Part shown: one piece after another, positions 1 through 64,000 of the stretch
Position numbering within the stretch: the stretch's first letter is position 1
How the letters are laid out: each line of letters starts with the position of its first letter
NCBI GenBank assembly: GCA_018401755.1
Contig: JAGYKJ010000007.1
Location: 1-64,000 of the forward strand
Length of the DNA stretch: 64,000 nt
From: Litorivicinus sp.
Lineage (GTDB): Bacteria; Pseudomonadota; Gammaproteobacteria; Pseudomonadales; Litorivicinaceae
Reading direction: 5' to 3'
Translations under genes and position numbers: made by a program
The notes under the pieces: generated by a model
Told to the model about the DNA's origin: nothing
Database searches by the model: none
Seen by the model: the letters and a program-made list of their open reading frames with translations, nothing else

Positions 1-357
1 GAAGGCTAGGGTAATAGCCTTTATACGATACCCGCGGCTATTGTTTTCAAAAGAAAAATTTTTATTTCATTCAATTCTCGATAGCCAATGCATGATTTGA
101 CCAACTCGGACACAACTCACGACGACTACGAAGGGGCCGAACTGTAGCGATTATTGTGATGGAAGGCAAGATGACGGAATCTGCCAAATCTGCACACCTG
201 TTTGCCAAATGTACCCTACCCATGCCGACTCAAATCACTCGGAGGCAAGTTGATGTGAGTGCGAGGCAGCTCAATGTCCAGTCATCCAAGTGAACGCAAT
301 GATCTGGCAGTTCCGAGGTCGCACCTGTATCGGTAGGAAGTTGTCAGGCTCCGAGAC
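1..357. other. No gene recognised at left edge
   Basis: The first 357 bases hold no reading frame I would defend on either strand. The stretch has an A/T-rich part around 48-75 and no tRNA-like or terminator-like structure that I can see. A gene cut by the window edge cannot be excluded. Confidence 0.4.
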
Positions 358-540
358 CTACTGATGCTCCCAAGACCGGATACAGGCTTGTTTTTCTTGG
401 TTCCATACGTAGCCTGCTGACGGGATGCAGCCATACTCATCGCGATCTGAGCCGATTCGTGTTTGCTGGGCGCATCCAGCCATCCCAATGAGTACCAACA
501 TGACCAGAGTGATTTTGGTTGATAAATTCATCATTGACAT
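358..540 (-). CDS. Small lipoprotein with paired-Cys C-terminal motif
   Basis: A 60-residue protein that starts at the Met of MSMMNLST. A hydrophobic stretch is followed by a lipobox (LIGMAGC), so the mature protein should begin at the lipidated Cys and sit in the inner or outer membrane facing the periplasm. The mature part is only about 35 residues, with two Cys in a pattern GCIPSAGYVWN...CIRSWE. That SAGYxW..CIRxWE pattern recurs in small proteobacterial lipoproteins of unknown function (recalled, not searched). A Met ten codons upstream is possible but would put extra residues before the signal. No operon partner; function unknown. Confidence 0.6.
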   Translation of the reverse strand: MSMMNLSTKITLVMLVLIGMAGCAQQTRIGSDRDEYGCIPSAGYVWNQEKQACIRSWEHQ

Positions 541-721
541 CCCTGGCTGCGAATGTGGGACAAGCGGCAAACGGGCTGCCGTGCGATGGGCTATCGCGTC
601 GAGGCACAGCGCGAATTTTGCGAAATCAGCTAAATTCGTGACGTGACAGAGGCTTACGTGTGAATTCCTGGGGCGAAATGAGCGAAATCAAGTGCCAGCA
701 CAGTCCCGCGTCGTCTGTGTG

Positions 722-730
722 TGCTATAGT
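722..730 (+). promoter_or_regulatory. Candidate extended -10 of the parDE pair
   Basis: TGcTATAGT reads as an extended -10 element (TG at 722-723, hexamer 725-730) about 60 bases before the antitoxin start. No convincing -35 lies 17 bases upstream, which an extended -10 can tolerate. Assigned by eye. Confidence 0.4.
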
Positions 731-758
731 TGCGACAGATTCTGCCACCTGTGCGACA
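731..758 (+). promoter_or_regulatory. Direct repeats, candidate antitoxin operator
   Basis: The heptamer TGCGACA occurs at 731-737 and again at 752-758, 21 bases apart, which is two helical turns. Both copies lie just downstream of the candidate -10 and upstream of a ribbon-helix-helix antitoxin, a family that usually represses its own operon by binding short repeats. Spacing and position are seen; operator function is inferred. Confidence 0.35.
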
Positions 759-790
759 ATTCGCCTTTCTGATCGCTCCGGGAGATTCCC

Positions 791-1060
791 ATGCCTGAAC
801 GCATCAACGCCCGTCTGTCGCAACCCCTGGCTGAATTCGTGGATCGAATGGTCGGCGAGGCGGGTCTTTACGAAACACCCAGCGAATACGTGCGCGACCT
901 GATCCGACGCGACATGGAACGGCGCGACGGCCAGTTTGTGCGGGACGCCATCCTCACCGGTTTTCGAGACATCGCAGCGGGCCGCGTCTTTGCGTCCAGC
1001 GGCGACTTCAAGACCGACATGGCGGTGCTGGACCGCAAGGAAGCCGATGGCTGGCAATGA
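791..1060 (+). CDS. parD: ParD-type ribbon-helix-helix antitoxin
   Basis: An 89-residue protein. The first 45 residues fit the ribbon-helix-helix fold of ParD/CC2985-type antitoxins: a short strand (ERINARLSQPL), then helices with the typical LYETPSEYVRDLIRRDMER pattern. The acidic C-terminal half would wrap the toxin. It neutralises the toxin encoded immediately downstream and probably represses the operon. GGGAG before the ATG gives a good ribosome site. The toxin gene starts 14 bases before this gene stops, so the two are translationally coupled. Base composition is visibly more G/C rich than most of the window, in keeping with an acquired module. Confidence 0.85.
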   Translation: MPERINARLSQPLAEFVDRMVGEAGLYETPSEYVRDLIRRDMERRDGQFVRDAILTGFRDIAAGRVFASSGDFKTDMAVLDRKEADGWQ

Positions 1061-1415
1061 TGTGCCATCGCCTGCTACGTTCCTGCTGACTCGGAATGCG
1101 GCGCTGGATTTGCGCCGTATCTACACGCGGTCACTCCGGGAATGGGGCGATGACATTGCCGACCGCTATCTCGCCGACCTGTATGCGGTTATGGGCGTTG
1201 CAGCCGCCGACCTGGAAAAGGGGCGTCTGCGGCAGTACCGCTCGGCTCCGTTTCTGATGGTTGCGGCGCGGCAGCACCTCGTGATCTACGACCTCGTGCC
1301 GCAAGGCATCGCAGTGCTGAGGGTTCAACATCAGGTGCGCGACATCGAGTCCCTGATCGCAGACCTGACCCCGGCCCTCCACGCTGAAGTCGAGCGGCTG
1401 AAGCGGAAAACCTGA
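1047..1415 (+). CDS. parE: ParE/RelE-superfamily toxin
   Basis: A 122-residue protein of the ParE/RelE toxin fold. It has the N-terminal pattern LTRNAALDLRRIYTRSLREWG (helical hairpin), then RLRQYRSAPFLMVAARQHLVIYDLV and an RVQHQVRDIE end, which match the usual ParE elements (G-x-R-x..Y..R..YRV..D.V.I..V.H.R.D). ParE proteins poison DNA gyrase. That target is family knowledge and is not shown here. ATG at 1047 is chosen because it overlaps the antitoxin end; GTG at 1062 is an alternative. It may keep the module on the chromosome by addiction. Confidence 0.82.
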   Translation: MAGNDVPSPATFLLTRNAALDLRRIYTRSLREWGDDIADRYLADLYAVMGVAAADLEKGRLRQYRSAPFLMVAARQHLVIYDLVPQGIAVLRVQHQVRDIESLIADLTPALHAEVERLKRKT

Positions 1416-1488
1416 TCGTACCGAAGCAACCCCCAGCAGTGCTGTCTAGCTACGACCAGCTTTCAGAGACGGTCCGCCAGAAAGGCTC

Positions 1489-1513
1489 AGTTATTCGAAA
1501 TTTTCGAATAACT
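1489..1513. repeat. Near-perfect 25-base palindrome
   Basis: Twelve-base arms AGTTATTCGAAA and TTTCGAATAACT flank one central base at 1501. The short centre cannot form a stable RNA hairpin loop, so a DNA-binding dimer site or a recombination site is more likely than a terminator. It stands alone, 75 bases after the ParE-type toxin gene. Confidence 0.6.
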
Positions 1514-1693
1514 TGCGGATTCATTTGCTCTATAGCGGATACACGGCCAGGCCAAACAACCCAGCGCAGCCTGAGACGCCGCCCTAGAAGGTTCTCACCG
1601 TTCTGCCCCCATTTCTACGCACACGCACGCAGCGTTACTTAGGGGTCGGAAGGTCGGAATCAGATCGCGGTAAACTACACGGCACCACACTGA

Positions 1694-1721
1694 ATGGCCT
1701 GAACTCCTCAGGCCATTTTTT
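1694..1721 (+). terminator. Rho-independent terminator
   Basis: A nine-base stem ATGGCCTGA / TCAGGCCAT with loop ACTCC is followed by a run of Ts (1716-1721). It is a textbook intrinsic terminator on the plus strand, but no gene lies directly upstream. It may close read-through from the parDE pair or a lost gene. Confidence 0.7.
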
Positions 1722-2177
1722 CGTCTGTCGTTTCCCCAATAAAAACAAGCGTTGCGCCACAGTGCGTGTGCTGGCCCTTTCGGTTTTCCGTGCCAGAAGC
1801 CGTTTTTCAGACCAGAAGCGCTCTCTATTATCTGTGAATGCGTTGGTCGTCATCGGCCAAGAACCAAGTATTTATGCGGGTTTATACGATTCCGGTTTGC
1901 ATCACGATGTCTCTAACTTTTGGCACGGTGTTCTCTTTCATGCGCTCTCGGCCAGTTCGGCCAATTCGGCCCCGATGGTGTTGGGCTGGAACTCCCTGAT
2001 CAGCGATTGCCAGCCTGGGGAGTGCCACTGAACCCAATGGCGTCCTCGGTGACGGTCGTGACGTTTGTGATGATTGTGATGATTGTTCCTTCTTGTATGG
2101 CTTGGCAAAAACGCATGTATTGCCACCATCACAGGCTGGTATTACTATAGACTCGATTGTAAAACACAGGAGGCCGC

Positions 2178-2429
2178 ATGTCGACCACACTGACCATCAA
2201 AGGGCAAGTCACCATCCCCAAACAAATCCGCGATGCCTTGGGCCTGCACCCCGGCATGCCGGTGGACTTTGCTGTCAACCGAGACGGCGAAGTGGTGATC
2301 CACAAGGCCGAAGGTTCGGCTAAGCGCAAGCCTGACCGGTTTGAGGCCGCCCGCGGCAAGGCCGATGTCAAGTGGCGCACGCAAGACCTGATGGCGCTGC
2401 TGCGCGATGATGTGGGAAATGTGGCCTGA
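2178..2429 (+). CDS. vapB: AbrB/SpoVT-fold VapB antitoxin
   Basis: An 83-residue antitoxin. Residues 1-45 are a swapped-hairpin AbrB/SpoVT DNA-binding domain (LTIKGQVTIPKQIRDALGL, then PGMPVDFAVNRDGEVVIHKA). The charged C-terminal tail is expected to thread into the PIN toxin. AGGAGG sits six bases before the ATG. The stop overlaps the start of the next gene by one base (TGATG), so the two proteins are made in step. It should repress its own promoter together with the toxin. A TATAGA hexamer at 2146-2151 could be the -10, with no clear -35. Confidence 0.88.
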   Translation: MSTTLTIKGQVTIPKQIRDALGLHPGMPVDFAVNRDGEVVIHKAEGSAKRKPDRFEAARGKADVKWRTQDLMALLRDDVGNVA

Positions 2430-2827
2430 TGCTGGTCGACACCAACGTTCTGGTTGATGTCCTGGAAAACGACCCGGACTGGGCCGACTGGTCCATCGCG
2501 CAGCTGCAGGCGCAGTCCAAGGTGCACCGGCTGGCCATCAACCCCATCATCTATTCCGAGCTGTCGCTGACGTTTTCTACTGTCGAAGCGCTGGACCAAG
2601 TGCTCGACGGCATGGAACTGCGAATGCTGGACATACCCAAGCCCGCTTTGTTTTTGGCGGGCAAAGCCTTTGTGCAATACCGCCGCAGCGGGGGCGTGAA
2701 AAACAATGTGCTCGGGGATTTTTTTATCGGGGCCCACGCCGCTGTCAGCGGCCTGCCGGTATTAACCCGAGATACTCGGCGTTATAGGAATTATTTTCCG
2801 AGCGTCAGATTAGTGGCGCCGGACTGA
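2429..2827 (+). CDS. vapC: VapC-family PIN-domain ribonuclease toxin
   Basis: A 132-residue single PIN domain. The acidic metal-binding residues of the family are all visible: Asp4 in MLVDTNVL, Glu in the YSELS segment, Asp in LGDFFIGAHA, and Asp in LTRDTRRYRNYFP. PIN toxins are Mg/Mn-dependent RNases that cut tRNA or rRNA and stop translation until antitoxin is replenished. The exact RNA target cannot be told. It is coupled to the upstream VapB by a one-base overlap. It is complete, so the module is likely active. Confidence 0.9.
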   Translation: MLVDTNVLVDVLENDPDWADWSIAQLQAQSKVHRLAINPIIYSELSLTFSTVEALDQVLDGMELRMLDIPKPALFLAGKAFVQYRRSGGVKNNVLGDFFIGAHAAVSGLPVLTRDTRRYRNYFPSVRLVAPD

Positions 2828-2844
2828 AAGAGACGCGTCACGAT

Positions 2845-3165
2845 ATGAGCATCATTGAGGAATTTGTCGGCAAAGTGCTTGCCATTCAGAAAACAGGCGC
2901 AGCCACCGAGCATTCATATCGACCGGCATTGGAGGCGCTGGTCAACAGGCTGGCAGATGGTGTCACAGCCATCAACGAACCCAAGCGCGTGGCCTGTGGC
3001 GCGCCTGACTTCATCGTGCAGCGCGGGGACATTGTCATTGGTCATATTGAAGACAAAGACGTTGGCGTCAGTCTCACTAAACTCAGCGACAGCAACAAGG
3101 CGTAGCAAGGTCGCTACCTCGTCTCTCTCATCCTGAGAAGCAGAGTCCATCGTCGGGTGAAACGT
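2845..3165 (+). pseudogene. Broken N-terminus of a type II DNA methyltransferase
   Basis: The first 86 codons match, as recalled, the N-terminal domain of large (about 1000-residue) restriction-modification N6-adenine methylases: TGAATEHSYRPALEAL, NEPKRVACGAPDFIVQRG and a PD-(D/E)xK-like GHIEDKDVG. A TAG at 3103-3105 ends the frame. Past it the same frame continues QGRYLVSLI, resembling the family's next segment (RYLASLPNLI), and then similarity is lost. The gene is therefore both stop-interrupted and truncated, with no methylase body or specificity domain downstream. It is a restriction-modification relic. Confidence 0.65.
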
Positions 3166-3234
3166 GCGACCACGTCATCCATGGTGCATACAACGTACAA
3201 GCAGTATTTGGGGGCTTCGGTTGGGGAACCTGAT

Positions 3235-3257
3235 GGAACGGCTTTGGGAGCCGTTCC
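3235..3257 (-). terminator. Perfect stem-loop after the 74-residue protein gene
   Basis: Nine-base arms GGAACGGCT / AGCCGTTCC with a five-base loop lie 20 bases past the stop of the minus-strand gene at 3278-3502. Position suggests a terminator, but there is no T-run on either side. Confidence 0.4.
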
Positions 3258-3277
3258 TCGTATGTTGTGTCGTTTTG

Positions 3278-3502
3278 TTACAGTGTGCGAAACACTGATT
3301 GGTTCAACTGAGCGGCAATCTCGTGTTGCATCATGCCTTTGTAGGCTGCAGTGCCGACGAGATGCTCTGACACAAGATAATTGGCTCGAAGTTGCTGGGC
3401 GACGAAGATTCCGCGGCCGATACCCCGAATGGCTTCAATCACAGACTCGCCAAAGTGAGCCAGTGAAGTGAGTGCAGTTGTTTGAATGTTAAGAGTGGTC
3501 AT
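3278..3502 (-). CDS. Small hypothetical protein (74 residues)
   Basis: Unrecognised 74-residue protein. It is kept because it has a strong ribosome site (AAGGAG, six bases before ATG), a good upstream sigma-70 promoter and a following stem-loop. It is mildly hydrophobic around residues 8-40 with an alternating pattern (LAHFGESVIEAIRGIGRGIFVAQQL cut by charged residues) that would form an amphipathic helix, not a clear membrane span. No Cys. It stands as its own transcription unit, probably controlled by the inverted repeat over the transcription start. Function unknown. Confidence 0.55.
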   Translation of the reverse strand: MTTLNIQTTALTSLAHFGESVIEAIRGIGRGIFVAQQLRANYLVSEHLVGTAAYKGMMQHEIAAQLNQSVFRTL

Positions 3503-3532
3503 CTGAGCTCCTTGTGGGATGAATCATCCGTT

Positions 3533-3556
3533 GCGTTAAGTTACTTTTGGTAACGC
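3533..3556. promoter_or_regulatory. Inverted repeat over transcription start, candidate operator
   Basis: Outer arms GCGTTA / TAACGC and inner arms GTTAC / GTAAC (3539-3553) form a compact dyad. It lies just downstream of the -10 hexamer on the minus strand, where a bound repressor would block the promoter at 3561-3589. The symmetry is seen; the regulator is unknown. Confidence 0.45.
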
Positions 3557-3560
3557 GACT

Positions 3561-3589
3561 AAAGTATGATATCCACGTGAAAACGTCAA
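3561..3589 (-). promoter_or_regulatory. Sigma-70 promoter of the 74-residue protein gene
   Basis: On the minus strand TTGACG (3589-3584) is followed after exactly 17 bases by TACTTT (3566-3561). Both hexamers match consensus well and spacing is ideal. The transcript would start near 3554, inside the inverted repeat, about 50 bases before the ATG. Confidence 0.6.
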
Positions 3590-3646
3590 GCCTCCAAATG
3601 CGTTGGCTGTAAAAAAGATGACCAATCGTGACAAATGGGTGATGCG

Positions 3647-4297
3647 CTAGGGTAATAGCATCCATTGCGGCTCGACTTCCGAGTACACGCTGCCGTCGCC
3701 ACCCTTGAATACCAGGTCAACAGAGTCTCGACGGGCGAGTGTTTTCTCGAAAATCAGATGCGGTTTTTTATCGACGAAGACCGCAACAGCTAACAGTTCC
3801 TTGGCTTCACGCGAATCGCTAACCACACTGACTTGTGTCGTTTTTGCCGGGAAGTCGAGCCCCAGCATCAGATTCACTTGTCCAATGGCATTATCAAATT
3901 CCGGTAAGCGTTCGGTCGTTCGGACGTAGGCGGTTTCATCTTCGAGTTCAATGGCCAACAACCGCATATTGGTTGCAAGATAGGAGGTGAGTTGATCCTT
4001 GCTTCCCATGGGGATTTTGGTTTTGATCACAAGATTCTCGCCGAGGGTGCCTTTGGAGCGAGAGAACTCCGAGCCGGGACTTAAGTATGGAATTGCCAAG
4101 TCTGATACTCGGTCAAGTAATCCGTCTTTGTCGTCGCCCAAGAGGCTAAATGAGACTGTCGCAGTGACTTCGATGACCTCAGTTTTGGCCAATTCCACGT
4201 CTGAGGTGTAGACCTCTAAAGTCAATTGATCAGGCTGACAGCCTGCCAGCAAAAAAGCGACAAGGATTGGTCCAAACCATCTTGAGACGTGCCGCAT
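3647..4297 (-). CDS. Hypothetical lipoprotein (216 residues)
   Basis: A signal peptide ends in the lipobox LAGC (Cys19), so the protein is exported and lipidated. The next residue after the Cys is Gln rather than Asp, which in enteric bacteria favours the outer membrane. The rest looks like a mixed strand-helix soluble domain with no catalytic motif I can name. AGGGA lies before the ATG. It is a single gene, with the 2-hydroxyacid dehydrogenase on the same strand ending about 90 bases upstream of its start. Function unknown. Confidence 0.65.
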   Translation of the reverse strand: MRHVSRWFGPILVAFLLAGCQPDQLTLEVYTSDVELAKTEVIEVTATVSFSLLGDDKDGLLDRVSDLAIPYLSPGSEFSRSKGTLGENLVIKTKIPMGSKDQLTSYLATNMRLLAIELEDETAYVRTTERLPEFDNAIGQVNLMLGLDFPAKTTQVSVVSDSREAKELLAVAVFVDKKPHLIFEKTLARRDSVDLVFKGGDGSVYSEVEPQWMLLP

Positions 4298-4390
4298 TGA
4301 TCCCTCTCCTTGCGTTGGCAGTGAATTCCCGATGAGCTGCTAATGTGCCCATCTCGGGCGAGCGAGTCAATGTGGTGGTGTGGTCCTAGG

Positions 4391-5338
4391 TCAGGTCAGG
4401 ACCCGGATGGGTTTTCCTGCATGAAACGACCGGAATGCCTCGAGCATTTGCGCATAAAACACCTGAAACGTTTCTTCTGTGCAATAGCCGATATGCGGCG
4501 TACACAGTGTTTTGGGATGTTGCACGAGACGATCAGCGAGAGGCGTCGGCTCGACATCGTATACATCGGTTGCATAGCCCCGAATCAGATTCTGATCGAG
4601 TGCATCAAGCATCGCATCAGGATTCACCAGGTCTGCTCTAGAGGTATTCACTAAAAATCCGCTGGGTCCCAGCGCGCTGAGCTCCTCAAAACCAATGAGA
4701 TGTCGCGTTCGTTCCGATAGTTTCATATGGATGGAGACAACATCGGCCTCTCGAAATAAGTCCTGTTTGCTGACGTATTCCACCTGGTGGGGCGCACAGC
4801 GTTCAGCGGTCAAGTTGGGGCTCCAGGCAATGACTCGCATCCCAATAGCGCTCCCCAAGATTGCCAGTTGTCCCCCCAAGCGTCCGAGTCCAACGATCCC
4901 AAGTGTCTTCCCTCGGCAGTCTTGGCCAAGTTCGGTTTGCCACTGACCGCTTTGGTGGCCTTCGATCAGCGGAATGAGTCGACGAAACTGCGCCAGAATC
5001 AGTAAAAACGCGAGTTCAGCCGTGGCGTGACCGGGCGATTCGGTCCCTGACACGACAATCCCCTGATGCTTGCAGGCTTCTAGGTCAATGGATGCATTCG
5101 CCATACCCGTTGTGACGAGGCAGCGAAGTTTCGGGAGTCGCTCAATGACTGCGGCGGGGAAAGGTGTCCGTTCACGCATCAACCCAATACCATCGAAAGG
5201 CGCGAGCCGGGCAATCAGTTGATCAAGATCGGTGATGTGATCTGGGAAAAAGCTGAACTCAAGCGATGACGCATCGCTCCAAGGTGCAAACCGTTCAGCC
5301 CAGTGGTTGAAGTCATCCAATATCGCTATACGCATCAT
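4391..5338 (-). CDS. D-2-hydroxyacid dehydrogenase, NAD-dependent
   Basis: A 315-residue member of the D-isomer-specific 2-hydroxyacid dehydrogenase family (glycerate, phosphoglycerate and hydroxyisocaproate types). The Rossmann nucleotide site is GLGRLGG at 150-156. The catalytic set is present: Arg234 (NTSRADLV), Glu263 (DVYDVEP) and His282 (TPHIGY). It interconverts a 2-oxoacid and a D-2-hydroxyacid in the cytoplasm. The substrate cannot be fixed from sequence. It is divergent from the tartrate/malate-type dehydrogenase gene with about 80 bases between, so the two may share regulation and act on related hydroxy-dicarboxylates. The second Met (5335) is an equally possible start. Confidence 0.85.
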   Translation of the reverse strand: MMRIAILDDFNHWAERFAPWSDASSLEFSFFPDHITDLDQLIARLAPFDGIGLMRERTPFPAAVIERLPKLRCLVTTGMANASIDLEACKHQGIVVSGTESPGHATAELAFLLILAQFRRLIPLIEGHQSGQWQTELGQDCRGKTLGIVGLGRLGGQLAILGSAIGMRVIAWSPNLTAERCAPHQVEYVSKQDLFREADVVSIHMKLSERTRHLIGFEELSALGPSGFLVNTSRADLVNPDAMLDALDQNLIRGYATDVYDVEPTPLADRLVQHPKTLCTPHIGYCTEETFQVFYAQMLEAFRSFHAGKPIRVLT

Positions 5339-5421
5339 TACCCCCGTGTTGTGGTCATCGCATGCTATCGCCTTCTTTCAGGTGCCGCTATTCTCCATAC
5401 TTCGTGAACAGGAGTAAGTGC

Positions 5422-6489
5422 ATGTCCACCTATCGATTAAACGTAATTCCAGGCGATGGCATCGGGCAAGAGGTGATTCCAGCAGGCCTGCGTATCGCAG
5501 AGCATGTCGCGCGCCAGCATGGGTTTGGTCTCAGCTATCAGCAGTTTGATTGGCGTTGCGAGACCTATCTTGCGACAGGTCAGATGATGCCTGATGACGG
5601 CTTGTCGCAATTGGCCGATGCCGATGCCATTTACTTGGGAGCTGTGGGTTGGCCGACGGTTGCCGATCATGTGTCGTTATGGGGGCTTTTGATTCCGATT
5701 CGTCGAGAGTTTGATCAGTATGTAAATTTGCGCCCAGTCCGCTTACTCAAGGGTGTGCAGTCGCCGCTCGCAAATCGTGGACCAGACGATATCGATTTTG
5801 TGGTGGTTCGGGAAAACTGTGAAGGCGAGTATTCCGAAGTGGGTGGCCGCCTGTACGCTGGGACAGAGCGCGAAATTGTGATGCAAGAGGCGATTTTTAC
5901 GCGGTTCGGAACAGATCGTATTTTGCGCTATGCCTTCGAATTGGCGAAAACGCGACGCGGGCAGTTGACCTCAGCGACCAAGTCAAATGGGATCATGCAT
6001 TCCATGCCTTTTTGGGACGAGCGTGTCAAAGCCATCGCTGCCGAGTATCCCGACATTCAAGTGAATCAATTTCATATCGATATTTTAACGGCACATTTTG
6101 TTCTGCATCCGGACTGGTTTGATGTAGTGGTCGGATCTAATCTGTTTGGAGATATCCTGTCGGATCTGGGGCCTGCCGTGGCAGGTTCGATTGGCATTGC
6201 GCCGTCCGCCAATATCAACCCAGATGGACGTTATCCATCGATGTTTGAACCGGTTCATGGCTCAGCACCAGATATCGCAGGTCAAGGAATCGCGAATCCA
6301 ATTGCCGCGGTCTGGACTGTGGCAATGATGTTTGAGCACCTCGGTCAAGCAGAGGCTGCAAGGCGGATTGAATCAGCGATCGAGACGGTACTCACTGGCT
6401 CAAAGGAGGCCATCACACGCGATCTTGGGGGGGTGGGTTCAACAGCCTCCTGCACCGAGGCCCTGTTACGGGCGCTCGGTGCGGATTGA
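5422..6489 (+). CDS. Tartrate/D-malate-type decarboxylating dehydrogenase
   Basis: A 355-residue beta-decarboxylating dehydrogenase related to isopropylmalate and isocitrate dehydrogenases. N-terminal VIPGDGIGQEV, substrate Arg residues near 94, 104 and 130 (VVVRENCEGEYSEVGG), Lys187, and metal-binding Asp220, Asp244 and Asp248 (SNLFGDILSDLG) are all present. The NRENCEGEYS-type loop is that of tartrate dehydrogenase / D-malate dehydrogenase (TtuC/DmlA), which oxidise and decarboxylate tartrate or D-malate to glycerate or pyruvate. The start at 5422 is chosen for its GGAG site; the longer upstream frame lacks one. It ends one base before the convergent fumarase gene. Confidence 0.85.
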   Translation: MSTYRLNVIPGDGIGQEVIPAGLRIAEHVARQHGFGLSYQQFDWRCETYLATGQMMPDDGLSQLADADAIYLGAVGWPTVADHVSLWGLLIPIRREFDQYVNLRPVRLLKGVQSPLANRGPDDIDFVVVRENCEGEYSEVGGRLYAGTEREIVMQEAIFTRFGTDRILRYAFELAKTRRGQLTSATKSNGIMHSMPFWDERVKAIAAEYPDIQVNQFHIDILTAHFVLHPDWFDVVVGSNLFGDILSDLGPAVAGSIGIAPSANINPDGRYPSMFEPVHGSAPDIAGQGIANPIAAVWTVAMMFEHLGQAEAARRIESAIETVLTGSKEAITRDLGGVGSTASCTEALLRALGAD

Positions 6490-6490
6490 G

Positions 6491-8005
6491 TTAGCCGAGC
6501 TGTTTCGCGTGAATCACCTGCGCCCAATGTTGCGGACCAGTTTTGTGAACGTTGGTGCCTTGTGCATCAACAGCCACCGTAACCGGCATGTCTTCCACGA
6601 CGAACTCATGAATGGCTTCCATTCCCAGTTCGGGGAACGCAACGACGCGTGATTGCTTAATCGCTTGAGAGACCAGATAGGCTGCGCCACCGACAGCCAT
6701 CAGGTAGGCGGCCTTATGTTTTTTGATTGCCTCGACCCCAGATGGTCCGCGCTCTGCCTTGCCGACCATGGCTAACAGCCCGGTTTGACCCAGAATTTGA
6801 TCCGTAAATTTGTCCATCCGCGTGGCTGTTGTTGGTCCCGCTGGACCAACTACCTCATCACGGACTGGACTCACGGGGCCGACGTAGTAGATGACTTTGC
6901 CTTTTAAATCGACTGGTAGGGGCTCGCCACGATCAAGCATGTCGACCATGCGTTTGTGTGCAGCATCTCGTCCAGTCAACAGCGTTCCGTTTAAAAGCAG
7001 TGTTTCACCCGGCTTCCAGGCCTGCACTTCCGCTGGTGTTAGCGTATCTAAATTCACGCGTTTGGCATGGGGTCCCGCTTCCCAAGAAATATCAGGCCAG
7101 TCTTCCAAAGCGGGTGGTGTGAGCACCGCAGGGCCTGTTCCGTCGAGGGTGAAGTGGGTGTGCCGAGTGGCCGCACAATTCGGGATCATCCCCACAGCTT
7201 TGCTGACTGCATGGGTTGGGTAGTCGAGAATTTTCACATCCAAGACGGTTGTCAGGCCGCCCAAACCCTGCGCACCGATCCCAAGCTGATTGACTGCCTC
7301 AAAGATTTCGAGTCGTAGTTCTTCAAGGGCAGAGGCAGGACCGCGTGCTTTCAGGTCATAAATATCAATAGGCTGCATGAGCGATTCCTTCGCCATGACT
7401 AACGCTTTTTCAGCAGTTCCGCCAATGCCAAGTCCCAGCATTCCTGGAGGACACCATCCAGCACCCATGGTGGGAATCGTGTTGACGACCCAGTCCAGAA
7501 CGGAATCGGATGGATTGAGCATCACGAATTTAGATTTGTTTTCAGATCCGCCGCCCTTTGCCGCGATATCCACACTCAAGGTCTCTCCGGGCACTACTTG
7601 GTAATGGATCACTGCGGGCGTGTTATCACGGGTGTTGGTCCGCGCGCCCGCCGGGTCGCGCAGAATGGAGGCACGCAGCACATTATCGGGGTGTGTGTAG
7701 GCACGACGCACACCTTCATTGATCATGTCATCGAGACCCATCGTGGCGTCATCAAAACGGACCTGCATGCCGACTTTGACGAAGACTGTGACAATGCCGG
7801 TGTCCTGACACATAGGGCGATGTCCCATCGCACTCATCCGAGAGTTCACCAAGATCTGCGCCATGGCATCCTTTGCTGCCGGAGACTCCTCACGCAGATA
7901 GGCGTCATGGAGTGCGTGGATAAAATCTGTTGGATGGTAGTAAGAAATAAACTGCAGCGCGTTGAAAACGCTTTCGATGATGTCGTCTTGGCGGATCGAT
8001 GCCAT
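6491..8005 (-). CDS. fumA: Class I (4Fe-4S) fumarate hydratase
   Basis: A 504-residue class I fumarase with fused alpha and beta parts. The three cluster Cys are in MCQDTG (Cys66), GWCPPG (Cys185) and IPNCAATR (Cys277). The C-terminal beta domain carries VGPTTATRMD. It hydrates fumarate to L-malate in the cytoplasm; close relatives act on mesaconate or L-tartrate, so with the neighbouring tartrate-type dehydrogenase a tartrate dehydratase role is a minor alternative. The start at 8005 follows GGAGG, and the upstream extension of the frame has no family similarity. Length fits the short, about 505-residue branch of the family. It lies behind the rhodanese gene on the same strand with 92 bases between. 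Confidence 0.9.
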   Translation of the reverse strand: MASIRQDDIIESVFNALQFISYYHPTDFIHALHDAYLREESPAAKDAMAQILVNSRMSAMGHRPMCQDTGIVTVFVKVGMQVRFDDATMGLDDMINEGVRRAYTHPDNVLRASILRDPAGARTNTRDNTPAVIHYQVVPGETLSVDIAAKGGGSENKSKFVMLNPSDSVLDWVVNTIPTMGAGWCPPGMLGLGIGGTAEKALVMAKESLMQPIDIYDLKARGPASALEELRLEIFEAVNQLGIGAQGLGGLTTVLDVKILDYPTHAVSKAVGMIPNCAATRHTHFTLDGTGPAVLTPPALEDWPDISWEAGPHAKRVNLDTLTPAEVQAWKPGETLLLNGTLLTGRDAAHKRMVDMLDRGEPLPVDLKGKVIYYVGPVSPVRDEVVGPAGPTTATRMDKFTDQILGQTGLLAMVGKAERGPSGVEAIKKHKAAYLMAVGGAAYLVSQAIKQSRVVAFPELGMEAIHEFVVEDMPVTVAVDAQGTNVHKTGPQHWAQVIHAKQLG

Positions 8006-8097
8006 ACAGAGTCCTCCGGGAGCAAGACGTGAAAGTGTATCAGACCCTGATTCGAAAGAACGCCGGTGCGGCATCCCTCTTTGGTGGAGACGCGAGG

Positions 8098-8742
8098 TCA
8101 GGGCGTGGTTGTGGTGAGCCCTACGGTCTGCCAAGCCTGCATGCCGCCTCGATACCATTTCAACTTGTGAGCAGGGTAGCCTAGTCTCAGCAGCGTCTTG
8201 ATGTTGGTTGGGGACTGCCCACACCAGAGTCCGTTGCAATACAGAATCAATGTTTTGGCTTGTGAAAAGTCCCAAAATCCATCGGTTTGCATTGCCCCAA
8301 ACTGCGTTTCAAGTAAATCAGCGATGGTCAAAGGATCGGAGCGGCTTGCATTCAACATTGTCCATGGAACATTAATGGCGCCGGGAATCATGCCTCGAGC
8401 GACCCAGTCGGGCGTTCGCGAATCAATTAAAATGATGGAGTCATCGCCTGCGTTGATGCGTTCAAGCATGTCGAGGACTTCCAGTTCACCAATCGTCTCG
8501 ACCCCGGGCGCTATATGCATGGGCTGGATACAGAAGGGTGGGCAGGGTCGCGAGGTGAGTGCAAAATCAGGATCAATCGTTGCGGTATGATCGGGGTTGC
8601 GATGGATTATGATTGTCTGTCCCTGATGGTCAGCCTCAACGTCCATTCGATCGGGTGTGATCCCGACCGGCTTCTCTTCTGCCATCAGTGCGGCTGAGCA
8701 GAGCGTGAGGACAAGCGTCACGCCGCGTGTGAAGATTCTCAT
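8098..8742 (-). CDS. Periplasmic rhodanese-domain protein
   Basis: A 214-residue protein with a cleavable signal peptide (about 1-21, ending ALMAEE) and a rhodanese domain from about 85. Typical marks are LIDSRTP (107-111), the MIPGAINVPW loop, and the active-site loop starting at Cys169 (YCNGLWCGQS). Extra Cys residues at 67 and 71 (RPCPPFC) precede the domain. Rhodaneses carry sulfur as a persulfide on the active Cys; exported ones are linked to envelope sulfur or cyanide chemistry. The start is set by GGAGG six bases before ATG 8742. Substrate unknown. Confidence 0.82.
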   Translation of the reverse strand: MRIFTRGVTLVLTLCSAALMAEEKPVGITPDRMDVEADHQGQTIIIHRNPDHTATIDPDFALTSRPCPPFCIQPMHIAPGVETIGELEVLDMLERINAGDDSIILIDSRTPDWVARGMIPGAINVPWTMLNASRSDPLTIADLLETQFGAMQTDGFWDFSQAKTLILYCNGLWCGQSPTNIKTLLRLGYPAHKLKWYRGGMQAWQTVGLTTTTP

Positions 8743-8887
8743 TGGTTCCTCCATGAGCCAGTGTGTTGACTGGTTTATAGCATGGTCACCTTCATGATTT
8801 CTTCATCGTTTTTCCCCGATGTCTTCCTTCTTGATCTGAGCAAACACGTTTCAATAGGACTCCCAATCATTGATACGGAGTCTCAAT

Positions 8888-9643
8888 ATGAAACATCTTC
8901 TCTACGTTGTTGCCTGCTCAACCGCCTTAATCGGCAGCGCCCATGCCGAGAGCGTCTCGGATCGCTTACCAGAACATATCGGCTTTGGGTCGGGCGCACT
9001 TCTGGGTGCCGTCATTGCAGGTCCGGTGGGTGCGATTGTTGCCAGTACCATTGGTGTCATGATGGGCCACGATGTTCTCCAAGATCGTGCGCTAGTCGCT
9101 GAACAATCGAAACGTACCGAGGCAGAGTCTGAACAAACCCTCGCGTATCAGGCGCGTGATCGCGCTGTGGCACAACTCAAGGCAGAAACGATCGCACTTC
9201 AACGGTCCCAAGCCGATGTCCGGGCGACGCAGCAACAACTGCAGGCGATACAGCAGGTTCTGGAAGCGGTCTCAATTCCAGTGTACTTCGACCTCGACTC
9301 AGCCACTGCACATGCACGGCATGAGGCGACCTTAGCCGCTTTGGCGGATGCACTCAGTGCTGTTTCGACACTGCGACTCGAGTTGACTGGCTATGCCGAT
9401 ACATCTGGTTCCAGCGCATACAACCAGACGCTCAGTGACGCGCGTGCGGCGAGTATTGGTGAATTCCTCATTGGGTCGGGTTTAGATCTGGGACGGATTC
9501 AGATGGAGGGACGCGGCGAAGCGACCATAGCTCCCTTTGATCCCATCACTTCAGCAGTTGATCGTCGCGTTGAGATTCAATTTCGTTTTGATGCCACTGA
9601 GCGAGGAGTGCAGTCTGATGAAAGTCTTTATTCCATTCGATAA
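8888..9643 (+). CDS. pdsO: PdsO-like OmpA-family envelope protein
   Basis: A 251-residue exported protein: signal peptide 1-19, a glycine-zipper membrane segment about 32-62 (ALLGAVIAGPVGAIVAS), a helical coiled-coil stretch about 70-130 rich in Gln, Ala and Arg, then a C-terminal OmpA peptidoglycan-binding domain (VYFDLDS, LTGYADTSGS, NQTLSDARAASI, EGRGE, DRRVEIQF). This architecture followed by a response regulator and a large histidine kinase matches PdsO of the proteobacterial dedicated sortase system. A weak CGGAG site precedes ATG 8888. It is the first gene of a tight run to 12374. Confidence 0.75.
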   Translation: MKHLLYVVACSTALIGSAHAESVSDRLPEHIGFGSGALLGAVIAGPVGAIVASTIGVMMGHDVLQDRALVAEQSKRTEAESEQTLAYQARDRAVAQLKAETIALQRSQADVRATQQQLQAIQQVLEAVSIPVYFDLDSATAHARHEATLAALADALSAVSTLRLELTGYADTSGSSAYNQTLSDARAASIGEFLIGSGLDLGRIQMEGRGEATIAPFDPITSAVDRRVEIQFRFDATERGVQSDESLYSIR

Positions 9644-9857
9644 TTCAGAAGATCTCGGGTGTGCGGGTGCACACCCTCCCTTGGTGCCCTTTGATATTCA
9701 TGCGATGCGCGTGGTGCGTATCCAAACAGTTGGAGAGTCGACAGATGGCGTTGCAGAGATTGTCCTCGAAGTGGAGCGGGATCACCCCGAATATCATCAA
9801 TCGCATCGAAAAACGCGGTATGGTGGCGCTCCGAGCGCGCGAACAATTGACTTTTGA
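9618..9857 (+). CDS. Small protein between pdsO and pdsR
   Basis: A 79-residue frame starting MKVFIPFDN. It overlaps the end of the OmpA-type gene by 26 bases and stops 16 bases before the response regulator, so it fills the operon gap exactly. GAGGAG lies nine bases before its ATG. The sequence is acidic and His-containing, with no signal peptide or membrane segment (PFDIHAMRVVRIQ, ERDHPEYHQSHR). I do not recognise the family. The fit to the operon is the main support. Confidence 0.5.
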   Translation: MKVFIPFDNSEDLGCAGAHPPLVPFDIHAMRVVRIQTVGESTDGVAEIVLEVERDHPEYHQSHRKTRYGGAPSARTIDF

Positions 9858-9873
9858 GTGGACTGGGGGTGCG

Positions 9874-10569
9874 ATGAACGCACGGATTGTGGTGGTTGAA
9901 GACGATGTGGATCAACTGACCAATTACAGCTATGCCCTGCAAAAAAAGGGATTCCAAGTCTCCAGCTACGAAACCCTCGAAGAGGTGCATCTCCATCTGA
10001 GTCAAACCCCCAGTTTGGCCCTGCTGGATGTGCATTTAGGCCATGATCCCGACGCTGGTTTTGGCTTGTGTCAGTGGTTGCTTGATCGTTATCCAGGGTT
10101 ACCAGTGATTTTTCTGACCAGTCGTCACGAAGAAATCGATCAGATTTTTGGACTACGATTGGGTGCGTGGGATTATCTCACCAAACCGATTTCGACCGCC
10201 TTATTAGTCGAGAAGGTGGCGGCAGTTCTCAAACGCGTCAATGACGCACGACGTCCTGGTGTCGAAGACTTACTTGAGGCTGGTCCGCTGCTCATCGATG
10301 TGGCGAAGGCGAAGGTCTTTTGGCGAGATTTACCAGTGACATTAACGGTGACAGAGCTGTCCATTCTCGAGGCGCTTGTCCGTGCTGATGGTGCAGTCTT
10401 GAGCTTTGATCAATTGGCTGAACGGACCCGTCAATCGGTGGTTACGAACAATACGCTGAGTACCCACATCAAGCACATTCGTCAGAAAATAAAACGCTTA
10501 GATCCCACCTTTGACGCGCTTGTCAGTGTGTATGGAAGTGGCTATCAGTGGGACCTCCCGCCGGAATGA
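9874..10569 (+). CDS. pdsR: PdsR-like OmpR-family response regulator
   Basis: A 231-residue two-domain regulator. The receiver domain spans 1-120 with the acidic pocket (VVVEDD), phosphorylated Asp52 (LLDVHLG) and Lys104 (YLTKP). A winged-helix DNA-binding domain covers about 130-231 (LTVTELSILEALV, NTLSTHIKHIRQKIK, VYGSGYQW). It should be phosphorylated by the kinase encoded next, whose ATG overlaps this stop. The start is set at MNARIVVVED; the longer frame upstream adds unrelated residues. In the sortase systems this pair controls the sortase and its target, but neither is visible here. Confidence 0.85.
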   Translation: MNARIVVVEDDVDQLTNYSYALQKKGFQVSSYETLEEVHLHLSQTPSLALLDVHLGHDPDAGFGLCQWLLDRYPGLPVIFLTSRHEEIDQIFGLRLGAWDYLTKPISTALLVEKVAAVLKRVNDARRPGVEDLLEAGPLLIDVAKAKVFWRDLPVTLTVTELSILEALVRADGAVLSFDQLAERTRQSVVTNNTLSTHIKHIRQKIKRLDPTFDALVSVYGSGYQWDLPPE

Positions 10570-12374
10570 GATGGTCTTTGCGTGCCAAGCTGTTTGTGTT
10601 TGTGCCAGTCCTTGCCGTTCTTCCATGGCTTGGATGGCATACCCTCGAGCGGCTTCAGTTGTTTGCAATTCGCGCACAAACTGAGGCCTTGGCGGTGCTT
10701 GCCGATACCTTGGCCCAAGAGCTCTCGACCCAACCCCTTGGGCCTTGGATGCTGAAGCCGCAGATCTCTGGGAGTCCACCGGCGATTGCCAGTCAAGCGC
10801 CTGTATTGGATGGTTTCTTAGATGACTGGCCAGTGATGGATTCCATTCCCTTAAGCCAGATTGCAACGCTTCGGGTCGCTCAGCGAGCTGACCAACTCTA
10901 TCTCGCGATCGATATTCGCGACAGTACGCGCCGATATCGGCGCCCCGACTCTGAAGGATTGTCGGATCGATTGGTCCTGACTCTTTTAAAGCCGACGGGT
11001 GATGACGTCATTCTGATTGCCCCAGAGGGGCCTGGCCAATGGGCTCTCAACCGATCTGGTCGAGGACGTGCACCGGAATCATCCATGGTTGGGTATTGGT
11101 GGGAATTGGCAGAGGGTTATCGCTTTGAAGGGCGTCTAAATGCTGCGCGTCTTGTGGGCGCCACTGGGTGGGTCCTTTCAGTGATCGATGCCACTGGAGA
11201 CGACATCCTCACACGATCCTATGCGTTGCCCGTTGCACCCTTACACCCGGTGATTCAGGCACGGGCAGAGGCCTTTGCATCTGAGGCTCGGCAAGTGCTT
11301 GTCCATGGACGTGATGGACATCTCTTGGCGATGACTGCGTCCTTGACAGGCACTCCAGACTTGCAAGCGAAGCAGGTGATTCTGTCAGCGACACAGGCCA
11401 TGGGGACGGTCACGATTCAGGCACGTGCAGATCAGGTTGTGAGCTCTGCGAGTCGCGCGTTGATTCAGTTGGCGTGGCAAACGATGGCTGTTTTGGTGGT
11501 TCTGCTGATCGGGTTATCACTGTATGCGGGACGTTTGACTGAACGGATTGGCCGATTGGGTCGAGAGCTTCGAGCGCAGTTGGATGCGCGCGGTCGACTG
11601 GCTGAATCGCACCCCTTAAGTGCACTGACTGCGACTGATGAGATTGGTGATTTAGCGCGGGATATCGCGAAGGTGATGAGTGACTTGAGGCGGTATACCC
11701 AGTTTCTTGAACGCATCCCGCGCACCTTGCGTCACGAGCTCAGTAATCCGATGAGTACGGTCCAGACATCGCTTGAACTCTTGGCCGATGAACAGGATCC
11801 AGCGCAACAAGCTCGCCTGAGAGCGGCTGCCGAGCGCGGAATCGCGAAGCTCGACAGCACCCTGTCTCGGGTGACGGAGGCGGTCAGTCTAGAAGATGCG
11901 CTCCGGGAAGATGTGCTCTATCCAGTCGATTTGACCAAACTGTTGGACGACTATGTTCAGGTGCAGCGCGAACAACATCCACGTGTGCAATGGCGCCTCG
12001 ATGTTCCACAAACCGCTGTGATGGTCATGGCGCATTCGCTGCGTCTTGAGCAGTTACTTGATAAGTTGGTTGATAATGCATTGGATTACACCCCGGATCA
12101 GGGCCGGATTTGGCTAAAGTTGCGCGATCATCTGACATCAGTGACCTTGTCCATCGAAAACGAGGGCCCCAAGGAGTTGGTCGGCGCGGCCGATGAGCTA
12201 TTTCAGCTGTTTTCCAGCGCGCGTCATGATGCCAGTGGCGCGCATCTGGGTCTTGGCCTCTACATTGTGCGAACCATTGCTGAAGCTTTTGAAGCAACCC
12301 CACACATCGAGTCGACAGCACGCGGTGTGTTAGTCACGATACAGGGATTCAAACCTGCATCAGGGAGTCGATAA
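10566..12374 (+). CDS. pdsS: PdsS-like sensor histidine kinase
   Basis: A 602-residue membrane kinase. TM1 is about 8-27, a large periplasmic region 28-300 contains a carbohydrate-binding-module-9-like fold (about 78-215, starting VLDGFLDDWP), TM2 is about 303-322, then a HAMP linker, a HisKA domain with His390 (RTLRHELSNPMS), and a HATPase domain (KLVDNALDYTP, HLGLGLYIVRT). An LDGxLDDW-type sensor region agrees with my recollection of the dedicated sortase-system kinase. It starts at ATGA overlapping the regulator stop, which gives a fixed kinase:regulator ratio. The signal sensed is unknown. Confidence 0.83.
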   Translation: MRWSLRAKLFVFVPVLAVLPWLGWHTLERLQLFAIRAQTEALAVLADTLAQELSTQPLGPWMLKPQISGSPPAIASQAPVLDGFLDDWPVMDSIPLSQIATLRVAQRADQLYLAIDIRDSTRRYRRPDSEGLSDRLVLTLLKPTGDDVILIAPEGPGQWALNRSGRGRAPESSMVGYWWELAEGYRFEGRLNAARLVGATGWVLSVIDATGDDILTRSYALPVAPLHPVIQARAEAFASEARQVLVHGRDGHLLAMTASLTGTPDLQAKQVILSATQAMGTVTIQARADQVVSSASRALIQLAWQTMAVLVVLLIGLSLYAGRLTERIGRLGRELRAQLDARGRLAESHPLSALTATDEIGDLARDIAKVMSDLRRYTQFLERIPRTLRHELSNPMSTVQTSLELLADEQDPAQQARLRAAAERGIAKLDSTLSRVTEAVSLEDALREDVLYPVDLTKLLDDYVQVQREQHPRVQWRLDVPQTAVMVMAHSLRLEQLLDKLVDNALDYTPDQGRIWLKLRDHLTSVTLSIENEGPKELVGAADELFQLFSSARHDASGAHLGLGLYIVRTIAEAFEATPHIESTARGVLVTIQGFKPASGSR

Positions 12375-13172
12375 ATGCAGTTGAGTTGTTTGCAGTACAC
12401 AGCCGAACCCGATCTTGAACAAACTTGGGCACGAATCGAGCCGTTATTGATGATGGCGGCATTGACCGGTCCAGACCTCGTGTTATTGCCTGAGTGCGCC
12501 CTATTTTTGTCGGCGGATCAAGCAGTAAGTCGGGCGGCCGCGATTGATCTGGACCATCCAACTCTTCAGTTGCTGCGGCAATGGGCAGATGATCATTCGA
12601 CCTGGGTTGTGGTGGGTTCCGTCATCTATCGTGACGGTGCGCAGGTGATGAATCGCATGTTGGTGTTCAATCGTGAGGGAGCCTTGGTCCAGCACTATGA
12701 CAAAATCCACATGTTCGATGTAGTGCTTGGAAACGGCGAGAGCTATCGAGAAAGCGCGTTATTTACGCCGGGATCTGCTCCCGCCATGGTTGAGATTGAG
12801 GGCTGGACGGTCGGTTTATCGATTTGTTTTGACTTACGCTTCCCTAAGTTATACCGGTATTACGCGAAGGCAGGATGTGATCTGATTCTTGCGCCTTCGG
12901 CATTTACACAGACGACTGGAGCGGTGCATTGGCAGTTACTCAACCAAGCCCGTGCTGTTGAAAATGGGTGCTTTGTGGCATCGGCAAACCAGTGTGGGGT
13001 GAATCAGCATGGCCGCGCTACCTTTGGGCATAGTCAGATCACCTCGCCTTGGGGTGAGATTCTGGCGCAAGCCGGTCCATCAGCGACGCTTGTATCAGCC
13101 ACTCTGGATCGGGCCGCAGTGGCTGAGGCCCGTCGCAAAATACCAGTACTGCCTCAGGATCGGGATTTTTAA
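12375..13172 (+). CDS. Nitrilase-superfamily amidohydrolase
   Basis: A 265-residue carbon-nitrogen hydrolase with the full Glu-Lys-Cys triad: Glu40 (LLPECAL), Lys110 (YDKIHMFDV) and Cys151 (LSICFDLRFP). The KIHMFDV and CFDLRFP motifs are those of the Nit1/Nit2 and omega-amidase group, which hydrolyse deaminated glutathione or 2-oxoacid amides (alpha-ketoglutaramate, alpha-ketosuccinamate). Cytoplasmic. Its ATG directly follows the kinase stop, so it is probably co-transcribed by read-through, although the functional link to the sortase-type module is unclear. YafV-like or deaminated-glutathione amidase are the likeliest roles. Confidence 0.85.
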   Translation: MQLSCLQYTAEPDLEQTWARIEPLLMMAALTGPDLVLLPECALFLSADQAVSRAAAIDLDHPTLQLLRQWADDHSTWVVVGSVIYRDGAQVMNRMLVFNREGALVQHYDKIHMFDVVLGNGESYRESALFTPGSAPAMVEIEGWTVGLSICFDLRFPKLYRYYAKAGCDLILAPSAFTQTTGAVHWQLLNQARAVENGCFVASANQCGVNQHGRATFGHSQITSPWGEILAQAGPSATLVSATLDRAAVAEARRKIPVLPQDRDF

Positions 13173-13190
13173 CCACCCCTGGTCCTTAAA

Positions 13191-13784
13191 TCAGGGGGCT
13201 GGATAGGGTGTTGCCTCGACCGACGGACGTTGTTTGAAGGTTTGGTACCACTGCTCCACACGCGGTGCGATGGTCGTCCAATCACGTTCAGGGATCCGCA
13301 CCAGTAGCCACTCATAGGCAGAGAGCAGTGCGATCGTGGCCAATGAAACTTCAGACTCAAGCCCGTCCCAAGTTGCTTCGATATGCTGCAATGTGCGTTC
13401 AATTTTGCCCATCTGAAGTGCCACGCCTGCTTGATTTGGGGGCGTTTCAGTGATGGCTTTCCGAAGCGTTGAGGCGGCATCACTGAGTCCATTGAGCATG
13501 GAGAGGCGTGTTTTTGACTGCCAACGGTCCAAGCCAGTCGATAACATCCATTCGGGGCGGTAGGTCTCAACCAGATATTCAGCGATGACTTGGGAGTCGT
13601 ACAACACCACATCACCATTTCGAAATGTGGGTACTTTCCCGAGCGGATTGAACTGCCAGAGATAGTCACTGGATTCACGCGGGGCAACGACTGTGATTGT
13701 CATCTGATCCGCTAACCCAAATTCATGCGCAAGGATGCGCACTTTGCGCGCATAACCAGACGATAGGGAGCAAATTAATTCCAT
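13191..13784 (-). CDS. Glutathione S-transferase family protein
   Basis: A 197-residue GST. The N-terminal thioredoxin-like domain has SSGYARKVRILAHEFGL with the Ser that activates glutathione, NPLGKVPTF with the cis-Pro, and the glutathione gamma-glutamyl motif YDSQVIAEYL. The helical C-terminal domain follows. Cytoplasmic. Substrate unknown; in catabolic regions such GSTs serve detoxification or isomerisation. It converges on the amidase gene with only 18 bases between stops, where a CCCCTG/CAGGGG dyad at 13176-13197 might serve both strands. Confidence 0.85.
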   Translation of the reverse strand: MELICSLSSGYARKVRILAHEFGLADQMTITVVAPRESSDYLWQFNPLGKVPTFRNGDVVLYDSQVIAEYLVETYRPEWMLSTGLDRWQSKTRLSMLNGLSDAASTLRKAITETPPNQAGVALQMGKIERTLQHIEATWDGLESEVSLATIALLSAYEWLLVRIPERDWTTIAPRVEQWYQTFKQRPSVEATPYPAP

Positions 13785-14008
13785 ATGCGACTCTCCACGG
13801 CGATTGCTGTGATCGTTGGGACAACCTGCGCCATCAAGTGTCCAGCCTCATTAAAAAACGTTCGGCAGGACAATGCGATAGCTGGACTTAGACGACTCTT
13901 CTTTGGGGTCCATTGCGGATTGCTTTGGATCATCTGGCGGGAGGCCATAGTAATCGAGTCGCCCCTTGTGCAGTCTAGGGTAAAGCAAGGACTGGGATAG
14001 GAAAACAG

Positions 14009-15571
14009 ATGGCGACTGTGTTTGAAGACGAGATCATCGGCGCGATGGCGCGTGGCATTGTCGATGACATGCAAGCAGGTTTGTTTCGGTCTGGGTATTC
14101 GTCGATTATTCGTGAAAGTCATGATGCGAGTTGCGCCATTCTTTTAGCCGATGGTGCTTTGGGCGCACAAAAGGTGGTGTTACCGATTCACGTGGGGGCC
14201 TTCCCCGCCGTTGTATCCGGACTCCTGAAACGGTTTCCAGCAGCATCGATCCAACCGGGTGATTGCTTTCTGACAAACTCGCCCTGGGAAGGTGGCAGTC
14301 CCCATAACCCAGATTTTGCGGTTGTTGCACCTGTTTTTTTTCAAGACGAGTTAGTCGCGTTTACCGCCAGTATTGCGCATAAGTCGGACATTGGTGGGGC
14401 GGTTCCGGGAAGTTGTCCAGCCACTGCCAGAGATATGTATGCAGAAGGTTTGCATATCCCCCCGGTTCGATTGTATCGGGATGGGACTCCGAACCCGGAA
14501 GTGGTCACCTTGATCGCTGGAAACAGTCGCAGTGCGCCAATCGTGATGGGTGATCTCATGGGTCAAGCTGGGATTTGCATACAAGGTGCAGTGCGGGTTG
14601 CTGAGCTCTTTGAGCGTTTTGGAAAGCAGCATGCGCTCTCTAGTTTTGCAGCGGGTCGTAGGCGCACCGAGCAGACGATTCGGCAAGCTTTGAGTCAAAT
14701 ACCCGACTTTACGGGCTCCGCTGAGCGATGGATGGATAATGACGGCATCACGCTGGATCGACCAATCGCGATTCGCGTGCAGGTGCAAAAGACCGGTGAT
14801 CAGATCGCGTTTGATTTCACCGAGACGGACCCGCAGGGCGCAGGTCCAATCAATATTCGGCCACATCTTCTGAATGCATGTTGTGCGTATGTGATGGTCG
14901 CCATTGCGGATTCGACGCTGGCAATCAATCAAGGCGTGATGGATGCATTTACGGTCAAAACGAAGCTGGGAACGATCGTGGATCCGCATTTCCCAGCGCC
15001 GGTCAACAGTTATAACACCGCCATGCATGCGGTGATTGAGGCGATCTTCGCGGCGATGGGTGAAGTCGTACCCAGCCTTGCACGTGCAGATGGTGGCGGC
15101 GGTCGAGCGCTTACGTTTGCCCATCAAGCCGATGGTAAAACATTGATTCAGTATGAATTATTCGCGGGTGGGACTGGTGCCATGCGTGACTATCAAGGGC
15201 AAACAGCCTGTCATTGTAACCAGACGAACGGGAAAGTCGGATCGCTCGAAATGATTGAGACTGAGTTCCCAATCCGGGTCGAGGAGTTTTCCGTTAAACG
15301 TGATTCGGGTGGGCTCGGTGAGTTCCGCGGTGGTCACGGGTTCCGTCGGCGGTATCGTTTGCTCGAGGGTCAGGCGTCAATCACGTTGCGATCGTCGAAG
15401 CATCAGGTCGCGCCTCAGGGCGCAGTCGGCGGACAGCCAGGCCAGCCAGGGCATTGTGAAGTGAGTTTAGGTGGCCAGCGACGTGTCTTGGCTACTATGG
15501 AATCAGGCGTTGTTATTCATCCGAATGACACACTGGTGATTGAAACCCCCGGAGGGGGCGGGTTCGGCTAG
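14009..15571 (+). CDS. HyuB-type hydantoinase/oxoprolinase subunit
   Basis: A 520-residue HyuB/N-methylhydantoinase B family protein. It keeps the family blocks RESHDASCAILLADG, SIQPGDCFLTNSPWEGG, HKSDIGGAVPGS and the C-terminal GGxGxFRGGHGFRRRY and TPGGGGFG. Members form ATP-dependent amide- or lactam-ring hydrolases or acetone/acetophenone carboxylases with a HyuA partner. No hyuA is next to it or elsewhere in the window, so the partner must be encoded elsewhere or the protein acts alone. AGGA precedes ATG 14009. The TRAP transporter genes follow on the same strand, suggesting import of its substrate. Confidence 0.85.
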   Translation: MATVFEDEIIGAMARGIVDDMQAGLFRSGYSSIIRESHDASCAILLADGALGAQKVVLPIHVGAFPAVVSGLLKRFPAASIQPGDCFLTNSPWEGGSPHNPDFAVVAPVFFQDELVAFTASIAHKSDIGGAVPGSCPATARDMYAEGLHIPPVRLYRDGTPNPEVVTLIAGNSRSAPIVMGDLMGQAGICIQGAVRVAELFERFGKQHALSSFAAGRRRTEQTIRQALSQIPDFTGSAERWMDNDGITLDRPIAIRVQVQKTGDQIAFDFTETDPQGAGPINIRPHLLNACCAYVMVAIADSTLAINQGVMDAFTVKTKLGTIVDPHFPAPVNSYNTAMHAVIEAIFAAMGEVVPSLARADGGGGRALTFAHQADGKTLIQYELFAGGTGAMRDYQGQTACHCNQTNGKVGSLEMIETEFPIRVEEFSVKRDSGGLGEFRGGHGFRRRYRLLEGQASITLRSSKHQVAPQGAVGGQPGQPGHCEVSLGGQRRVLATMESGVVIHPNDTLVIETPGGGGFG

Positions 15572-15615
15572 CACTGACATTGCCTAGTCGAACATAACAA
15601 TAAAAGGAGACTTGT

Positions 15616-16560
15616 ATGGGCATATTTGTTTCACGTTGGATCGCTGGAGTAACACTCGCCGCGACCACTTTTTCACCGGTCGTCCTCGCGCGCGATCTTA
15701 CGCTCGCCACAGGCCGGCAGGGAGGATCTCAATATCCGATTACTGTCGCGCTTTCGCAGGTGATTGAAGGGCTGCCGGATATTGATTCGGTGACACTGAA
15801 GCCAGGTGGTGGAACCAGTAATGTGGCAGCGGTTGGGTTAGGCCAATCTGATTTGGCAATCACATTATCCCCCAGTGCGGTTGACGGTTTGGCTGGGGTC
15901 AAACCCTATCCACAGCCCATGGCGGACATTACCCAGTTATTCGCATTGCACGGCTTTAAAATCACGACGCTGGTTGCAGCAAACTCGGACATTAAAACCT
16001 TCCGTGATTTGGCAGGAAAAAAAGTGAGCATCGGCCCGAATGGTTGGACCATCAACACCATGTCGAAGAAGATTCTCGAGATGGAAGGCATGAATGTGCG
16101 GATGGAAACGCTGAAGCCGGATGATGCTGTACAGCAGCTTAAGGATGGGAATATTGATGCGATCATCAATACGCCTTCGGATTTATATGCGCCCTTTTTG
16201 GATTTAGCGACGGCCCGCGAAATTCGGTTAGTTCCGCTCACTGCAGGGATTCAGAAACGGTTGATTGATGAAAACTCAAGCTTTTATCTGTCGACTTGGC
16301 CTGCGGATTCCAAGGCATATCCAAAATTGGTCAATACAGTCGAAACAGTCTCATATCCCAATATCATTATCGCCAATAGCAAGACGGTATCGGACGATTT
16401 GGCCTATCGCATTGTCAAGCAGGTTGTTGAGTCGTTTGAGAAAGTAGCCGACTCAGAGCCTTCCCTAAAGGTCCTGAAACTCAGCGATCTTGCAGTATCC
16501 GTTGGAGTGCCGATTCATCCAGGTGCTGCGCGCTATTTTAAGGAACGAGGCTGGATGTAA
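15616..16560 (+). CDS. TAXI-family TRAP transporter binding protein
   Basis: A 314-residue periplasmic binding protein with a signal peptide to about residue 25 (VVLARDL). The early motif TGRQGGSQYPITVALSQVI and TLKPGGGTSNVAAVGLGQSDLAI is the TAXI signature (TAxxGGxYY..). It captures a small organic acid or amino acid for the permease encoded three bases downstream. AAGGAG precedes the ATG. Substrate unknown, though the HyuB neighbour suggests a hydantoin- or lactam-related acid. Confidence 0.87.
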   Translation: MGIFVSRWIAGVTLAATTFSPVVLARDLTLATGRQGGSQYPITVALSQVIEGLPDIDSVTLKPGGGTSNVAAVGLGQSDLAITLSPSAVDGLAGVKPYPQPMADITQLFALHGFKITTLVAANSDIKTFRDLAGKKVSIGPNGWTINTMSKKILEMEGMNVRMETLKPDDAVQQLKDGNIDAIINTPSDLYAPFLDLATAREIRLVPLTAGIQKRLIDENSSFYLSTWPADSKAYPKLVNTVETVSYPNIIIANSKTVSDDLAYRIVKQVVESFEKVADSEPSLKVLKLSDLAVSVGVPIHPGAARYFKERGWM

Positions 16561-16566
16561 TTTGTG

Positions 16567-18453
16567 ATGACTTCGATTCGGTCCTATGGACTGCAGGCCA
16601 TTGCGCTTTGCCTTGGCCTGTTTCATATCTATACCGGACTGTTCGGATCATTTGACGCATCCATCCAGAGGGGCGTTCATCTCGCACTTGCTGTGGCTTT
16701 TTTTGCGGTTCACAGCACCCGCGATGACGCCCTTTGGTTTAATCGGTTTAATCTTCTCTTCGGCGTTGCCGTCATTGCCACCATTGGCTGGCGGATGAGC
16801 GAGCACATCTACCTCTCAAGTGAGCGTTTTGAGTTTGTGAGCCCCTTGACGTCCTTAGAAATCATCTTGGGCTCAATTTTTGTCGTTTCAGTGTTAGAGC
16901 TCTGCCGGCGCGCGATTGGCTGGGTGTTACCTGCCTTGGTCCTGGTATTGTTTGTCTACTGTTTTGTACCGGGGCTGCCAGGGTTATTGCGGCACAGTGG
17001 CTATTCGCTCGGACTCTTGCTGGACGTGCAATATCTCACCTATGCCGGCGCATTCGGAATCCCCTTAAGTGTTTCTGCCAGCTACATCGCGTTATTTATT
17101 ATTTTCGGTGCGTTCATGGAGCGCTCTGGATTGGGGGCCTTGATCATCGATTTGGCGAATCACGCGGTAGGACACTACCGCGGTGGCCCCGCGAAGGTCG
17201 CGGTTGTTGCGAGTGCGTTTACCGGGACAATTTCCGGGAGTGCCCCTGCAAATGTCATGACCACGGGGGCGTTGACGATTCCACTCATGAAAAAAACCGG
17301 CTATCCGGCGCACTGGGCTGGAGCCATTGAGGCGGCTGCTTCGACCGGAGGCATCCTGATGCCTCCGATCATGGGCGCGATTGCATTTTTAATGGCCCAA
17401 TACACCGGGATCCCTTATCTCACCATCGCAACCATCGCATTGGTCCCGGCGCTATTTTATTTCTTGGGTATCTTCTTGGCAGTTCACTGGGCTGCGATCC
17501 GGCACAATGTGATTCCTGTGCCTCGCGCGCCAGGCAGTTCCGCGTGGGCGATTCTGAAAGCACGTGGTCATCTCATCTTGCCAGTCGTGATTTTGATTGC
17601 CCTGTTGGTTGAGGGCTTTTCGCCACAGTACGCGGTCTCCTACGCCATTTTGGCCGTGATTGTATTGTCGTGGTTAAAGCCAACAACCGCGATGCGGTTT
17701 AGAGATATTCGTGATGCGTTGGTCAATGCCGCTGCTGCAATTGCCTTTGTTGCGCTTACGACGGCCGTGGCTGGCATGGTCGTTGGCGTTTTTGAAATGA
17801 CGGGACTCAGTTTAAGCTTCGCACAAGAGGCGAATAGTTACGTGGTGGGTCTCTTCAGCGGGTTGGTCTTGACCATGATCGTCTCTATTGTTCTCGGCAT
17901 GGGTGTACCACCGTCGGTGAGCTACATCGTCCAGATTGCGGTGACCATCCCCATTGTGATTGGATTTTTGAAGACCAGTGGCGTGGATCCGGCGACGGCA
18001 ATGCTGATTGCCCATTTTTTCGTCATGTACTACGCATCACTTGCGGTCTTAACGCCACCAGATGCATTGGCATCCATTGCGGCAGCAGGTCTTGCAAAGG
18101 CCCCTGTGATGAAGACTGCGCTCTATGCGACGCGGGTGGCTTTTGTAGCATTCATCGTGCCATTTCTATTCGCGTATAAGCCCACTTTACTGTTGCAAGG
18201 TCTCCCTCTTGATATTGCGCTTGATATTGGATTTGCAGCTGTTGCAGTGGTGGCTGGGTCAATCGCGCTTGAGGGGTACCGTATCCCATGGTTTCGCTCG
18301 ATTGATCGCCTCATTGGTGTGCTCGTGGCGGTGGGTTGTGCGTATCCTGACCATACCATCAACATCTTCGCAACCATTCTGGGGATGGTTTGGGGTGCAC
18401 GGATTTTCGCGAGATATCAGCGCCATCGAGTGGCGATTGAAGCTGTCATGTAG
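16567..18453 (+). CDS. TRAP transporter permease, fused DctQM type
   Basis: A 628-residue inner-membrane protein with about 16 hydrophobic spans, the size and arrangement of 4TM-12TM fused TRAP permeases that pair with TAXI binding proteins. Recognisable DctM blocks include FGAFMERSGLGALIIDLA, SAFTGTISGSAPANVMTTG, AAASTGGILMPPIMGAIAF and GMGVPPSVSYIVQIA. It is a sodium- or proton-coupled secondary importer. ATG 16567 or the GTG at 16564 could start it. Essentially contiguous with the binding-protein gene. Confidence 0.9.
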   Translation: MTSIRSYGLQAIALCLGLFHIYTGLFGSFDASIQRGVHLALAVAFFAVHSTRDDALWFNRFNLLFGVAVIATIGWRMSEHIYLSSERFEFVSPLTSLEIILGSIFVVSVLELCRRAIGWVLPALVLVLFVYCFVPGLPGLLRHSGYSLGLLLDVQYLTYAGAFGIPLSVSASYIALFIIFGAFMERSGLGALIIDLANHAVGHYRGGPAKVAVVASAFTGTISGSAPANVMTTGALTIPLMKKTGYPAHWAGAIEAAASTGGILMPPIMGAIAFLMAQYTGIPYLTIATIALVPALFYFLGIFLAVHWAAIRHNVIPVPRAPGSSAWAILKARGHLILPVVILIALLVEGFSPQYAVSYAILAVIVLSWLKPTTAMRFRDIRDALVNAAAAIAFVALTTAVAGMVVGVFEMTGLSLSFAQEANSYVVGLFSGLVLTMIVSIVLGMGVPPSVSYIVQIAVTIPIVIGFLKTSGVDPATAMLIAHFFVMYYASLAVLTPPDALASIAAAGLAKAPVMKTALYATRVAFVAFIVPFLFAYKPTLLLQGLPLDIALDIGFAAVAVVAGSIALEGYRIPWFRSIDRLIGVLVAVGCAYPDHTINIFATILGMVWGARIFARYQRHRVAIEAVM

Positions 18454-18474
18454 CCTCGAAGCCAGAGCAAACCC

Positions 18475-19233
18475 TTAAAGGTTGAATAACAACTTCGTCC
18501 CCATGAAAGCCATCATCACGAGAATCAATTGCTCAAAGCGCTGTTTCGATATGTAGGGTCCGATGCGGGTTCCAATCCACATGCCGACAAAAATCGGAAT
18601 GAGGGAGGATGTGCTCCACAAAAACAGGGGCCACGTCATCAAGTCCGCCTGAATTAACCATAGAAATTGGCCCCCACCCATGGCGATAAAGTACCAACTT
18701 ATCGTCAGGATGAATGTCTCCTTCGGAAGCCGAAGCGACATCAGATAGACCAAGATGACCGGTGCTGAGACGCCAGTGAGACCACCAGCCAAGCCTGCGA
18801 GAAAGCCAGCGGGCGCGTTGGTCCAACGGGCGATCTGGCGCGAGAGCTGGAAGGACGGTTTGAGTGCTCGAAAACCCATGTAGAGCCACAAGATGAGCCC
18901 AAGCAACTGCGTCAGAACAGCCGGGTCTGCCCATGTCAGGGTCAGAATACCGAGACCCGAGCCAACGATCGATGCGATCCCTAAGGGGAGCAGTCGAATA
19001 TCTGGATCCGCATGATGGCGGTATATCCAGACCTGATAGATGTTGGGAACGACACTGGGTACTGAAATCAGGATGATTGCCAATACAATCGAAATCGCAT
19101 CTGCAATGACAGGGACTGCGATGACGGGGACACCTAATCCCAAAATCCCTTTAAAGATACCGCCGAGTACGAAGGCAATCACAATCCCGATCGCTTCGAA
19201 TACCGAAATCTGGTCCAGTAGTGTTGCATCCAT
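18475..19233 (-). CDS. TauE/SafE-family permease
   Basis: A protein of about 252 residues with eight hydrophobic spans arranged as two repeats. Gly-rich GGIFKGILGLGVPVIAVPV near the N-terminus and AGFLAGLAGGLTGVSAPVILVYL in the middle are the typical TauE/SafE repeat motifs. Members export sulfite, sulfoacetate or other small organic anions through the inner membrane. It converges on the TRAP permease, with 21 bases between stops. ATG 19233 follows a rather distant TAGGAG. Substrate not assignable. Confidence 0.85.
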   Translation of the reverse strand: MDATLLDQISVFEAIGIVIAFVLGGIFKGILGLGVPVIAVPVIADAISIVLAIILISVPSVVPNIYQVWIYRHHADPDIRLLPLGIASIVGSGLGILTLTWADPAVLTQLLGLILWLYMGFRALKPSFQLSRQIARWTNAPAGFLAGLAGGLTGVSAPVILVYLMSLRLPKETFILTISWYFIAMGGGQFLWLIQADLMTWPLFLWSTSSLIPIFVGMWIGTRIGPYISKQRFEQLILVMMAFMGTKLLFNL

Positions 19234-19561
19234 CAACGTGCGACTCTCCTAAGGGGTCAGTATGCCTGTTTTGGCGAGTCCGATTTGGCGATGACTCCGA
19301 AACAATGATGGGTGACCGCCCATATCAAGTTCACATGACCATCCGGGCGACGGTATGTCCAGAATCTCTTTCCAAATGGAGAAACCCAGTAACGGCGGGG
19401 CCTGCTCGTGTTGGCATGAAACCGCGTGGGTCGGCGGTCAGGGTCGGTCGCGGCATAACCTGGAGGTTGGGTCTCGAGCGGCCCGCGCATGACTTGACAG
19501 GGCGCTCGTGGATCCGAAGTATCAAGGGATTATTTTGGGATAACAATAACTGGAGTAGATC
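19234..19561. other. Divergent intergenic region with possible promoter
   Basis: A 328-base gap between divergent transporter and aldehyde dehydrogenase genes. TTGACA at 19494-19499 could be a -35, but the best -10 candidates (AAGTAT at 17 bases, TATCAA at 20) are poor. Two overlapping frames here look like shadows. Nothing else is seen. Confidence 0.35.
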
Positions 19562-21058
19562 ATGGCAAACCCCTCCGTCATTCAGGGCAAGATGCTCATC
19601 AATGGCCAACTCGTGGATTCCGTCTCCGGCGACACCTTCGAGAGCACCAACCCCGCGACTGAAGAATTAATCGGGATTGTTCCGAAAGCCACTGTCGATG
19701 ACGTCGCCATTGCGACTGATGCTGCCAAGGCGGCGCAGCGCGAATGGGCGAAGACTGATATGGGACATCGGATTAAGGTCCTGACGCGATTCGCGGCGGC
19801 ACTAGAAGCACGAACTGATGAGATCGCGGATCTTGAAGTACGCGATACAGGAAACACCATCAAGCCGATGCGCCAAGATGTGATTACAGCGGCTGATCGG
19901 ATTCGGCTCTATGCAGGTCTTGGCTATGAGCTAAAAGGTGAAACGATTCCAGCGACATCGTCTGGTCTGCATATCACTGTTCGCGAACCTTACGGTGTCG
20001 TGGGTCGCATTATTCCGTTTAACCATCCCATTGGGTTCGCGGCGTCGCGTCTTGCGCCGGCACTGGTTGCAGGCAACTCGATCTTAATTAAACCGCCTGA
20101 GCAGAGCCCGTTGTCGGCCTGTATTTTAGCGGAGCTGTGCCAAGAATACTTCCCCCCGGGATTGGTTAATATTCTGACTGGGGAAGGTGCGACTGGGGAT
20201 GCCATCGTGCGTCATCCAGACATCAAGCGAATCGCTTTCATCGGCTCTGTCCCAACAGGAATGCGCATTCAGCACAGTGCGGCAGAGGTTGGCGTGAAAA
20301 GCGTGTCCTTGGAATTGGGTGGAAAAAATCCCCTGATCGCATGCCCTGACGCGGATCCGGATGTCGTCGCAACGGCAGCGGTTCGAGGGATGAATTTCGC
20401 GTGGCAAGGTCAGTCCTGTGGTTCCACAAGCCGGATTTTGTTACACGAAAGCCTCCACGACGCAGTCGTCGAGCGCATGGTGGCGAAGTTGAAAGCCCTG
20501 AAAATTGGGAACCCACTGGATCCAAATATCGACATGGGTCCAATGAACTCCAAGAGGCAGTATGAGCGTGTCATGTCCCTCATTGCTGCTGCAAAGGCGG
20601 AGGGCGCGCAGTGCCTGGTGGGTGGCGGACGGCCCCAGGGTGCTGGTTTTGAGAAAGGGTATTGGGTCGAGCCAACACTTTTCTCGGGCGTGAATACCTC
20701 AATGGGAATCGCTCAGACGGAAGTCTTTGGTCCAGTTGTTAGTATCTTTAAGTGGTCAAATATCGGCGAAGCCATTGAGATGGCGAATGCGATTGAGTAC
20801 GGACTTACTGCATCGATTTTCACCCATGATTTTGAAACCGCGATGCATCTCTCACGAGCAGTCAATGTGGGCTATGTCTGGATTAACGGTACCAACACTC
20901 ATTTCCGAAATGTCCCCTATGGTGGCTTCAAGAACAGTGGTATCGGCCGCGAAGAAGGTCTCGATGAGCTCCTCAGTTACACTGAATTAAAAGCCATTAA
21001 CTGGACCCCGGGTGTCTCATCAGCGGCGGGCTCAGCATGGAGACAGAGTAATGACTAA
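19562..21058 (+). CDS. NAD-dependent aldehyde dehydrogenase (first copy)
   Basis: A 498-residue ALDH-superfamily enzyme, closest in look to betaine-aldehyde or 4-aminobutyraldehyde types. Catalytic Cys286 (GQSCGSTSR), the general-base Glu in SLELGGKNP, the nucleotide site FIGSVPTG and the proton-relay Asn in IIPFNHPIGF are present. It oxidises an aldehyde to the acid with NAD(P). GGAG precedes the ATG. The next gene starts eight bases before its stop, so it is coupled with the ThDP enzyme. That suggests a 2-oxoacid decarboxylase/aldehyde oxidation pair. Clearly homologous to the second copy at 47041. Confidence 0.9.
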   Translation: MANPSVIQGKMLINGQLVDSVSGDTFESTNPATEELIGIVPKATVDDVAIATDAAKAAQREWAKTDMGHRIKVLTRFAAALEARTDEIADLEVRDTGNTIKPMRQDVITAADRIRLYAGLGYELKGETIPATSSGLHITVREPYGVVGRIIPFNHPIGFAASRLAPALVAGNSILIKPPEQSPLSACILAELCQEYFPPGLVNILTGEGATGDAIVRHPDIKRIAFIGSVPTGMRIQHSAAEVGVKSVSLELGGKNPLIACPDADPDVVATAAVRGMNFAWQGQSCGSTSRILLHESLHDAVVERMVAKLKALKIGNPLDPNIDMGPMNSKRQYERVMSLIAAAKAEGAQCLVGGGRPQGAGFEKGYWVEPTLFSGVNTSMGIAQTEVFGPVVSIFKWSNIGEAIEMANAIEYGLTASIFTHDFETAMHLSRAVNVGYVWINGTNTHFRNVPYGGFKNSGIGREEGLDELLSYTELKAINWTPGVSSAAGSAWRQSND

Positions 21059-22835
21059 ACCTGTCCTGAACCCGATCGATCAGCCAAAAAACGTCGATAC
21101 CGAGGTTCGCTTTGGGAGCGACGTGGCTGCTCAAATGCTTCGTCGTTTAAAGATCCCATACATTGCACTGAACCCGGGTGCGAGTTATCGCGGGTTTCAT
21201 GACAGCCTGGTCAACCATCTTGGTAATCACGAACCCGAGATGCTGATGTGCTTGCACGAAGAGCATGCGGTAGCGATCGCACAAGGGTATGCAAAGGCCG
21301 GTGGTGAACCGATGGCCGTTGCACTCCACAGCAATGTGGGTCTGATGCACGGCACGATGGCGATTTTTAATGCCTGGTGTGATCGTCAGCCGATGTTGAT
21401 TATGGGTGCAACTGGTCCTGTGGATGCGGCATTACGCCGGCCATGGATCGATTGGCTGCACACCTCGCAAGATCAGGGGGCCTTAATCCGAAACTACGTC
21501 AAATATGACGATCAACCCGGTTCGATTGAAGCGATGCCAGAAGCGATTTTACGGGCATGGCAGCAGTCTAATACGTCACCTTGTGGGCCGAGTTATGTGG
21601 TTCTCGATGCCGCCTTGCAAGAGGCGGATGCCGATCCTGATTTTGTCTTCCCGGATCAGGATCGTTTCAAACCAGCGCCTGCGCCAGCACCGGCGCCCGA
21701 TGTGTTGGCAACAGCCGTCAACGCACTGAAAGACGCGAAAAAGCCTGTTTTTTTAATGGGTAAAGGCGATTTTACAGCGACGTCTTGGAATGCGCGGGTC
21801 TCTCTGGTGGAGGCCACTGGTGGTCTGATGCTCACGGATCTGAAAACCCATGCGATCGTTCCTTCTGATCATCCGGCGCATGTCGGCGAACCGTTTAACA
21901 AACTCAGTAAGAGTGGACGTCAAGCACTCCGCGATGCAGATGTCATTGTCAGCCTCGGTTGGGTGGATCTTGGTGGCGTTTTGCGCCAGGCCTATGGTGC
22001 GAACCCAATCGACGCCACGATTATTCATGCGAGCCAAGATCTGCATCTTCACAACGGATGGGGCCGTGAAACATTCCAGCTTCCACCGGTGGATGTGCAT
22101 ATCGTTGCGGACCCTGATGAAACCCTGCATGGGCTGATTCGCGGGCTCGATGTGCAGGTCGCACCATCGACCGCCAAGAAGCCTCGGCCAGCCTATCCCG
22201 ATCAAGGCAATACTTTGAATTTGGTCGATGTGGCTCGTGAGTTGGCAGCCGTAGTCGGCGACACCCCAGTGAGCTTTGCTGCATTAGCACGTAGTTGGCC
22301 CACTAAATACTGGCCCTTCACTGATCCATTGTCCTACCTTGGCAAGGACGGCGGCGGCGGCGTGGGCTCCGGTCCAGGGTTGTGCGTGGGTGCTGCGCTG
22401 AAATTGAAAGAGTCTGATCGATTGACTGTGGGGATCATCGGTGATGGCGACTGTCTGATGGGGATTAACGCCTTCTGGACGGCCGCCCGCTATGGCGTTC
22501 CAGTGCTCATCATCGTTGGGAATAATCGCAGTTATTACAACGACGAACTGCATCAGGAAGGCGTTGCGATTCATCGGAAACGTGATCCGAGTAATCGTTG
22601 GATTGGTCAGACGATTGATCATCCTGCGCCAGATATTGCAACCATTGCATCTGGATTGGGCGTGGAGAGTCGAGGTCCGATTCGTGATCAAGCAAGCCTG
22701 ACGGCTGCGATTGTTGCAGGGGTGGCTGCCGTGCGGGAGGGTCGTCCCTTCTTGATTGATGTTCACATCGATCCAGGCCACGGACGCGAATTGACGGAGT
22801 CGATGGCTGAACGGTCGTTGGCGAAGTCGGACTAA
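21051..22835 (+). CDS. Thiamin-diphosphate-dependent decarboxylase/synthase family
   Basis: A 594-residue three-domain ThDP enzyme. The N-terminal domain has the cofactor-activating Glu70 (CLHEEHAVAIAQGYAK) and the C-terminal domain has the metal/ThDP motif GDGDCLMG...GNNRSYYN (about 464-491). The middle domain is degenerate. Members include benzoylformate decarboxylase, acetolactate synthase-like and sulfopyruvate or oxalyl-CoA enzymes; which reaction applies cannot be decided. Coupling to an aldehyde dehydrogenase supports decarboxylation of a 2-oxoacid to an aldehyde. The following TctA-TctB fusion may import the substrate. A Pro-Ala linker (PAPAPAPAP) lies near residue 210. Confidence 0.85.
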   Translation: MTKPVLNPIDQPKNVDTEVRFGSDVAAQMLRRLKIPYIALNPGASYRGFHDSLVNHLGNHEPEMLMCLHEEHAVAIAQGYAKAGGEPMAVALHSNVGLMHGTMAIFNAWCDRQPMLIMGATGPVDAALRRPWIDWLHTSQDQGALIRNYVKYDDQPGSIEAMPEAILRAWQQSNTSPCGPSYVVLDAALQEADADPDFVFPDQDRFKPAPAPAPAPDVLATAVNALKDAKKPVFLMGKGDFTATSWNARVSLVEATGGLMLTDLKTHAIVPSDHPAHVGEPFNKLSKSGRQALRDADVIVSLGWVDLGGVLRQAYGANPIDATIIHASQDLHLHNGWGRETFQLPPVDVHIVADPDETLHGLIRGLDVQVAPSTAKKPRPAYPDQGNTLNLVDVARELAAVVGDTPVSFAALARSWPTKYWPFTDPLSYLGKDGGGGVGSGPGLCVGAALKLKESDRLTVGIIGDGDCLMGINAFWTAARYGVPVLIIVGNNRSYYNDELHQEGVAIHRKRDPSNRWIGQTIDHPAPDIATIASGLGVESRGPIRDQASLTAAIVAGVAAVREGRPFLIDVHIDPGHGRELTESMAERSLAKSD

Positions 22836-22841
22836 GCCGCC

Positions 22842-24890
22842 ATGGAGGTATCGCTGCTGGAGGTTGCGGGCCAAGCTCTGCTGAGTATTGCAGAGCCTGA
22901 GCGGATCTTTTATCTGATCTTCGGGGTACTGATCGGTCTGATTCTCGGGGTGATTCCAGGGCTCAGCGGTCTCATTGGATTGTCCCTATTATTGCCCTTC
23001 ACCTACAGTATGGAGCCCTTGGCAGCCCTCGCGATGCTGATCGGCTTGATGTCGGTTACGACCACCTCTGACACGATTCCGGCTGTGCTCTTCGGTGTCC
23101 CAGGAACGGTAGGGTCCGCTGCAACTGTGCTCGATGGACATCCGATGGCACGTCGTGGCGAAGCCAGTCGCGCTTTTGGCGCTGCATTTTTCGCCTCCAT
23201 GATGGGGGGACTTTTTGGGGCATTCTTACTGGGTCTGAGTGTTCCAGTACTCCGACCCATCATGCTCATGGTGGGCTCACCAGAGCTTCTTGCCTGCTGT
23301 ATTTTTGGCTTGTCATTGGTTGCTGTGCTCTCCGGAGGAAACGCATTTAAAGGATTGGCTGCGGTCTGTTTGGGGTTAATGCTGGCGATGATTGGAGAGG
23401 ACTCTCAGGCGGGCGAACTCCGATGGACCTTTGATACCATCTACCTCTGGGACGGCATCCCCATTGTCCCCATTGCATTGGGCTTATTTGCAATCCCTGA
23501 GTTGGCGGATTTAGCCATCCGTCGCTCGACGGTCGTGCGTGAAGAATTTCATGACGTGAAGTCGACTCAGCGCGAGGGCGTGTTGGATGTCATGCGGCAC
23601 AAGTGGTTGGTGGTCCGATGTGCGTCGATTGGTTCGCTCATGGGTGCTGTCCCAGGGATTGGCGCGGCTGTCATTGATTGGATTGCCTATGGCCATGCCG
23701 CTAAGACAGAGAAGGGTGCACAAGAGACCTTTGGCACGGGTGATGTGCGTGGCGTGATTGCTTCAGAGAGCTCAAACAATGCGAAAGAGGGGGGATCGTT
23801 GGTGCCCACTATCGCATTTGGTGTCCCCGGTTCCGCATCCATGGCGCTGTTACTCGGTGCCTTTACTGTTCAGGGGATCGTACCTGGCCCTGACATGTTG
23901 TCGAAGAATCTGGATGTCACCTACGCATTGGTGTGGAGCGTTGCCATCGCCAACGTCATTGGTGCTGGGATCTGTTTTGGTGGTGCACATATTCTGGCGA
24001 AGCTCGCGTTAGTGCGCGCTTCTTTACTGGTTCCAGTTGTGCTGGGTATTGCATTTATCGGGGCTTTCCAAGGACAAAAGGCCTGGGGTGATCTCTATAT
24101 CTTGGTGGCTGCAGGCATCGTGGGCTTTGTCATGAAACGCTTGGGATGGCCACGGCCTCCCGTGATTCTTGGCTTTGTCTTGGGTGCCTTGGTTGAGCGC
24201 TACATGTTTATTTCTGTGCGGCGCTACGATGCGGACTGGATCTTCCACCCGATGGTGGCGATTTTACTGTTGTTGTCTTTGTATATGGTATTTGCCCCGA
24301 CCATCACTGGTCTTGTGAAACGAGTGCGCGGCCGTCCGGAGGGGCGACTGCAACTGGGTTGGTTTATCAATGCATCCCGGTGGGATGTGGGCTTCACCGC
24401 TGTGGTCTTTGCCCTATTTGCCTATGGCGTTACCAGTGCCCAAGCATGGGCACCCTCAGCACGCCTGTTTCCGGTGGTGATTGGGTGGATTGGCGTCTTA
24501 GCAGTCGCGTGTTTGTTGGTCGGTATGTGTATTCGGCGTGTGGGTGGCGAGGCAGTGGCAGCGGGTCTCCACATGGATACTGTGGAGGAATTTAAGGGAC
24601 TTGATCCTTCCACGGTCGCAATCCGGGCGGTGATTTTCTTCGCATGGTGTCTAGGCTACCTGGCGCTCTCGGCAATTATTGGGATGTTGCCCGCCATGGC
24701 GATCTTTGTGTTTGGATTTTTGTATTGGACTGGCCGTGAGGGATTACAAACGAGTCTGCTCATGACAGCGAGTGTCGTGACGCTCAGCTACGGGTTGTTC
24801 CATTGGATTTTGATCGTGCCTTGGCCGGAAGCCCTTCTTGGTGAGTGGTTACCGGGACTGCGCGAGATGAGAGCGTTCCGGTTGTTCTAA
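22842..24890 (+). CDS. tctA: TTT permease, TctA-TctB fusion
   Basis: A 682-residue inner-membrane protein. Residues 1-500 are a full TctA large permease subunit (VIPGLSGLIGLSLLLPFTY, TTTSDTIPAVLFGVPGT, ASESSNNAKEGGSLVPT, FGVPGSASMA). Residues about 510-680 have four spans and the look of the small subunit TctB (SARLFPVVIGW, LVPWPEALLG-type end). The fusion would give fixed 1:1 subunits. It imports a carboxylate with a periplasmic TctC partner; the nearest is the convergent gene at 24926. It starts six bases after the ThDP gene stop without a strong ribosome site, so translation may be coupled. Confidence 0.9.
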   Translation: MEVSLLEVAGQALLSIAEPERIFYLIFGVLIGLILGVIPGLSGLIGLSLLLPFTYSMEPLAALAMLIGLMSVTTTSDTIPAVLFGVPGTVGSAATVLDGHPMARRGEASRAFGAAFFASMMGGLFGAFLLGLSVPVLRPIMLMVGSPELLACCIFGLSLVAVLSGGNAFKGLAAVCLGLMLAMIGEDSQAGELRWTFDTIYLWDGIPIVPIALGLFAIPELADLAIRRSTVVREEFHDVKSTQREGVLDVMRHKWLVVRCASIGSLMGAVPGIGAAVIDWIAYGHAAKTEKGAQETFGTGDVRGVIASESSNNAKEGGSLVPTIAFGVPGSASMALLLGAFTVQGIVPGPDMLSKNLDVTYALVWSVAIANVIGAGICFGGAHILAKLALVRASLLVPVVLGIAFIGAFQGQKAWGDLYILVAAGIVGFVMKRLGWPRPPVILGFVLGALVERYMFISVRRYDADWIFHPMVAILLLLSLYMVFAPTITGLVKRVRGRPEGRLQLGWFINASRWDVGFTAVVFALFAYGVTSAQAWAPSARLFPVVIGWIGVLAVACLLVGMCIRRVGGEAVAAGLHMDTVEEFKGLDPSTVAIRAVIFFAWCLGYLALSAIIGMLPAMAIFVFGFLYWTGREGLQTSLLMTASVVTLSYGLFHWILIVPWPEALLGEWLPGLREMRAFRLF

Positions 24891-24893
24891 AAC

Positions 24894-24916
24894 CCACCCC
24901 AGCGGCGCTGGGGTGG
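24894..24916. terminator. Bidirectional stem-loop between convergent genes
   Basis: A perfect ten-base stem CCACCCCAGC / GCTGGGGTGG with a three-base loop sits between the stops of the TctA-TctB fusion and the TctC gene. No T-run follows, but the stem is very stable and the position fits a shared terminator. Confidence 0.6.
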
Positions 24917-24925
24917 AATTGTGCA

Positions 24926-25939
24926 TTACTGTTTAAAGATCGAATCAAGATCAGAAATAAGATTACGCGGTGTGGCGTGGAGATCACTCACCACCTTTGC
25001 AACCTGGTCAGCTGTCCGTGTCCGAATAACGAGCCCAGCTTTCTTAGCATCTTGCAAGAAAGCGGGGTCTTCCAGCATTGCGGTGAAAGCGTTGCGTAGC
25101 GCGCTTAACCGATCGGCTGGCACATTGCCATGTACATAGAATGCCTGCCCAACCTTCAGTGGCGCTTCTAAGAAGGCCAACATCTTTTGATCGGTGTCAT
25201 TCGTGGCATAGTCACTGGCTTTGGGCACATTCATCAAGTCAGGATGATCGTCACCCATGCGGAACACGTATTTGATTTTGTTGTCACGGACCCAGTCAGG
25301 ATTGGTCGCGAGAAAGCCCTCATAGTAATTTCCGCGCCCACTGATTTCCCCACTTTCCATTGCAAGGTTCATGGCGCCACCACTCTTGTACCCAGGAATG
25401 ACTTTCATCTTGGCGCCACTGATTTTGGCGAGAAAGACTGGGTACTGATAAGAGCTTCCGCCCACACCTGACGAGCCAAAGATGACTTCGGTGTCTCGCA
25501 TTTTCTCCAGTGTGTCTGCCTCTGTGGTATGCCAGACGACCCCAACGTAGGGGCGAACAGCGACGGAGCCCAGCCAATTCACCTGGGTGAAGTCAAACTT
25601 GGTGTTATCCGAGGTCATCGGGACCACGAGGGAGGATGGATGTAACTCGGCGATCACCAAGCCATTATCCGGTGCTGCATTTTGCACGTAGTTTGCCGCT
25701 TTCATTCCGCCGCCGCCCCCACGATCTTCAACGATCACTGTGGGATTGCCAGGAATGTGCCGGCCGATGTGATTGGAAACCAGTAACGCATACGCATAGA
25801 TCGACCCACCGGTACCGGACGGAGCCACCACTGTTACTGTTTTGTCTTTATAAAAATCTGCCACTGCATCGGCTAAACTTACCGAAGCGGCAGTCAAACC
25901 AAGTGTGGCGCAGACCGCCGTGAGTAGGTGCTTTCGCAT
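24926..25939 (-). CDS. tctC: TctC/Bug-family periplasmic binding protein
   Basis: A 337-residue solute receptor with a signal peptide (about 1-23, SVSLADA) and the Bug/TctC core: DKTVTVVAPSGTGGSIYAYALL, NPTVIVEDRGGGGGMKAANYV and the C-terminal FLQDAKKAGL. It binds a carboxylated ligand and hands it to a TctA/TctB permease. AAGGAG fixes the start at 25939, five codons inside the longest frame. It is convergent with the TctA-TctB fusion, an unusual layout, but is the nearest candidate partner. Confidence 0.88.
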   Translation of the reverse strand: MRKHLLTAVCATLGLTAASVSLADAVADFYKDKTVTVVAPSGTGGSIYAYALLVSNHIGRHIPGNPTVIVEDRGGGGGMKAANYVQNAAPDNGLVIAELHPSSLVVPMTSDNTKFDFTQVNWLGSVAVRPYVGVVWHTTEADTLEKMRDTEVIFGSSGVGGSSYQYPVFLAKISGAKMKVIPGYKSGGAMNLAMESGEISGRGNYYEGFLATNPDWVRDNKIKYVFRMGDDHPDLMNVPKASDYATNDTDQKMLAFLEAPLKVGQAFYVHGNVPADRLSALRNAFTAMLEDPAFLQDAKKAGLVIRTRTADQVAKVVSDLHATPRNLISDLDSIFKQ

Positions 25940-26047
25940 GAATAACTCCTTCATTGTTATTGGTTTTACCTATGGTTACTGCAGTACAGAGAAATCTGTC
26001 AGTGATGTCAATGATTCAGGCAGACGAGAAGGGCAGTGCCATGAAAC

Positions 26048-26077
26048 CACCCGGCTTTGGCTCTGCAATGCCGGGTG
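26048..26077 (-). terminator. Weak stem-loop downstream of SDR gene
   Basis: Eight-base arms CACCCGGC / GCCGGGTG with a 14-base loop lie just past the SDR stop on the minus strand. There is no T-run. It could be a terminator or an mRNA-stabilising hairpin before the tctC gene. Confidence 0.35.
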
Positions 26078-26086
26078 ATTGAGCCA

Positions 26087-26971
26087 CTACTTAGGCACTG
26101 TCGGGGGATTTACCGGGGGTAGCCAGGCCTTATCCAATGGAGAGGAACGATTGGGGCGATGGAAAATCGCGGATTCACGACAGCCTTCAGCGGCTACTTG
26201 TGGGTCGATCTGGTGCTGCCAACGATCCCCCACAAATCGACATCCTGTGTAGGCGGCTGACGCCTTGGACACTAACCATACCGAGATTGGTCCAATCGTT
26301 GCCGGGTCGATCCCTTTGCCAGTGAGAGATCCTGTTCCGAATTTTGTATTGACTGCACCGCCAGGACTCAGGGAGTTCACCGTGACGGAGGTTTCATTTA
26401 ATGATTCGGCCCATGCAATCGTGGCGGCATCCAATGCGGCTTTAGATGGTCCATAGGGAGTCCAGGCTTTTTGATGCATCGAGTCTGTTCGCTTTGAAAT
26501 GTTAATAATCCGTCCTTGTGGGGATTTGAGTAATGCCTCCAGCGCTGCATGCACCATCAGATAGGGCCCAGCGATATTGGTTTGAATGATGTCAATCAGT
26601 CCATCAGGATCTTGCAGATGCAGCGGAAGATCACCTTGCCCGCCATGGGCATAGCGGCCCGCTTTCCCCGCATTATTGATCAATGCATCCAGTCCACCGA
26701 AGCGTTCAAGGTGACGATCCACCGCATCCTGACATTGCGTGGGGATGCGGACATCGGATAGCACTGTCAGACAGGGTGTGCCTGCCTCCTCCACTAACTG
26801 CTTTGCTGCCGTAAGCTCTGCAATCATTGCCTCCGAGGTTTCGTCGGAACCAGGTGCCGCTGTGAGTGTTATACCGGCTGCACCTGCACGTGCGCATGCG
26901 TGCGCCATTTCGAGCCCAAGCCCGCGACTGCCGCCTGTGATGAGTAGTGTGAGCCCTGTCAGTTGCATCAT
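26087..26971 (-). CDS. Short-chain dehydrogenase/reductase
   Basis: A 294-residue SDR. The cofactor motif is GGSRGLG, the Asn-Asn-Ala-Gly motif is LINNAGKAG, and the active-site Tyr-Lys pair is in TPYGPSKAAL, with a Ser in INISKRT upstream (catalytic Ser region reads INISK). It oxidises or reduces a hydroxyl/carbonyl with NAD(P). About 35 extra C-terminal residues follow the fold (PNRSSPLDKAW...). The start at 26971 is chosen for its AGGGAG site. It could be co-transcribed with the tctC gene downstream. Substrate unknown. Confidence 0.82.
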   Translation of the reverse strand: MMQLTGLTLLITGGSRGLGLEMAHACARAGAAGITLTAAPGSDETSEAMIAELTAAKQLVEEAGTPCLTVLSDVRIPTQCQDAVDRHLERFGGLDALINNAGKAGRYAHGGQGDLPLHLQDPDGLIDIIQTNIAGPYLMVHAALEALLKSPQGRIINISKRTDSMHQKAWTPYGPSKAALDAATIAWAESLNETSVTVNSLSPGGAVNTKFGTGSLTGKGIDPATIGPISVWLVSKASAAYTGCRFVGDRWQHQIDPQVAAEGCRESAIFHRPNRSSPLDKAWLPPVNPPTVPK

Positions 26972-27164
26972 CTGTTCTCCCTTGTTATCGAATGAAAACA
27001 GAATACCGTGTTGATGCATCATGAAGACAATCTCTTCAAGAAAACCCGCTCAGCTAGTGATATAGAGTCAACAGGACGACCAAATCAGATTGGCATTGGC
27101 CCACTGAGAGGGGTCTCGGTACTCTTCGAGAACAGATTGGGTTGGCCTGGATAAGGAACATTGA

Positions 27165-27362
27165 ATGAAAACAGTACAAACAGTTGTCGGCTTGGGCGCC
27201 TTGGTAGGCGCAGCACAGGTTTTCGCACATCCTGGTGCGCATGCGCACATGGAACCTGTCGTAGGCCTATTGCACCACTTCAGCGGTGATCATTTACTTG
27301 GCACCCTGCTGGTTCCAGCATTGGTTGGTTTAGTCGCTTGGGCGTTGGTCAAGGCGCGCTAA
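27165..27362 (+). CDS. Small His-rich membrane protein
   Basis: A 65-residue protein. Residues 1-21 look like a signal peptide or first span ending AQVFAHP. Next comes a His-rich stretch (HPGAHAH, then LLHHFSGDH) and a C-terminal membrane span (LLGTLLVPALVGLVAWALV). It resembles the tail of HupE/UreJ-type metal transporters but is too short to be one. AAGGA precedes the ATG and a strong terminator follows, so it is a real monocistronic gene. The His cluster suggests metal binding at the membrane. Function unknown. Confidence 0.65.
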   Translation: MKTVQTVVGLGALVGAAQVFAHPGAHAHMEPVVGLLHHFSGDHLLGTLLVPALVGLVAWALVKAR

Positions 27363-27387
27363 ACAAAACGCACTTGCGTTTGGTTGA

Positions 27388-27416
27388 AATGCACTCTTTG
27401 GAGTGCATTTTTTTTG
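27388..27416 (+). terminator. Rho-independent terminator
   Basis: A ten-base stem AAATGCACTC / GAGTGCATTT with loop TTTG runs into eight Ts. Strong intrinsic terminator for the small His-rich protein gene. Confidence 0.88.
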
Positions 27417-27440
27417 CACCACGTTTGTCATCCTAAAAAA

Positions 27441-27460
27441 AGCCCCGCATCAGCGGGGCT
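27441..27460 (-). terminator. Rho-independent terminator of bicupin gene
   Basis: An eight-base stem AGCCCCGC / GCGGGGCT with a four-base loop is flanked by A-runs on the left, which read as a T-run on the minus strand. It ends the bicupin transcript and can also work in the other direction. Confidence 0.82.
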
Positions 27461-27486
27461 TTTCCAGCAAGCTTTTTCAGGCTGCC

Positions 27487-28599
27487 TTAACTCTTCGGCG
27501 GGAGATCCACCAATTCTTTTTCATAGGCTTCGTGCATGTGGCTGCTCAATCCATTCGCTGCGAGTGACTTGGCAAATAGATCACGCACTTCTTGAGATTC
27601 ATCTGCATAGTCGATCTGGTGACCACCAATTCGGCGACTGATCCAGGCCTTCGGCACGCCCTGTGCATTTCGGATGGCAACCCCTTCATATTTGAATGCC
27701 AAGTAACGCGCTGGCGTAGTTCCGGTATTGAAGTGCTGGTGGAACCACATGTTGGGGGGCACGATCATGGTACCCACTTCCCAGTCATAGCGCTCGGGCA
27801 CACCACCTTCTGGCCACATCAGTGAGTACCCAGACCCACTCAAAATGATCACGTGTGCACCGGGACCGTGTGCGTGTGCCTTTTTGTATGTTCCGATTGG
27901 GAACTGCGAGATGTGGCTATTCAACGAGCTCTTCGCGAAGTTGAAACGAATATGTCCACCACCGGCTCCACGCTCTTTGGCCTCGATCAATGGCAAATTG
28001 ACGCCATCTGGAACGAAGTTGGTTTCCAATAGCAGCCCCTTTTGCTCTCCTTTGGCGGAGAAGTAGTCTGGCTCACCATTGAATCGATCCAAGAAGTCGT
28101 AGCGGGTGTTGAAGACAAAATCAGGATCACCATAGGTGTTAATGATTGGAGGTGCATTGGTGACCGAGACAAACCGTGCCGGTTCTTTTCCAGACAGGTT
28201 GTAGTGTTGGTGTACTGTATTAAGGGGAACCGCAAATAAGGCGCCTGGACCCCACTCGAACTCGACTTCAGCACCGGCGAAGTTTTTTACCGTTGTTTTG
28301 CCGTGGCCCGACAAAATCATGATGGTTTCTTCAAACAGTTGGCTCTGTGGTGCGAGCGTACCACCGGCAGGAATCTCACACACATAGCAGTCGTTGGTGG
28401 TGCGTGATGCATCATGGTTGATGTAGACGCCAAGGCCACCACGACGCGCCCATGGCTTTAATTCAACGGTGTTTAAGTTTTGAATATAAAACGCGTCAAT
28501 GACATCAAGACCTTCCTTCCGAATCCACTGCAAATAGGGAGTGTCTTTTTCCTTCGCAAATTTCTTCGCCAGTTCATCAGAGACGATGGCATCTTTCAT
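27487..28599 (-). CDS. Bicupin protein, gentisate-dioxygenase-like fold
   Basis: A 370-residue protein with two cupin barrels. The first (about 70-155) has a weakened metal site (SQLFEETIMILSGHG, NTVHQHYNLSG). The second (about 225-315) has a good metal triad (KAHAHGPGAHVIILSGSGY with His-x-His, and NMWFHQHFN). The fold and length fit ring-cleaving dioxygenases of the gentisate/salicylate type, and the better second site could hold Fe(II). Dioxygenase activity is inference. It is homologous to the tandem bicupins at 43028 and 44251. Divergent from the EutA-like gene across 149 bases, so probably co-regulated with it. It carries its own terminator. Confidence 0.75.
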   Translation of the reverse strand: MKDAIVSDELAKKFAKEKDTPYLQWIRKEGLDVIDAFYIQNLNTVELKPWARRGGLGVYINHDASRTTNDCYVCEIPAGGTLAPQSQLFEETIMILSGHGKTTVKNFAGAEVEFEWGPGALFAVPLNTVHQHYNLSGKEPARFVSVTNAPPIINTYGDPDFVFNTRYDFLDRFNGEPDYFSAKGEQKGLLLETNFVPDGVNLPLIEAKERGAGGGHIRFNFAKSSLNSHISQFPIGTYKKAHAHGPGAHVIILSGSGYSLMWPEGGVPERYDWEVGTMIVPPNMWFHQHFNTGTTPARYLAFKYEGVAIRNAQGVPKAWISRRIGGHQIDYADESQEVRDLFAKSLAANGLSSHMHEAYEKELVDLPPKS

Positions 28600-28748
28600 G
28601 GTTGGGTCCTTCTTATTTCAGCGGGCTTCCCCCGCAAGACTGAAAAGTGTGCGCTCACACGTTGGCGCAAATGGTAGCAATGAAATAGGCTCGGTTTCGG
28701 ATTTAGCACGTCAAAATCAAAACAGAATGGATATGGGGGCGAGAGTTG

Positions 28749-30380
28749 ATGAGCCAGCGGGATTCCGAAGAGCACGTAAAGACCCAGGCAGAGTCGCATG
28801 CGCTCGACGATCACAATTACGGAACCTTTGGCCAGCACCAGCATGTGCCAGGTCAGCATTATGATCATGATCACGATGATGAGTTCGATGACAGTCCGCT
28901 GGAAGATAATCCGTTGTGGCAGCAGGACAATATTTTTCTGTCGACCGTTGGGATCGATATCGGATCCTCGAGTACCCAAGTGGTCTTCTCGCAAGTCCAT
29001 TTAGAGCGGCAGGGTGAGGCCCTGAGCAGTCGATACGTGGTGGTTGAGCGACGGTTGATTTATCAGTCGCCGATATTTTTTACGCCCTATACCGACGGCA
29101 ATCAGATTGATCCGGGCGCCTTGGGTGCATGCATTGATCAAGCCTACAATGAAGCGGACCTTCGCCCGTATGATATCGATATCGGTGTCGTACTGCTGAC
29201 CGGAGAGGCCCTGCGACGCGACAATTCAGAGCAGATTGCACACCTCATTGCACACAAGGGCGGTGAGTTTTTGTCGGCGAGTGCTGGGCATCACATGGAA
29301 TCAGTGTTGGCAGCACACGGGTCTGGGGCAGTTGCCCACTCGGGTACGCAAGGTCAACGTGTCTTGAATGTGGATATCGGCGGAGGCACGACCAAGTTAG
29401 CGCTGATCGACTCTGGACAGGTCACCTCTAGTGCCGCCTTTCATGTGGGCGGACGACTGTTAGTCATTGACGCCGAAGGTACCATCACACGACTCGAGCC
29501 ACGGTTGGTGGAAATTGCGAGAGGTATCGGCATGACGTTGCATCTTGGCGTGAAAGTGGATCCGACCATGATGGCGAAGATCGCGACAGAGATGGCGCGG
29601 ATGGTGGTTGATGTTCTCTGTGGACGCGCTGTACCGGAAGCCACTTGGCTGACAGACCCCCTGGATTTGTCCGAGCCCATGGATGCCATTGTCTTCTCAG
29701 GCGGTGTCTCTGAATATATTCGTGAGCCTGAGCAAACCGGGCATGGCGATATCGGTCTTGCGCTGGGTCAAGCGATCCGCTCTGCGATCGATGCCAGCGC
29801 ATTACCCGCGCCCGTGGTGCCGGCCGATCAAGGAATTCGGGCAACTGCCTTGGGGGCGAGCGAGTTCAATATTCAGGTCAGTGGGAATACCGGACATATT
29901 TCGGATCCCGGCGCATTGTTGCCCCGCAGGAATTTACCGGTGATCAGCGTCCGGGTGTCTGCGGAGACCGCGACCCGGGCGTCAGTCTGCGCGATGTTGG
30001 ATACTGCTGAGGCGCATTTTGATTTAGTCAATTACAGTGAATGCGCGATCGCCATGTCCTGGGATGGGTATTTTGATTACCCCGCTCTGCGTGCCTTGTG
30101 TGAGGGTGTGCGGGATCATATCAATCAATGGGCTGACCATCGCAGGCCACTGTATTTGTTGTTTGATCGCGATCTGGCGCAGAGTGTTGGACGTATTTTG
30201 GTGGACGAGTTGGACGTGACGCGGCCCATACTGGTCCTCGATGGGTTGGTCTTCCGCGCTTTCGAATTTGTGGACCTGGGCCGGATTCGGTTGCCATCGC
30301 GCACAGTGCCAGTCACGGTGAAATCATTGCTGTTTCAAAATCATGGAATGGCGCCTAAAGCACATGAGGAGAGTCTGTGA
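28749..30380 (+). CDS. EutA-like ASKHA ATPase with His-rich N-terminus
   Basis: A 543-residue protein. Residues about 1-60 are a disordered His/Asp-rich tail (QHQHVPGQHYDHDHDDEFDD). From about 65 it is an actin-like ATPase of the EutA family: phosphate-1 motif TVGIDIGSSSTQ, phosphate-2 motif NVDIGGGTTK, adenosine motif VFSGGVSEY, and the family end RNLPV...VPVTVKSLLFQ. EutA uses ATP to expel damaged B12 from ethanolamine ammonia-lyase. No eutB or eutC is in the window, so the client here is unknown. It heads an operon with the 2Fe-2S reductase (4-base overlap). A TTG at 28746 is a poorer alternative start. Confidence 0.85.
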   Translation: MSQRDSEEHVKTQAESHALDDHNYGTFGQHQHVPGQHYDHDHDDEFDDSPLEDNPLWQQDNIFLSTVGIDIGSSSTQVVFSQVHLERQGEALSSRYVVVERRLIYQSPIFFTPYTDGNQIDPGALGACIDQAYNEADLRPYDIDIGVVLLTGEALRRDNSEQIAHLIAHKGGEFLSASAGHHMESVLAAHGSGAVAHSGTQGQRVLNVDIGGGTTKLALIDSGQVTSSAAFHVGGRLLVIDAEGTITRLEPRLVEIARGIGMTLHLGVKVDPTMMAKIATEMARMVVDVLCGRAVPEATWLTDPLDLSEPMDAIVFSGGVSEYIREPEQTGHGDIGLALGQAIRSAIDASALPAPVVPADQGIRATALGASEFNIQVSGNTGHISDPGALLPRRNLPVISVRVSAETATRASVCAMLDTAEAHFDLVNYSECAIAMSWDGYFDYPALRALCEGVRDHINQWADHRRPLYLLFDRDLAQSVGRILVDELDVTRPILVLDGLVFRAFEFVDLGRIRLPSRTVPVTVKSLLFQNHGMAPKAHEESL

Positions 30381-31369
30381 AAATTTCAGTTCAGGGGTCG
30401 GATACGGCATTTGAGTGTGGGGATGATTACATCCTGCGCGCAGCATTGGGTGAGGGCTTGGGATTCCCCTATGAGTGTGGATCGGGATCCTGCGGGAATT
30501 GTCGGTTTGAGCTGATTGAGGGTGACATTATCTACCCCCATGGCACACCGTCGATTTTGACTGAGAAAGATGCGGCCCGAAACCGGCATTTAGCGTGCCA
30601 GTGCAAGCCGACCACTGATCTGAGCATCAAGGTTCGTTTGTTTTCTGAGTACGCACCCTTGCATCAACCCAGCACCTTCCCGGCCACGCTGACTGACGTG
30701 ATCCCAGTGACGCACGATATTTATGAGTTCCAGTTTGAGACCGATGCTGAGCAGCCATTCAGTGCGGGGCAGTATGCGTTGATCGAGCTACCCGGAGTCC
30801 CAGGGGATCGGGCGTATTCAATGTGTAATACGGGCACCGAAGCAAGGCGATGGGATTTCCAAATTAAAAAAGTTCCCAATGGAAAGGCCTCCGTCACCCT
30901 GTTTGACGATGTTCAGGTCGGTCAACAGGTGCATTTGAGTGGCCCCTATGGCCGTGGGTATTTCCGCGGCTTCCGTGGTCGAGATGTAGTACTTGTTGCA
31001 GGTGGTTCTGGCCTATCGCCCATGGTGTCCATTGCTCGAGCTGCAGCGACTGCTGCACGCCACGGTGAGCAGGTATTTTTCTATTATGGTGGTCGTGGCT
31101 TGGTTGATCTGGCAGGTGAGGCCTTTTTGACGCCGCTTGAGGGTTACGGGGACTGGATGCACTACGCGGCGGCACTGAGCGACTCCGGCGATACCGGTTC
31201 GCATTTCAAAGGGTTCGTGCATGATCTAGTGAAATCAGCGCATGGCGATACGCTCACCGGAATGGATGTGTATTTTGCAGGTCCACCCTTAATGGGTGCG
31301 GCGATGGAAGGGATGATTCGGGAGATGAAAATCCCATCGGATCAAGTGTTTTATGATCGGTTTTATTGA
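30377..31369 (+). CDS. 2Fe-2S/FAD/NAD oxidoreductase
   Basis: A 330-residue reductase with an N-terminal plant-type 2Fe-2S domain (Cys34, Cys39, Cys42, Cys74; YECGSGSCGNCRFE and HLACQC), a middle FAD domain (GDRAYSMCNTG) and a C-terminal NAD domain (VAGGSGLSPMVS, VYFAGPPLM). This is the layout of phenol-hydroxylase P5, methane-monooxygenase reductase and CDP-6-deoxyglucoseen reductase. It passes electrons from NADH to a partner, one at a time. GTG start overlaps the EutA-like stop (GTGA). No oxygenase is beside it, so its electron acceptor may be the EutA-like protein's client or a cupin enzyme. Confidence 0.88.
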   Translation: MKISVQGSDTAFECGDDYILRAALGEGLGFPYECGSGSCGNCRFELIEGDIIYPHGTPSILTEKDAARNRHLACQCKPTTDLSIKVRLFSEYAPLHQPSTFPATLTDVIPVTHDIYEFQFETDAEQPFSAGQYALIELPGVPGDRAYSMCNTGTEARRWDFQIKKVPNGKASVTLFDDVQVGQQVHLSGPYGRGYFRGFRGRDVVLVAGGSGLSPMVSIARAAATAARHGEQVFFYYGGRGLVDLAGEAFLTPLEGYGDWMHYAAALSDSGDTGSHFKGFVHDLVKSAHGDTLTGMDVYFAGPPLMGAAMEGMIREMKIPSDQVFYDRFY

Positions 31370-31378
31370 GAGGTCCTG

Positions 31379-32218
31379 ATGGGTGCGCAAAAAATGACGG
31401 TGAATCGTCTTCAGGCGATGAAGACGCGTGGTGAAAAATCGGTAGGTATCGTTGTCTGGGATGCGGAAATGGCTGCGATCGCCGATCAGGCTGGGGCTGA
31501 TTTTCTGATTGTTGGGGATTCCGTGGGGATCAACCTTTGGGGTCAAACCAATACCCTAGAAATCACCCTTGAAGAGCTCATGGTTGCTGCCCGGGCAGTG
31601 CGTCGAGGCGCTCCCAAAGCGCTGGTATGCGTCGATATTCCCTTTGGTCCTGTCCAAGTCAGCGTTGAGGCAGGCGTCGCAGCTGCAGTCCGTTTGGTGA
31701 AGGAGGCCGGTGCCGATCTGGTGAAGATCGATGCGGCACCAGAGTTTCCAGAGGCCGTTCGTGCAGTGACACAGGCGGGAATTCCTGTGTTTGCGCAGAT
31801 GGGGTTAAGCCCCCAAGCGGCCACCAAGTACGGATTCTCGTTGAGTGATTTGCAACAGCCTGACGTGATTGTCCCAGATGCCATGGTGGCGCAGATGGTT
31901 GAGGAAGCAAAAGCCATGGAAGCGGCAGGTGCGGCCATGATCGACTTGACCAACTCAGGACCGGTGGTCGGTGCGGCCGTGACCGAGGCGGTGTCTATTC
32001 CAGTGATTGGTGGGATGGGTGGTGGACCCTGGCTTGACGGGCGTATTCGGATGATGCACGCGGCCATCGGCTATGGCACCAAGTATCTGGAAAACCCTCC
32101 AGAAACCTATGCATATGTGGCGCAAATTGCCAAAGCTGCGATCGATGAACTGATTGCCGATGTTCGTGCCGGGCGTCAAATCAAAGGGGGTATCGCGGTG
32201 CCCAAGAAGGAGAGTTAA
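31379..32218 (+). CDS. PanB-fold protein with altered active site
   Basis: A 279-residue member of the ketopantoate hydroxymethyltransferase (PanB) / isocitrate-lyase barrel superfamily. The metal-ligand positions Asp47 (GDSVG) and Asp86 (DIPFG) and Lys116 are kept. Other PanB residues are changed: the Glu of KLEGG is Asp118, the His of GHLGLTPQ is Gln140 (AQMGLSPQ), and the Glu of LECVP is Thr. It is unlikely to make pantothenate precursor. An aldolase or lyase on a 2-oxoacid is more plausible. It lies ten bases after the reductase gene and four before the hydrolase. Confidence 0.75.
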   Translation: MGAQKMTVNRLQAMKTRGEKSVGIVVWDAEMAAIADQAGADFLIVGDSVGINLWGQTNTLEITLEELMVAARAVRRGAPKALVCVDIPFGPVQVSVEAGVAAAVRLVKEAGADLVKIDAAPEFPEAVRAVTQAGIPVFAQMGLSPQAATKYGFSLSDLQQPDVIVPDAMVAQMVEEAKAMEAAGAAMIDLTNSGPVVGAAVTEAVSIPVIGGMGGGPWLDGRIRMMHAAIGYGTKYLENPPETYAYVAQIAKAAIDELIADVRAGRQIKGGIAVPKKES

Positions 32219-32221
32219 GCG

Positions 32222-33067
32222 ATGGACTTCATCCAAGCCGATGGGATTCGTACTCATTACCGGATTGAAGGATCTGGGCCTGCCTTGTTGATGTTTTCGC
32301 CTGGTGGATTTGATGCCACCTTCGCAAAATGGTCCGGTCTGGGGCTGTATCAACGCATCGGCATCATGGATTATTTGACTGCGCACTTCACCTGCATTGA
32401 GTTTGACCGGCGGGAGTGTGGTCAATCTGGTGGCCGACTTGAGGTGCTCAGTTGGTCTGCGATGGCCCGTCAAGGTGCAGCCCTCGCAACTGCCCTTGGA
32501 TTTGAGCAAGTGCACGTCATGGGTGGTTGTCTTGGATGCGCTCCGGCTGCGCAGTTTGCGCTTGATTACCCAGCACGCACGCGCTCGACTAATCTCATTT
32601 GGCCCGTTGGTGGTGCACGCTATCGGATGCGGAATGTTGGGCGTTTTTCAGAGCATTTGAATTGGGTCGCAGCACAGGGAATTGAGGCACTGATTGCCCG
32701 AGCGCTGGACGCTGATGTGGGCTTCGCGAAAGATGCATTGTTGGGTCCATGGGGCGGGTCATTGCGCATTGACGCTGATTTACGGGATACGCTTGCCGAA
32801 ATCGATGCCCCGCGCTATCAGGCCCTGGTGTCGGGTTCGCTGAATGCGCTATTTATGGCAGATTCAGCAGCAGGGCCTGCTCCCGAGGCGTTGATGCAGA
32901 TGCGCGGTCCTCGGTTGGTGATTCCGGGGGATGATGAGAGCCACGCTCGCTCGGCTGGTCATTTTGTCGCAGAGTGCCTGCCAGGCTGCACATTGATCTC
33001 GGACGCAGTCGCTGATCAAACGCGGGAGCGTATCTTTCACGTATTCGATCAGTTTTATGCGCAATGA
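32222..33067 (+). CDS. Alpha/beta hydrolase with Cys at the nucleophile elbow
   Basis: A 281-residue single-domain alpha/beta hydrolase. The oxyanion region is FSPGGFD, the strand before the cap is FDRRECGQSG, and the nucleophile elbow is MGGCLGCAP with Cys103 where most members have Ser. Cys nucleophiles occur in dienelactone hydrolase. A His near the C-terminus (DDESHARSAGHF) would complete a triad. It could hydrolyse a lactone, ester or C-C bond of a cleavage product. Last gene of the operon that starts with the EutA-like protein. Confidence 0.78.
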   Translation: MDFIQADGIRTHYRIEGSGPALLMFSPGGFDATFAKWSGLGLYQRIGIMDYLTAHFTCIEFDRRECGQSGGRLEVLSWSAMARQGAALATALGFEQVHVMGGCLGCAPAAQFALDYPARTRSTNLIWPVGGARYRMRNVGRFSEHLNWVAAQGIEALIARALDADVGFAKDALLGPWGGSLRIDADLRDTLAEIDAPRYQALVSGSLNALFMADSAAGPAPEALMQMRGPRLVIPGDDESHARSAGHFVAECLPGCTLISDAVADQTRERIFHVFDQFYAQ

Positions 33068-33200
33068 GACCCGAATGGCAAAGAACAAATCGACACCGCG
33101 TGGATCCTCAGACTCTACGCTTCGTTGATTTGTGTCTGTTCTGGGTCTGAGTCTTGCTGCGCGCCACTGCCTCGCCCAGCAAAATTGACTGAAGTCGTCT

Positions 33201-33232
33201 CGGCACGATGCATCTGGTGATGCTGCGTGCCG
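33201..33232. terminator. Stem-loop between convergent genes
   Basis: Outer arms CGGCACG / CGTGCCG and inner arms GCATC / GATGC form a bulged hairpin between the hydrolase and the binding-protein-like gene. There is no T-run, so termination is possible but unproven. Confidence 0.4.
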
Positions 33233-33235
33233 CGA

Positions 33236-34180
33236 TCAGCCGACCTGATTCAACGTCGACGCCACAAAGTAGTCATGCCATCCCGACGTCGGTTTTAAAA
33301 TATGTTGTCGTAAACCGGACTGAATTAGGGCATTGAGTACTTGTAGGTTGGGTTCAACTCCATAGGGCAGCGGATCAATTCCACGCGCCAATAGGGTGAG
33401 ATTCCGTTGATCTGTTTCATCGAAATCGGCTGAATCGCGCGTGGAAAGATCGCTCAGATAGCGTTGTTTTTGTTCCACAAAACAATCAAACAGTGCATTC
33501 GGAAGGTCGGGATATTGGGCAACCACAGACTCTTTCAGCACAATCAGGTGATTGATTGGGTAAAAGCCCTCTGTTTCCACAGCCGCGATGGCTTGATGTT
33601 CAGGATTTTCAATCAGGGAACGCATTCTTCCTGATTCGAATTCGTCCGGTGCCATGCCAGCGACCGCGGACAGTCGCCCATCCAGTAGCATGGCCTCGAG
33701 TGTCTCGCTGTCTGGGATGTTTGTGACATTAGCAGGGGGTCGATAGGCTTCGACGTGTTCGTCTCCCGAGCGCTGCCAGGAGACGCTCTCAAGATTCACG
33801 CCAAGGCGATCGAGTAAGGTTCGCGCCCAGACGCCGGTGGTAACGGTGTAACCGCGATTCACACCAATGGCCGTGCCATTGAGATCCTCTGGCCGTTGGA
33901 TCGGCCCATCAGCCAGCACTGATATTTTATCGTGATGAAAGCCTCGCAATAAAAATACCGGGATGCCAATGATGGGAACGCCATGTTGACGCGCACAGAT
34001 ATAGGTTGTCAGTGCCATTTCGGCAACGTCAAAGGCCTGTTCGCGCACCATTGCACGGAACGCCTTGACCAACACAGGCCATTCTTCAAATTGTAACTCG
34101 AAGCCTTGTGGCCCAAGTTCACCGGATTTGATCTGCGCATTCGCGCCCTGCGTGCGTGAGACCGCTTTCAAAGCGACCAT
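33236..34180 (-). CDS. Binding-protein-fold protein, dihydroxyphthalate decarboxylase-like
   Basis: A 314-residue protein without a signal peptide. The fold pattern (early YICARQHGVPIIGIPVF, then HDKISVLADGPIQRPEDLNG, GVNRGYTVTTGVWARTLL, and PDLPNALF near the end) is that of type 2 periplasmic binding proteins. Cytoplasmic proteins of this fold include 4,5-dihydroxyphthalate decarboxylase (Pht5) and NMT1/THI5. The lack of an export signal and the aromatic-pathway neighbours (LigJ/LigK types) favour a Pht5-like decarboxylase; this is inference. The start at 34180 follows AAGGAG. It lies 16 bases behind the small CxCC protein gene. Confidence 0.65.
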   Translation of the reverse strand: MVALKAVSRTQGANAQIKSGELGPQGFELQFEEWPVLVKAFRAMVREQAFDVAEMALTTYICARQHGVPIIGIPVFLLRGFHHDKISVLADGPIQRPEDLNGTAIGVNRGYTVTTGVWARTLLDRLGVNLESVSWQRSGDEHVEAYRPPANVTNIPDSETLEAMLLDGRLSAVAGMAPDEFESGRMRSLIENPEHQAIAAVETEGFYPINHLIVLKESVVAQYPDLPNALFDCFVEQKQRYLSDLSTRDSADFDETDQRNLTLLARGIDPLPYGVEPNLQVLNALIQSGLRQHILKPTSGWHDYFVASTLNQVG

Positions 34181-34196
34181 GGCATTCTCCTTATTC

Positions 34197-34481
34197 TCAA
34201 CAACAACTGCATCCAATGGCGCCAACCTGTTGCAGACTGATCAATAACCAAGCCGGCGGGTAATCTTCCTGTGTGATCTGCTCAACCGGCTTGAATACCG
34301 TCAGTTGATGCGGAACCTCGTCAAGGACGAACTGAATCTGAACCATCTGCGGTGGGAAGCCTGGCTCCTTGCACCGGTGTTCCTCGATCAACACGTTGAC
34401 TGACTCGTCTAATTTGAATCGAGAGTGGGTTAGCCGATCGAGTCGGTCCACCTCTGTGATCCATCTTGCGCGAGTTCTCAT
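34197..34481 (-). CDS. Small conserved-looking protein ending in CxCC
   Basis: A 94-residue protein with a motif run RWITEVDRLDRLTHSRFKL, then ESVNVLIEEHRCKEPGFPP, LTVFKPVEQITQEDYPPAWL and a C-terminal GCSCC. I recall similar short proteins of unknown function in proteobacteria with the same PPxWL and CxCC end. Three closing Cys could hold a metal or cluster. No export signal. It is the first gene of a pair with the decarboxylase-like gene, hence possibly a helper. Ribosome site is weak. Confidence 0.55.
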   Translation of the reverse strand: MRTRARWITEVDRLDRLTHSRFKLDESVNVLIEEHRCKEPGFPPQMVQIQFVLDEVPHQLTVFKPVEQITQEDYPPAWLLISLQQVGAIGCSCC

Positions 34482-34638
34482 GGGTTGGATGATTCCAAGG
34501 TCCGAGCGCTGTGGCGAGTTTTTGGATGAACCATCTTGAGATGCCTGCGGTTCTGAATTGGATATAGCTCGAATTGTCTCGATTGTTACACTTCACTACT
34601 AGACACTCGAATCACCATCCACGTAGGGAGCTCTTCAA

Positions 34639-35748
34639 ATGGTCGAAATGGTCAAGGCAATGGTGCGCACGTCGCCGTCTGTCATGGAAATGAAAGAATA
34701 TCCAATGCCGGAAGTTCCCGATGATGGTGCGTTGATGAAGGTCGTAGTGGCCGGTATCTGTGGAACCGATGTGAAAATCTATTCAAAGCCCCAGAAAGAT
34801 GAGCACGTCATCATGGGTCATGAAAATATTGGCGTCATTGCGAAGGCGGGTAAAACCTTCATGAAGCGCAAGGGCGTCAAAGAAGGCGACTTAGTGTTTG
34901 TTGAGCATTATGTGCCATGCATGCAGTGTGAGTGGTGTCACAAAGGCGAGTATCGGCATTGCCAAGGTACCGATTGGCGCTATAACCCAGAAGCCATTCG
35001 TTACGGCTATACGTCTTGTGAGAAGGCACCACACCTGTTCGGCGGCTTTGCCGAATACATGTATCTCCCTTGGAATGCAGTCCTGCATAAGGTACCGCAA
35101 GGATTGTCACCGGAGATCGCAGGGATTGTGACACCAATGGCGAACGGGATTCAGTGGGCGCTGTTTGATTGTGGGGTTGGTTATGATTCCAGCGTATTGA
35201 TTCAGGGTCCTGGTCAACAGGGCATGGCGCAAACCGTTGCCTGCAAGCAGGCTGGTGCCTCTTGCATTATCGTCACGGGGACCGCAAAAGATGTGAAGCG
35301 ACTTGAAGTTGCGAAGAAGCTGGGTGCGGATTACACCATCAACGTATCCGAAGAAGATCCACTCGAGCGGATCATGGAGATCACTGGTGGAAAGGGCGTG
35401 GATGTCTCCCTGGATTGCACCTCAGGTGCGGGCACCATCCCAGTGAGCCTCGGGATTGAGGCGTTAAAGCGCAAAGGTGGGACGATCTTGCTTCAGGGTG
35501 AACTGTCTGAGTTTCCCAATTTCCCGATTGGCAAGGCGACTGTTAAGTACGTCACCTTCAAGAGTGCGCGTGGCCACAATTATGAGTCATGCGAACTCGC
35601 GTTGACGCAGCTTGCCTCGAAGCGTTTCCCATTTGAATTGGTCGCGACGCATACCTACGCCTTGGAAGATGCGGATACCGCAGTCCGAGCTGTCGCAGGC
35701 CAAATCAGTAACGACGTCATTCACGTCTCATTGTTACCGAACGGATAA
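34639..35748 (+). CDS. Zinc-dependent alcohol dehydrogenase (MDR)
   Basis: A 369-residue medium-chain dehydrogenase. Catalytic zinc ligands Cys41 (GICGTD) and His61-Glu62 (GHENIG), structural-zinc Cys94, 97, 100 and 108 (CMQCEWCHKGEYRHC), and the nucleotide motif QGPGQQGM are present. It interconverts an alcohol and an aldehyde or ketone with NAD(P). The structure-zinc set is complete. AGGGAG precedes the ATG. A GTG-started CobW GTPase follows after six bases, and CobW proteins are zinc metallochaperones in several systems, which could be relevant for this zinc enzyme. Confidence 0.9.
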   Translation: MVEMVKAMVRTSPSVMEMKEYPMPEVPDDGALMKVVVAGICGTDVKIYSKPQKDEHVIMGHENIGVIAKAGKTFMKRKGVKEGDLVFVEHYVPCMQCEWCHKGEYRHCQGTDWRYNPEAIRYGYTSCEKAPHLFGGFAEYMYLPWNAVLHKVPQGLSPEIAGIVTPMANGIQWALFDCGVGYDSSVLIQGPGQQGMAQTVACKQAGASCIIVTGTAKDVKRLEVAKKLGADYTINVSEEDPLERIMEITGGKGVDVSLDCTSGAGTIPVSLGIEALKRKGGTILLQGELSEFPNFPIGKATVKYVTFKSARGHNYESCELALTQLASKRFPFELVATHTYALEDADTAVRAVAGQISNDVIHVSLLPNG

Positions 35749-35754
35749 TATGTC

Positions 35755-36734
35755 GTGGTCTTTCCTGTCACCCTAGTCACAGGCTTTCTCGGCGCGGGAA
35801 AGACCACACTGATCCAACAGTTGATTCAATCTGGGTCGTTACGTGACGCGTTGGTTGTGGTCAATGATTTTGGTGACCTCTCCATTGATGGACAAATCTT
35901 GGGTCAGGGTGATCAAGATGTCATCGAGTTAGGTGGCGGATGCGTCTGTTGCACGGTACGTGACGAATTTGTCACGACCCTAAAGGCAGCCGTTGAGGCT
36001 CATCCGCGCATGACCTCCGTGTGGGTTGAAACCAGCGGCATCAGTGCGCCCTCTGAATTACTTGCTGTGTTTGAAGCCAATGCATGGTTAACCCAACGGT
36101 TCCGAGTGGAGCGCGTGGTGACTGTGGTCGATACATCGCACGCATTGCGTGATCTCAACGATCGTGATAACGCGATTGATCAGGTGGTCTATGCATCGAC
36201 CGTGATCCTCAATCGGGCCAGTGCGGTCTCTGCCGATGTTCAAGCAGCAGTGGCTGCGCGTATTTCCGATCTGAATCCCTGGGCAACTCAACAGGTCCTT
36301 GATGTCACCACGGTGACGGTTGATCAATTCGGGTCTGCCATGGATTACGGCGATCACAGTCAAATCCAACGATTACAGCATGTGGAGCACTGCGGGCACA
36401 TTCACGCCTCTGGGAGGTCTGTGAGGGGCATCACCACACGCTGATTGGACATGGTGTTGAGTCTCATATGGCGAGAGCGACAGATCCTTTGAATGCTGAG
36501 ATCTTCAGTGGAGCACTGGAGGCTTGGATTATGGCTCAGGGCGAGGGTCTATTGCGCATGAAGGGCGTTTTGACGCTTGATGACGAGGCATATCCGATGA
36601 TCTTGCAAGGCATTCGTGGCCAGGTCTCGGTCGAGCCCTTGTTGACGCATCAATGGCCCGCCGGCTTGTCGACCCTGGTGGTGATTGGCTCTGACCTCGA
36701 TCATGCTGGCCTCGAGGCCTTAATGGGTTCTTAG
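35755..36734 (+). pseudogene. CobW/COG0523 GTPase, frameshifted
   Basis: The first frame (to 36444) carries the GTPase domain: Walker A GFLGAGKTT, ETSGIS, and the metal-binding GGGCVCCTVRDE (CxCC). The base-recognition motif NKxD reads NRAS. The C-terminal CobW domain continues in another frame: CEGHHHTLIGHG then DPLNAEIFSGALEAW and LLRMKGVL up to 36734. The shift falls near 36395-36418, at the His-rich linker. Intact proteins are one chain of about 320 residues that deliver zinc or cobalt to enzymes using GTP. The altered NKxD plus the frameshift point to a decaying gene, although a single-base sequence error is possible. GTG start. Confidence 0.78.
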
Positions 36735-36770
36735 AGCGTTAATTTTGAAAATATTTTGATGGAGTGCGTT

Positions 36771-37481
36771 ATGCCAATCGTTGTCACTGATGTCCCCACG
36801 ATTTCTGACGAAATCATTGCCCGCTATCGGCCACTGAGCGTCGCCACTGTGCATGAAGCTCAGGGTCGAATCGGATTGATGAGTCCTGAGATTCGTCCGA
36901 TTGCCGATGGACTGAAATTGGTGGGTCGTGCCGTGACAGCATCCTGTACCCCAGGTGACAACACCATGATTCATGTGGCAATGGAGCAATGTCGTCCAGG
37001 TGATGTGATGGTCGTCAGCGTCGAATCTCGATCGGACTGTGGATACTTTGGGGACCTGCTTGCGACCTTGATGATGGCGCGTGGTATCGCCGGATTGGTG
37101 ATTGACTCCGGGGTCCGTGACCTTGCTGATTTGCGGCAAATGGGCGTGGCTGTCTTCAGCCGCTGTATTGCTGCGCAAGGGACCGTGAAAGAAACCTTAG
37201 GTGATGTCAATGTTTCAATCGTGTGTGCAGGCCAGTTGGTCCGCCCTGGTGATTTAATTGTTGCTGACGATGATGGGGTCGTGGTGGTCGAGCGGCATCG
37301 ATTGATTGAAGTGGCTGAACTCTCTGAAGCCCGAGAAGCCAAGGAGGCTGGCATTCGTGCAACCTATCGCGAAGGCACCTTGGGGCTTGATTTGAACAAC
37401 ATGCGTGAGCGGTTGCTGCAAAAGGGGCTGACCTACACCACGCATGCAGAGTATCTCAAACTGACTGGTTCATCGTCTTAA
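36771..37481 (+). CDS. ligK: RraA-fold aldolase, LigK-like (CHA aldolase)
   Basis: A 236-residue RraA/HMG-aldolase family protein. The central GYFGDLLATLMMARGIAGLVIDSGVRDL cut here to its ends (GYFGDLLA and IDSGVRDL) carries the Gly-rich substrate loop and the Arg-Asp pair that binds substrate and metal. LigK/ProA cleaves 4-carboxy-4-hydroxy-2-oxoadipate to pyruvate and oxaloacetate, the last step of protocatechuate 4,5-cleavage and gallate pathways. The next gene encodes the step before it, which makes this assignment much stronger than RraA RNase inhibitor. GGAG fixes the start at 36771. Confidence 0.82.
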   Translation: MPIVVTDVPTISDEIIARYRPLSVATVHEAQGRIGLMSPEIRPIADGLKLVGRAVTASCTPGDNTMIHVAMEQCRPGDVMVVSVESRSDCGYFGDLLATLMMARGIAGLVIDSGVRDLADLRQMGVAVFSRCIAAQGTVKETLGDVNVSIVCAGQLVRPGDLIVADDDGVVVVERHRLIEVAELSEAREAKEAGIRATYREGTLGLDLNNMRERLLQKGLTYTTHAEYLKLTGSSS

Positions 37482-37491
37482 GGAGCGCGCC

Positions 37492-38517
37492 ATGATTATT
37501 GATTGCCACGGACACTACACCACGGCATCGCCGAAGTTACAGGCTTTCCGGGATGAGCAGCTCGCGCTATTTGCGGCCGGTAGGCCGACCGATACTGCGA
37601 CGCTTGAGGCGATTTCTGACGATGAAATCGTTGATTCTATTGCTAATAATCAGCTGAAATTAATTCTGGAGCGGGGTGGTGATCTGACAATCTTCTCACC
37701 CAAAGCCTCGGCAATGGGTCAGCATCAGGCAGATCTGCAGACATCGATCCGGTGGGCGCATGCCGCCAATGATTTGATCTATCGGGCCTGTGAGTTGTTC
37801 CCTGAGAATTTCGCTCCAGGCTGTCAGCTCCCGCAGGAAGCCGGTCATCCGATTGACGCCGCTGTTGCTGAGTTACGGCGTTGTGTCGAAGACATGGGTT
37901 TTGTGGGGTGTAACCTCAATCCTGATCCCTCTGGAGGGTACTGGCAATCACCGGCCCTGACAGACCCCTACTGGTTTCCTCTTTATGAAGCCATGGTCGA
38001 GCTGGATGTCCCAGCCATGATTCATGTGTCTGGCTCATGCCATCCGGCCCATCACACGACCGGCGCGCATTACATCAACGGCGATACAACAGCCTTTATG
38101 CAGCTGATTCAAGGCGATCTGTTCAGCCGCTTCCCAACATTACGCTTGATTATCCCACATGGCGGTGGTGCAGTGCCCTATCACTGGGGACGCTATCGTG
38201 GCCTCGCGCAGATGCTCAATCAGCCAGAATTGTCTGGGCATTTGATGAAGAATGTCTACTTTGATACCTGCGTCTATCATAAGCCGGGTGTGGAGTTGTT
38301 ATTGGATGTCATTGGCGTTGATAACGTGCTCTTCGGATCTGAAATGCTGGGAGCTGTGCGTGGGATTGATCCGGATACCGGACATTATTTTGACGATACG
38401 AAGCGATACATCGACCAACTGGCTCTCCCAGCATCCCAGGTGGCACAACTTTTTGAAGGCAATGCGCGACGCGTCTTCCCTCGCCTGGATGCGCGCCTCA
38501 GAGCACAGGGGCATTAA
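37492..38517 (+). CDS. ligJ: Amidohydrolase-fold 4-oxalomesaconate hydratase, LigJ-like
   Basis: A 341-residue amidohydrolase-superfamily protein. The N-terminal MIIDCHGHYTT has the metal-binding His6 and His8 in the exact LigJ arrangement, followed by LTIFSPKASAMGQHQ. HVSGSCHPAHH, IIPHGGGAVPYHWGR and LFGSEM supply the other site residues. Length equals the LigJ family length as I recall it. LigJ adds water to 4-oxalomesaconate to give the LigK substrate. It starts ten bases after the aldolase gene. The ring-cleavage dioxygenase (LigAB or GalA type) that would feed it is not in the window. Confidence 0.85.
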   Translation: MIIDCHGHYTTASPKLQAFRDEQLALFAAGRPTDTATLEAISDDEIVDSIANNQLKLILERGGDLTIFSPKASAMGQHQADLQTSIRWAHAANDLIYRACELFPENFAPGCQLPQEAGHPIDAAVAELRRCVEDMGFVGCNLNPDPSGGYWQSPALTDPYWFPLYEAMVELDVPAMIHVSGSCHPAHHTTGAHYINGDTTAFMQLIQGDLFSRFPTLRLIIPHGGGAVPYHWGRYRGLAQMLNQPELSGHLMKNVYFDTCVYHKPGVELLLDVIGVDNVLFGSEMLGAVRGIDPDTGHYFDDTKRYIDQLALPASQVAQLFEGNARRVFPRLDARLRAQGH

Positions 38518-38523
38518 CGAAGT

Positions 38524-38559
38524 CAGAGGGTGGGTATGCCACGACGTATCCACCCTCTG
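38524..38559. terminator. Bidirectional stem-loop
   Basis: Ten-base perfect arms CAGAGGGTGG / CCACCCTCTG with a 16-base loop lie between the convergent LigJ-type and SDR genes, seven bases after one stop and six before the other. No T-run, but position and symmetry fit a shared terminator. Confidence 0.6.
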
Positions 38560-38565
38560 AGCGTA

Positions 38566-39330
38566 TTAATGCAGGCAACTTCCACCATCGACGACGAGCG
38601 TTTGGCCAGTAATGAAATCACTGTCTGGGCCAATAAAGAACGCGATCGGTCCCGCCAAGTCAGCAGGTAGTTGCACCCGTTTGAGACAGCGGCCTTTCAC
38701 AGCCTGCTCGCGCGCGGCCAAAATGGACTCTGTCGGATTCTCTTCCGACAAAGTACTCCCTGGGGCAATACAGTTCACGGTGATGTTGTCACCACCGACT
38801 TCCATGGCCAGTGACTTGGTGTAGCTGATGACAGCTCCTTTTGATGTGACGTAGTGGATCCGAGATGCAGATCCTTTGAGCGCGGTTCCGGAACTGATGT
38901 TGACGATTTTCCCGGATTGTTGCTCACGCATGATAGGCACCACAGTGCTGCACACGTTCCAGACACCCTTGACGTTGATTTGCATCATTTTGTCCCACTC
39001 TGCTTCGCTGATACTCAGCGAATCGACGCGAGACATGGGCACGCGCGAGAACATGGCTGCATTATTGACCAAGCCGTCGATGCGCCCAAGATCCCGTTTG
39101 ACACGTGCCACCATCGCTTCGACGCTGGCTCGATCAGCCACGTCGGTTTGCACCGCGGTGGCTTTGAGACCTTTGCCATGAAAATCTGCTGCGGCGGCTT
39201 CTGCTCGAGTGCCGTCGAGCTCGGCAATGACCACGTGTGCTCCACGTGCTGCCATGAGTTCACTTGCAACGATGCCAATGCCTCCAGCACCACCTGTGAC
39301 GATGACGACGCGATTGTCTAAATTCCCCAT
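38566..39330 (-). CDS. Short-chain dehydrogenase/reductase
   Basis: A 254-residue classical SDR with cofactor motif GGAGGIG, NNAAM motif, catalytic Ser in VNISSGTALKG, and Tyr-x3-Lys in HYVTSKGAV. It acts on a secondary alcohol/ketone with NAD(P). AAGGA precedes the ATG. It lies downstream of the TauD pair on the same strand, nine bases from copy A, so they form one unit. Part of its 5' end was copied along with TauD and survives as a dead fragment at 40211-40240. Confidence 0.88.
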   Translation of the reverse strand: MGNLDNRVVIVTGGAGGIGIVASELMAARGAHVVIAELDGTRAEAAAADFHGKGLKATAVQTDVADRASVEAMVARVKRDLGRIDGLVNNAAMFSRVPMSRVDSLSISEAEWDKMMQINVKGVWNVCSTVVPIMREQQSGKIVNISSGTALKGSASRIHYVTSKGAVISYTKSLAMEVGGDNITVNCIAPGSTLSEENPTESILAAREQAVKGRCLKRVQLPADLAGPIAFFIGPDSDFITGQTLVVDGGSCLH

Positions 39331-40208
39331 GTGTATTCCTTACATTGGTGGTTGTGTATCGAGGACGGTTGTCCGAAAGAGTAGGCGACGCTCACCAGCG
39401 GGAAAATCGGTCCGCGCATGCATTGAACAGCGATTGTCCCAGACGACCAAGTCGCCAACAGTCCATTGATGCTTGTAAACAAAAGCGTCCTGTTCGCAGT
39501 GATCGAATAAAAACTGAAGGATTTCGTCACTTTCCGTGCGATCTAAGCCTTCGATATGGTCTGTCATGAGGCGGTTAACGTAGAGGCTTTTACGTCCTGT
39601 TTCATGGTTTGTTCTGACCACCGGATGCGAGCACGTGCCAAAGGCGGGCGTGCCTTTATCATCGCCCTTATTCATGGATCCGTAGTGATACAGATGGTTT
39701 GCGCGTAACCCTTTAAGACGTGTTTTCCACGTATCTGGTAGCGTGTCATAGGCGGCATAGCCGCTTGCGAACCAGGTGTCACCGCCGACCGACGGGATCT
39801 CCACTGCGTAAAGTAACGTCGCTTTATCCGGGTTTTCCCGGTGAATCGTGTCGTGATGGAACATCATTTCACCATCCGGGATCGAACCAATCGGTACGCC
39901 ATCTTCCCGAATATTTGAGATCATCATGATCCCAGGTGGTAATGCATCGTACGCTTTTGGCTGAAATTCACGAGGTCGATACGTTGGTTGTCCTTGTTCG
40001 CCGAAAATTCCGGCCGCGGCAAGTTGTTGCTCGTGGCTGATTGCCTGTCCAGGAAATAAGACGACGGCATGTTCTAAGAACGCGTCTCTGATCTGTTGTT
40101 GCACGGACTCGGAAACTGGCTGGCTTAAATCGACCCCGTCAATGCATGCACCAATGGCGTCGGTGAGCGGTGTTATTTGAATCATGATGAGCTCCTCCTG
40201 AGGTATTT
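39299..40208. repeat. Tandem duplication unit A (TauD)
   Basis: First copy of a roughly 910-base unit that holds the whole TauD gene plus the first ten codons of the SDR gene. It is repeated at once as unit B; offset is 910 bases at the left end and 907 at the right because of one codon lost in copy B. By-eye identity is very high. Confidence 0.85.
39340..40185 (-). CDS. TauD/TfdA-family 2-oxoglutarate dioxygenase, copy A
   Basis: A 281-residue Fe(II)/2-oxoglutarate dioxygenase. Iron ligands are His110 and Asp112 (MFHHDTIH) and His256 (NRCSMHARTD); Arg267 or Arg271 (ERRLLFRT) binds 2-oxoglutarate. Family members hydroxylate taurine, 2,4-D, alkyl sulfates or carnitine precursors, and the DNRCSMHART end is nearest the TfdA/taurine group. 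Substrate not known. A strong AGGAGG site precedes the ATG. It is nearly identical to copy B upstream, differing at about nine residues. Confidence 0.9.
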   Translation of the reverse strand: MIQITPLTDAIGACIDGVDLSQPVSESVQQQIRDAFLEHAVVLFPGQAISHEQQLAAAGIFGEQGQPTYRPREFQPKAYDALPPGIMMISNIREDGVPIGSIPDGEMMFHHDTIHRENPDKATLLYAVEIPSVGGDTWFASGYAAYDTLPDTWKTRLKGLRANHLYHYGSMNKGDDKGTPAFGTCSHPVVRTNHETGRKSLYVNRLMTDHIEGLDRTESDEILQFLFDHCEQDAFVYKHQWTVGDLVVWDNRCSMHARTDFPAGERRLLFRTTVLDTQPPM

Positions 40209-41115
40209 ACGATGACGATGCGATTGTCTAACGTCCCCCTGTGTATTCCTTACATTGGTGGTTGTGTATCGAGGACGGTTGTCCGAAAGAGTAGGCGACG
40301 CTCACCAGCGGGAAAATCGGTCCGCGCATGCATTGAACAGCGATTGTCCCAGACGACCAAGTCGCCAATAGTCCATTGATGCTTGTAAACAAAAGCGTCC
40401 TGTTCGCAGTGATCGAATAAAAACTGAAGGATTTCGTCACTTTCCGTGCGATCTAAGCCTTCGATATGGTCTGTCATGAGACGGTTAACGTAGAGGCTTT
40501 TACGTCCTGTTTCATGGTTTGTTCTGACCACCGGATGCGAGCACGTGCCAAAGGCGGGCGTACCTTTATCATCGCCCTTCTTCGTCGATCCGTAGTGATA
40601 CAGATGGTTTGCGCGTAACCCTTTAAGACGTGTTTTCCACGTATCTGGTAGCGTGTCATAGGCGGCATAGCCGCTTGCAAACCAGGTATCACCGCCGACT
40701 GACGGGATCTCCACTGCATAAAGTAATGTCGCTTTATCCGGGATTTCCCGGTGGATCATGTCGTGATGGAACATCATTTCACCATCCGGTAACGAACCAA
40801 TCGGTACGCCATCTTCCCGAATATTTGAGATCATCATGATCCCAGGTGGTAATGCATCGTACGCTTTTGGCTGAAATTCACGAGGTCGATGCAGTTGTCC
40901 TTGTTCGCCGAAAATTCGGGCCGCGGCAAGTTGTTGCTCGTGACTGATTGCCTGTCCGGGAAATAAGACGACGGCATGTTCTAAGAACGCGTCTCTGATC
41001 TGTTGTTGCACGGACTCGGAAACTGGCTGGCTTAAATCGACCCCGTCAATGCATGCACCAATGGCGTCGGTGAGCGGTGTTATTTGAATCATGATGAGCT
41101 CCTCCTGAGGTATTG
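40209..41115. repeat. Tandem duplication unit B (TauD)
   Basis: Second copy of the TauD unit. At 40211-40240 it carries a remnant of the SDR 5' end in which the start codon reads AGG, followed by LDNRIVIV, after which the match ends. This marks the junction and shows the order of copying. Confidence 0.85.
40250..41092 (-). CDS. TauD/TfdA-family 2-oxoglutarate dioxygenase, copy B
   Basis: A 280-residue near twin of copy A with the same iron (HHDMIH, CSMHARTD) and 2-oxoglutarate residues. Changes include PTYRP to LHRP with loss of one codon, Thr to Met next to the iron motif, Asn to Ile in HRE(N/I)PDK, Met-Asn to Thr-Lys in the GS(MN/TK)KGD loop, and Val to Ile near the end. No catalytic residue is lost, so both copies may be active, perhaps on slightly different substrates since the loop changes are near the active site. 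It is the first gene of the minus-strand unit. Confidence 0.9.
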   Translation of the reverse strand: MIQITPLTDAIGACIDGVDLSQPVSESVQQQIRDAFLEHAVVLFPGQAISHEQQLAAARIFGEQGQLHRPREFQPKAYDALPPGIMMISNIREDGVPIGSLPDGEMMFHHDMIHREIPDKATLLYAVEIPSVGGDTWFASGYAAYDTLPDTWKTRLKGLRANHLYHYGSTKKGDDKGTPAFGTCSHPVVRTNHETGRKSLYVNRLMTDHIEGLDRTESDEILQFLFDHCEQDAFVYKHQWTIGDLVVWDNRCSMHARTDFPAGERRLLFRTTVLDTQPPM

Positions 41116-41239
41116 TGGAACGCTTCTACTGTCGCACAAATATCGGTCCGGTTTGGGTGTGCAACCATTTCATTTCGATCGAGCTTTCAGTTTTTTGTGT
41201 ACCGTAATTGCGGGCAATATTATGTAACACGAGGATCGC

Positions 41240-42076
41240 ATGATGACGACCGCGACAATTGGCTTAATCGGGGCTGGCCGGATGGGGTTAGCGCAGATCA
41301 AACACCTGATTCGTGGTGGCTATCAAGTCGCTGTGTGCGAGCGGGATGAGACCAACCAAACCAAAGCAATGGCGCTGGGCGCGTATTTAGTGGATACCCC
41401 TGAAGCCTGTTTTGATGCGGCCGAGATCGTCTATGTGGCGGTTGGCTTCGATCCAGAGGTTGAGGCAGTGTGTCGCGGTCCACATGGCCTGATGAGCTCT
41501 GCACGGCAAGGGGGTGTGGTTGTCGTTAATAGTACCTGCGACCCCGAATTTATGCAGGAGATGGCGGCTGCCTTTGCTACTAAAGGGCATGGCTTTTTGG
41601 ATGTGCCAATCGCGCGGGGCGGATGGGCTGCCGACAACGGAACCTTGCTTGCTATGGTGGGGGGGGATCAAGCCGCCCTTGAGCGAGTACGGCCCTCATT
41701 ATCGACATTCTGCTCAGATATCGAATGGATGGGGGGTGTCGGCACCGGACAAGTGACTAAGGCGATTAATAACCTGTTGCTCTGGCTCAATGGGATCGGG
41801 TTGCTTGAAAGTGCGCAGATCGCGGAAGCCTACGGACTCAATCTGGCACATTTGCGTAAGGTCTTACTCGTCTCGAGTGGAAAAAGTGCCGCAATGGAAG
41901 ATTGGTCAAAGATGACCTTTTCATGGGCAGCGAAGGATATGCAGATTGTGTCAGCCATGATGTCGCGTCATGACTTAACGCTACCACTCTTGGATCAGTT
42001 GTCTGAACGGTCGCAAGTGGCCAAGGCAGAATGCGAAGCACGTCGTCGAGCCGGACGCGACTGGGCTGCCGAATGA
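41240..42076 (+). CDS. 3-hydroxyisobutyrate dehydrogenase-family oxidoreductase
   Basis: A 278-residue beta-hydroxyacid dehydrogenase. The cofactor motif is IGLIGAGRMG, the substrate loop is DVPIARGGWAADNGTLLAMVGG, and the catalytic Lys is in GTGQVTKAINNLL. Members oxidise 3-hydroxyisobutyrate, tartronate semialdehyde or related 3-hydroxyacids with NAD(P). Substrate not fixed. It starts a plus-strand run (DMT permease, two bicupins, EutA-like, aldehyde dehydrogenase); the permease ATG overlaps its stop. Confidence 0.88.
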   Translation: MMTTATIGLIGAGRMGLAQIKHLIRGGYQVAVCERDETNQTKAMALGAYLVDTPEACFDAAEIVYVAVGFDPEVEAVCRGPHGLMSSARQGGVVVVNSTCDPEFMQEMAAAFATKGHGFLDVPIARGGWAADNGTLLAMVGGDQAALERVRPSLSTFCSDIEWMGGVGTGQVTKAINNLLLWLNGIGLLESAQIAEAYGLNLAHLRKVLLVSSGKSAAMEDWSKMTFSWAAKDMQIVSAMMSRHDLTLPLLDQLSERSQVAKAECEARRRAGRDWAAE

Positions 42077-43002
42077 CCGATCAAACCCTCGGACAGCTGT
42101 ATGCCTTGGCTTCCGCCTTTAGTTTTGCGTTTGCCAGTATTGGGATCAGCGTTAATCAGCGCCGAGGGTATCCAAATGACGGCGCATTTCTGTCTGTCGT
42201 GATTACCGTTTTATTTGCATTTGGCTTATTTGTGATTTTCGAGCGCGGTGTCTTGCCCTCGACAGATGATCCTCTGTTCCTGGAAGGGATTTTGTGGTTT
42301 TCCATGGCCGGCTTATTTGCGATGGTGTTTGGGCGGACGCTGGTGTTTCGGTCAATCAAGCTCTTAGGCGTGACCCGAGGGACGACGGTTAAGAAGTTCA
42401 ATCCCTTTTTCTCAGTGTTTTTTGCATTTTTATTCTTGAGTGAGCTGTTTAGTGCCTGGGAAATGGTTGGCATGGGAGCGTTGGCTGCGGCACTGGCCTT
42501 GCTCGTGTCGGATAAGAGCCGGAAATATGCCTCTCAGGATCCCTTAAAAACCCATTCATTTGGCGCCACTGCGCTGCTTTATCTGCCTGGCATCCTCGCC
42601 TGCTTGGCCTACGCGGTCTCGTATATCGCACGTAAAATCGGGCTTGATACCTTGAGCGTACCGGCATTCGGAACCTTCGTCAGTGCCGTCTCGGGCTTAT
42701 TGTTTTACCTGCTGGCGGCAACATTCTCAGGTACGTATCGCGGATTTGTATTTGGCGGCCTTAAAAATATTCGTCCAATGACGTTAGGGATTGGGATTTC
42801 AATGTCTTTGGGTCAAGTGTTGTTCTTTACAGCGCTGGCTTACGAGAAGCTCTCAACAGTTGTAGTGATTTCTGCACTGGAGACCTTTATAGCCATCTTT
42901 TTGTCGGTGGTGGTGTTTCGTCTGGAACAGCGTCCATCTGTCAAACAACTCGGAGCAGCCTGCCTGGCCACGATTGGGGTCGGTTTGGTGACATTTTATT
43001 AA
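42073..43002 (+). CDS. DMT/EamA-family permease
   Basis: A 309-residue membrane protein with ten hydrophobic spans in two EamA repeats (start LYALASAFSFAFASIGIS; repeat ends near FAFLFLSELFSAWEMVG and VVFRLEQRPSVKQLGA). DMT proteins move small metabolites, often outward. ATGA overlap with the dehydrogenase stop shows coupling. The bicupin genes follow after 25 bases. A second DMT gene at 48609 is likewise next to cupin genes, so the pairing may be functional. Confidence 0.87.
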   Translation: MTDQTLGQLYALASAFSFAFASIGISVNQRRGYPNDGAFLSVVITVLFAFGLFVIFERGVLPSTDDPLFLEGILWFSMAGLFAMVFGRTLVFRSIKLLGVTRGTTVKKFNPFFSVFFAFLFLSELFSAWEMVGMGALAAALALLVSDKSRKYASQDPLKTHSFGATALLYLPGILACLAYAVSYIARKIGLDTLSVPAFGTFVSAVSGLLFYLLAATFSGTYRGFVFGGLKNIRPMTLGIGISMSLGQVLFFTALAYEKLSTVVVISALETFIAIFLSVVVFRLEQRPSVKQLGAACLATIGVGLVTFY

Positions 43003-43027
43003 TCATGACAACAATGAGGGAATCGCC

Positions 43028-44239
43028 ATGACGGAATGGGTCGAACCAACAGATGAAAAACGCGCGGGCCACGGGACCTTTGGTCGGCCTTTGACGGACT
43101 ATGATCGGTTTATGGAGTCGGAAGGGATTCCGATTTTCCGAGGCTTTGGAGTGCCGCGTTGCCAAGACTTGCCGATGAAGCCCTGGGCTCGCATGGGTGG
43201 CAATGGCACCTATGTGCAGCTCTATGGAACCGAAGGGACCTGGGGGATGTATGTCTGTGAGATTCCGCCACGCCAAGAGTTGAATGTGGAGAAGCACATT
43301 TACGAAAAGAACATCATGGTGTTGGAAGGGCGTGGTGCCTGTGAAGTTTGGCATGACGAGAAGAAGAAGCAGGTGTTTGAGTGGCAGGCGGGATCGTTAT
43401 TTTCGATTCCGGTGAACACCTCTCATCGGATGATCAATATGTCTGGTACGCGTGCGGTGTTTGTGGCGGGAACGACAGCGCCGAACCTGATGAACCTGAT
43501 TGGAGATACCGACTTTATTTTTAACAGTGATTACAAGTTCAACCGGTTTGACGAGAACTTGTCGGATTTCTTCAAGGAGAAGACGGCGATCGAGCCCGAT
43601 CCGATCCGTGGTTTAGCAATGCGTAAGACCAATATCATGGCTGACATTGTGCATGCTGAGTTGCCACTGGATAACCGTCGAAGCCCAGGCTATCGACGGA
43701 TTGAGCCACATATGACGGCAAATAAGTTTTATCTTTGGATCGGTCAGCATGAGATTGGTCGTTACTCGAAGGCCCATGCGCACACGTCCGCAGCCATTTT
43801 GTTCTGCCTGACTGGGAAAGGATATACCTATTCGTGGCCAGAGCACCTGGGTGTGAACCCATGGAAGGATGGGAAGGGTGATGAAGTGATTCGAGTCGAT
43901 TATGAGTATGGCGGATGCGTGAGTGCGGCGCCAGGTGGGGCACGTTGGTATCACCAGCACTTCAATGTCTCAGATGAGCCCTTCCGTTTGACTGCATGGT
44001 TTGGACCAAACCACCCAAGCATGTTGCCTGGTGCGGCACCTGGTCAGAAGACAACTGATTACACGGCGATGGATATCCACGAAGGGGGCACATCCATCCC
44101 CTATTGGTTGGAGGACCCAGAAGTTCGTTCGGAATTCGAGCGCCAACTGAATGCGAATGGTGCGAAGTCCAAAATGGAGCCGCACCGGTATGTGAAACCT
44201 GAAGGTCTGATAGATACCTCGGATCACCACCACCACTGA
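43028..44239 (+). CDS. Bicupin protein, tandem copy 1
   Basis: A 403-residue two-barrel cupin. Barrel 1 (about 70-150) has a poor metal site (EKHIYEKNIMVLEGRG, NTSHRMINMSG). Barrel 2 (about 240-345) has His-x-His in SKAHAHTSAAILFCLTGKGY and a second pair in WYHQHFNVS, fit to bind Fe(II) or another metal. It is homologous to the bicupin at 27487 (shared KPWAR.GG, YVCEIP, KAHAH, HQHFN). The tail ends SDHHHH, a natural His run. Start is ATG 43028 after GAGGGA. Its first 660 bases are identical to copy 2; the 3' part differs in patches. Confidence 0.82.
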   Translation: MTEWVEPTDEKRAGHGTFGRPLTDYDRFMESEGIPIFRGFGVPRCQDLPMKPWARMGGNGTYVQLYGTEGTWGMYVCEIPPRQELNVEKHIYEKNIMVLEGRGACEVWHDEKKKQVFEWQAGSLFSIPVNTSHRMINMSGTRAVFVAGTTAPNLMNLIGDTDFIFNSDYKFNRFDENLSDFFKEKTAIEPDPIRGLAMRKTNIMADIVHAELPLDNRRSPGYRRIEPHMTANKFYLWIGQHEIGRYSKAHAHTSAAILFCLTGKGYTYSWPEHLGVNPWKDGKGDEVIRVDYEYGGCVSAAPGGARWYHQHFNVSDEPFRLTAWFGPNHPSMLPGAAPGQKTTDYTAMDIHEGGTSIPYWLEDPEVRSEFERQLNANGAKSKMEPHRYVKPEGLIDTSDHHHH

Positions 44240-44250
44240 GAGAAACTGTC

Positions 44251-45435
44251 ATGACGGAATGGGTCGAACCAACAGATGAAAAACGCGCGGGCCACGGGAC
44301 CTTTGGTCGGCCTTTGACGGACTATGATCGGTTTATGGAGTCGGAAGGGATTCCGATTTTCCGAGGCTTTGGAGTGCCGCGTTGCCAAGACTTGCCGATG
44401 AAGCCCTGGGCTCGCATGGGTGGCAATGGCACCTATGTGCAGCTCTATGGAACCGAAGGGACCTGGGGGATGTATGTCTGTGAGATTCCGCCACGCCAAG
44501 AGTTGAATGTGGAGAAGCACATTTACGAAAAGAACATCATGGTGTTGGAAGGGCGTGGTGCCTGTGAAGTTTGGCATGACGAGAAGAAGAAGCAGGTGTT
44601 TGAGTGGCAGGCGGGATCGTTATTTTCGATTCCGGTGAACACCTCTCATCGGATGATCAATATGTCTGGTACGCGTGCGGTGTTTGTGGCGGGAACGACA
44701 GCGCCGAACCTGATGAACCTGATTGGAGATACCGACTTTATTTTTAACAGTGATTACAAGTTCAACCGGTTTGACGAGAACTTGTCGGATTTCTTCAAGG
44801 AGAAGACGGCGATCGAGCCCGATCCGATCCGTGGTTTAGCAATGCGTAAGACCAATATCATGGCTGACATTGTGCATGCTGAGTTGCCACTGGATAACCG
44901 TCGAAGCCCAGGATTCAGACGTATTGAGCCGCATATGACGGCAAATAAGTTTTATCTTTGGATCGGTCAGCACGAGATTGGTCGTTACTCGAAGGCCCAT
45001 GCGCATACGTCCGCAGCCATTTTGTTCTGCCTAACAGGCAAGGGGTACACCTTGTCATGGCCTGAACATGTGGGTGTGAATCCATGGAAGGCTGGAAAAG
45101 AAGACCAGGTCGTGCGAGTTGACTATGAGTATGGCGGATGCGTGAGTGCGGCGCCAGGTGGGGCGCGTTGGTATCACCAGCACTTCAATGTCTCAGATGA
45201 GCCCTTCCGTTTGACTGCATGGTTTGGACCAAACCACCCAAGCATGTTGCCTGGTGCGGCACCTGGTCAGAAGACCATTGACTATACCGCAATGGATATC
45301 CATGAAGGGGGGACTTCAATCCCATATTGGCAGGAAGACCCTTACATCCGGGAAGAATTTCATCGGTGTCTACAAGTCAGTGGTGCAACGTCCCGGATGG
45401 AGTCGCATCGATATGAAAAACCCGCGGATCTTTGA
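44251..45435 (+). CDS. Bicupin protein, tandem copy 2
   Basis: A 394-residue twin of copy 1. The nucleotide match is exact from the ATG to about codon 221, then about 60 bases at 45040-45120 and the last 60 codons diverge with many synonymous changes, while the stretch around YEYGGCVSAAPGGARWYHQHF is again nearly identical. This mosaic looks like gene conversion between older paralogues. The metal-site residues (KAHAH, HQHF) are kept. It ends without the His run. The next frame, EutA-like, begins directly after it, so ATPase and bicupin are made from one message. Confidence 0.82.
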   Translation: MTEWVEPTDEKRAGHGTFGRPLTDYDRFMESEGIPIFRGFGVPRCQDLPMKPWARMGGNGTYVQLYGTEGTWGMYVCEIPPRQELNVEKHIYEKNIMVLEGRGACEVWHDEKKKQVFEWQAGSLFSIPVNTSHRMINMSGTRAVFVAGTTAPNLMNLIGDTDFIFNSDYKFNRFDENLSDFFKEKTAIEPDPIRGLAMRKTNIMADIVHAELPLDNRRSPGFRRIEPHMTANKFYLWIGQHEIGRYSKAHAHTSAAILFCLTGKGYTLSWPEHVGVNPWKAGKEDQVVRVDYEYGGCVSAAPGGARWYHQHFNVSDEPFRLTAWFGPNHPSMLPGAAPGQKTIDYTAMDIHEGGTSIPYWQEDPYIREEFHRCLQVSGATSRMESHRYEKPADL

Positions 45436-45446
45436 GAGGCATCGCG

Positions 45447-46892
45447 ATGAAATTTACCTCTGCTGAACGAGCGCTTGTTGAAGCGGATGTCATCAACATG
45501 ATCACCCTGGGTCTGGATATTGGATCGGCCACCAGCCATGTGTCGCTATCGCAATTGACCCTGGTTCGCGGACACAATCGCTATACAGTGACGGAAGCGA
45601 AGGTGATTCATCAAAGCCCAGTCCTTAAAACTCCCTTTGGTGGGGAGGGTCGTGCTCAGATTGATGGGACCGTTCTAGAATCCATGATTGACGATGCGCT
45701 GGCTGAGGCACGGGTAACACGTGACCAGATTGAGTCGGGTGTGGTGATTTTGACGGGTAACGCACTGCGTCGGAATAACGCACGGGAAATCGCCGATGTA
45801 CTTGCTGCGTTTAGTGGCAAGTTCATCTCGATCAGTGCAGGCGATCGCCTGGAATCGACGTTGGCAGCCTATGGGTCGGGCGCTATCGCAGCGTCAAAAT
45901 CAAAGCCTGTACTCAACGTGGATATTGGTGGAGGAACCACCAAGATCACTCACTGCGTGGATGGCAAAGTACATGAATTGACTGCGATCGAGATCGGCGG
46001 TCGGATTTTGCAGGTTTCCTCTGACGGTGTGGTCAACCACGGCGAGCCGACGGTTGCGCTGTTCACCGAGGATGGGGCGATCCCAGTCAATGGTACCCGC
46101 TTGAGCATTGAGGCCATTGATGCGCTGATTCACCGGATGGCGGATACCGTCTGTCAGGCGGTGACGGGCCAAGATGTGGGCATGGCACAGCGGATTGACC
46201 CCATTCACCCGTACCCTGAGGGTGGCGAAATTGTGCTCAGCGGTGGTGTGAGTCAATGGTTGTTGCCGAGTGCGACAGGTGTCAGCGACGATTTGGGACA
46301 ACGCCTTGCCCACGCTGTACAGACAAGACTCATAGCACGCGGATACCAGGTTCGCATTGCCAATGACCCGATTCGGGCGACGGTACTAGGTGCGTCGCAG
46401 CAACGCCTACAAGTCAGTGGTAATACCATCTTTATTTCCGACGAATCGATTCTGCCAATCCGCAATATTCCAGTATTACAGTTGGCCTTTGATGACACCC
46501 CAATCACTGTTGACGGAGTTGTCGATCAGGTGCGACGCGTTGAAGCCCATCAATTGTTCGAAACGGATGCGAAGATGACGGCGCTTGGAGTCAACTGGGA
46601 AGGGTCAGTCACCTATGCGCGTATTGATGCTTTCTGTCGTGGATTGATGACAGCGAGAGCACTCAACGAACATCCAGATGAGCCTTTGATCCTGCTTTTA
46701 GCCCAGGATATCGCGGGATTGATTGGGATTCATTTGAAGGAAGAACTCAATCTCCCAAACCCGATCGTGTGTCTCGATGGCTTGGATCAGGTGGACTTTG
46801 ATTTTATCGATGTGGGCGAGGTCCTCAATCAAACCGGGCTCGTTCCCGTGGTTGCAAAATCAATTCTTTTTCAGACTGGATCGAAGGTCTGA
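45447..46892 (+). CDS. EutA-like ASKHA ATPase, second copy
   Basis: A 481-residue EutA-family ATPase without the His-rich tail of the first copy. Phosphate-1 is TLGLDIGSATSH, phosphate-2 NVDIGGGTTK, adenosine motif VLSGGVSQW, and the end reads RNIPV...VPVVAKSILFQ as in EutA. Length matches classical EutA (about 467). No ammonia-lyase genes are near; its direct neighbours are the bicupins (11 bases upstream) and an aldehyde dehydrogenase. A role in reactivating or loading a metal or cofactor enzyme is inference. The start at 45447 is chosen over an upstream TTG. Confidence 0.85.
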   Translation: MKFTSAERALVEADVINMITLGLDIGSATSHVSLSQLTLVRGHNRYTVTEAKVIHQSPVLKTPFGGEGRAQIDGTVLESMIDDALAEARVTRDQIESGVVILTGNALRRNNAREIADVLAAFSGKFISISAGDRLESTLAAYGSGAIAASKSKPVLNVDIGGGTTKITHCVDGKVHELTAIEIGGRILQVSSDGVVNHGEPTVALFTEDGAIPVNGTRLSIEAIDALIHRMADTVCQAVTGQDVGMAQRIDPIHPYPEGGEIVLSGGVSQWLLPSATGVSDDLGQRLAHAVQTRLIARGYQVRIANDPIRATVLGASQQRLQVSGNTIFISDESILPIRNIPVLQLAFDDTPITVDGVVDQVRRVEAHQLFETDAKMTALGVNWEGSVTYARIDAFCRGLMTARALNEHPDEPLILLLAQDIAGLIGIHLKEELNLPNPIVCLDGLDQVDFDFIDVGEVLNQTGLVPVVAKSILFQTGSKV

Positions 46893-46899
46893 TCTGTCG

Positions 46900-46929
46900 C
46901 ACCAAGGACCCAGGTCTGGGTCCTTGGTG
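46900..46929. terminator. Very stable hairpin between EutA-like and ALDH genes
   Basis: Fourteen-base perfect arms CACCAAGGACCCAG / CTGGGTCCTTGGTG with only two bases between them start eight bases after the EutA-like stop. No T-run follows. It may stabilise the upstream mRNA end or reduce expression of the aldehyde dehydrogenase downstream. Confidence 0.5.
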
Positions 46930-47040
46930 TCGTGCCGAGACATGAGTTTGCCCCCCCACGAAAACAGCATTGGTGAACGCATGAGCGCCCTGGAAAACCG
47001 TGGCATGCTGATGTTTTGTCATAATCATGAGGAGCGAGCG

Positions 47041-48537
47041 ATGGATATTGACCCACGATTTAAGGTCACTTCAGTGGTGAATGGGCGGATGCTGATTAAT
47101 GGGGAGCTTCGTGAATCGTCCCAGAATCAGTGGCTAGAGAGCTACTGTCCTGCAACACAGGAATATTTAGGTCGAGTCCCCAACGCTACTGCCGAAGAAA
47201 TGGCTGAGGCTGTGACAGGTGCGAAGGCAGCGTCGCGTGCATGGGCGAAGACCACCCAGCAAACGCGTGTTGATCTCATTATGGCCATTGCTGAACGGCT
47301 CGAGGCGCGAGCTGATGAATTTGCTCGGATTGAATCGCTGGATACTGGGAATACCTACGGGCCGATGCAGAATGATGTGCATAAGGCCGTTGAACGGATG
47401 CGTTTTTACTGTGGCCTTGCCTATGAAATTAAAGGAATGACCGTTCCCTCAACGCCTGGCAATCTCCACCTGACCATTCGTGAGCCCTATGGTGTCGTTG
47501 GCCGAATCATCCCGTTTAACCATCCGATTGGCTTTGCTGCTTCACGGATTGCGCCCGCGTTGATTGCTGGAAATACCATTATCGTCAAACCATCTGAGCA
47601 GGCACCCTTATCAGCGAGCTTGTTGGCTGAAATCTGTGCGGAGTTGGCGCCACCGGGTGTAATCAACATTGTGACTGGGGATCGCCTCACGGGTGAGGCT
47701 TTGGTTCGGGATTCGCGAGTCAAGCGAATTGCCTTCATTGGTTCTGTGGCCTCAGGAATGGCGATTCAAAAAGCAGCAGCGGATAGCGCGGTTAAGCACA
47801 TCTCGCTGGAGTTAGGTGGAAAGAACCCATTCATCATTTGTGAGGATGCAGATATCGATCAAGCTGTGATTGCGGCGACCAATGGGATGAACTTTGGTTG
47901 GCAAGGGCAATCGTGTGGATCGACGAGTCGCTTATTGGTCCATGAGTCCCAGTATGCGTTAGTGGCTCAGAAGGTGGTTGATCGAGTGAAGACCGTGAAA
48001 GTCGGCCATCCGATGAACCCTGAAATCAAGATGGGCCCAGTGGTGTCCGAAGCGCAATATCAGAAGGTGCTGTCTTACATCGATGTTGCGAAATCCGAAG
48101 GTGCGGAGCTCCTTCTGGGTGGCGAGGCACTGACGATTGATGGCTGCCCGGGTGGGTACTTTGTGTCACCCACAGTCTTTGGACGGGTTGGGATGGAGAT
48201 GCGGATTGCGCAAGAAGAAGTCTTTGGTCCCATCATGAGTCTGATGCCGTATCAAAATCTAGATGATGCGGTTGAGATTGCAAACTCAACAAGCTATGGG
48301 CTGACAGCCGCGATTTGGACCTCTAATTACTTCACCGCGATGGATCTCTGTCGCCGCGTCGAGGCTGGGTATGTCTGGGTCAATGGCATTGGTAACCACT
48401 ACCGCGGACAGCCCTACGGCGGATACAAGAATAGCGGCATCGGTCGTGAAGAAGGGTTGGATGAAATGCTGAGCTATACCGAAGTGAAATCCATTAACTT
48501 CGCAATGGGCCAGGCGGAGCGTGCGAAAAATAACTGA
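47041..48537 (+). CDS. NAD-dependent aldehyde dehydrogenase (second copy)
   Basis: A 498-residue ALDH with catalytic Cys292 (GQSCGSTSR), ISLELGGKNP, FIGSVASG and IIPFNHPIGF. It is homologous along its length to the copy at 19562 and has the same length, so the two probably act on related aldehydes in two parallel routes. GAGGAG precedes ATG 47041; the frame extends upstream but those codons are not family-like. A hairpin ends the unit. Confidence 0.9.
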   Translation: MDIDPRFKVTSVVNGRMLINGELRESSQNQWLESYCPATQEYLGRVPNATAEEMAEAVTGAKAASRAWAKTTQQTRVDLIMAIAERLEARADEFARIESLDTGNTYGPMQNDVHKAVERMRFYCGLAYEIKGMTVPSTPGNLHLTIREPYGVVGRIIPFNHPIGFAASRIAPALIAGNTIIVKPSEQAPLSASLLAEICAELAPPGVINIVTGDRLTGEALVRDSRVKRIAFIGSVASGMAIQKAAADSAVKHISLELGGKNPFIICEDADIDQAVIAATNGMNFGWQGQSCGSTSRLLVHESQYALVAQKVVDRVKTVKVGHPMNPEIKMGPVVSEAQYQKVLSYIDVAKSEGAELLLGGEALTIDGCPGGYFVSPTVFGRVGMEMRIAQEEVFGPIMSLMPYQNLDDAVEIANSTSYGLTAAIWTSNYFTAMDLCRRVEAGYVWVNGIGNHYRGQPYGGYKNSGIGREEGLDEMLSYTEVKSINFAMGQAERAKNN

Positions 48538-48562
48538 GGCATTTTTTGCGTTGGTAAAAAAG

Positions 48563-48580
48563 AGGGCGCCGAGGCGCCCT
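48563..48580 (-). terminator. Bidirectional terminator
   Basis: AGGGCGCC / GGCGCCCT forms a GC-rich hairpin. On the minus strand it is followed by a run of six Ts (48556-48561), so it is a good intrinsic terminator for the DMT gene and it can also stop the ALDH transcript. Confidence 0.78.
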
Positions 48581-48608
48581 TTAACGTTCTCAGGAGTGGA
48601 GAAGACGA

Positions 48609-49529
48609 TTACAACCCGATGCCGGCTGCAGGTAATGCGAGTAACACAGCACCGAGCAGTGAGATACCAATCCCAATCCAAATCCAAATACCGAACAATT
48701 CAGTGGTTGGATTGATGATCTTGCTGAAGATGACCCGGAAAATCGTCGAGGTCCGTTGGATCGGAGAAACGATGTAGACCGGGGCTAAGGCTAAAGCGAC
48801 ATAGCGTAGACCCTGGGAGAGGAAGACGAAAACGCCCGAGGTAATAAAGTCCGGAATATTTTTCCGATCGGTATTGCGAACTTCGGCGGTAAATCCGAAG
48901 GCGATAATGACGACCAATAACACTAACGAGGCCGCAGCGTGTCCAATGAACGCACCAAACACGGCCAGTTGCCAAGATTTGGTTTCCATGGCCAGGGCGA
49001 CCAGTACCGGTGATGAGCCATAGCAAATCGAGCTGATCAATCCGTAGAAGTAGCCTTCCATGAGCTTGAATTCAAACTGCAGATTCGCGACTTTTTTGGA
49101 TTTCCGTTCTTGAGAGACCGCCAGTGGCCCTAGGGTCAACAGAATGATTCCAATCCAACTCAGTGTATTGATCTGTTCACCCAGCACCGCAATCGCGAGT
49201 ACAACTGAGACAACCACTGTAAATTGTTGAATTGGACCGGCGACATTGGCGCCAACTGCCTTCGTACACTTATAGTTGGTGTAGCGTCCAATTAAGAAGT
49301 GCACAACGCCTGCGGCAACGAAGTACCAGACTCCGCTCCAATCAAGATTGACAAGATCGTCTTCGCGAATTGCGATCAAAGACAAAAAACCAAACAGGAT
49401 CATGCCTAGGGGTAAGGTGACAGCAAGACCCTGCATCGCCGTGCCGGTGAGCACCCCGCGGCGCATCATCACCGCGTTGAATCCGAAGAATCCCGCGCTC
49501 AAAAACGATAATAATGCACCGAGCATCAC
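48609..49529 (-). CDS. DMT/EamA-family permease, second
   Basis: A 306-residue protein with ten spans and two EamA repeats (start LSFLSAGFFGFNAVMMRRG; ends AVLGEQINTLSWIGIILLT and GIWIWIGIGISLLGAVLL). It transports a small metabolite, direction unknown. It is the last gene of a minus-strand unit with two small cupins; only three bases separate it from the cupin gene. Sequence is distant from the DMT at 42073. Confidence 0.85.
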   Translation of the reverse strand: MMLGALLSFLSAGFFGFNAVMMRRGVLTGTAMQGLAVTLPLGMILFGFLSLIAIREDDLVNLDWSGVWYFVAAGVVHFLIGRYTNYKCTKAVGANVAGPIQQFTVVVSVVLAIAVLGEQINTLSWIGIILLTLGPLAVSQERKSKKVANLQFEFKLMEGYFYGLISSICYGSSPVLVALAMETKSWQLAVFGAFIGHAAASLVLLVVIIAFGFTAEVRNTDRKNIPDFITSGVFVFLSQGLRYVALALAPVYIVSPIQRTSTIFRVIFSKIINPTTELFGIWIWIGIGISLLGAVLLALPAAGIGL

Positions 49530-49532
49530 CTG

Positions 49533-50132
49533 TTACTTCTGTGCAATCAATGCGCGAACCCAATCGGCATCGATGGTGGTATTTGGCACGTACTCTGGCG
49601 CATTTTCAAGTTGCTCCAGGTCATTGAGCCCACACATTTTATAGACTCGATTGGTTGCCGAAATCAGTCGACAGGGGCGACTTGGGTCTGCATTGAAGTG
49701 TTGGTGAATGGTGTTTGGTGGAATATAGATTACGTCACCCGCCTCCCAATCAAAGCGCTTGACCTCGTCTTGGGCTTTCCAGTGATAAGTGTCTGTGATT
49801 TCTACATCACAATCCTGGTGTAAATCGTATCCACGTCCTTCGAGGACATAGAGACACTCTTCCGCGAGATGGCGATGCTTCCCAGAATGGCTTCCTGCCG
49901 GAATGATTTGCATGTATGCGTCAACGGTTTCCATGCGAGTATTCATTTTTTCATTAATTAAATGCTTGAGGATCCCCTGCGGCGCAAGCTCCCAGGGCAT
50001 CTCGTCCGGGTGGACCACCTTTTTACGGAGTGCATTGCGCTCATCTGCAGACATTGCTTGATCAAGGAGCTCTTGATACAACCCTAAATTTGTGGAGCCT
50101 TCGAGCCACTGATAGGCTTCTTGCCATGCCAT
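49533..50132 (-). CDS. Small cupin protein (199 residues)
   Basis: A single-barrel cupin. The metal-binding motif reads SGKHRHLAEECLYVLEGRG with HRH and the Glu that follows, and IPPNTIHQHFNAD provides the last His. The helical N-terminus (residues 1-75) is not cupin. Such a mononuclear metal site supports a dioxygenase or isomerase, or only ligand binding. The start at 50132 follows AAGGAGGG, with a one-base gap from the other small cupin gene. The pair may form a heteromeric two-barrel enzyme. Confidence 0.8.
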   Translation of the reverse strand: MAWQEAYQWLEGSTNLGLYQELLDQAMSADERNALRKKVVHPDEMPWELAPQGILKHLINEKMNTRMETVDAYMQIIPAGSHSGKHRHLAEECLYVLEGRGYDLHQDCDVEITDTYHWKAQDEVKRFDWEAGDVIYIPPNTIHQHFNADPSRPCRLISATNRVYKMCGLNDLEQLENAPEYVPNTTIDADWVRALIAQK

Positions 50133-50133
50133 A

Positions 50134-50688
50134 TCAATACCCTCCTTCTGGATGGTTGTAATCAATTTCTGCTTCACGAGGCTCAAAACCTTCGGCGCCT
50201 GGGAAGGGTTCCGTATGACGTGCTTCAACGGTTTGCTGGAATAGCATGTTGAGGAACAGATACATGGGCTTTGTCTTGATGACTAACGCACGTGCTGGCT
50301 CTGTCTCACTGGCGTTGAAATGCTGATGCACGCAGTTATTGTGCACAATGGCGACGTCTCCAGCCTTCCAGTCGTACCGGATATTGTCGTGAATCTCGTA
50401 GCCCTGGCCATCTAGAATATAGAATGCTGCTTCATTGACGTGACCATGCTTTTGAGACTTTCCGCCAGGACTGTATTCTTCGAGATGCAGGTGGAATGTC
50501 TGGGTGATCCCATCCTTCGGTTCGACATAATGACGAGAATACGCTTGGGGACCATCCACCATCTTGATGTCTCGCGCTTTGCGAACGCGCGGTTGTGACC
50601 GCAAGCGCTCTAGTTCTATCTGAAGGCTATACGCGCCCTGGACCCCGCGGACGAAAATCCGGTCAGTTTGTTCGTGATATCGAGTCAT
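50134..50688 (-). CDS. Small cupin protein (184 residues)
   Basis: A single-barrel cupin with KHGHVNEAAFYILDGQGYEIHD and NNCVHQHFNASE as metal motifs. It is paralogous to the gene after it (shared GYxxH, HQHFNA). It leads the minus-strand cupin-cupin-DMT unit. The C-terminal motif HTEPFPGAEGFEPREAE is proline- and acid-rich. Function unknown; possible ring-cleavage or lyase chemistry on a small acid. Confidence 0.8.
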   Translation of the reverse strand: MTRYHEQTDRIFVRGVQGAYSLQIELERLRSQPRVRKARDIKMVDGPQAYSRHYVEPKDGITQTFHLHLEEYSPGGKSQKHGHVNEAAFYILDGQGYEIHDNIRYDWKAGDVAIVHNNCVHQHFNASETEPARALVIKTKPMYLFLNMLFQQTVEARHTEPFPGAEGFEPREAEIDYNHPEGGY

Positions 50689-50880
50689 GGTCTGTCTCTT
50701 CTTTGCTTCGGTTTCTGAAGATGCGCGCGCTGATGCACGCGACAGATGTCAGTCTTTACACTCTATGTGGCCGAGTGAGATGACTGAAAAACTAAAACCG
50801 TCTTGGCTGGAAACTGAAATCATCATGATGGCCACAATGCCAATTGTGCGATGCTCACAACCCTGAAAATTAGGAGTGGC

Positions 50881-51954
50881 ATGGCGTCAACTGCAGTCTC
50901 AAAATATCAAAATCACCGCCGTTTCGCACTGAGTTGGTGTATTGGGATTATTGGTGGAACACTCTTATTTTTTGAACAAGTCCCACTGGCTTGGTTACTC
51001 GGTTCGATGGTGGCGAGTTCAATCGCTGCGTTAAGTGGGCTCGAGATCACCACCTGGATTCGACTGACGCCCTGGGCGCGCTGTGTCTTGGGTGTGATGG
51101 TTGGCACGGGGATCACACCCATTCCAATGGCGGAATTGATATCTTATGGGGTGACCTTGGCCATGGTGCCATTGTTTTTACTCGGCTCTATCTCTCTCAA
51201 TTATTGGATGTTGCGCCGTATGTTTCGGCAAAATGCAGCGACTGCACTCTTCTCTGCACTCCCTGGAGGCATGGTGGAAATGATTACCACAGGGCGAGAA
51301 TACGGAGCAGATCCAAAGTTTTTGACGACAGTGCATTTGATCCGGGTCATCGCCATTGTTGCTGGCGCCGCGTTTCTCGGTGCGATGGTTGGTTTGGCAG
51401 ATTTTCGGATGCAAACCCCAGCGTGGGATCATTGGCAATATGTGCCACTACATCTATTGCTTGGCGTTGTCGGCTGGCGTGTGGGCGTGCGTTTGCGCAT
51501 TCCGAGTGCATCACTGCTTGCGCCGATGTTTATGGTGACTGCATTGCAAGCCTCTGATGTCCTGCACATGCAGCTGTTTACCCCTTTGATCATCGTTGCT
51601 CAGGTGATCATTGGGATTGATATTGCACGCTCCTTTAATGGAGTCTCATTACGCGCCATGCGGATCCCATTTATTGCCGCTGGAATGAGTGTGTTGGTCA
51701 TGACTGCTGTGTTGGCAGTACTCGCCCTCGCGATTTTGACGCTTCGTGCAGATCTTCCTTTGATTCAGGTGGTGTTATCGTTTTTGCCCGGCGGTCAAAC
51801 CGAGTTAGCATTATTGGCGTTTGCGTTAAAGTTGGATCTCACCTTTGTGGTGACACATCAAATCTTCCGCATCGCGCTCATTATGTTTTCGTTGCCACTT
51901 TTTATTGTATGGTTGACTCGGTGGAGGCGCCCTGATGACTCGTCGTCCCGTTAA
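50881..51954 (+). CDS. AbrB-family membrane protein (PF05145 type)
   Basis: A 357-residue membrane protein with about nine to ten spans and two repeats, each with a pattern PLAWLLGSMVAS / SLLAPMFMVTAL followed by GTGITPIPM-like and GIDIARSF segments. In databases this family is misnamed AbrB regulator or ammonia monooxygenase; it is a probable transporter. AGGAG fixes ATG 50881. The MFS gene overlaps its end by 20 bases. Confidence 0.82.
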   Translation: MASTAVSKYQNHRRFALSWCIGIIGGTLLFFEQVPLAWLLGSMVASSIAALSGLEITTWIRLTPWARCVLGVMVGTGITPIPMAELISYGVTLAMVPLFLLGSISLNYWMLRRMFRQNAATALFSALPGGMVEMITTGREYGADPKFLTTVHLIRVIAIVAGAAFLGAMVGLADFRMQTPAWDHWQYVPLHLLLGVVGWRVGVRLRIPSASLLAPMFMVTALQASDVLHMQLFTPLIIVAQVIIGIDIARSFNGVSLRAMRIPFIAAGMSVLVMTAVLAVLALAILTLRADLPLIQVVLSFLPGGQTELALLAFALKLDLTFVVTHQIFRIALIMFSLPLFIVWLTRWRRPDDSSSR

Positions 51955-53101
51955 TTATTACGGTGCCGGGTTTTTAGCACTTGGATTGGTTCCCTTAACA
52001 GCGGTGATCGTGCCGCTTTATGCCCTAGGGTTAGGTGCGTCTGCGGGACAGGTGGGCATCATCATGGCGATGCGGTCATTGCTCCCGTTTTTGATGGCCA
52101 TCCCTGGTGGCGCCATGATGGACCGCTTTGGCGTCCGATTTATGGTGTCGCGCTTATCAGCTGCCTGTGCGGTTTTGGCATTGGTCTATCCGTTTGCCGA
52201 TGGGTTTTGGCCGTTGCTTCTGCTGCAATTGATCTTTGGCCTTTGTCAGTCCTTTTGTTGGATTGGCGTGCAAACAGGGATTGGAAAGGCGTTTAAAGGC
52301 GATAGCTTAATAACCTCGCATCTTGGGTTCTGGAGCATGGGCGGAACCTTCATTGGTCCGTTGATGATTGGGGTTATCTGGGATTACTTGGGCTCGACCT
52401 CGAGCTTCGTAACCGTGTCTGTGTGGTGCGCCTTGCTCATGTGCCTCGCCTTGACGCTGGGTGAACAGTCCAGCGCGATTAGTGCGCAGGAGCCTATGTC
52501 TAAGCGAAAGCAAATGGGTGCTGATTACGGTGCGGCTTTTGGCTTATTAAAAGAGCCGATTGTCTTTTTTGTGATTGCTTCCTCCTCCGTGCGACTGGGT
52601 GCAGTCGCTTTGCAGACGAGCTTTCTACCTGTGTATTTGGCTGAATTATCGTTTTCTGCATCACAGATTGGTTTGGTGATTGGAGTCAGCGCCGCATCCT
52701 CGGCAGTTGCGGCCTTCTTAAACAATGTGATGGCCCGCTGGTGGCAACCAGAGCGCATTTTGGCGGTGTTCATTCTGATTGCACTGCTTGCTCTCACCGC
52801 CATGTCAGCCACCTCCTCATTTTGGGGCTTAATGGGGTTGAATATCTTGATGGGGGTTGCGATTGGAACCACCCAGCCCGCTATGTTTTCAGTCCTTGGT
52901 GCGCGCATTCCTTCTGAGATACAGGGGCTCATCGTCGGTCTACGAACCAGTGTAAACCGATTAGCTACCTTTTTTGTGCCTCTTGCAGCAGGTGTTGCTG
53001 CCGAACTCGCCGGCACTCGCTACACCTTTGTTTGGGTTGGTATTTTACTCATTGCACTATGGGCATTGACCCAGTTGAAAATGCGCATGCAGGCATCCTG
53101 A
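51935..53101 (+). CDS. Major facilitator superfamily permease
   Basis: A 388-residue protein with 12 predicted spans. The loop 2-3 signature is PGGAMMDRFGVRF and a repeat is seen in the second half (PAMFSVLGARIPSE, GLIVGLRTSVNRL). MFS proteins use a proton gradient for import or export. Substrate unknown. It overlaps the AbrB-type gene by 20 bases, which indicates co-transcription. Confidence 0.88.
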   Translation: MTRRPVNYYGAGFLALGLVPLTAVIVPLYALGLGASAGQVGIIMAMRSLLPFLMAIPGGAMMDRFGVRFMVSRLSAACAVLALVYPFADGFWPLLLLQLIFGLCQSFCWIGVQTGIGKAFKGDSLITSHLGFWSMGGTFIGPLMIGVIWDYLGSTSSFVTVSVWCALLMCLALTLGEQSSAISAQEPMSKRKQMGADYGAAFGLLKEPIVFFVIASSSVRLGAVALQTSFLPVYLAELSFSASQIGLVIGVSAASSAVAAFLNNVMARWWQPERILAVFILIALLALTAMSATSSFWGLMGLNILMGVAIGTTQPAMFSVLGARIPSEIQGLIVGLRTSVNRLATFFVPLAAGVAAELAGTRYTFVWVGILLIALWALTQLKMRMQAS

Positions 53102-53250
53102 CTTGATCGCCATACCAAGACCTTATCCACGTCATGCGGAATTCAATTAGGGTTCTGAGTTGAGATGACTGGACGGACGCCGTCTGCCACAGGTACCTTG
53201 GGTAAGTCACACCATAGTGTGGACGATAACTATAATCAGGAGGCATTCCC

Positions 53251-54207
53251 ATGCGATTTTTAACAGCGCTGCTTGCTTTGGGGGTTGCATTTGCAACACC
53301 AGCACAAGCGGCATTTCCGGAAAAAAATATTGACTTCGTTATCCCCTATGGTCCAGGCGGCGGGTTTGATACGCTGACGCGGAAGATGATTCCGTACATG
53401 GAAGAGTACTTCGCAAAGCAGGGGTCAAAAATCTCTGTCGTGCCTGTCAATATGCCAGGTGCCAGCGGCAACAAAGCAGCGGCCTACACCAGTCGTTCGA
53501 AGCCAGATGGCTACACCATTCAAATATTTAATATTCCAGGCCACGGTTTGGGCTACATCACGGATAACAATGCGGGTTACGACATTACTGAAATGACCTG
53601 GATTAATCAGGTTGGCGTTGACACCTATGTCGTCATCACCTCAGGTGCGGGTGAGTTGAAGTCGATTGATAACATTATGAACCTTGGGCGAGACATCAAA
53701 GTCCCTGAGCAAGGTCCTGGTTCGACCTCAAACATGGCGAATAAGATTGTGTGGACGACGCTTGGCAAAGGTGCCGAGTACATCTTTGGCTATAAGTCAT
53801 CGCAAGAGTATGCGACCGCGGTTCTTCGTGGCGATGGCGATTTGACAATGGTCGTCGTGGGATCAGCAAAACGCTACAACAAGGCGGGTGACTACAATAT
53901 CGTTGCGCACTTCGATGCGAAGGTAGATCCAGAGTTCACCAACGCAGTAAATGGCGCTGCACTTGGCAAGCCTGAATTGGATGAAGTCAATCTACTTCGT
54001 ATGGTGGCAGGGCCTCCTGGAATGAGTCCAGAGGTGACCAACACATTACATGCGGCATTGAAGTATGCAGTTGAGCATCCTGAATTGCAGAAGTGGGCGG
54101 CAGATACCCAGAATGGTGTTGTATCGTCCGAAAGCCCTGAGGCGGCGCAGAAACGCCTAATGCGGGCGCTGACGCTGTACAAGCAGTTTGCGGATATCTT
54201 TAAGTAG
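53251..54207 (+). CDS. tctC: TctC-type binding protein, tandem copy 1
   Basis: A 318-residue periplasmic solute receptor with signal peptide 1-20 (ATPAQAAFPEKN) and the family blocks VIPYGPGGGFDTLTRK, VVPVNMPGASGNKAA and GPPGMSPEVTN. CAGGAGG precedes the ATG. It is about three-quarters identical to the next gene and shares the permease genes downstream, giving two receptors for one permease. Likely ligands are small di- or tricarboxylates or aromatic acids. Confidence 0.9.
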   Translation: MRFLTALLALGVAFATPAQAAFPEKNIDFVIPYGPGGGFDTLTRKMIPYMEEYFAKQGSKISVVPVNMPGASGNKAAAYTSRSKPDGYTIQIFNIPGHGLGYITDNNAGYDITEMTWINQVGVDTYVVITSGAGELKSIDNIMNLGRDIKVPEQGPGSTSNMANKIVWTTLGKGAEYIFGYKSSQEYATAVLRGDGDLTMVVVGSAKRYNKAGDYNIVAHFDAKVDPEFTNAVNGAALGKPELDEVNLLRMVAGPPGMSPEVTNTLHAALKYAVEHPELQKWAADTQNGVVSSESPEAAQKRLMRALTLYKQFADIFK

Positions 54208-54231
54208 TATCTAACGTAGTTGGAGATCAAG

Positions 54232-55188
54232 ATGCGGCTATTTGCAGCAATGTTGGCACTGGGTGTGGCATTTGCCACGCCCGCACAAGCGTCATTCCCG
54301 GAGAAGAACATTGAGTTCGTCATCCCTTATGGGCCGGGTGGTGGTTTCGACACGCTGACGCGAAAAATGATTCCATTCATGGAAGAGTACTTCGCGAAAA
54401 AGGGTGCAGATATTTCTGTTGTGCCCGTGAATATGCCAGGTGCTGGTGGTGCTAAAGCGGCCACCTACACGACACGCGCAAAGCCAGATGGCCATACCAT
54501 CCAGATCTTTAACATTCCAGGTCATGGCGTGAGTTATATCACCGGTTCTGACGGCGGATTTGACATCACGCGCATGACTTGGATTACTCAAGTTGGCGTC
54601 GATACTTACGTATTGATGACATCAGCGAGCGGTCCATTTAAAACCCTGGATAATTTGATCAACGTGAATCGTGATCTCAAAATTCCTGAAATTGGTCCAA
54701 GTGCCACATCGAGCATGGCAAATTCCATTGTGTGGTCCACTTTGAACAAGGGTGCTGACTTCATTTACGGCTATAAATCGTCTCAAGAGTATGCGACCGC
54801 GGTATTGCGCGGCGATGGTGACTTGACGATGGCCGTACTGGGATCTGCCAAGCGGTATAACAAGGCGGGTGACTACAACGTGATTGCTCACTTTTCTGAG
54901 CAGATCGATCCCGAGTTTCCGGGAGCCCTCAATGGTGCCGCGATTGGTCACCCTGATTTAGATGCGGTGAACTTGCTCCGGGTTGTGGCGGGTCCGCCAG
55001 GGATGTCACCTGAAATCACCAATGAGTTACATGCTGCGCTGAAGTATGCGGTTGAGCATCCTGAGTTACAAAAGTGGGCGGTAGAAACGCAAAATAATGC
55101 GGTGTCTTCTGCAACACCTGCTGCTGCTGACGCAACAGTGATGCGTGCCTTGAATCTGTACAAGCAGTTCTCGCACTTATTTAAATAA
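54232..55188 (+). CDS. tctC: TctC-type binding protein, tandem copy 2
   Basis: A 318-residue receptor with signal peptide (ATPAQASFPEKN) and VIPYGPGGGFDTLTRK, PVNMPGAGGAKAA and GPPGMSPEITN. Paralogue of copy 1; many changes are at the C-terminal lobe and around residue 100-130, which may alter the ligand. GGAG precedes ATG 54232. The TctA gene follows 45 bases downstream. Confidence 0.9.
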   Translation: MRLFAAMLALGVAFATPAQASFPEKNIEFVIPYGPGGGFDTLTRKMIPFMEEYFAKKGADISVVPVNMPGAGGAKAATYTTRAKPDGHTIQIFNIPGHGVSYITGSDGGFDITRMTWITQVGVDTYVLMTSASGPFKTLDNLINVNRDLKIPEIGPSATSSMANSIVWSTLNKGADFIYGYKSSQEYATAVLRGDGDLTMAVLGSAKRYNKAGDYNVIAHFSEQIDPEFPGALNGAAIGHPDLDAVNLLRVVAGPPGMSPEITNELHAALKYAVEHPELQKWAVETQNNAVSSATPAAADATVMRALNLYKQFSHLFK

Positions 55189-55233
55189 ACCGCTCAGAGG
55201 TTTGACCTCAATTAGGAATGGAGATTTAGGGCT

Positions 55234-56754
55234 GTGGATACACTTGCCATTATTGCAACAGCGTGGTCGGATCTACTCCAGCCATGGTCGATGTTTTATT
55301 TGATCTTAGGGGTTGTCATTGGGCTTGTGTTTGGTGTTCTACCAGGATTAGGTGGCACCACAGCGCTGGCTTTACTGATCCCATTTTCGATCGGAATGAC
55401 CGCTTCGGATGCGATCATCTTGATGGCTGGGGTCATGGCATCCACGCCAACCAGTGGTGCCGTGACAGCCATTTTATTGAATACACCGGGCACGGCGCCG
55501 AATGCGGCAACGACTCTCGATGGCTATCCGCTTGCTAAGCAGGGTAAGGCAGGTCTTGCGATCGGTGCGGCATCCATGGCATCCGGAGTGGGTGGCATAC
55601 TGGGCATTATATTTTTAATCGCAATGATCCCAATTACTCGGGAAATTGTCCTGATGTTTGGCCCTCCAGAATTCTTTTTGCTCACAATCTTGGGCTTGAT
55701 CTCAGTGTCTTTGTCGACGGGAGCTAAGTTCCTGAAGAGTTTAGTCGTGGGTGCCTTCGGCGTGATTGTGTCCTGCGTCGGGTACCACTTCGTGACCGGT
55801 GAGATTCGTTTCAGTGGTGGCTTAGATTATCTCTGGGACGGCTTCAAACTTGTGCCTGCAATGATTGGGTTTTTCGCGGTCAGCGAAATGATTAACTTGT
55901 GGGCGAAAGGTGGATCAATCTCGGAAGGTGGGGATATGGCGAAGGTCAACCTTAAGCAGGTGTTGCAAGGTTGTTGGCTTCCCTTTAAACATTGGTCGGT
56001 GACCTTGCGCGGCTCAGCCATCGGCACAGGGGTCGGTGCATTGCCGGGTGTGGGTGGCACTGTGGCTGCCTTTATGGCCTATACACTCGCAGTAGCCAGT
56101 GCCAAGCCCGCTGATCGTGAAAGTTTTGGCCAAGGAAATATTATCGGAGTGATTGCACCGGAGGCTTCCAACAATGCAAAGGAGGGAGGAGCCCTCGTTC
56201 CTACGCTCGCGTTTGGTATTCCCGGTAGTGCTGAAATGGCGGTATTCCTGAGCGTATTGGTGCTCCACGGCATGGTGCCAGGTCCAACCATTATGACGGA
56301 AAGTATCGATATTATATGGATTTTGATTCTTGCGACCGTGGTCTCAGGAATCTTGGCATCCGCGATTACTATTTTAACGGCCTCAAGCATGGCGAAGCTG
56401 ACGTTTGTAGACTCGAAGACTCTGGTCCCGGTGGTCTTGGCCTTCGCATTAATAGGCTCTTATTCGCTCAATAATGAGTTCTTGGATGTTGTTGCTGCCC
56501 TAGGTTTTGGCGTCATTGGGTTCATCTTCATGCGCTTGGGGTTCCCAAGAATTAGTTTTCCACTTGCGCTGGTGCTCGCTCCGATCATGGAAACAAGTTA
56601 CTACCAGACAATGAAGATCGGTGACGGAAGTCTAGGCATTTTGTTTGATCGGACCCCTTCGATCGTCATCTTTGCCTGCATTATTGGTTGTTTGTTGTAT
56701 TTCCTGAAGGGCTTCGTGTTCGATCGTAACGTCGCAAGCTCTGCAAACGCGTGA
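55234..56754 (+). CDS. tctA: TTT large permease subunit TctA
   Basis: A 506-residue membrane protein with about 11-12 spans. TctA blocks are VLPGLGGTTALALLIPFS, ILLNTPGTAPNAATTLDGYP, VGALPGVGGTVAAFMAY, APEASNNAKEGGALVPT and FGIPGSAEMA. It forms the carboxylate-transporting channel with the TctB subunit encoded next. GTG start at 55234. Stop overlaps the beginning of the tctB region. Confidence 0.92.
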   Translation: MDTLAIIATAWSDLLQPWSMFYLILGVVIGLVFGVLPGLGGTTALALLIPFSIGMTASDAIILMAGVMASTPTSGAVTAILLNTPGTAPNAATTLDGYPLAKQGKAGLAIGAASMASGVGGILGIIFLIAMIPITREIVLMFGPPEFFLLTILGLISVSLSTGAKFLKSLVVGAFGVIVSCVGYHFVTGEIRFSGGLDYLWDGFKLVPAMIGFFAVSEMINLWAKGGSISEGGDMAKVNLKQVLQGCWLPFKHWSVTLRGSAIGTGVGALPGVGGTVAAFMAYTLAVASAKPADRESFGQGNIIGVIAPEASNNAKEGGALVPTLAFGIPGSAEMAVFLSVLVLHGMVPGPTIMTESIDIIWILILATVVSGILASAITILTASSMAKLTFVDSKTLVPVVLAFALIGSYSLNNEFLDVVAALGFGVIGFIFMRLGFPRISFPLALVLAPIMETSYYQTMKIGDGSLGILFDRTPSIVIFACIIGCLLYFLKGFVFDRNVASSANA

Positions 56755-56765
56755 AGGATAATTGG

Positions 56766-57236
56766 ATGGAACAGAAATCGAGATTTGACGGCTTCACGAT
56801 AGCGATGCTTGCCATGCTCGCGTTGGCCGGGTTGACGATTTACTTTGGGATGGATTACAAGCCGATCAGTCGATTTTTACCAATAGCGGCGTCGATCTTA
56901 ATGATTATTTGCGTGCTTTGGCTAATGTACGACCGAGCCAAGGGGGGTGATGCTGGAGAAAAGTCTCTCAGTGGAGAGGGTGACGACATTCCTGTGTCCC
57001 AAATTTGGCAATCGATCTTTTGGATTTCGATATTCGCTGCCATTGCCTATTTTCTGGGATTTATTGTGGGCTCTGGGATCTATACCTTCTTCTCACTGTA
57101 TGTGTGGGGTAAGCGCTCGATACGTCACGCGCTCGCAATATCCGGAGGCTTGGCCATATCGATCTATGTGCTGTTCAATATGCTTCTCGGTAAGACGTTG
57201 TATAACGGGGTTCTTATTGACTTATTGATGGGTTGA
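56766..57236 (+). CDS. tctB: TTT small subunit TctB
   Basis: A 156-residue membrane protein with four spans (LAMLALAGLTIYFGM, FLPIAASILMIICVLW, FWISIFAAIAYFLGFIVG, ISGGLAISIYVLFNMLLG), a TctB-like layout with FLP near the second span. It pairs with the preceding TctA. ATG 56766 has AAGGA seven bases before it; a GTG at 56751 overlapping the tctA stop is an alternative. Confidence 0.83.
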   Translation: MEQKSRFDGFTIAMLAMLALAGLTIYFGMDYKPISRFLPIAASILMIICVLWLMYDRAKGGDAGEKSLSGEGDDIPVSQIWQSIFWISIFAAIAYFLGFIVGSGIYTFFSLYVWGKRSIRHALAISGGLAISIYVLFNMLLGKTLYNGVLIDLLMG

Positions 57237-57248
57237 GATTGGAGGTGT

Positions 57249-57301
57249 ATCCGCACGGAAACGGGCTTGAGGGGTATCTCGTCGCGAGTTTCCCCGCGGA
57301 T
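57249..57301 (+). repeat. Stem-loop between two tct operon parts
   Basis: Fourteen-base arms around 57249-57262 and 57288-57301 pair with two mismatches (ATCCGC..GGAAAC against GTTTCC..GCGGAT). It lies 13 bases after the first tctB stop and 80 bases before the next tctA. It may separate the two transporter units by attenuation or mRNA processing; no T-run. Confidence 0.4.
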
Positions 57302-57381
57302 ATGGTAGCTGCCTGGATGAAGACCGAATATTTCTAATGCATTCAAGACTATAGAAATCCGGGGCCATGGAGTGAAGGTGA

Positions 57382-58887
57382 ATGGGTGTCGACATGATTG
57401 ACGCTGCCATACAAGGGTTAGAGGGTATTCTTCAATGGAAGGCCTTTGGCCTGATGATTGTTGGAATTCTGATCAGTAGTACCCTTGTTGCCATGCCCGG
57501 AATCGGAAGCAAGACCGCCATTGCGCTGTTACTTCCGTTTGCGTTTGTGTTGGATAAGTATGAAGCGATTGCCCTGATTGTGAGCGTTTGGGCGGTGAGT
57601 AATACGGCCAATTCGATTACAGCAATTCTCTTTTCAGTTCCCGGCGGGGGCGGCTCACAAGCCACCATTATGGATGGCTACCCCATGGCAAAGAATGGCG
57701 AGGCGGCACGTGCGCTTGCTGCTTCATTTACCTCCTCAGCACTTGGGGGCGTGATTGGTGCAATCGTGCTCTTGGCTGCAATTCCCATTCTGCGACCGCT
57801 GGTCTTATTACTGGGCCCTCCAGAATTTTTCATGCTGGTCATGATGGGTGTTGTGATGGTGGGCGCACTGTCTGGAAAGGCGCCACTTAAAGGGATTGCG
57901 GTTGGTGTTTTCGGCCTTGCGATTTCATTAATTGGAATCCAGGGGCAGTCGGGCGAGCCCCGGTATACCTTCGAGTACATTTATCTGTTTGATGGGATTG
58001 GTCTGGTTCCCTTAACGATTGGATTATTCGCCATTCCTGAGCTGATTGCGCTTGCCGCACGCAAGGGAACGATTTCTGATGTTGCCTTGGGTGACATTGG
58101 GGCAGGTCGTCGACAAGGTATCAAAGATGCATTCATTCACTGGTGGTTGGTCGTTCGTTCGAGCATCGTTGGTGTATGGGTTGGGATCATTCCAGGTCTT
58201 GGATCATCAGTCGCAGATTGGTTTGCTTATGGCCATGCGTTACAAACCTGCAAAGGCGCACGCGAAACCTTCGGGAAAGGTGATGTCAGGGGTGTCATTG
58301 CTGTCGATGCAGCGACAAATGCGAAGGAGGGTGGTGCTTTAATTCCAACACTCGCATTTGGGATTCCGGGCAGTAGCACCCTGGCGCTGATTTTTGCAGG
58401 TCTTCTCATTGTGGGAATTACTCCAGGTCGGGAAATCCTCACGACACAGCTTGATGTGACCTTTTCGATTATTTGGTTACTGATCATCTCCTCGATCTTA
58501 ACTTCATTGTTGTGCCTGGCGTTCGTGAAGCAGATGGCGCAAGCGACCACATTACGGCCCTCGATTCTTGTGCCAATGGTGCTTGCGATGGCTGTGCTTG
58601 GGAGTTTTGCAAACTCAAACCGCCTCGAAGATGTGGCTGTTATGATTATTTTTGGCCTCATTGGGCTGGTTTTGCGAGCGACCGGATGGCCAAGACCACC
58701 ACTACTTTTAGGTCTGGTCTTAGGGCCTCTGGCGGAGCGGTTTATGTGGACCTCCTATCAGATTTATGAATTCGGATTCTTGTTGCGCCCAGGGGTACTG
58801 ATCATTTTCGGACTGTTGGTGTTGAGTCTGGCTTATCCGATGATTCAAAAGCGGTATATGGCGAAGCGCCAAGCGGGAGCACTGTGA
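57382..58887 (+). CDS. tctA: TTT large permease subunit TctA, second
   Basis: A 501-residue TctA with AMPGIGSKTAIALLLPFAF, ILFSVPGGGGSQATIMDGYP, GIIPGLGSSVADWFAY, VDAATNAKEGGALIPT and FGIPGSSTLA. It differs from the copy at 55234 in most positions, closer in style to the TctA half of the fusion at 22842 (both have DWIAY/DWFAYGHA). So it is probably a separate system with its own substrate. The following tctB overlaps its stop and a tctC comes next, a complete A-B-C set. Confidence 0.92.
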   Translation: MGVDMIDAAIQGLEGILQWKAFGLMIVGILISSTLVAMPGIGSKTAIALLLPFAFVLDKYEAIALIVSVWAVSNTANSITAILFSVPGGGGSQATIMDGYPMAKNGEAARALAASFTSSALGGVIGAIVLLAAIPILRPLVLLLGPPEFFMLVMMGVVMVGALSGKAPLKGIAVGVFGLAISLIGIQGQSGEPRYTFEYIYLFDGIGLVPLTIGLFAIPELIALAARKGTISDVALGDIGAGRRQGIKDAFIHWWLVVRSSIVGVWVGIIPGLGSSVADWFAYGHALQTCKGARETFGKGDVRGVIAVDAATNAKEGGALIPTLAFGIPGSSTLALIFAGLLIVGITPGREILTTQLDVTFSIIWLLIISSILTSLLCLAFVKQMAQATTLRPSILVPMVLAMAVLGSFANSNRLEDVAVMIIFGLIGLVLRATGWPRPPLLLGLVLGPLAERFMWTSYQIYEFGFLLRPGVLIIFGLLVLSLAYPMIQKRYMAKRQAGAL

Positions 58888-59387
58888 TGAGACGTGTGTT
58901 TTCGGCATCCAATATCGTTGGCGCTATTTTGCTGGCCTACTTTGTGTATGTGGTCATTGGAAGCTTCGAGTTTTCTCCGTTGCCTGGATTATTCCCGATG
59001 GTCGTTGGCGTCGTCGGGATTATCGTGATTGTTGTGCATTTTGTTGCAAAGGCTATTCGTGAATCTGAGAAAATTCCAGCGGGCACCGGCGCGAATGCGC
59101 CGGGTGCGGTTGATTTCGAGATCACTGAGGACGAGACCTCGCGAGAGGGGATTCGGATCACCATTGAGCAATTGGCGTGGGTTTTTGGCTTATTTCTCTC
59201 GCTTTGGGCATTTGGATTTTACCTTTCTGTCCCAGTGTTTGTGTTTGCCTATTTGAAACGTAATGGAGAGTCTTGGCGTCTCAGTCTGATTCTTGCCACT
59301 GTGATGGCGGTGGTGGTACGTGGTTTATTTAATGAGCTATTAAATCTCCCCTTTCCGCAGGGAGTGCTCATTAGCCTGTTCACCTGA
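58887..59387 (+). CDS. tctB: TTT small subunit TctB, second
   Basis: A 166-residue membrane protein with four spans and an acidic loop between spans 2 and 3 (FEITEDETSREG). The end ...LLNLPFPQGVLI is the typical TctB tail (LPxPxG). ATG 58887 overlaps the tctA stop by one base; GTG 58884 is an alternative. Confidence 0.85.
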   Translation: MRRVFSASNIVGAILLAYFVYVVIGSFEFSPLPGLFPMVVGVVGIIVIVVHFVAKAIRESEKIPAGTGANAPGAVDFEITEDETSREGIRITIEQLAWVFGLFLSLWAFGFYLSVPVFVFAYLKRNGESWRLSLILATVMAVVVRGLFNELLNLPFPQGVLISLFT

Positions 59388-59436
59388 AACCTTTGAATTG
59401 ATCAAGGTGAAATATCTACAAACGTTGGAGGACGTG

Positions 59437-60438
59437 ATGAAAATAATATCGAAGTATGTAACACCAGCCGTGTTTGCAGGGCTTACCGGACTGACCATGG
59501 CGCTGCCAGCGCAAGCTGTCGATTTTTCTGGAAAGACTATCGAGATTGCGATTCGCTCGACCCCTGGGGGTGGATATGACTTTCATGGTCGTCTGATGGC
59601 GCGCCACATTGGTAAGTATCTTCCCGGAAATCCTGAGGTGATTGCTGTCAACCGCCCAGGTGCTGGCGGTGTTGTGGGCGCGAATTGGCTCTATACCCAA
59701 GCCCCTCGGGATGGAACTGCAATCTACGTAGCGGCCCGTGAATTAGCCCTCGCTGAGCGGCTTGGTGGCAAAGGCATTCGCTATAAGTCGGCGGAAATGC
59801 CTGTGTTAGGAAGTCCTGTGAGTGACTCTCGGGTGTTGATGAGCGCAAAAGACTCGTCGGTCAAAACGCTGGAAGACATCAAGTCCCTTGGACGTGAGTT
59901 TATTTTTTCAACGAGCGGCATTGGTGCGGGATCCACGCAGGTGCAGCAGCTTCTGAAAGATGCCGGCTACCCTGTCAAGATTGTTACGGGTTACGAAGGG
60001 TCTGGAGATCAAGCACTCGCAATTCTGCGGGGTGAAGTTGACGGGATGAGCGGAACCTATCCGAGCCAGAAGGACGTGATCGACAAGGAAGGCTTCATTA
60101 TTTTCGCGAAGCTGGGTAACCATCCGGATCTTAAGGGTGTTCCAGATTTACGTGATGCCATGCAGGGCGAATATCGAACCTTAGCGAAAATTTTGGCAAC
60201 GCCACTGCTCGCTGGTCGTCCATTTATTACCGCGCCTGGGACACCTCCAGACGTTGTTGCCGTGTTGCGGGAAGCGTTCAGAAAGACAGTTCAGGACCCA
60301 GACTACGTCAAAGAACTGACTCAAGCGGGTGAAGAAGTGGGGTATACCTCTCCTGAGGAGCTTGAAGATCTCTACAAAGAGATTTTGGGTGCGCCTGACG
60401 AAATCGTTTCGTTATTCGCAAAGAAGAAGAAAAAGTAA
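59437..60438 (+). CDS. tctC: TctC-type binding protein of the second TTT set
   Basis: A 333-residue receptor with signal peptide about 1-25 (ALPAQAVDFSGK) and IAIRSTPGGGYDFHGRLMARHIG, AVNRPGAGGVVGANW and the C-terminal EVGYTSPEELEDLYKEIL. It ends with a Lys run (KKKKK). GGAGG fixes the start at 59437. A strong terminator follows. Similar to the orphan at 62465 (both have GPGGGYD/TPGGGYD, RPF.T.PG.P). Confidence 0.9.
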   Translation: MKIISKYVTPAVFAGLTGLTMALPAQAVDFSGKTIEIAIRSTPGGGYDFHGRLMARHIGKYLPGNPEVIAVNRPGAGGVVGANWLYTQAPRDGTAIYVAARELALAERLGGKGIRYKSAEMPVLGSPVSDSRVLMSAKDSSVKTLEDIKSLGREFIFSTSGIGAGSTQVQQLLKDAGYPVKIVTGYEGSGDQALAILRGEVDGMSGTYPSQKDVIDKEGFIIFAKLGNHPDLKGVPDLRDAMQGEYRTLAKILATPLLAGRPFITAPGTPPDVVAVLREAFRKTVQDPDYVKELTQAGEEVGYTSPEELEDLYKEILGAPDEIVSLFAKKKKK

Positions 60439-60453
60439 CGGCAGCGTCTAAGT

Positions 60454-60488
60454 GATCCGATTACGGTCTCGTAATCGGATCGGTTTTT
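60454..60488 (+). terminator. Rho-independent terminator after tctC
   Basis: An eleven-base perfect stem GATCCGATTAC / GTAATCGGATC with a six-base loop is followed by GG and five Ts. It terminates the tct operon. The last T is immediately followed by the Shine-Dalgarno of the isochorismatase-type gene, so it could also act as an attenuator for that gene. Confidence 0.9.
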
Positions 60489-60497
60489 GGAGGATCA

Positions 60498-61118
60498 GTG
60501 ATTAGTAAAACAACCTTGGGTACAGAAAGTGCCTTACTTGTTTTTGACATGATAAATGTGCATGTCAAACATGAAGATGGCAGCGTTAATACAAAATATG
60601 CTCCGATATTGCCGGGAATTGTTAATCTTGTGATAAAAGCCCGCTCCCAGGGCGTCCCTATTATTTTTGCCTACGCCAATCATCGTCACGACAATGGGAC
60701 GACGGCCGTGACTTTGAGAGATACTGATAATCGGTTGCTGCCAGTTCCAGATGATGGCGAACCCGCCATTGCAGTCGTATCAGAGGGCACTTGGGGCAAT
60801 CAAATTATTGATGAGTTTGCCTCTACTCAGTCAGACTTTATGGTGCCCAAGTATCGATGGAGTGCATTTCATCAAACCTATTTGGATTTATTGTGCCGTA
60901 CCAAGGGGATTGGTCGGCTCGTCTTGCTTGGCGGTTCGACCGATGTTGGCATTGCGAGTACGGCATTTTCAGCAAGAGATCTTGACTATCATTTGATTTT
61001 TGCAAGTGATGGATGTGCCTCTCCGGAAATGGATAATCACCGCCAATTAATGCAACGTGTGTTTCCTCGAATGGGCTACGTGCGCACTGTTGAGGAAATT
61101 AGAGCCATGTTGCCGTAG
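60498..61118 (+). CDS. Isochorismatase-family hydrolase without the nucleophile Cys
   Basis: A 206-residue protein of the isochorismatase/cysteine hydrolase fold. Asp17 (LVFDMINVHV) and Lys118 (VPKYRWSAF) are kept, but the usual nucleophile Cys in TNVCVExTA is Gly151 (STDVGIASTAFSARD). Gly at this place is known in isochorismatase-proper (EntB/PhzD) which uses water directly, so vinyl-ether or similar hydrolysis is possible, unlike Cys-type amidases (nicotinamidase, N-carbamoylsarcosine hydrolase). GTG start with GGAGG before it, directly after the terminator. A dyad GCCAAC/GTTGGC (61129-61147) follows the gene. Confidence 0.82.
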   Translation: MISKTTLGTESALLVFDMINVHVKHEDGSVNTKYAPILPGIVNLVIKARSQGVPIIFAYANHRHDNGTTAVTLRDTDNRLLPVPDDGEPAIAVVSEGTWGNQIIDEFASTQSDFMVPKYRWSAFHQTYLDLLCRTKGIGRLVLLGGSTDVGIASTAFSARDLDYHLIFASDGCASPEMDNHRQLMQRVFPRMGYVRTVEEIRAMLP

Positions 61119-61209
61119 GTTAATAGGAGCCAACTTTTTCGGTTGGCGCCATACGAACTTATGGTTTGTTCTTCGTGAAGAGGTCTGCGAAATCGCTTGC
61201 TGACATGAC

Positions 61210-61566
61210 ATGGTCCAGCGGTTACAGAGTGCACGCCAGGAACTCAACCTACCGAACCTACTTGAGAAGCTCGATCGATTTGACCTGCTGATTCTGGATG
61301 ATCTGTCCTATGTCGAGAAGGATCAGGCGGAGACCAGCGTGCTGTTCGAGCTGATCTCCACTCGTTATGAGCGGCGATCCTTACTCATCACCGCGAATCA
61401 GCCGTTTGGAGAGTGGAACAGGGTCTTTCCCGATCCGGCAATGACCATCGCTGCGATTGACCGACTGGTACATCACGCCACCATCTTCGAAATGAATGTC
61501 GAAAGCTATCGGCGCCGACAGGCGGTTGAAACCAATAAAAGATCACGAGGCAAACAGGAGGGCTAA
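61210..61566 (+). pseudogene. istB: Truncated IS21-family IstB helper ATPase
   Basis: Residues match the C-terminal half of IstB: LVQRLQSAR-type start, LLEKLDRFDLLILDDLSYV (Walker B cut to ILDDLSY), SLLITANQPFGEW, HATIFEMNVESYRRR. The N-terminal part with Walker A is missing and the upstream frame is closed by a stop, so this is a dead remnant. IstB normally helps IstA transpose IS21 elements. No istA is visible nearby. It shows past IS insertion in the transporter array. Confidence 0.82.
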
Positions 61567-62042
61567 ACAACAAAGAGAGAGCTAAATGCCCATCTCGGAA
61601 CCGGACAAGATAATTGTCGATAACCGGACAAGATAGTTGACGCTATACAAGGCATGTTCGCCACATCCGCTGGGATTGGTTTAAATGATCTCTGACACAG
61701 AACGATTACTACCCTTGTATGACAGGTTATAGAAATCGATTAAGAGAAATGCTGGCTTTCTCAATCCGATCCTTCGGCAGCGGGCCTAAATCAGTTCCTT
61801 CTCACCCTGATTGCCTGATCGGTAGTGTCGATATCTTTCGCATCGTTATTTTTCCGAGTGTGGAGCCGATTTCCATTTATACGCTCACCTCATGACCTGA
61901 ATCATCTGCTTCAAAAAGAAAATTCATATCCAAGTATTCCCATGTTCCCTATTGGTTCACCGAGACATGTCTGAGATGAGCCGTACTGAGCAGTAGAGCC
62001 GATTTTCCATCTGGAAAAGCACCCAACGCCGTTGCGACGGCC
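61567..62042. mobile_element. IS21-type end remnant and IS debris
   Basis: Around 61600-61640 the motif AACCGGACAAGATA occurs twice, about 22 bases apart (near 61600 and 61623). Repeated terminal motifs like this are typical for IS21-type ends. The remaining bases up to the IS3 gene have no recognised gene; I see nothing else in them. Confidence 0.55.
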
Positions 62043-62306
62043 TCAGAGCTTTCCCAGCAGATCCTTAATGGCCTGATTCTCCAGCGCCATGTCCGCATAC
62101 ATCCGCTTCAGCTTACTGTTCTCAGCCTCAAGCTCTTTCATTCGCTTTAAATCCGACGCTTCCATACCGCCGTATTTGCTCTTCCACTGGTAATACGTGG
62201 CATTACTAATGCCGTGCTCTCTGCACAGATCTTCAATCTTTCGACCGGCTTCGGCTTCCTTCAGGATCGATACAATCTGTGTCTCTGTAAATCTCGATTT
62301 ACGCAT
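62043..62306 (-). pseudogene. IS3-family orfA transposase with vestigial orfB
   Basis: An 87-residue OrfA: helix-turn-helix RKSRFTETQIVSILKEAEAG, REHGISNATYYQWKSKYGG, then a leucine-zipper part ELEAENSKLKRMYADMALE. Its end carries the slippery heptamer GGGAAAG (around 62046-62052 on the minus strand), the known -1 frameshift type for IS3 OrfAB. In the -1 frame about 30 residues of OrfB start (ALRPSQRRWV...ISDMSR) can be read before a stop; the DDE domain is gone. So the element cannot move. Start at 62306. Confidence 0.85.
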
Positions 62307-62392
62307 GATGTCTCCTTCATCAAATGATGGCAGAAAACATCTAGCTTTTCCTTGCGCACTCATTGGGGGAGCTTAAGAACGTGCTAACCAAA

Positions 62393-62419
62393 AATAACCC
62401 CGCAACTTGCGGGGTTATT
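62393..62419 (-). terminator. Rho-independent terminator of tctC
   Basis: An eleven-base stem AATAACCCCGC / GCGGGGTTATT with a five-base loop lies past the stop of the minus-strand tctC gene. On that strand Ts follow at once (62390-62394). A strong terminator. Confidence 0.85.
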
Positions 62420-62464
62420 ACGAATCTGACGTCCTAACAACAGTACGTCATGGCGATATGACTT

Positions 62465-63703
62465 TTACTGACAATCCACCAGTGAAGCCTCATTTTCTGG
62501 ATGACCAGGATTGTATTCAATGGAACAGTTCATGCCAGCCTTCAGCGCTTTGCGTTTGACTTCTTTGCCAGCCACTAGGAGTTTTGTCCGACTGCTCGAG
62601 ATTGCTGCATTCACGGATGCCCCAGTCCCCTTAAATACAATAAGCTTACCGCCATCTTGAACATCATCCAGTGCTGCTGTGACTTTCGTTACTGGTGTTT
62701 CGCTGAACTTTGCAATGACATCATCAGGGGCCATGAGGATATTGCTGTAAAGCGTGGCCAAATCTTCTGGATTCATGTAGTCAATTGGGCGCTCCCCTTT
62801 TGCTGCCTCAGCGATTAACTCAGGGTCCTCAAGGGCTTTCCTAAACGCATCTTGCAGTATTTTGACTCGATCTGCGGGAACACCTGGGGTTGTGGCAAAA
62901 GGACGTCCTGCTGCCAGAGGCGCTGTTGCAACGGCCAGAGTTGCTTTCTGGTTTTCTGGTATGAACGTTGAGAGCTGCTCTAATTGATCTTGCCCTGCCA
63001 CCTTGCCGAGCAAACCAATGACCTTAAGACCTTCCTCCTTGGCTTGTTCAACAATACTGCCAAAGCTCCCAGCAGTCCCTTGGACTTCGCCACGAATGAC
63101 CGCAAGCAGCTTTTCCTGCGTTCCGACGTAACCAGAGATCAAACGGACCGGCATCCCCGCGTTTTGCAGAAGTTCAGTATAGGTATAGGAATCAGATCCA
63201 GGGCCCGTCGCACTGAACTTTTGCTCATCCCTGAGTGACTTCAACTCACTGAGGCTATTAAAGGGCGCGTCTTTAGCAGCCACATAGGCATAAGCCTCCC
63301 CGGTCGCACTGCCTAAAAGGTTCCATTTGGATACATCATAACTGACACCCTCTTTGCCAACACGCTGAGTGAAGGCCACCCCGCGATCGATAATAGCAAC
63401 CACTGTTCCGTCACGTGGCGCTTGTGAGTCGAGATAATTTGCAGCAACGATACCGCCCGCACCTGGCATATTTTGCACGATAACTTTCGGATTACCGGGA
63501 ATATGCTTTCCGATATGGTTACCAATTAGCCGTCCATATTGGTCATACCCACCCCCGGGTCCTGACCGTACGATGATCGTTATGGTTTTGCCTTTATAGA
63601 AATCACCACCGTGTCCACCTGCATACACAGGCGCAGATAGAAGTGCGGCCTGACAGACAAGGGCAGTCCCGACAATGCCTTTGAGAGAAGATAATAATCG
63701 CAT
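62465..63703 (-). CDS. tctC: TctC-type binding protein with extra C-terminal domain
   Basis: A 412-residue receptor. Signal peptide about 1-28 (SAPVYAGG), TctC core about 33-330 (IIVRSGPGGGYDQYGRLIGNH cut to GPGGGYD, NMPGAGGIVAANYL, RPFATTPGVPADR). Normal length is near 320; residues about 335-412 form an added domain (GGKLIVFKGTGASVNAAISSS and KAGMNCSIEYNPG with two Cys) that I do not recognise. The Cys pair may form a disulfide. It is followed upstream (minus strand order) by the partial TctB at the right edge? No: that gene lies before its start and may be part of another operon beginning outside the window. Confidence 0.85.
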   Translation of the reverse strand: MRLLSSLKGIVGTALVCQAALLSAPVYAGGHGGDFYKGKTITIIVRSGPGGGYDQYGRLIGNHIGKHIPGNPKVIVQNMPGAGGIVAANYLDSQAPRDGTVVAIIDRGVAFTQRVGKEGVSYDVSKWNLLGSATGEAYAYVAAKDAPFNSLSELKSLRDEQKFSATGPGSDSYTYTELLQNAGMPVRLISGYVGTQEKLLAVIRGEVQGTAGSFGSIVEQAKEEGLKVIGLLGKVAGQDQLEQLSTFIPENQKATLAVATAPLAAGRPFATTPGVPADRVKILQDAFRKALEDPELIAEAAKGERPIDYMNPEDLATLYSNILMAPDDVIAKFSETPVTKVTAALDDVQDGGKLIVFKGTGASVNAAISSSRTKLLVAGKEVKRKALKAGMNCSIEYNPGHPENEASLVDCQ

Positions 63704-63727
63704 GGCTTTACTCCTTATGATTATGTG

Positions 63728-64000
63728 TTATACGCCAAACAACAGTGTTGTCAGTACACCACGTGGTAGCGGAAGTACCAACCCTACCTGGAATCCCCAA
63801 TACAGGATCGCCAGTACGCCAAGCCCAAGTAGCGCTGATAACCACATTGGCTCTTTGTTCATCAATAAATAAATCACTACTAGAAGCGGTAGAGCAATCA
63901 AAAATCCGAGTAAATATGCCCCCGTGATCAATGCGCCAAACCAGATAAAGAATACAAAGACACGTCGAAAAGCATCGCGGGTAACTTCTGAATCAGTCAT
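63728..64000 (-). CDS. tctB: TTT small subunit TctB, cut by window edge
   Basis: A frame of 90 residues reaching the last base, with spans FVFFIWFGALITGAYLLGF, LPLLVVIYLLM and LLGLGVLAILYWGFQVGL and the TctB tail LPLPRGVLTT. Classical TctB is about 150-170 residues, so the Met at the edge is probably internal and the 5' part lies outside. It precedes the tctC gene at 62465 with 24 bases between on the same strand. A TctA gene is likely beyond the edge. Confidence 0.8.
   Translation of the reverse strand: MTDSEVTRDAFRRVFVFFIWFGALITGAYLLGFLIALPLLVVIYLLMNKEPMWLSALLGLGVLAILYWGFQVGLVLPLPRGVLTTLLFGV

Follow-up and report, generated by a model that had tools for sequence, protein, structure and literature searches.

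Each type of bicupin considered here has its own EutA-like ATPase subtype, encoded in the same operon, in a divergent one or a few genes away, and this holds in distant bacteria. We analysed a window of 64,000 nucleotides from Litorivicinus sp. (contig JAGYKJ010000007.1) that contains two such pairs. A partnership of the EutA-like proteins with the cupin, a probable metalloenzyme, is well supported, because the neighbourhood recurs and no EutB was found elsewhere in the genome. The ATPase family, EutA, is a known one, and the bicupin would be its new client. The sequence-only reading of the window had supposed that these ATPases may service a cupin metalloenzyme or another partner, as a cofactor-repair or metal-loading pair; the partnership has gained support, and the repair or metal-loading role is still one that we infer.

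EutA-like and bicupin genes in the Litorivicinus genome

The genes concerned are as follows, in coordinates of the window.

27487..28599, minus strand: bicupin, type B, 370 aa (Cupin_2, 43.8 bits)
28749..30380, plus strand: EutA-like ASKHA ATPase, type B, with a His/Asp-rich N-terminal tail (PF06277, 350 bits)
30377..31369, plus strand: [2Fe-2S]/FAD/NAD reductase, BenC type (Fer2, FAD_binding_6, NAD_binding_1)
31379..32218, plus strand: PanB-like protein (ketopantoate hydroxymethyltransferase family), in the operon of the type B EutA-like gene (PF02548, 206.8 bits)
32222..33067, plus strand: alpha/beta hydrolase, in the same operon (PF00561)
35755..36444, plus strand: CobW/G3E GTPase (metallochaperone family), 229 aa (PF02492, 142.7 bits)
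36756..37481, plus strand: RraA-like protein, 4-carboxy-4-hydroxy-2-oxoadipate aldolase type (NF006731, 301.6 bits, cut-off 179)
37492..38517, plus strand: Amidohydro_2 protein, adjoining the RraA-like aldolase (PF04909, 182.6 bits)
43028..44239, plus strand: bicupin, type C, copy 1, 403 aa (Cupin_2)
44251..45435, plus strand: bicupin, type C, copy 2, 394 aa (Cupin_2)
45447..46892, plus strand: EutA-like ASKHA ATPase, type C, without a His-rich tail (PF06277, 300.4 bits)
49533..50228, minus strand: monocupin, 'cup6' family (Cupin_2; 69% to L118:1-678)
50134..50688, minus strand: monocupin, 'cup9' family (Cupin_2; 74% to L134:7205-7864)

The arrangement agrees with what had been read from the letters. 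The type B EutA-like gene is divergent from its bicupin gene; its ORF spans 28746-30380 on the plus strand, with TTG at 28746 as first codon and the ATG at 28749 as likely start. The type C gene (ORF 45432-46892, plus strand) likely starts at the ATG at 45447, 11 bases past the stop of the tandem bicupin. Both proteins match PF06277, for which the Pfam cut-off is 27 bits, over their full length and keep the ASKHA phosphate motifs. The bicupins are homologous, at 33% between 27487 and 43028 and 94% between the tandem type C copies, whose DNA is 95.5% identical over 1092 bp.

A Pfam scan of 40 of the window's ORFs detected no EutB or EutC. The possibility raised earlier, that an eutBC operon elsewhere might explain both copies, gained no support from a genome-wide search for EutB, which found none (2.19 Mb, 7 contigs, 99.25% complete). 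In place of this EutA client, the neighbour of the ATPase in the window genome is a bicupin. A third EutA-like gene, split into two frames, occurs together with a third bicupin on contig C6 at 116.4-119.1 kb; this broken EutA-like copy is 70 kb away.

The reductase gene overlaps the stop of the type B EutA-like gene, and its product, which scores 155.4 bits with BenC, below the equivalog cut-off of 430, is possibly an electron donor or the reductase of a Rieske oxygenase. The PanB-like protein scores below the panB equivalog cut-off, and the CobW/G3E GTPase has 229 aa in the window versus 318-328 aa in several genus relatives. The RraA-like protein (274.2 bits with TIGR02798, below the cut-off of 304.5) gives a hint of an aromatic meta-cleavage pathway.

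Recurrence and phylogeny of the pairing

The bicupin survey loci are the best 80 of at least 541 confirmed bicupin places, and locus counts out of 80 refer to that best 80 unless another set is named. EutA matches occur in all 80 bicupin genomes, and an EutA-like gene lies on the same stretch at 64 of the 80 loci (54 of the 70 outside the window's genus). In each of the remaining 16 genomes, two or more EutA matches lie elsewhere (top match of each genome between 3.5e-157 and 6.8e-183), among which EutB-linked EutAs are possible in the 10 genomes that fell outside the EutB search. The best EutA scores in these 16 are 525-609 bits, versus 187-524 in the five EutB-linked EutAs of the Pseudomonadota survey. 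In genome G531, the score is only barely above the EutB-linked range.

By gene clustering, EutA is the commonest bicupin neighbour (63 of the best 80 loci), the next reaching 29 of 80. The distance from EutA to the nearest bicupin exceeds 300 bp for 33 of 77 EutA genes on genome contigs, often with an ABC importer between them, and one of the four EutA-likes in genome G554 lacks a full bicupin and has two monocupins only. All four plasmid records with a bicupin match show the pairing. When EutA was taken first (genomes G640, G743, G754 and G765), six of six EutA-likes adjoined a bicupin. One outcome named beforehand as refuting, the lack of such a neighbourhood in other genomes, did not come about: it recurs in alpha-, beta- and gammaproteobacteria and in actinomycetes.

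Base rates in Pseudomonadota (E <= 1e-25) were 6 of 398 genomes for EutA and 1 of 398 for the bicupin. In 249 genomes of one order, chosen regardless of bicupin, EutA was found in six and bicupin in five of the same six (Fisher p = 3e-8 when the centre genome is left out, kinship uncorrected); the sixth EutA, in the genome lacking a bicupin, adjoins EutB. These profile searches scored the top candidates per genome (3 for EutA and 4 for bicupin in the 398 genomes, up to 6-7 in the 249-genome sample), and may have missed some members. EutB is present in 6 of the 50 bicupin genomes searched, out of 70.

In the tree, a single branch (SH-aLRT 99) separates 98 bicupin-linked from 11 EutB-linked rows. 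The bicupin-linked rows had been found via bicupins, and L153 forms a very long branch. EutB is close by in all 11 EutB-linked rows. Loci L068-L077 were left out of the tree, tail and pair counts because their contigs, judged by equal lengths, are those of genus loci L046-L052 and L064-L067. A mirror-tree comparison of 60 adjacent EutA-bicupin pairs gave a Mantel r of 0.68 (0 of 2000 permutations), to which we give little weight because the species tree is uncorrected and four pairs are apparently mis-assigned. In those four, the EutA is of type B whereas the bicupin that faces it in head-to-head orientation is of type C.

We rejected the LigK-type pathway as a general feature of these loci. 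RraA-like genes occur on 3 and amidohydrolase genes on 4 of 80 stretches (70 genome-contig loci from beyond the genus, together with 10 further stretches), and the hint therefore applies to no more than the window's genus and a small number of others. Type C relatives have an aldo/keto reductase beside EutA.

We found no description of EutA tied to a bicupin in the open PMC literature, subscription papers being outside the scope of the search. The 'EutA' of ectoine work is a name clash only, the available text of PMC5924519 and PMC4334477 dealing with ectoine genes. In a Phyllobacterium plasmid record, an EutA-like gene directly after a bicupin carries the name 'ethanolamine ammonia-lyase reactivating factor EutA', and the bicupin is listed as a hypothetical protein. 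The EutA name is probably wrong for the entire bicupin-linked branch.

Predicted metal site of the bicupin and features of the ATPase

Three histidines in the C-terminal cupin of the type B bicupin, H242, H244 and H287, do not vary among the 72 relatives aligned (out of 111 sequences) and are presumed to be metal-site residues. The AF2 model (pLDDT 90.9) is matched best by salicylate 1,2-dioxygenase (2phd_B, Z 21.1, rmsd 5.4, 272 aligned) and second by gentisate 1,2-dioxygenase (3bu7, Z 20.6); Z is 19.1 for oxalate decarboxylase (5vg3_A) and 19.3 for MncA. The lead of the dioxygenases is only about 2 Z, and oxalate decarboxylase (OxdC) ranks first in Foldseek. By sequence, the best solved match to the type B bicupin has E 0.013, and no solved relative of the type C bicupin was found at E 0.1.

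Gentisate and salicylate dioxygenases share the bicupin fold with the window protein at only 12-15% identity, and the C-terminal HxH...HxH of 3bu7 aligns with it weakly (E 0.015). In salicylate dioxygenase the iron is held by an HxH motif in the N-terminal cupin, which is missing from all 72 aligned bicupins. The window bicupin scores 25 bits with the NCBIfam family for 5-aminosalicylate dioxygenase, versus a cut-off of 650. We know of no ATPase partner for gentisate or salicylate dioxygenases, and many cupin enzymes need no ATPase. Oxalate decarboxylase and germin match in fold and have a metal site of three His and one Glu, but the Glu ligand 4-5 residues past HxH is missing from the bicupin C-terminal cupin, where position 248 is A in 70, F in 1 and T in 1, and position 249 is H in 59, V in 9, I in 3 and Y in 1 of the 72 sequences.

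The type B ATPase model (pLDDT 85.9) has the PPX/FtsA/HgdC-activator fold, and by sequence no solved relative of the type C EutA was found at E 0.1. The phosphate motifs are essentially invariant across 53 EutA-like rows (53 of 73 sequences were aligned). At least four His occur in the N-terminal tail of 59 of 95 bicupin-linked rows (three rows with no detectable phosphate-1 motif being left out), whereas none of the 11 EutB-linked rows has such a tail. Two subtypes, types A and B, mostly carry it. The window's type B ATPase has 8 His in the 70 aa ahead of the phosphate-1 motif and its type C ATPase has none there, which means that the function shared by the subtypes cannot depend on the tail.

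HypB and CobW/G3E proteins are His-rich nickel or zinc chaperone NTPases, and like the tailed EutA-likes they combine an NTPase and a His-rich tail near a presumed metalloenzyme client. They are, however, P-loop GTPases, whereas the EutA-likes are ASKHA ATPases and type C is tail-less. HgdC/BcrAD-type ATPases activate 2-hydroxyacyl-CoA dehydratase and benzoyl-CoA reductase, each being dedicated to one metalloenzyme, and share the ASKHA fold (4ehu, Z 15.3; 9gai, Z 15.1). Their conserved cysteines, which serve an inter-subunit Fe–S cluster, are missing from the EutA-likes: the top Cys column reaches 51% of the 53 rows, and we therefore see no conserved Fe–S site.

Possible roles of the ATPase

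We give about an even chance to the hypothesis that this separate EutA branch has the bicupin metalloenzyme as its client and acts as an ATP-driven reactivase or metal-loading chaperone. The bicupin would be a non-heme enzyme whose metal, probably Fe(II), sits at the three His of the C-terminal cupin and may be prone to loss or oxidation. Its most likely activity would be that of a ring-cleaving dioxygenase in a pathway for aromatic compounds or organic acids. The ATPase would bind the inactive bicupin and spend ATP to open it, letting the dead metal or ligand out and fresh metal in; in types A and B, the His-rich tail could hold or deliver that metal. Such action would parallel that of EutA, with metal replacing cobalamin. 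A repair or metal-loading role is consistent with the ASKHA fold, the invariant histidines of the bicupin and the His-rich tail.

Alternatively, the EutA-like protein could be a small-molecule ASKHA kinase or phosphatase in the bicupin's catabolic pathway, the two sharing a substrate without protein contact. The ASKHA fold takes in exopolyphosphatase/GppA, the closest solved folds to the model (Z 17.3), and sugar kinases (6jdb, Z 14.4), and both genes occur in catabolic clusters with importers. We consider this unlikely, given that the full-length match is to EutA, which acts on a protein according to the available text of PMC9426561, that the His-rich tail is left unexplained, and that the EutA-bicupin pairs are kept while companion genes vary between clusters.

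The client might instead be another protein of the cluster, such as a Rieske oxygenase, a cup6 or cup9 monocupin or the PanB-like protein, with the bicupin just the best-conserved marker. Rieske genes occur at 12 and the cup6 and cup9 families at 18 and 15 of the best 80 loci, the genome-wide search placed Rieske matches, four in all, at three sites of contig C6 less than 50 kb from the window, and one EutA-like (L185) adjoins monocupins only. This seems rather improbable: at these bicupin-chosen loci no other candidate comes near EutA's 64 of 80, a bicupin adjoined every EutA-like of the EutA-first sample, the same genome-wide search found no Rieske gene inside the window, and the nearest Rieske match is about 10 kb from the third pair.

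A role as ATP-driven reductive activator of the HgdC or RACo kind, in which the protein works with the [2Fe-2S] reductase to re-reduce a bicupin iron that has become Fe(III), is quite improbable. The reductase gene directly 3' of the type B EutA-like gene, the presence of such reductases (FdxRed) at 18 of the best 80 loci, a Pyr_redox_2/Reductase_C reductase in the equivalent slot of L046 and the HgdC-type structural match would agree with it, but the cysteine columns described above do not, genus types A and C lack a [2Fe-2S] reductase beside EutA, and the reductase is often beside Rieske genes, which it may serve. Its count of 18 of 80 loci and this frequent Rieske linkage also led us to drop the idea that the reductase is a constant third member of the partnership.

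That these are ordinary EutAs serving another adenosylcobalamin enzyme is hardly credible, despite PF06277 membership and three B12-binding-domain matches in the genome, since those matches are on other contigs (C4 and C5), EutB is absent, the two proteins reach at most 289.4 and 240 bits with the NCBIfam EutA equivalogs, less than half of the cut-off of 598, and the branch is distinct from EutB-linked EutAs. We rejected a B12 enzyme as client for want of linkage to the B12-binding-domain genes, and ethanolamine catabolism because EutB is absent from the window genome and from 44 of the 50 bicupin genomes.

More tentatively than the role itself, we suggest that the pair may be the first known ATP-driven reactivase or metallochaperone of a cupin oxygenase, with three subtypes matching three kinds of bicupin. 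Should the two proteins form a repair system, ASKHA reactivases of the EutA family would not be confined to cobalamin enzymes, the inactivation of mononuclear iron dioxygenases would have a dedicated ATP-driven remedy, and a family of bicupins now named as hypothetical proteins would gain a likely chemistry.

EutA-like genes and bicupins in the genome and its genus

The sequence-only reading placed two EutA-family ATPases beside bicupin genes in the window, and both are borne out as ORFs matching PF06277 (350 and 300.4 bits against a cut-off of 27). Their scores with the NCBI EutA models are 289.4 and 240 against 598, short by half or more.

28749-30380, EutA-family ATPase (type B), divergent from the bicupin gene at 27487-28599
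45447-46892, EutA-family ATPase (type C), 11 bases past the stop of the second of the bicupin genes at 43028-44239 and 44251-45435

A third EutA-like gene, of type A, lies on the same contig in two frames (8441-9956 of L005, a locus of this genome outside the window), with a third kind of bicupin directly 3'. The TctC gene at L005:7253-8111 is also frame-split; both are single ORFs in genus relatives (e.g. L041, L035), and the splits reflect either decay or assembly error. No EutB was found anywhere in the genome (2.19 Mb, 99.25% complete).

EutA-family matches occur in 14 of 22 genomes of the genus, the window's own included. The genus loci have the gene orders TctA-TctC-EutA-bicupin-TauD (type A), bicupin divergent from EutA-reductase-PanB-like-hydrolase (type B) and EamA-bicupin(s)-EutA (type C). 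Loci L035-L067, from the genus and order, carry 30 EutA-like genes with products of 400 aa or longer, 27 of them with a bicupin no more than 300 bp away; the exceptions are L054, truncated at a contig end, and L062 and L063, true EutAs adjoining EutB in other genera of the order.

Some details differ among these loci. The tandem bicupin genes (43028-45435) share 95.5% DNA identity over 1092 bp, and the relative L050 (5042-7439) likewise carries two in tandem with near-identical N-terminal halves, a likeness that suggests gene conversion. Tandem TauD-type dioxygenase genes (39340-40185 and 40250-41092; 97.2% DNA identity over 846 bp) would reflect either recent duplication or gene conversion. 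The CobW/G3E GTPase at 35755-36444 is shortened (229 aa against 318-328 aa in several genus relatives). Between the type C EutA and an aldehyde dehydrogenase, L050 has an aldo/keto reductase gene (8907-9902) and other relatives an unlabelled ORF of ~328 aa; the corresponding window interval, 46892-47100, is too short for such a gene. In the slot 3' of the type B EutA, a Pyr_redox_2/Reductase_C reductase replaces the [2Fe-2S] reductase in L046 (7860-9080), and an ORF of about the same size occupies it in L052. Rieske-domain matches lie at 75, 85-86 and 106 kb of the window's contig; from the window to ~119 kb, this contig may form a single large catabolic region that includes the three pairs of EutA and bicupin.

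Recurrence of the pair in distant bacteria

Searching GTDB contigs with an alignment of the bicupin confirmed at least 541 places, of which the best 80, ten from the window's genus, were analysed. These 80 include Hyphomicrobiales, Comamonadaceae, Puniceispirillum, Marinobacter, Caulobacter, Mycolicibacterium and Actinophytocola; the marine gammaproteobacteria Litoricola and Litorivicinus are among the closest named relatives of the window bicupin in this set (86-89% identity), which makes that group the probable origin of the window. The neighbourhood recurs in other genomes and distant groups, with an EutA-like gene on 64 of these best 80 stretches, among them 54 of the 70 from other genera; all 16 remaining genomes have at least two EutA matches each elsewhere.

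When the neighbouring genes were clustered, EutA was the most frequent companion of the bicupin (63/80), well ahead of an ABC ATPase in second place (29), followed by an NMT1-like protein (21), a solute-binding protein (19), a reductase (18), single cupins (18 and 15), an IclR regulator (17) and a Rieske oxygenase (12). The GTDB loci hold 77 EutA genes that encode 400 aa or more; 44 of these have a bicupin no further than 300 bp away, and 70 no further than 5 kb. An ABC importer separates the two in many alphaproteobacteria. As to the chief alternatives to a direct partnership, we consider it unlikely that the EutA-like protein and the bicupin share a pathway without contact, and less likely still that the EutA-like protein serves another client in the cluster.

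As a baseline, among 398 Pseudomonadota genomes an EutA match (E <= 1e-25) occurs in six, the window's own and five in which EutB adjoins EutA by coordinates, and the bicupin only in the window's own. EutB occurs in 79 of the 398 versus 6 of 50 bicupin genomes (50 of the 70 outside the genus). Haloarchaeal EutAs, taken as a contrast set, adjoin EutB and EutC. On plasmids, an EutA match lies beside the bicupin in 4/4 records with a bicupin match; in the public annotation of one record, the EutA-like protein is named as the EutA of ethanolamine ammonia-lyase, and its bicupin neighbour is called a 'hypothetical protein'.

In a sample not chosen by bicupin, 249 genomes from the order of G554 (a Beijerinckiaceae bacterium), EutA occurs in six and the bicupin in five, all among those six (exact test without the centre G554, p = 3e-8, kinship ignored). 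The sixth genome, G820, has EutA next to EutB and lacks a bicupin across the 19 kb fetched; coordinates and score of this EutA are identical to those of G314 in the 398-genome search. A bicupin directly adjoins all six EutA-likes of G640, G743, G754 and G765, and three of four in G554. The fourth (L185) is preceded by two single-cupin genes, of families cup9 and cup6, and no bicupin; the same families, which recur with the bicupin module, occupy 49533-50688 of the window.

The EutA branch and its ATPase

Phylogeny separates the bicupin-linked EutAs: in a tree of 109, a quick one with some very long rows and with bicupin-linked rows collected via bicupins, one branch (SH-aLRT 99) parts 98 of these from 11 EutB-linked EutAs, all adjoining EutB. 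Types A, B and C fall into separate subclades. ATPase motifs are essentially invariant among aligned EutA-likes, and a His/Asp-rich tail precedes the first phosphate motif in most of types A and B. At least four His stand before this motif in 59/95 bicupin-linked rows versus 0/11 EutB-linked; plasmid type A proteins have three, and type C lacks the His-rich tail. Nickel and zinc chaperones typically have tails of this kind.

The predicted model of the ATPase (pLDDT 85.9; residues 1-33 under 50) has the fold of an ASKHA ATPase. Its nearest match is exopolyphosphatase (Z 17.3); FtsA, PilM and the 2-hydroxyisocaproyl-CoA dehydratase activator (15.3) also match. That the EutA-like protein is a reductive activator is nonetheless improbable: no column of the aligned EutA-likes has cysteine above 51%, which speaks for a conformational activator rather than one that transfers electrons. 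EutA itself swaps spent cobalamin on its client (PMC9426561).

The bicupin and its proposed partnership

In 72/72 aligned relatives the C-terminal cupin keeps H242, H244 and H287, and an HxH in the N-terminal cupin occurs in 0/72. The C-cupin position that carries a metal-binding Glu in oxalate decarboxylases is His, Val, Ile or Tyr in bicupins, so the putative metal site looks like a three-His site. The confidently predicted model (pLDDT 90.9) most resembles salicylate 1,2-dioxygenase (Z 21.1), then gentisate 1,2-dioxygenase (20.6); MncA (19.3) and, after it, oxalate decarboxylase (19.1) score only slightly lower. Foldseek alone ranked oxalate decarboxylase first. Two members of the window's type B cluster, a LigK-type aldolase (301.6 bits against a cut-off of 179; below that of a second model) and an Amidohydro_2 protein, suggest meta-cleavage of aromatics, yet outside the genus their genes occur in 3/80 and 4/80 stretches, respectively. 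From these fold matches and neighbours, a dioxygenase is the likeliest predicted activity.

We found no description of an EutA-bicupin pair in the open-access literature. The analysis shows that both genes are present and paired, and it shows the branch, the tail, the conserved His residues and the predicted folds. We infer a switch of client, with a cupin metalloenzyme taking the place of a cobalamin enzyme, which would account for why the genes co-occur, why the branch stands apart and why the subtypes match, as well as for the metal-type tail of two subtypes. The EutA-like ATPase and the bicupin would then be physical partners in a system that binds and exchanges metal, and the bicupin would probably act as a dioxygenase.
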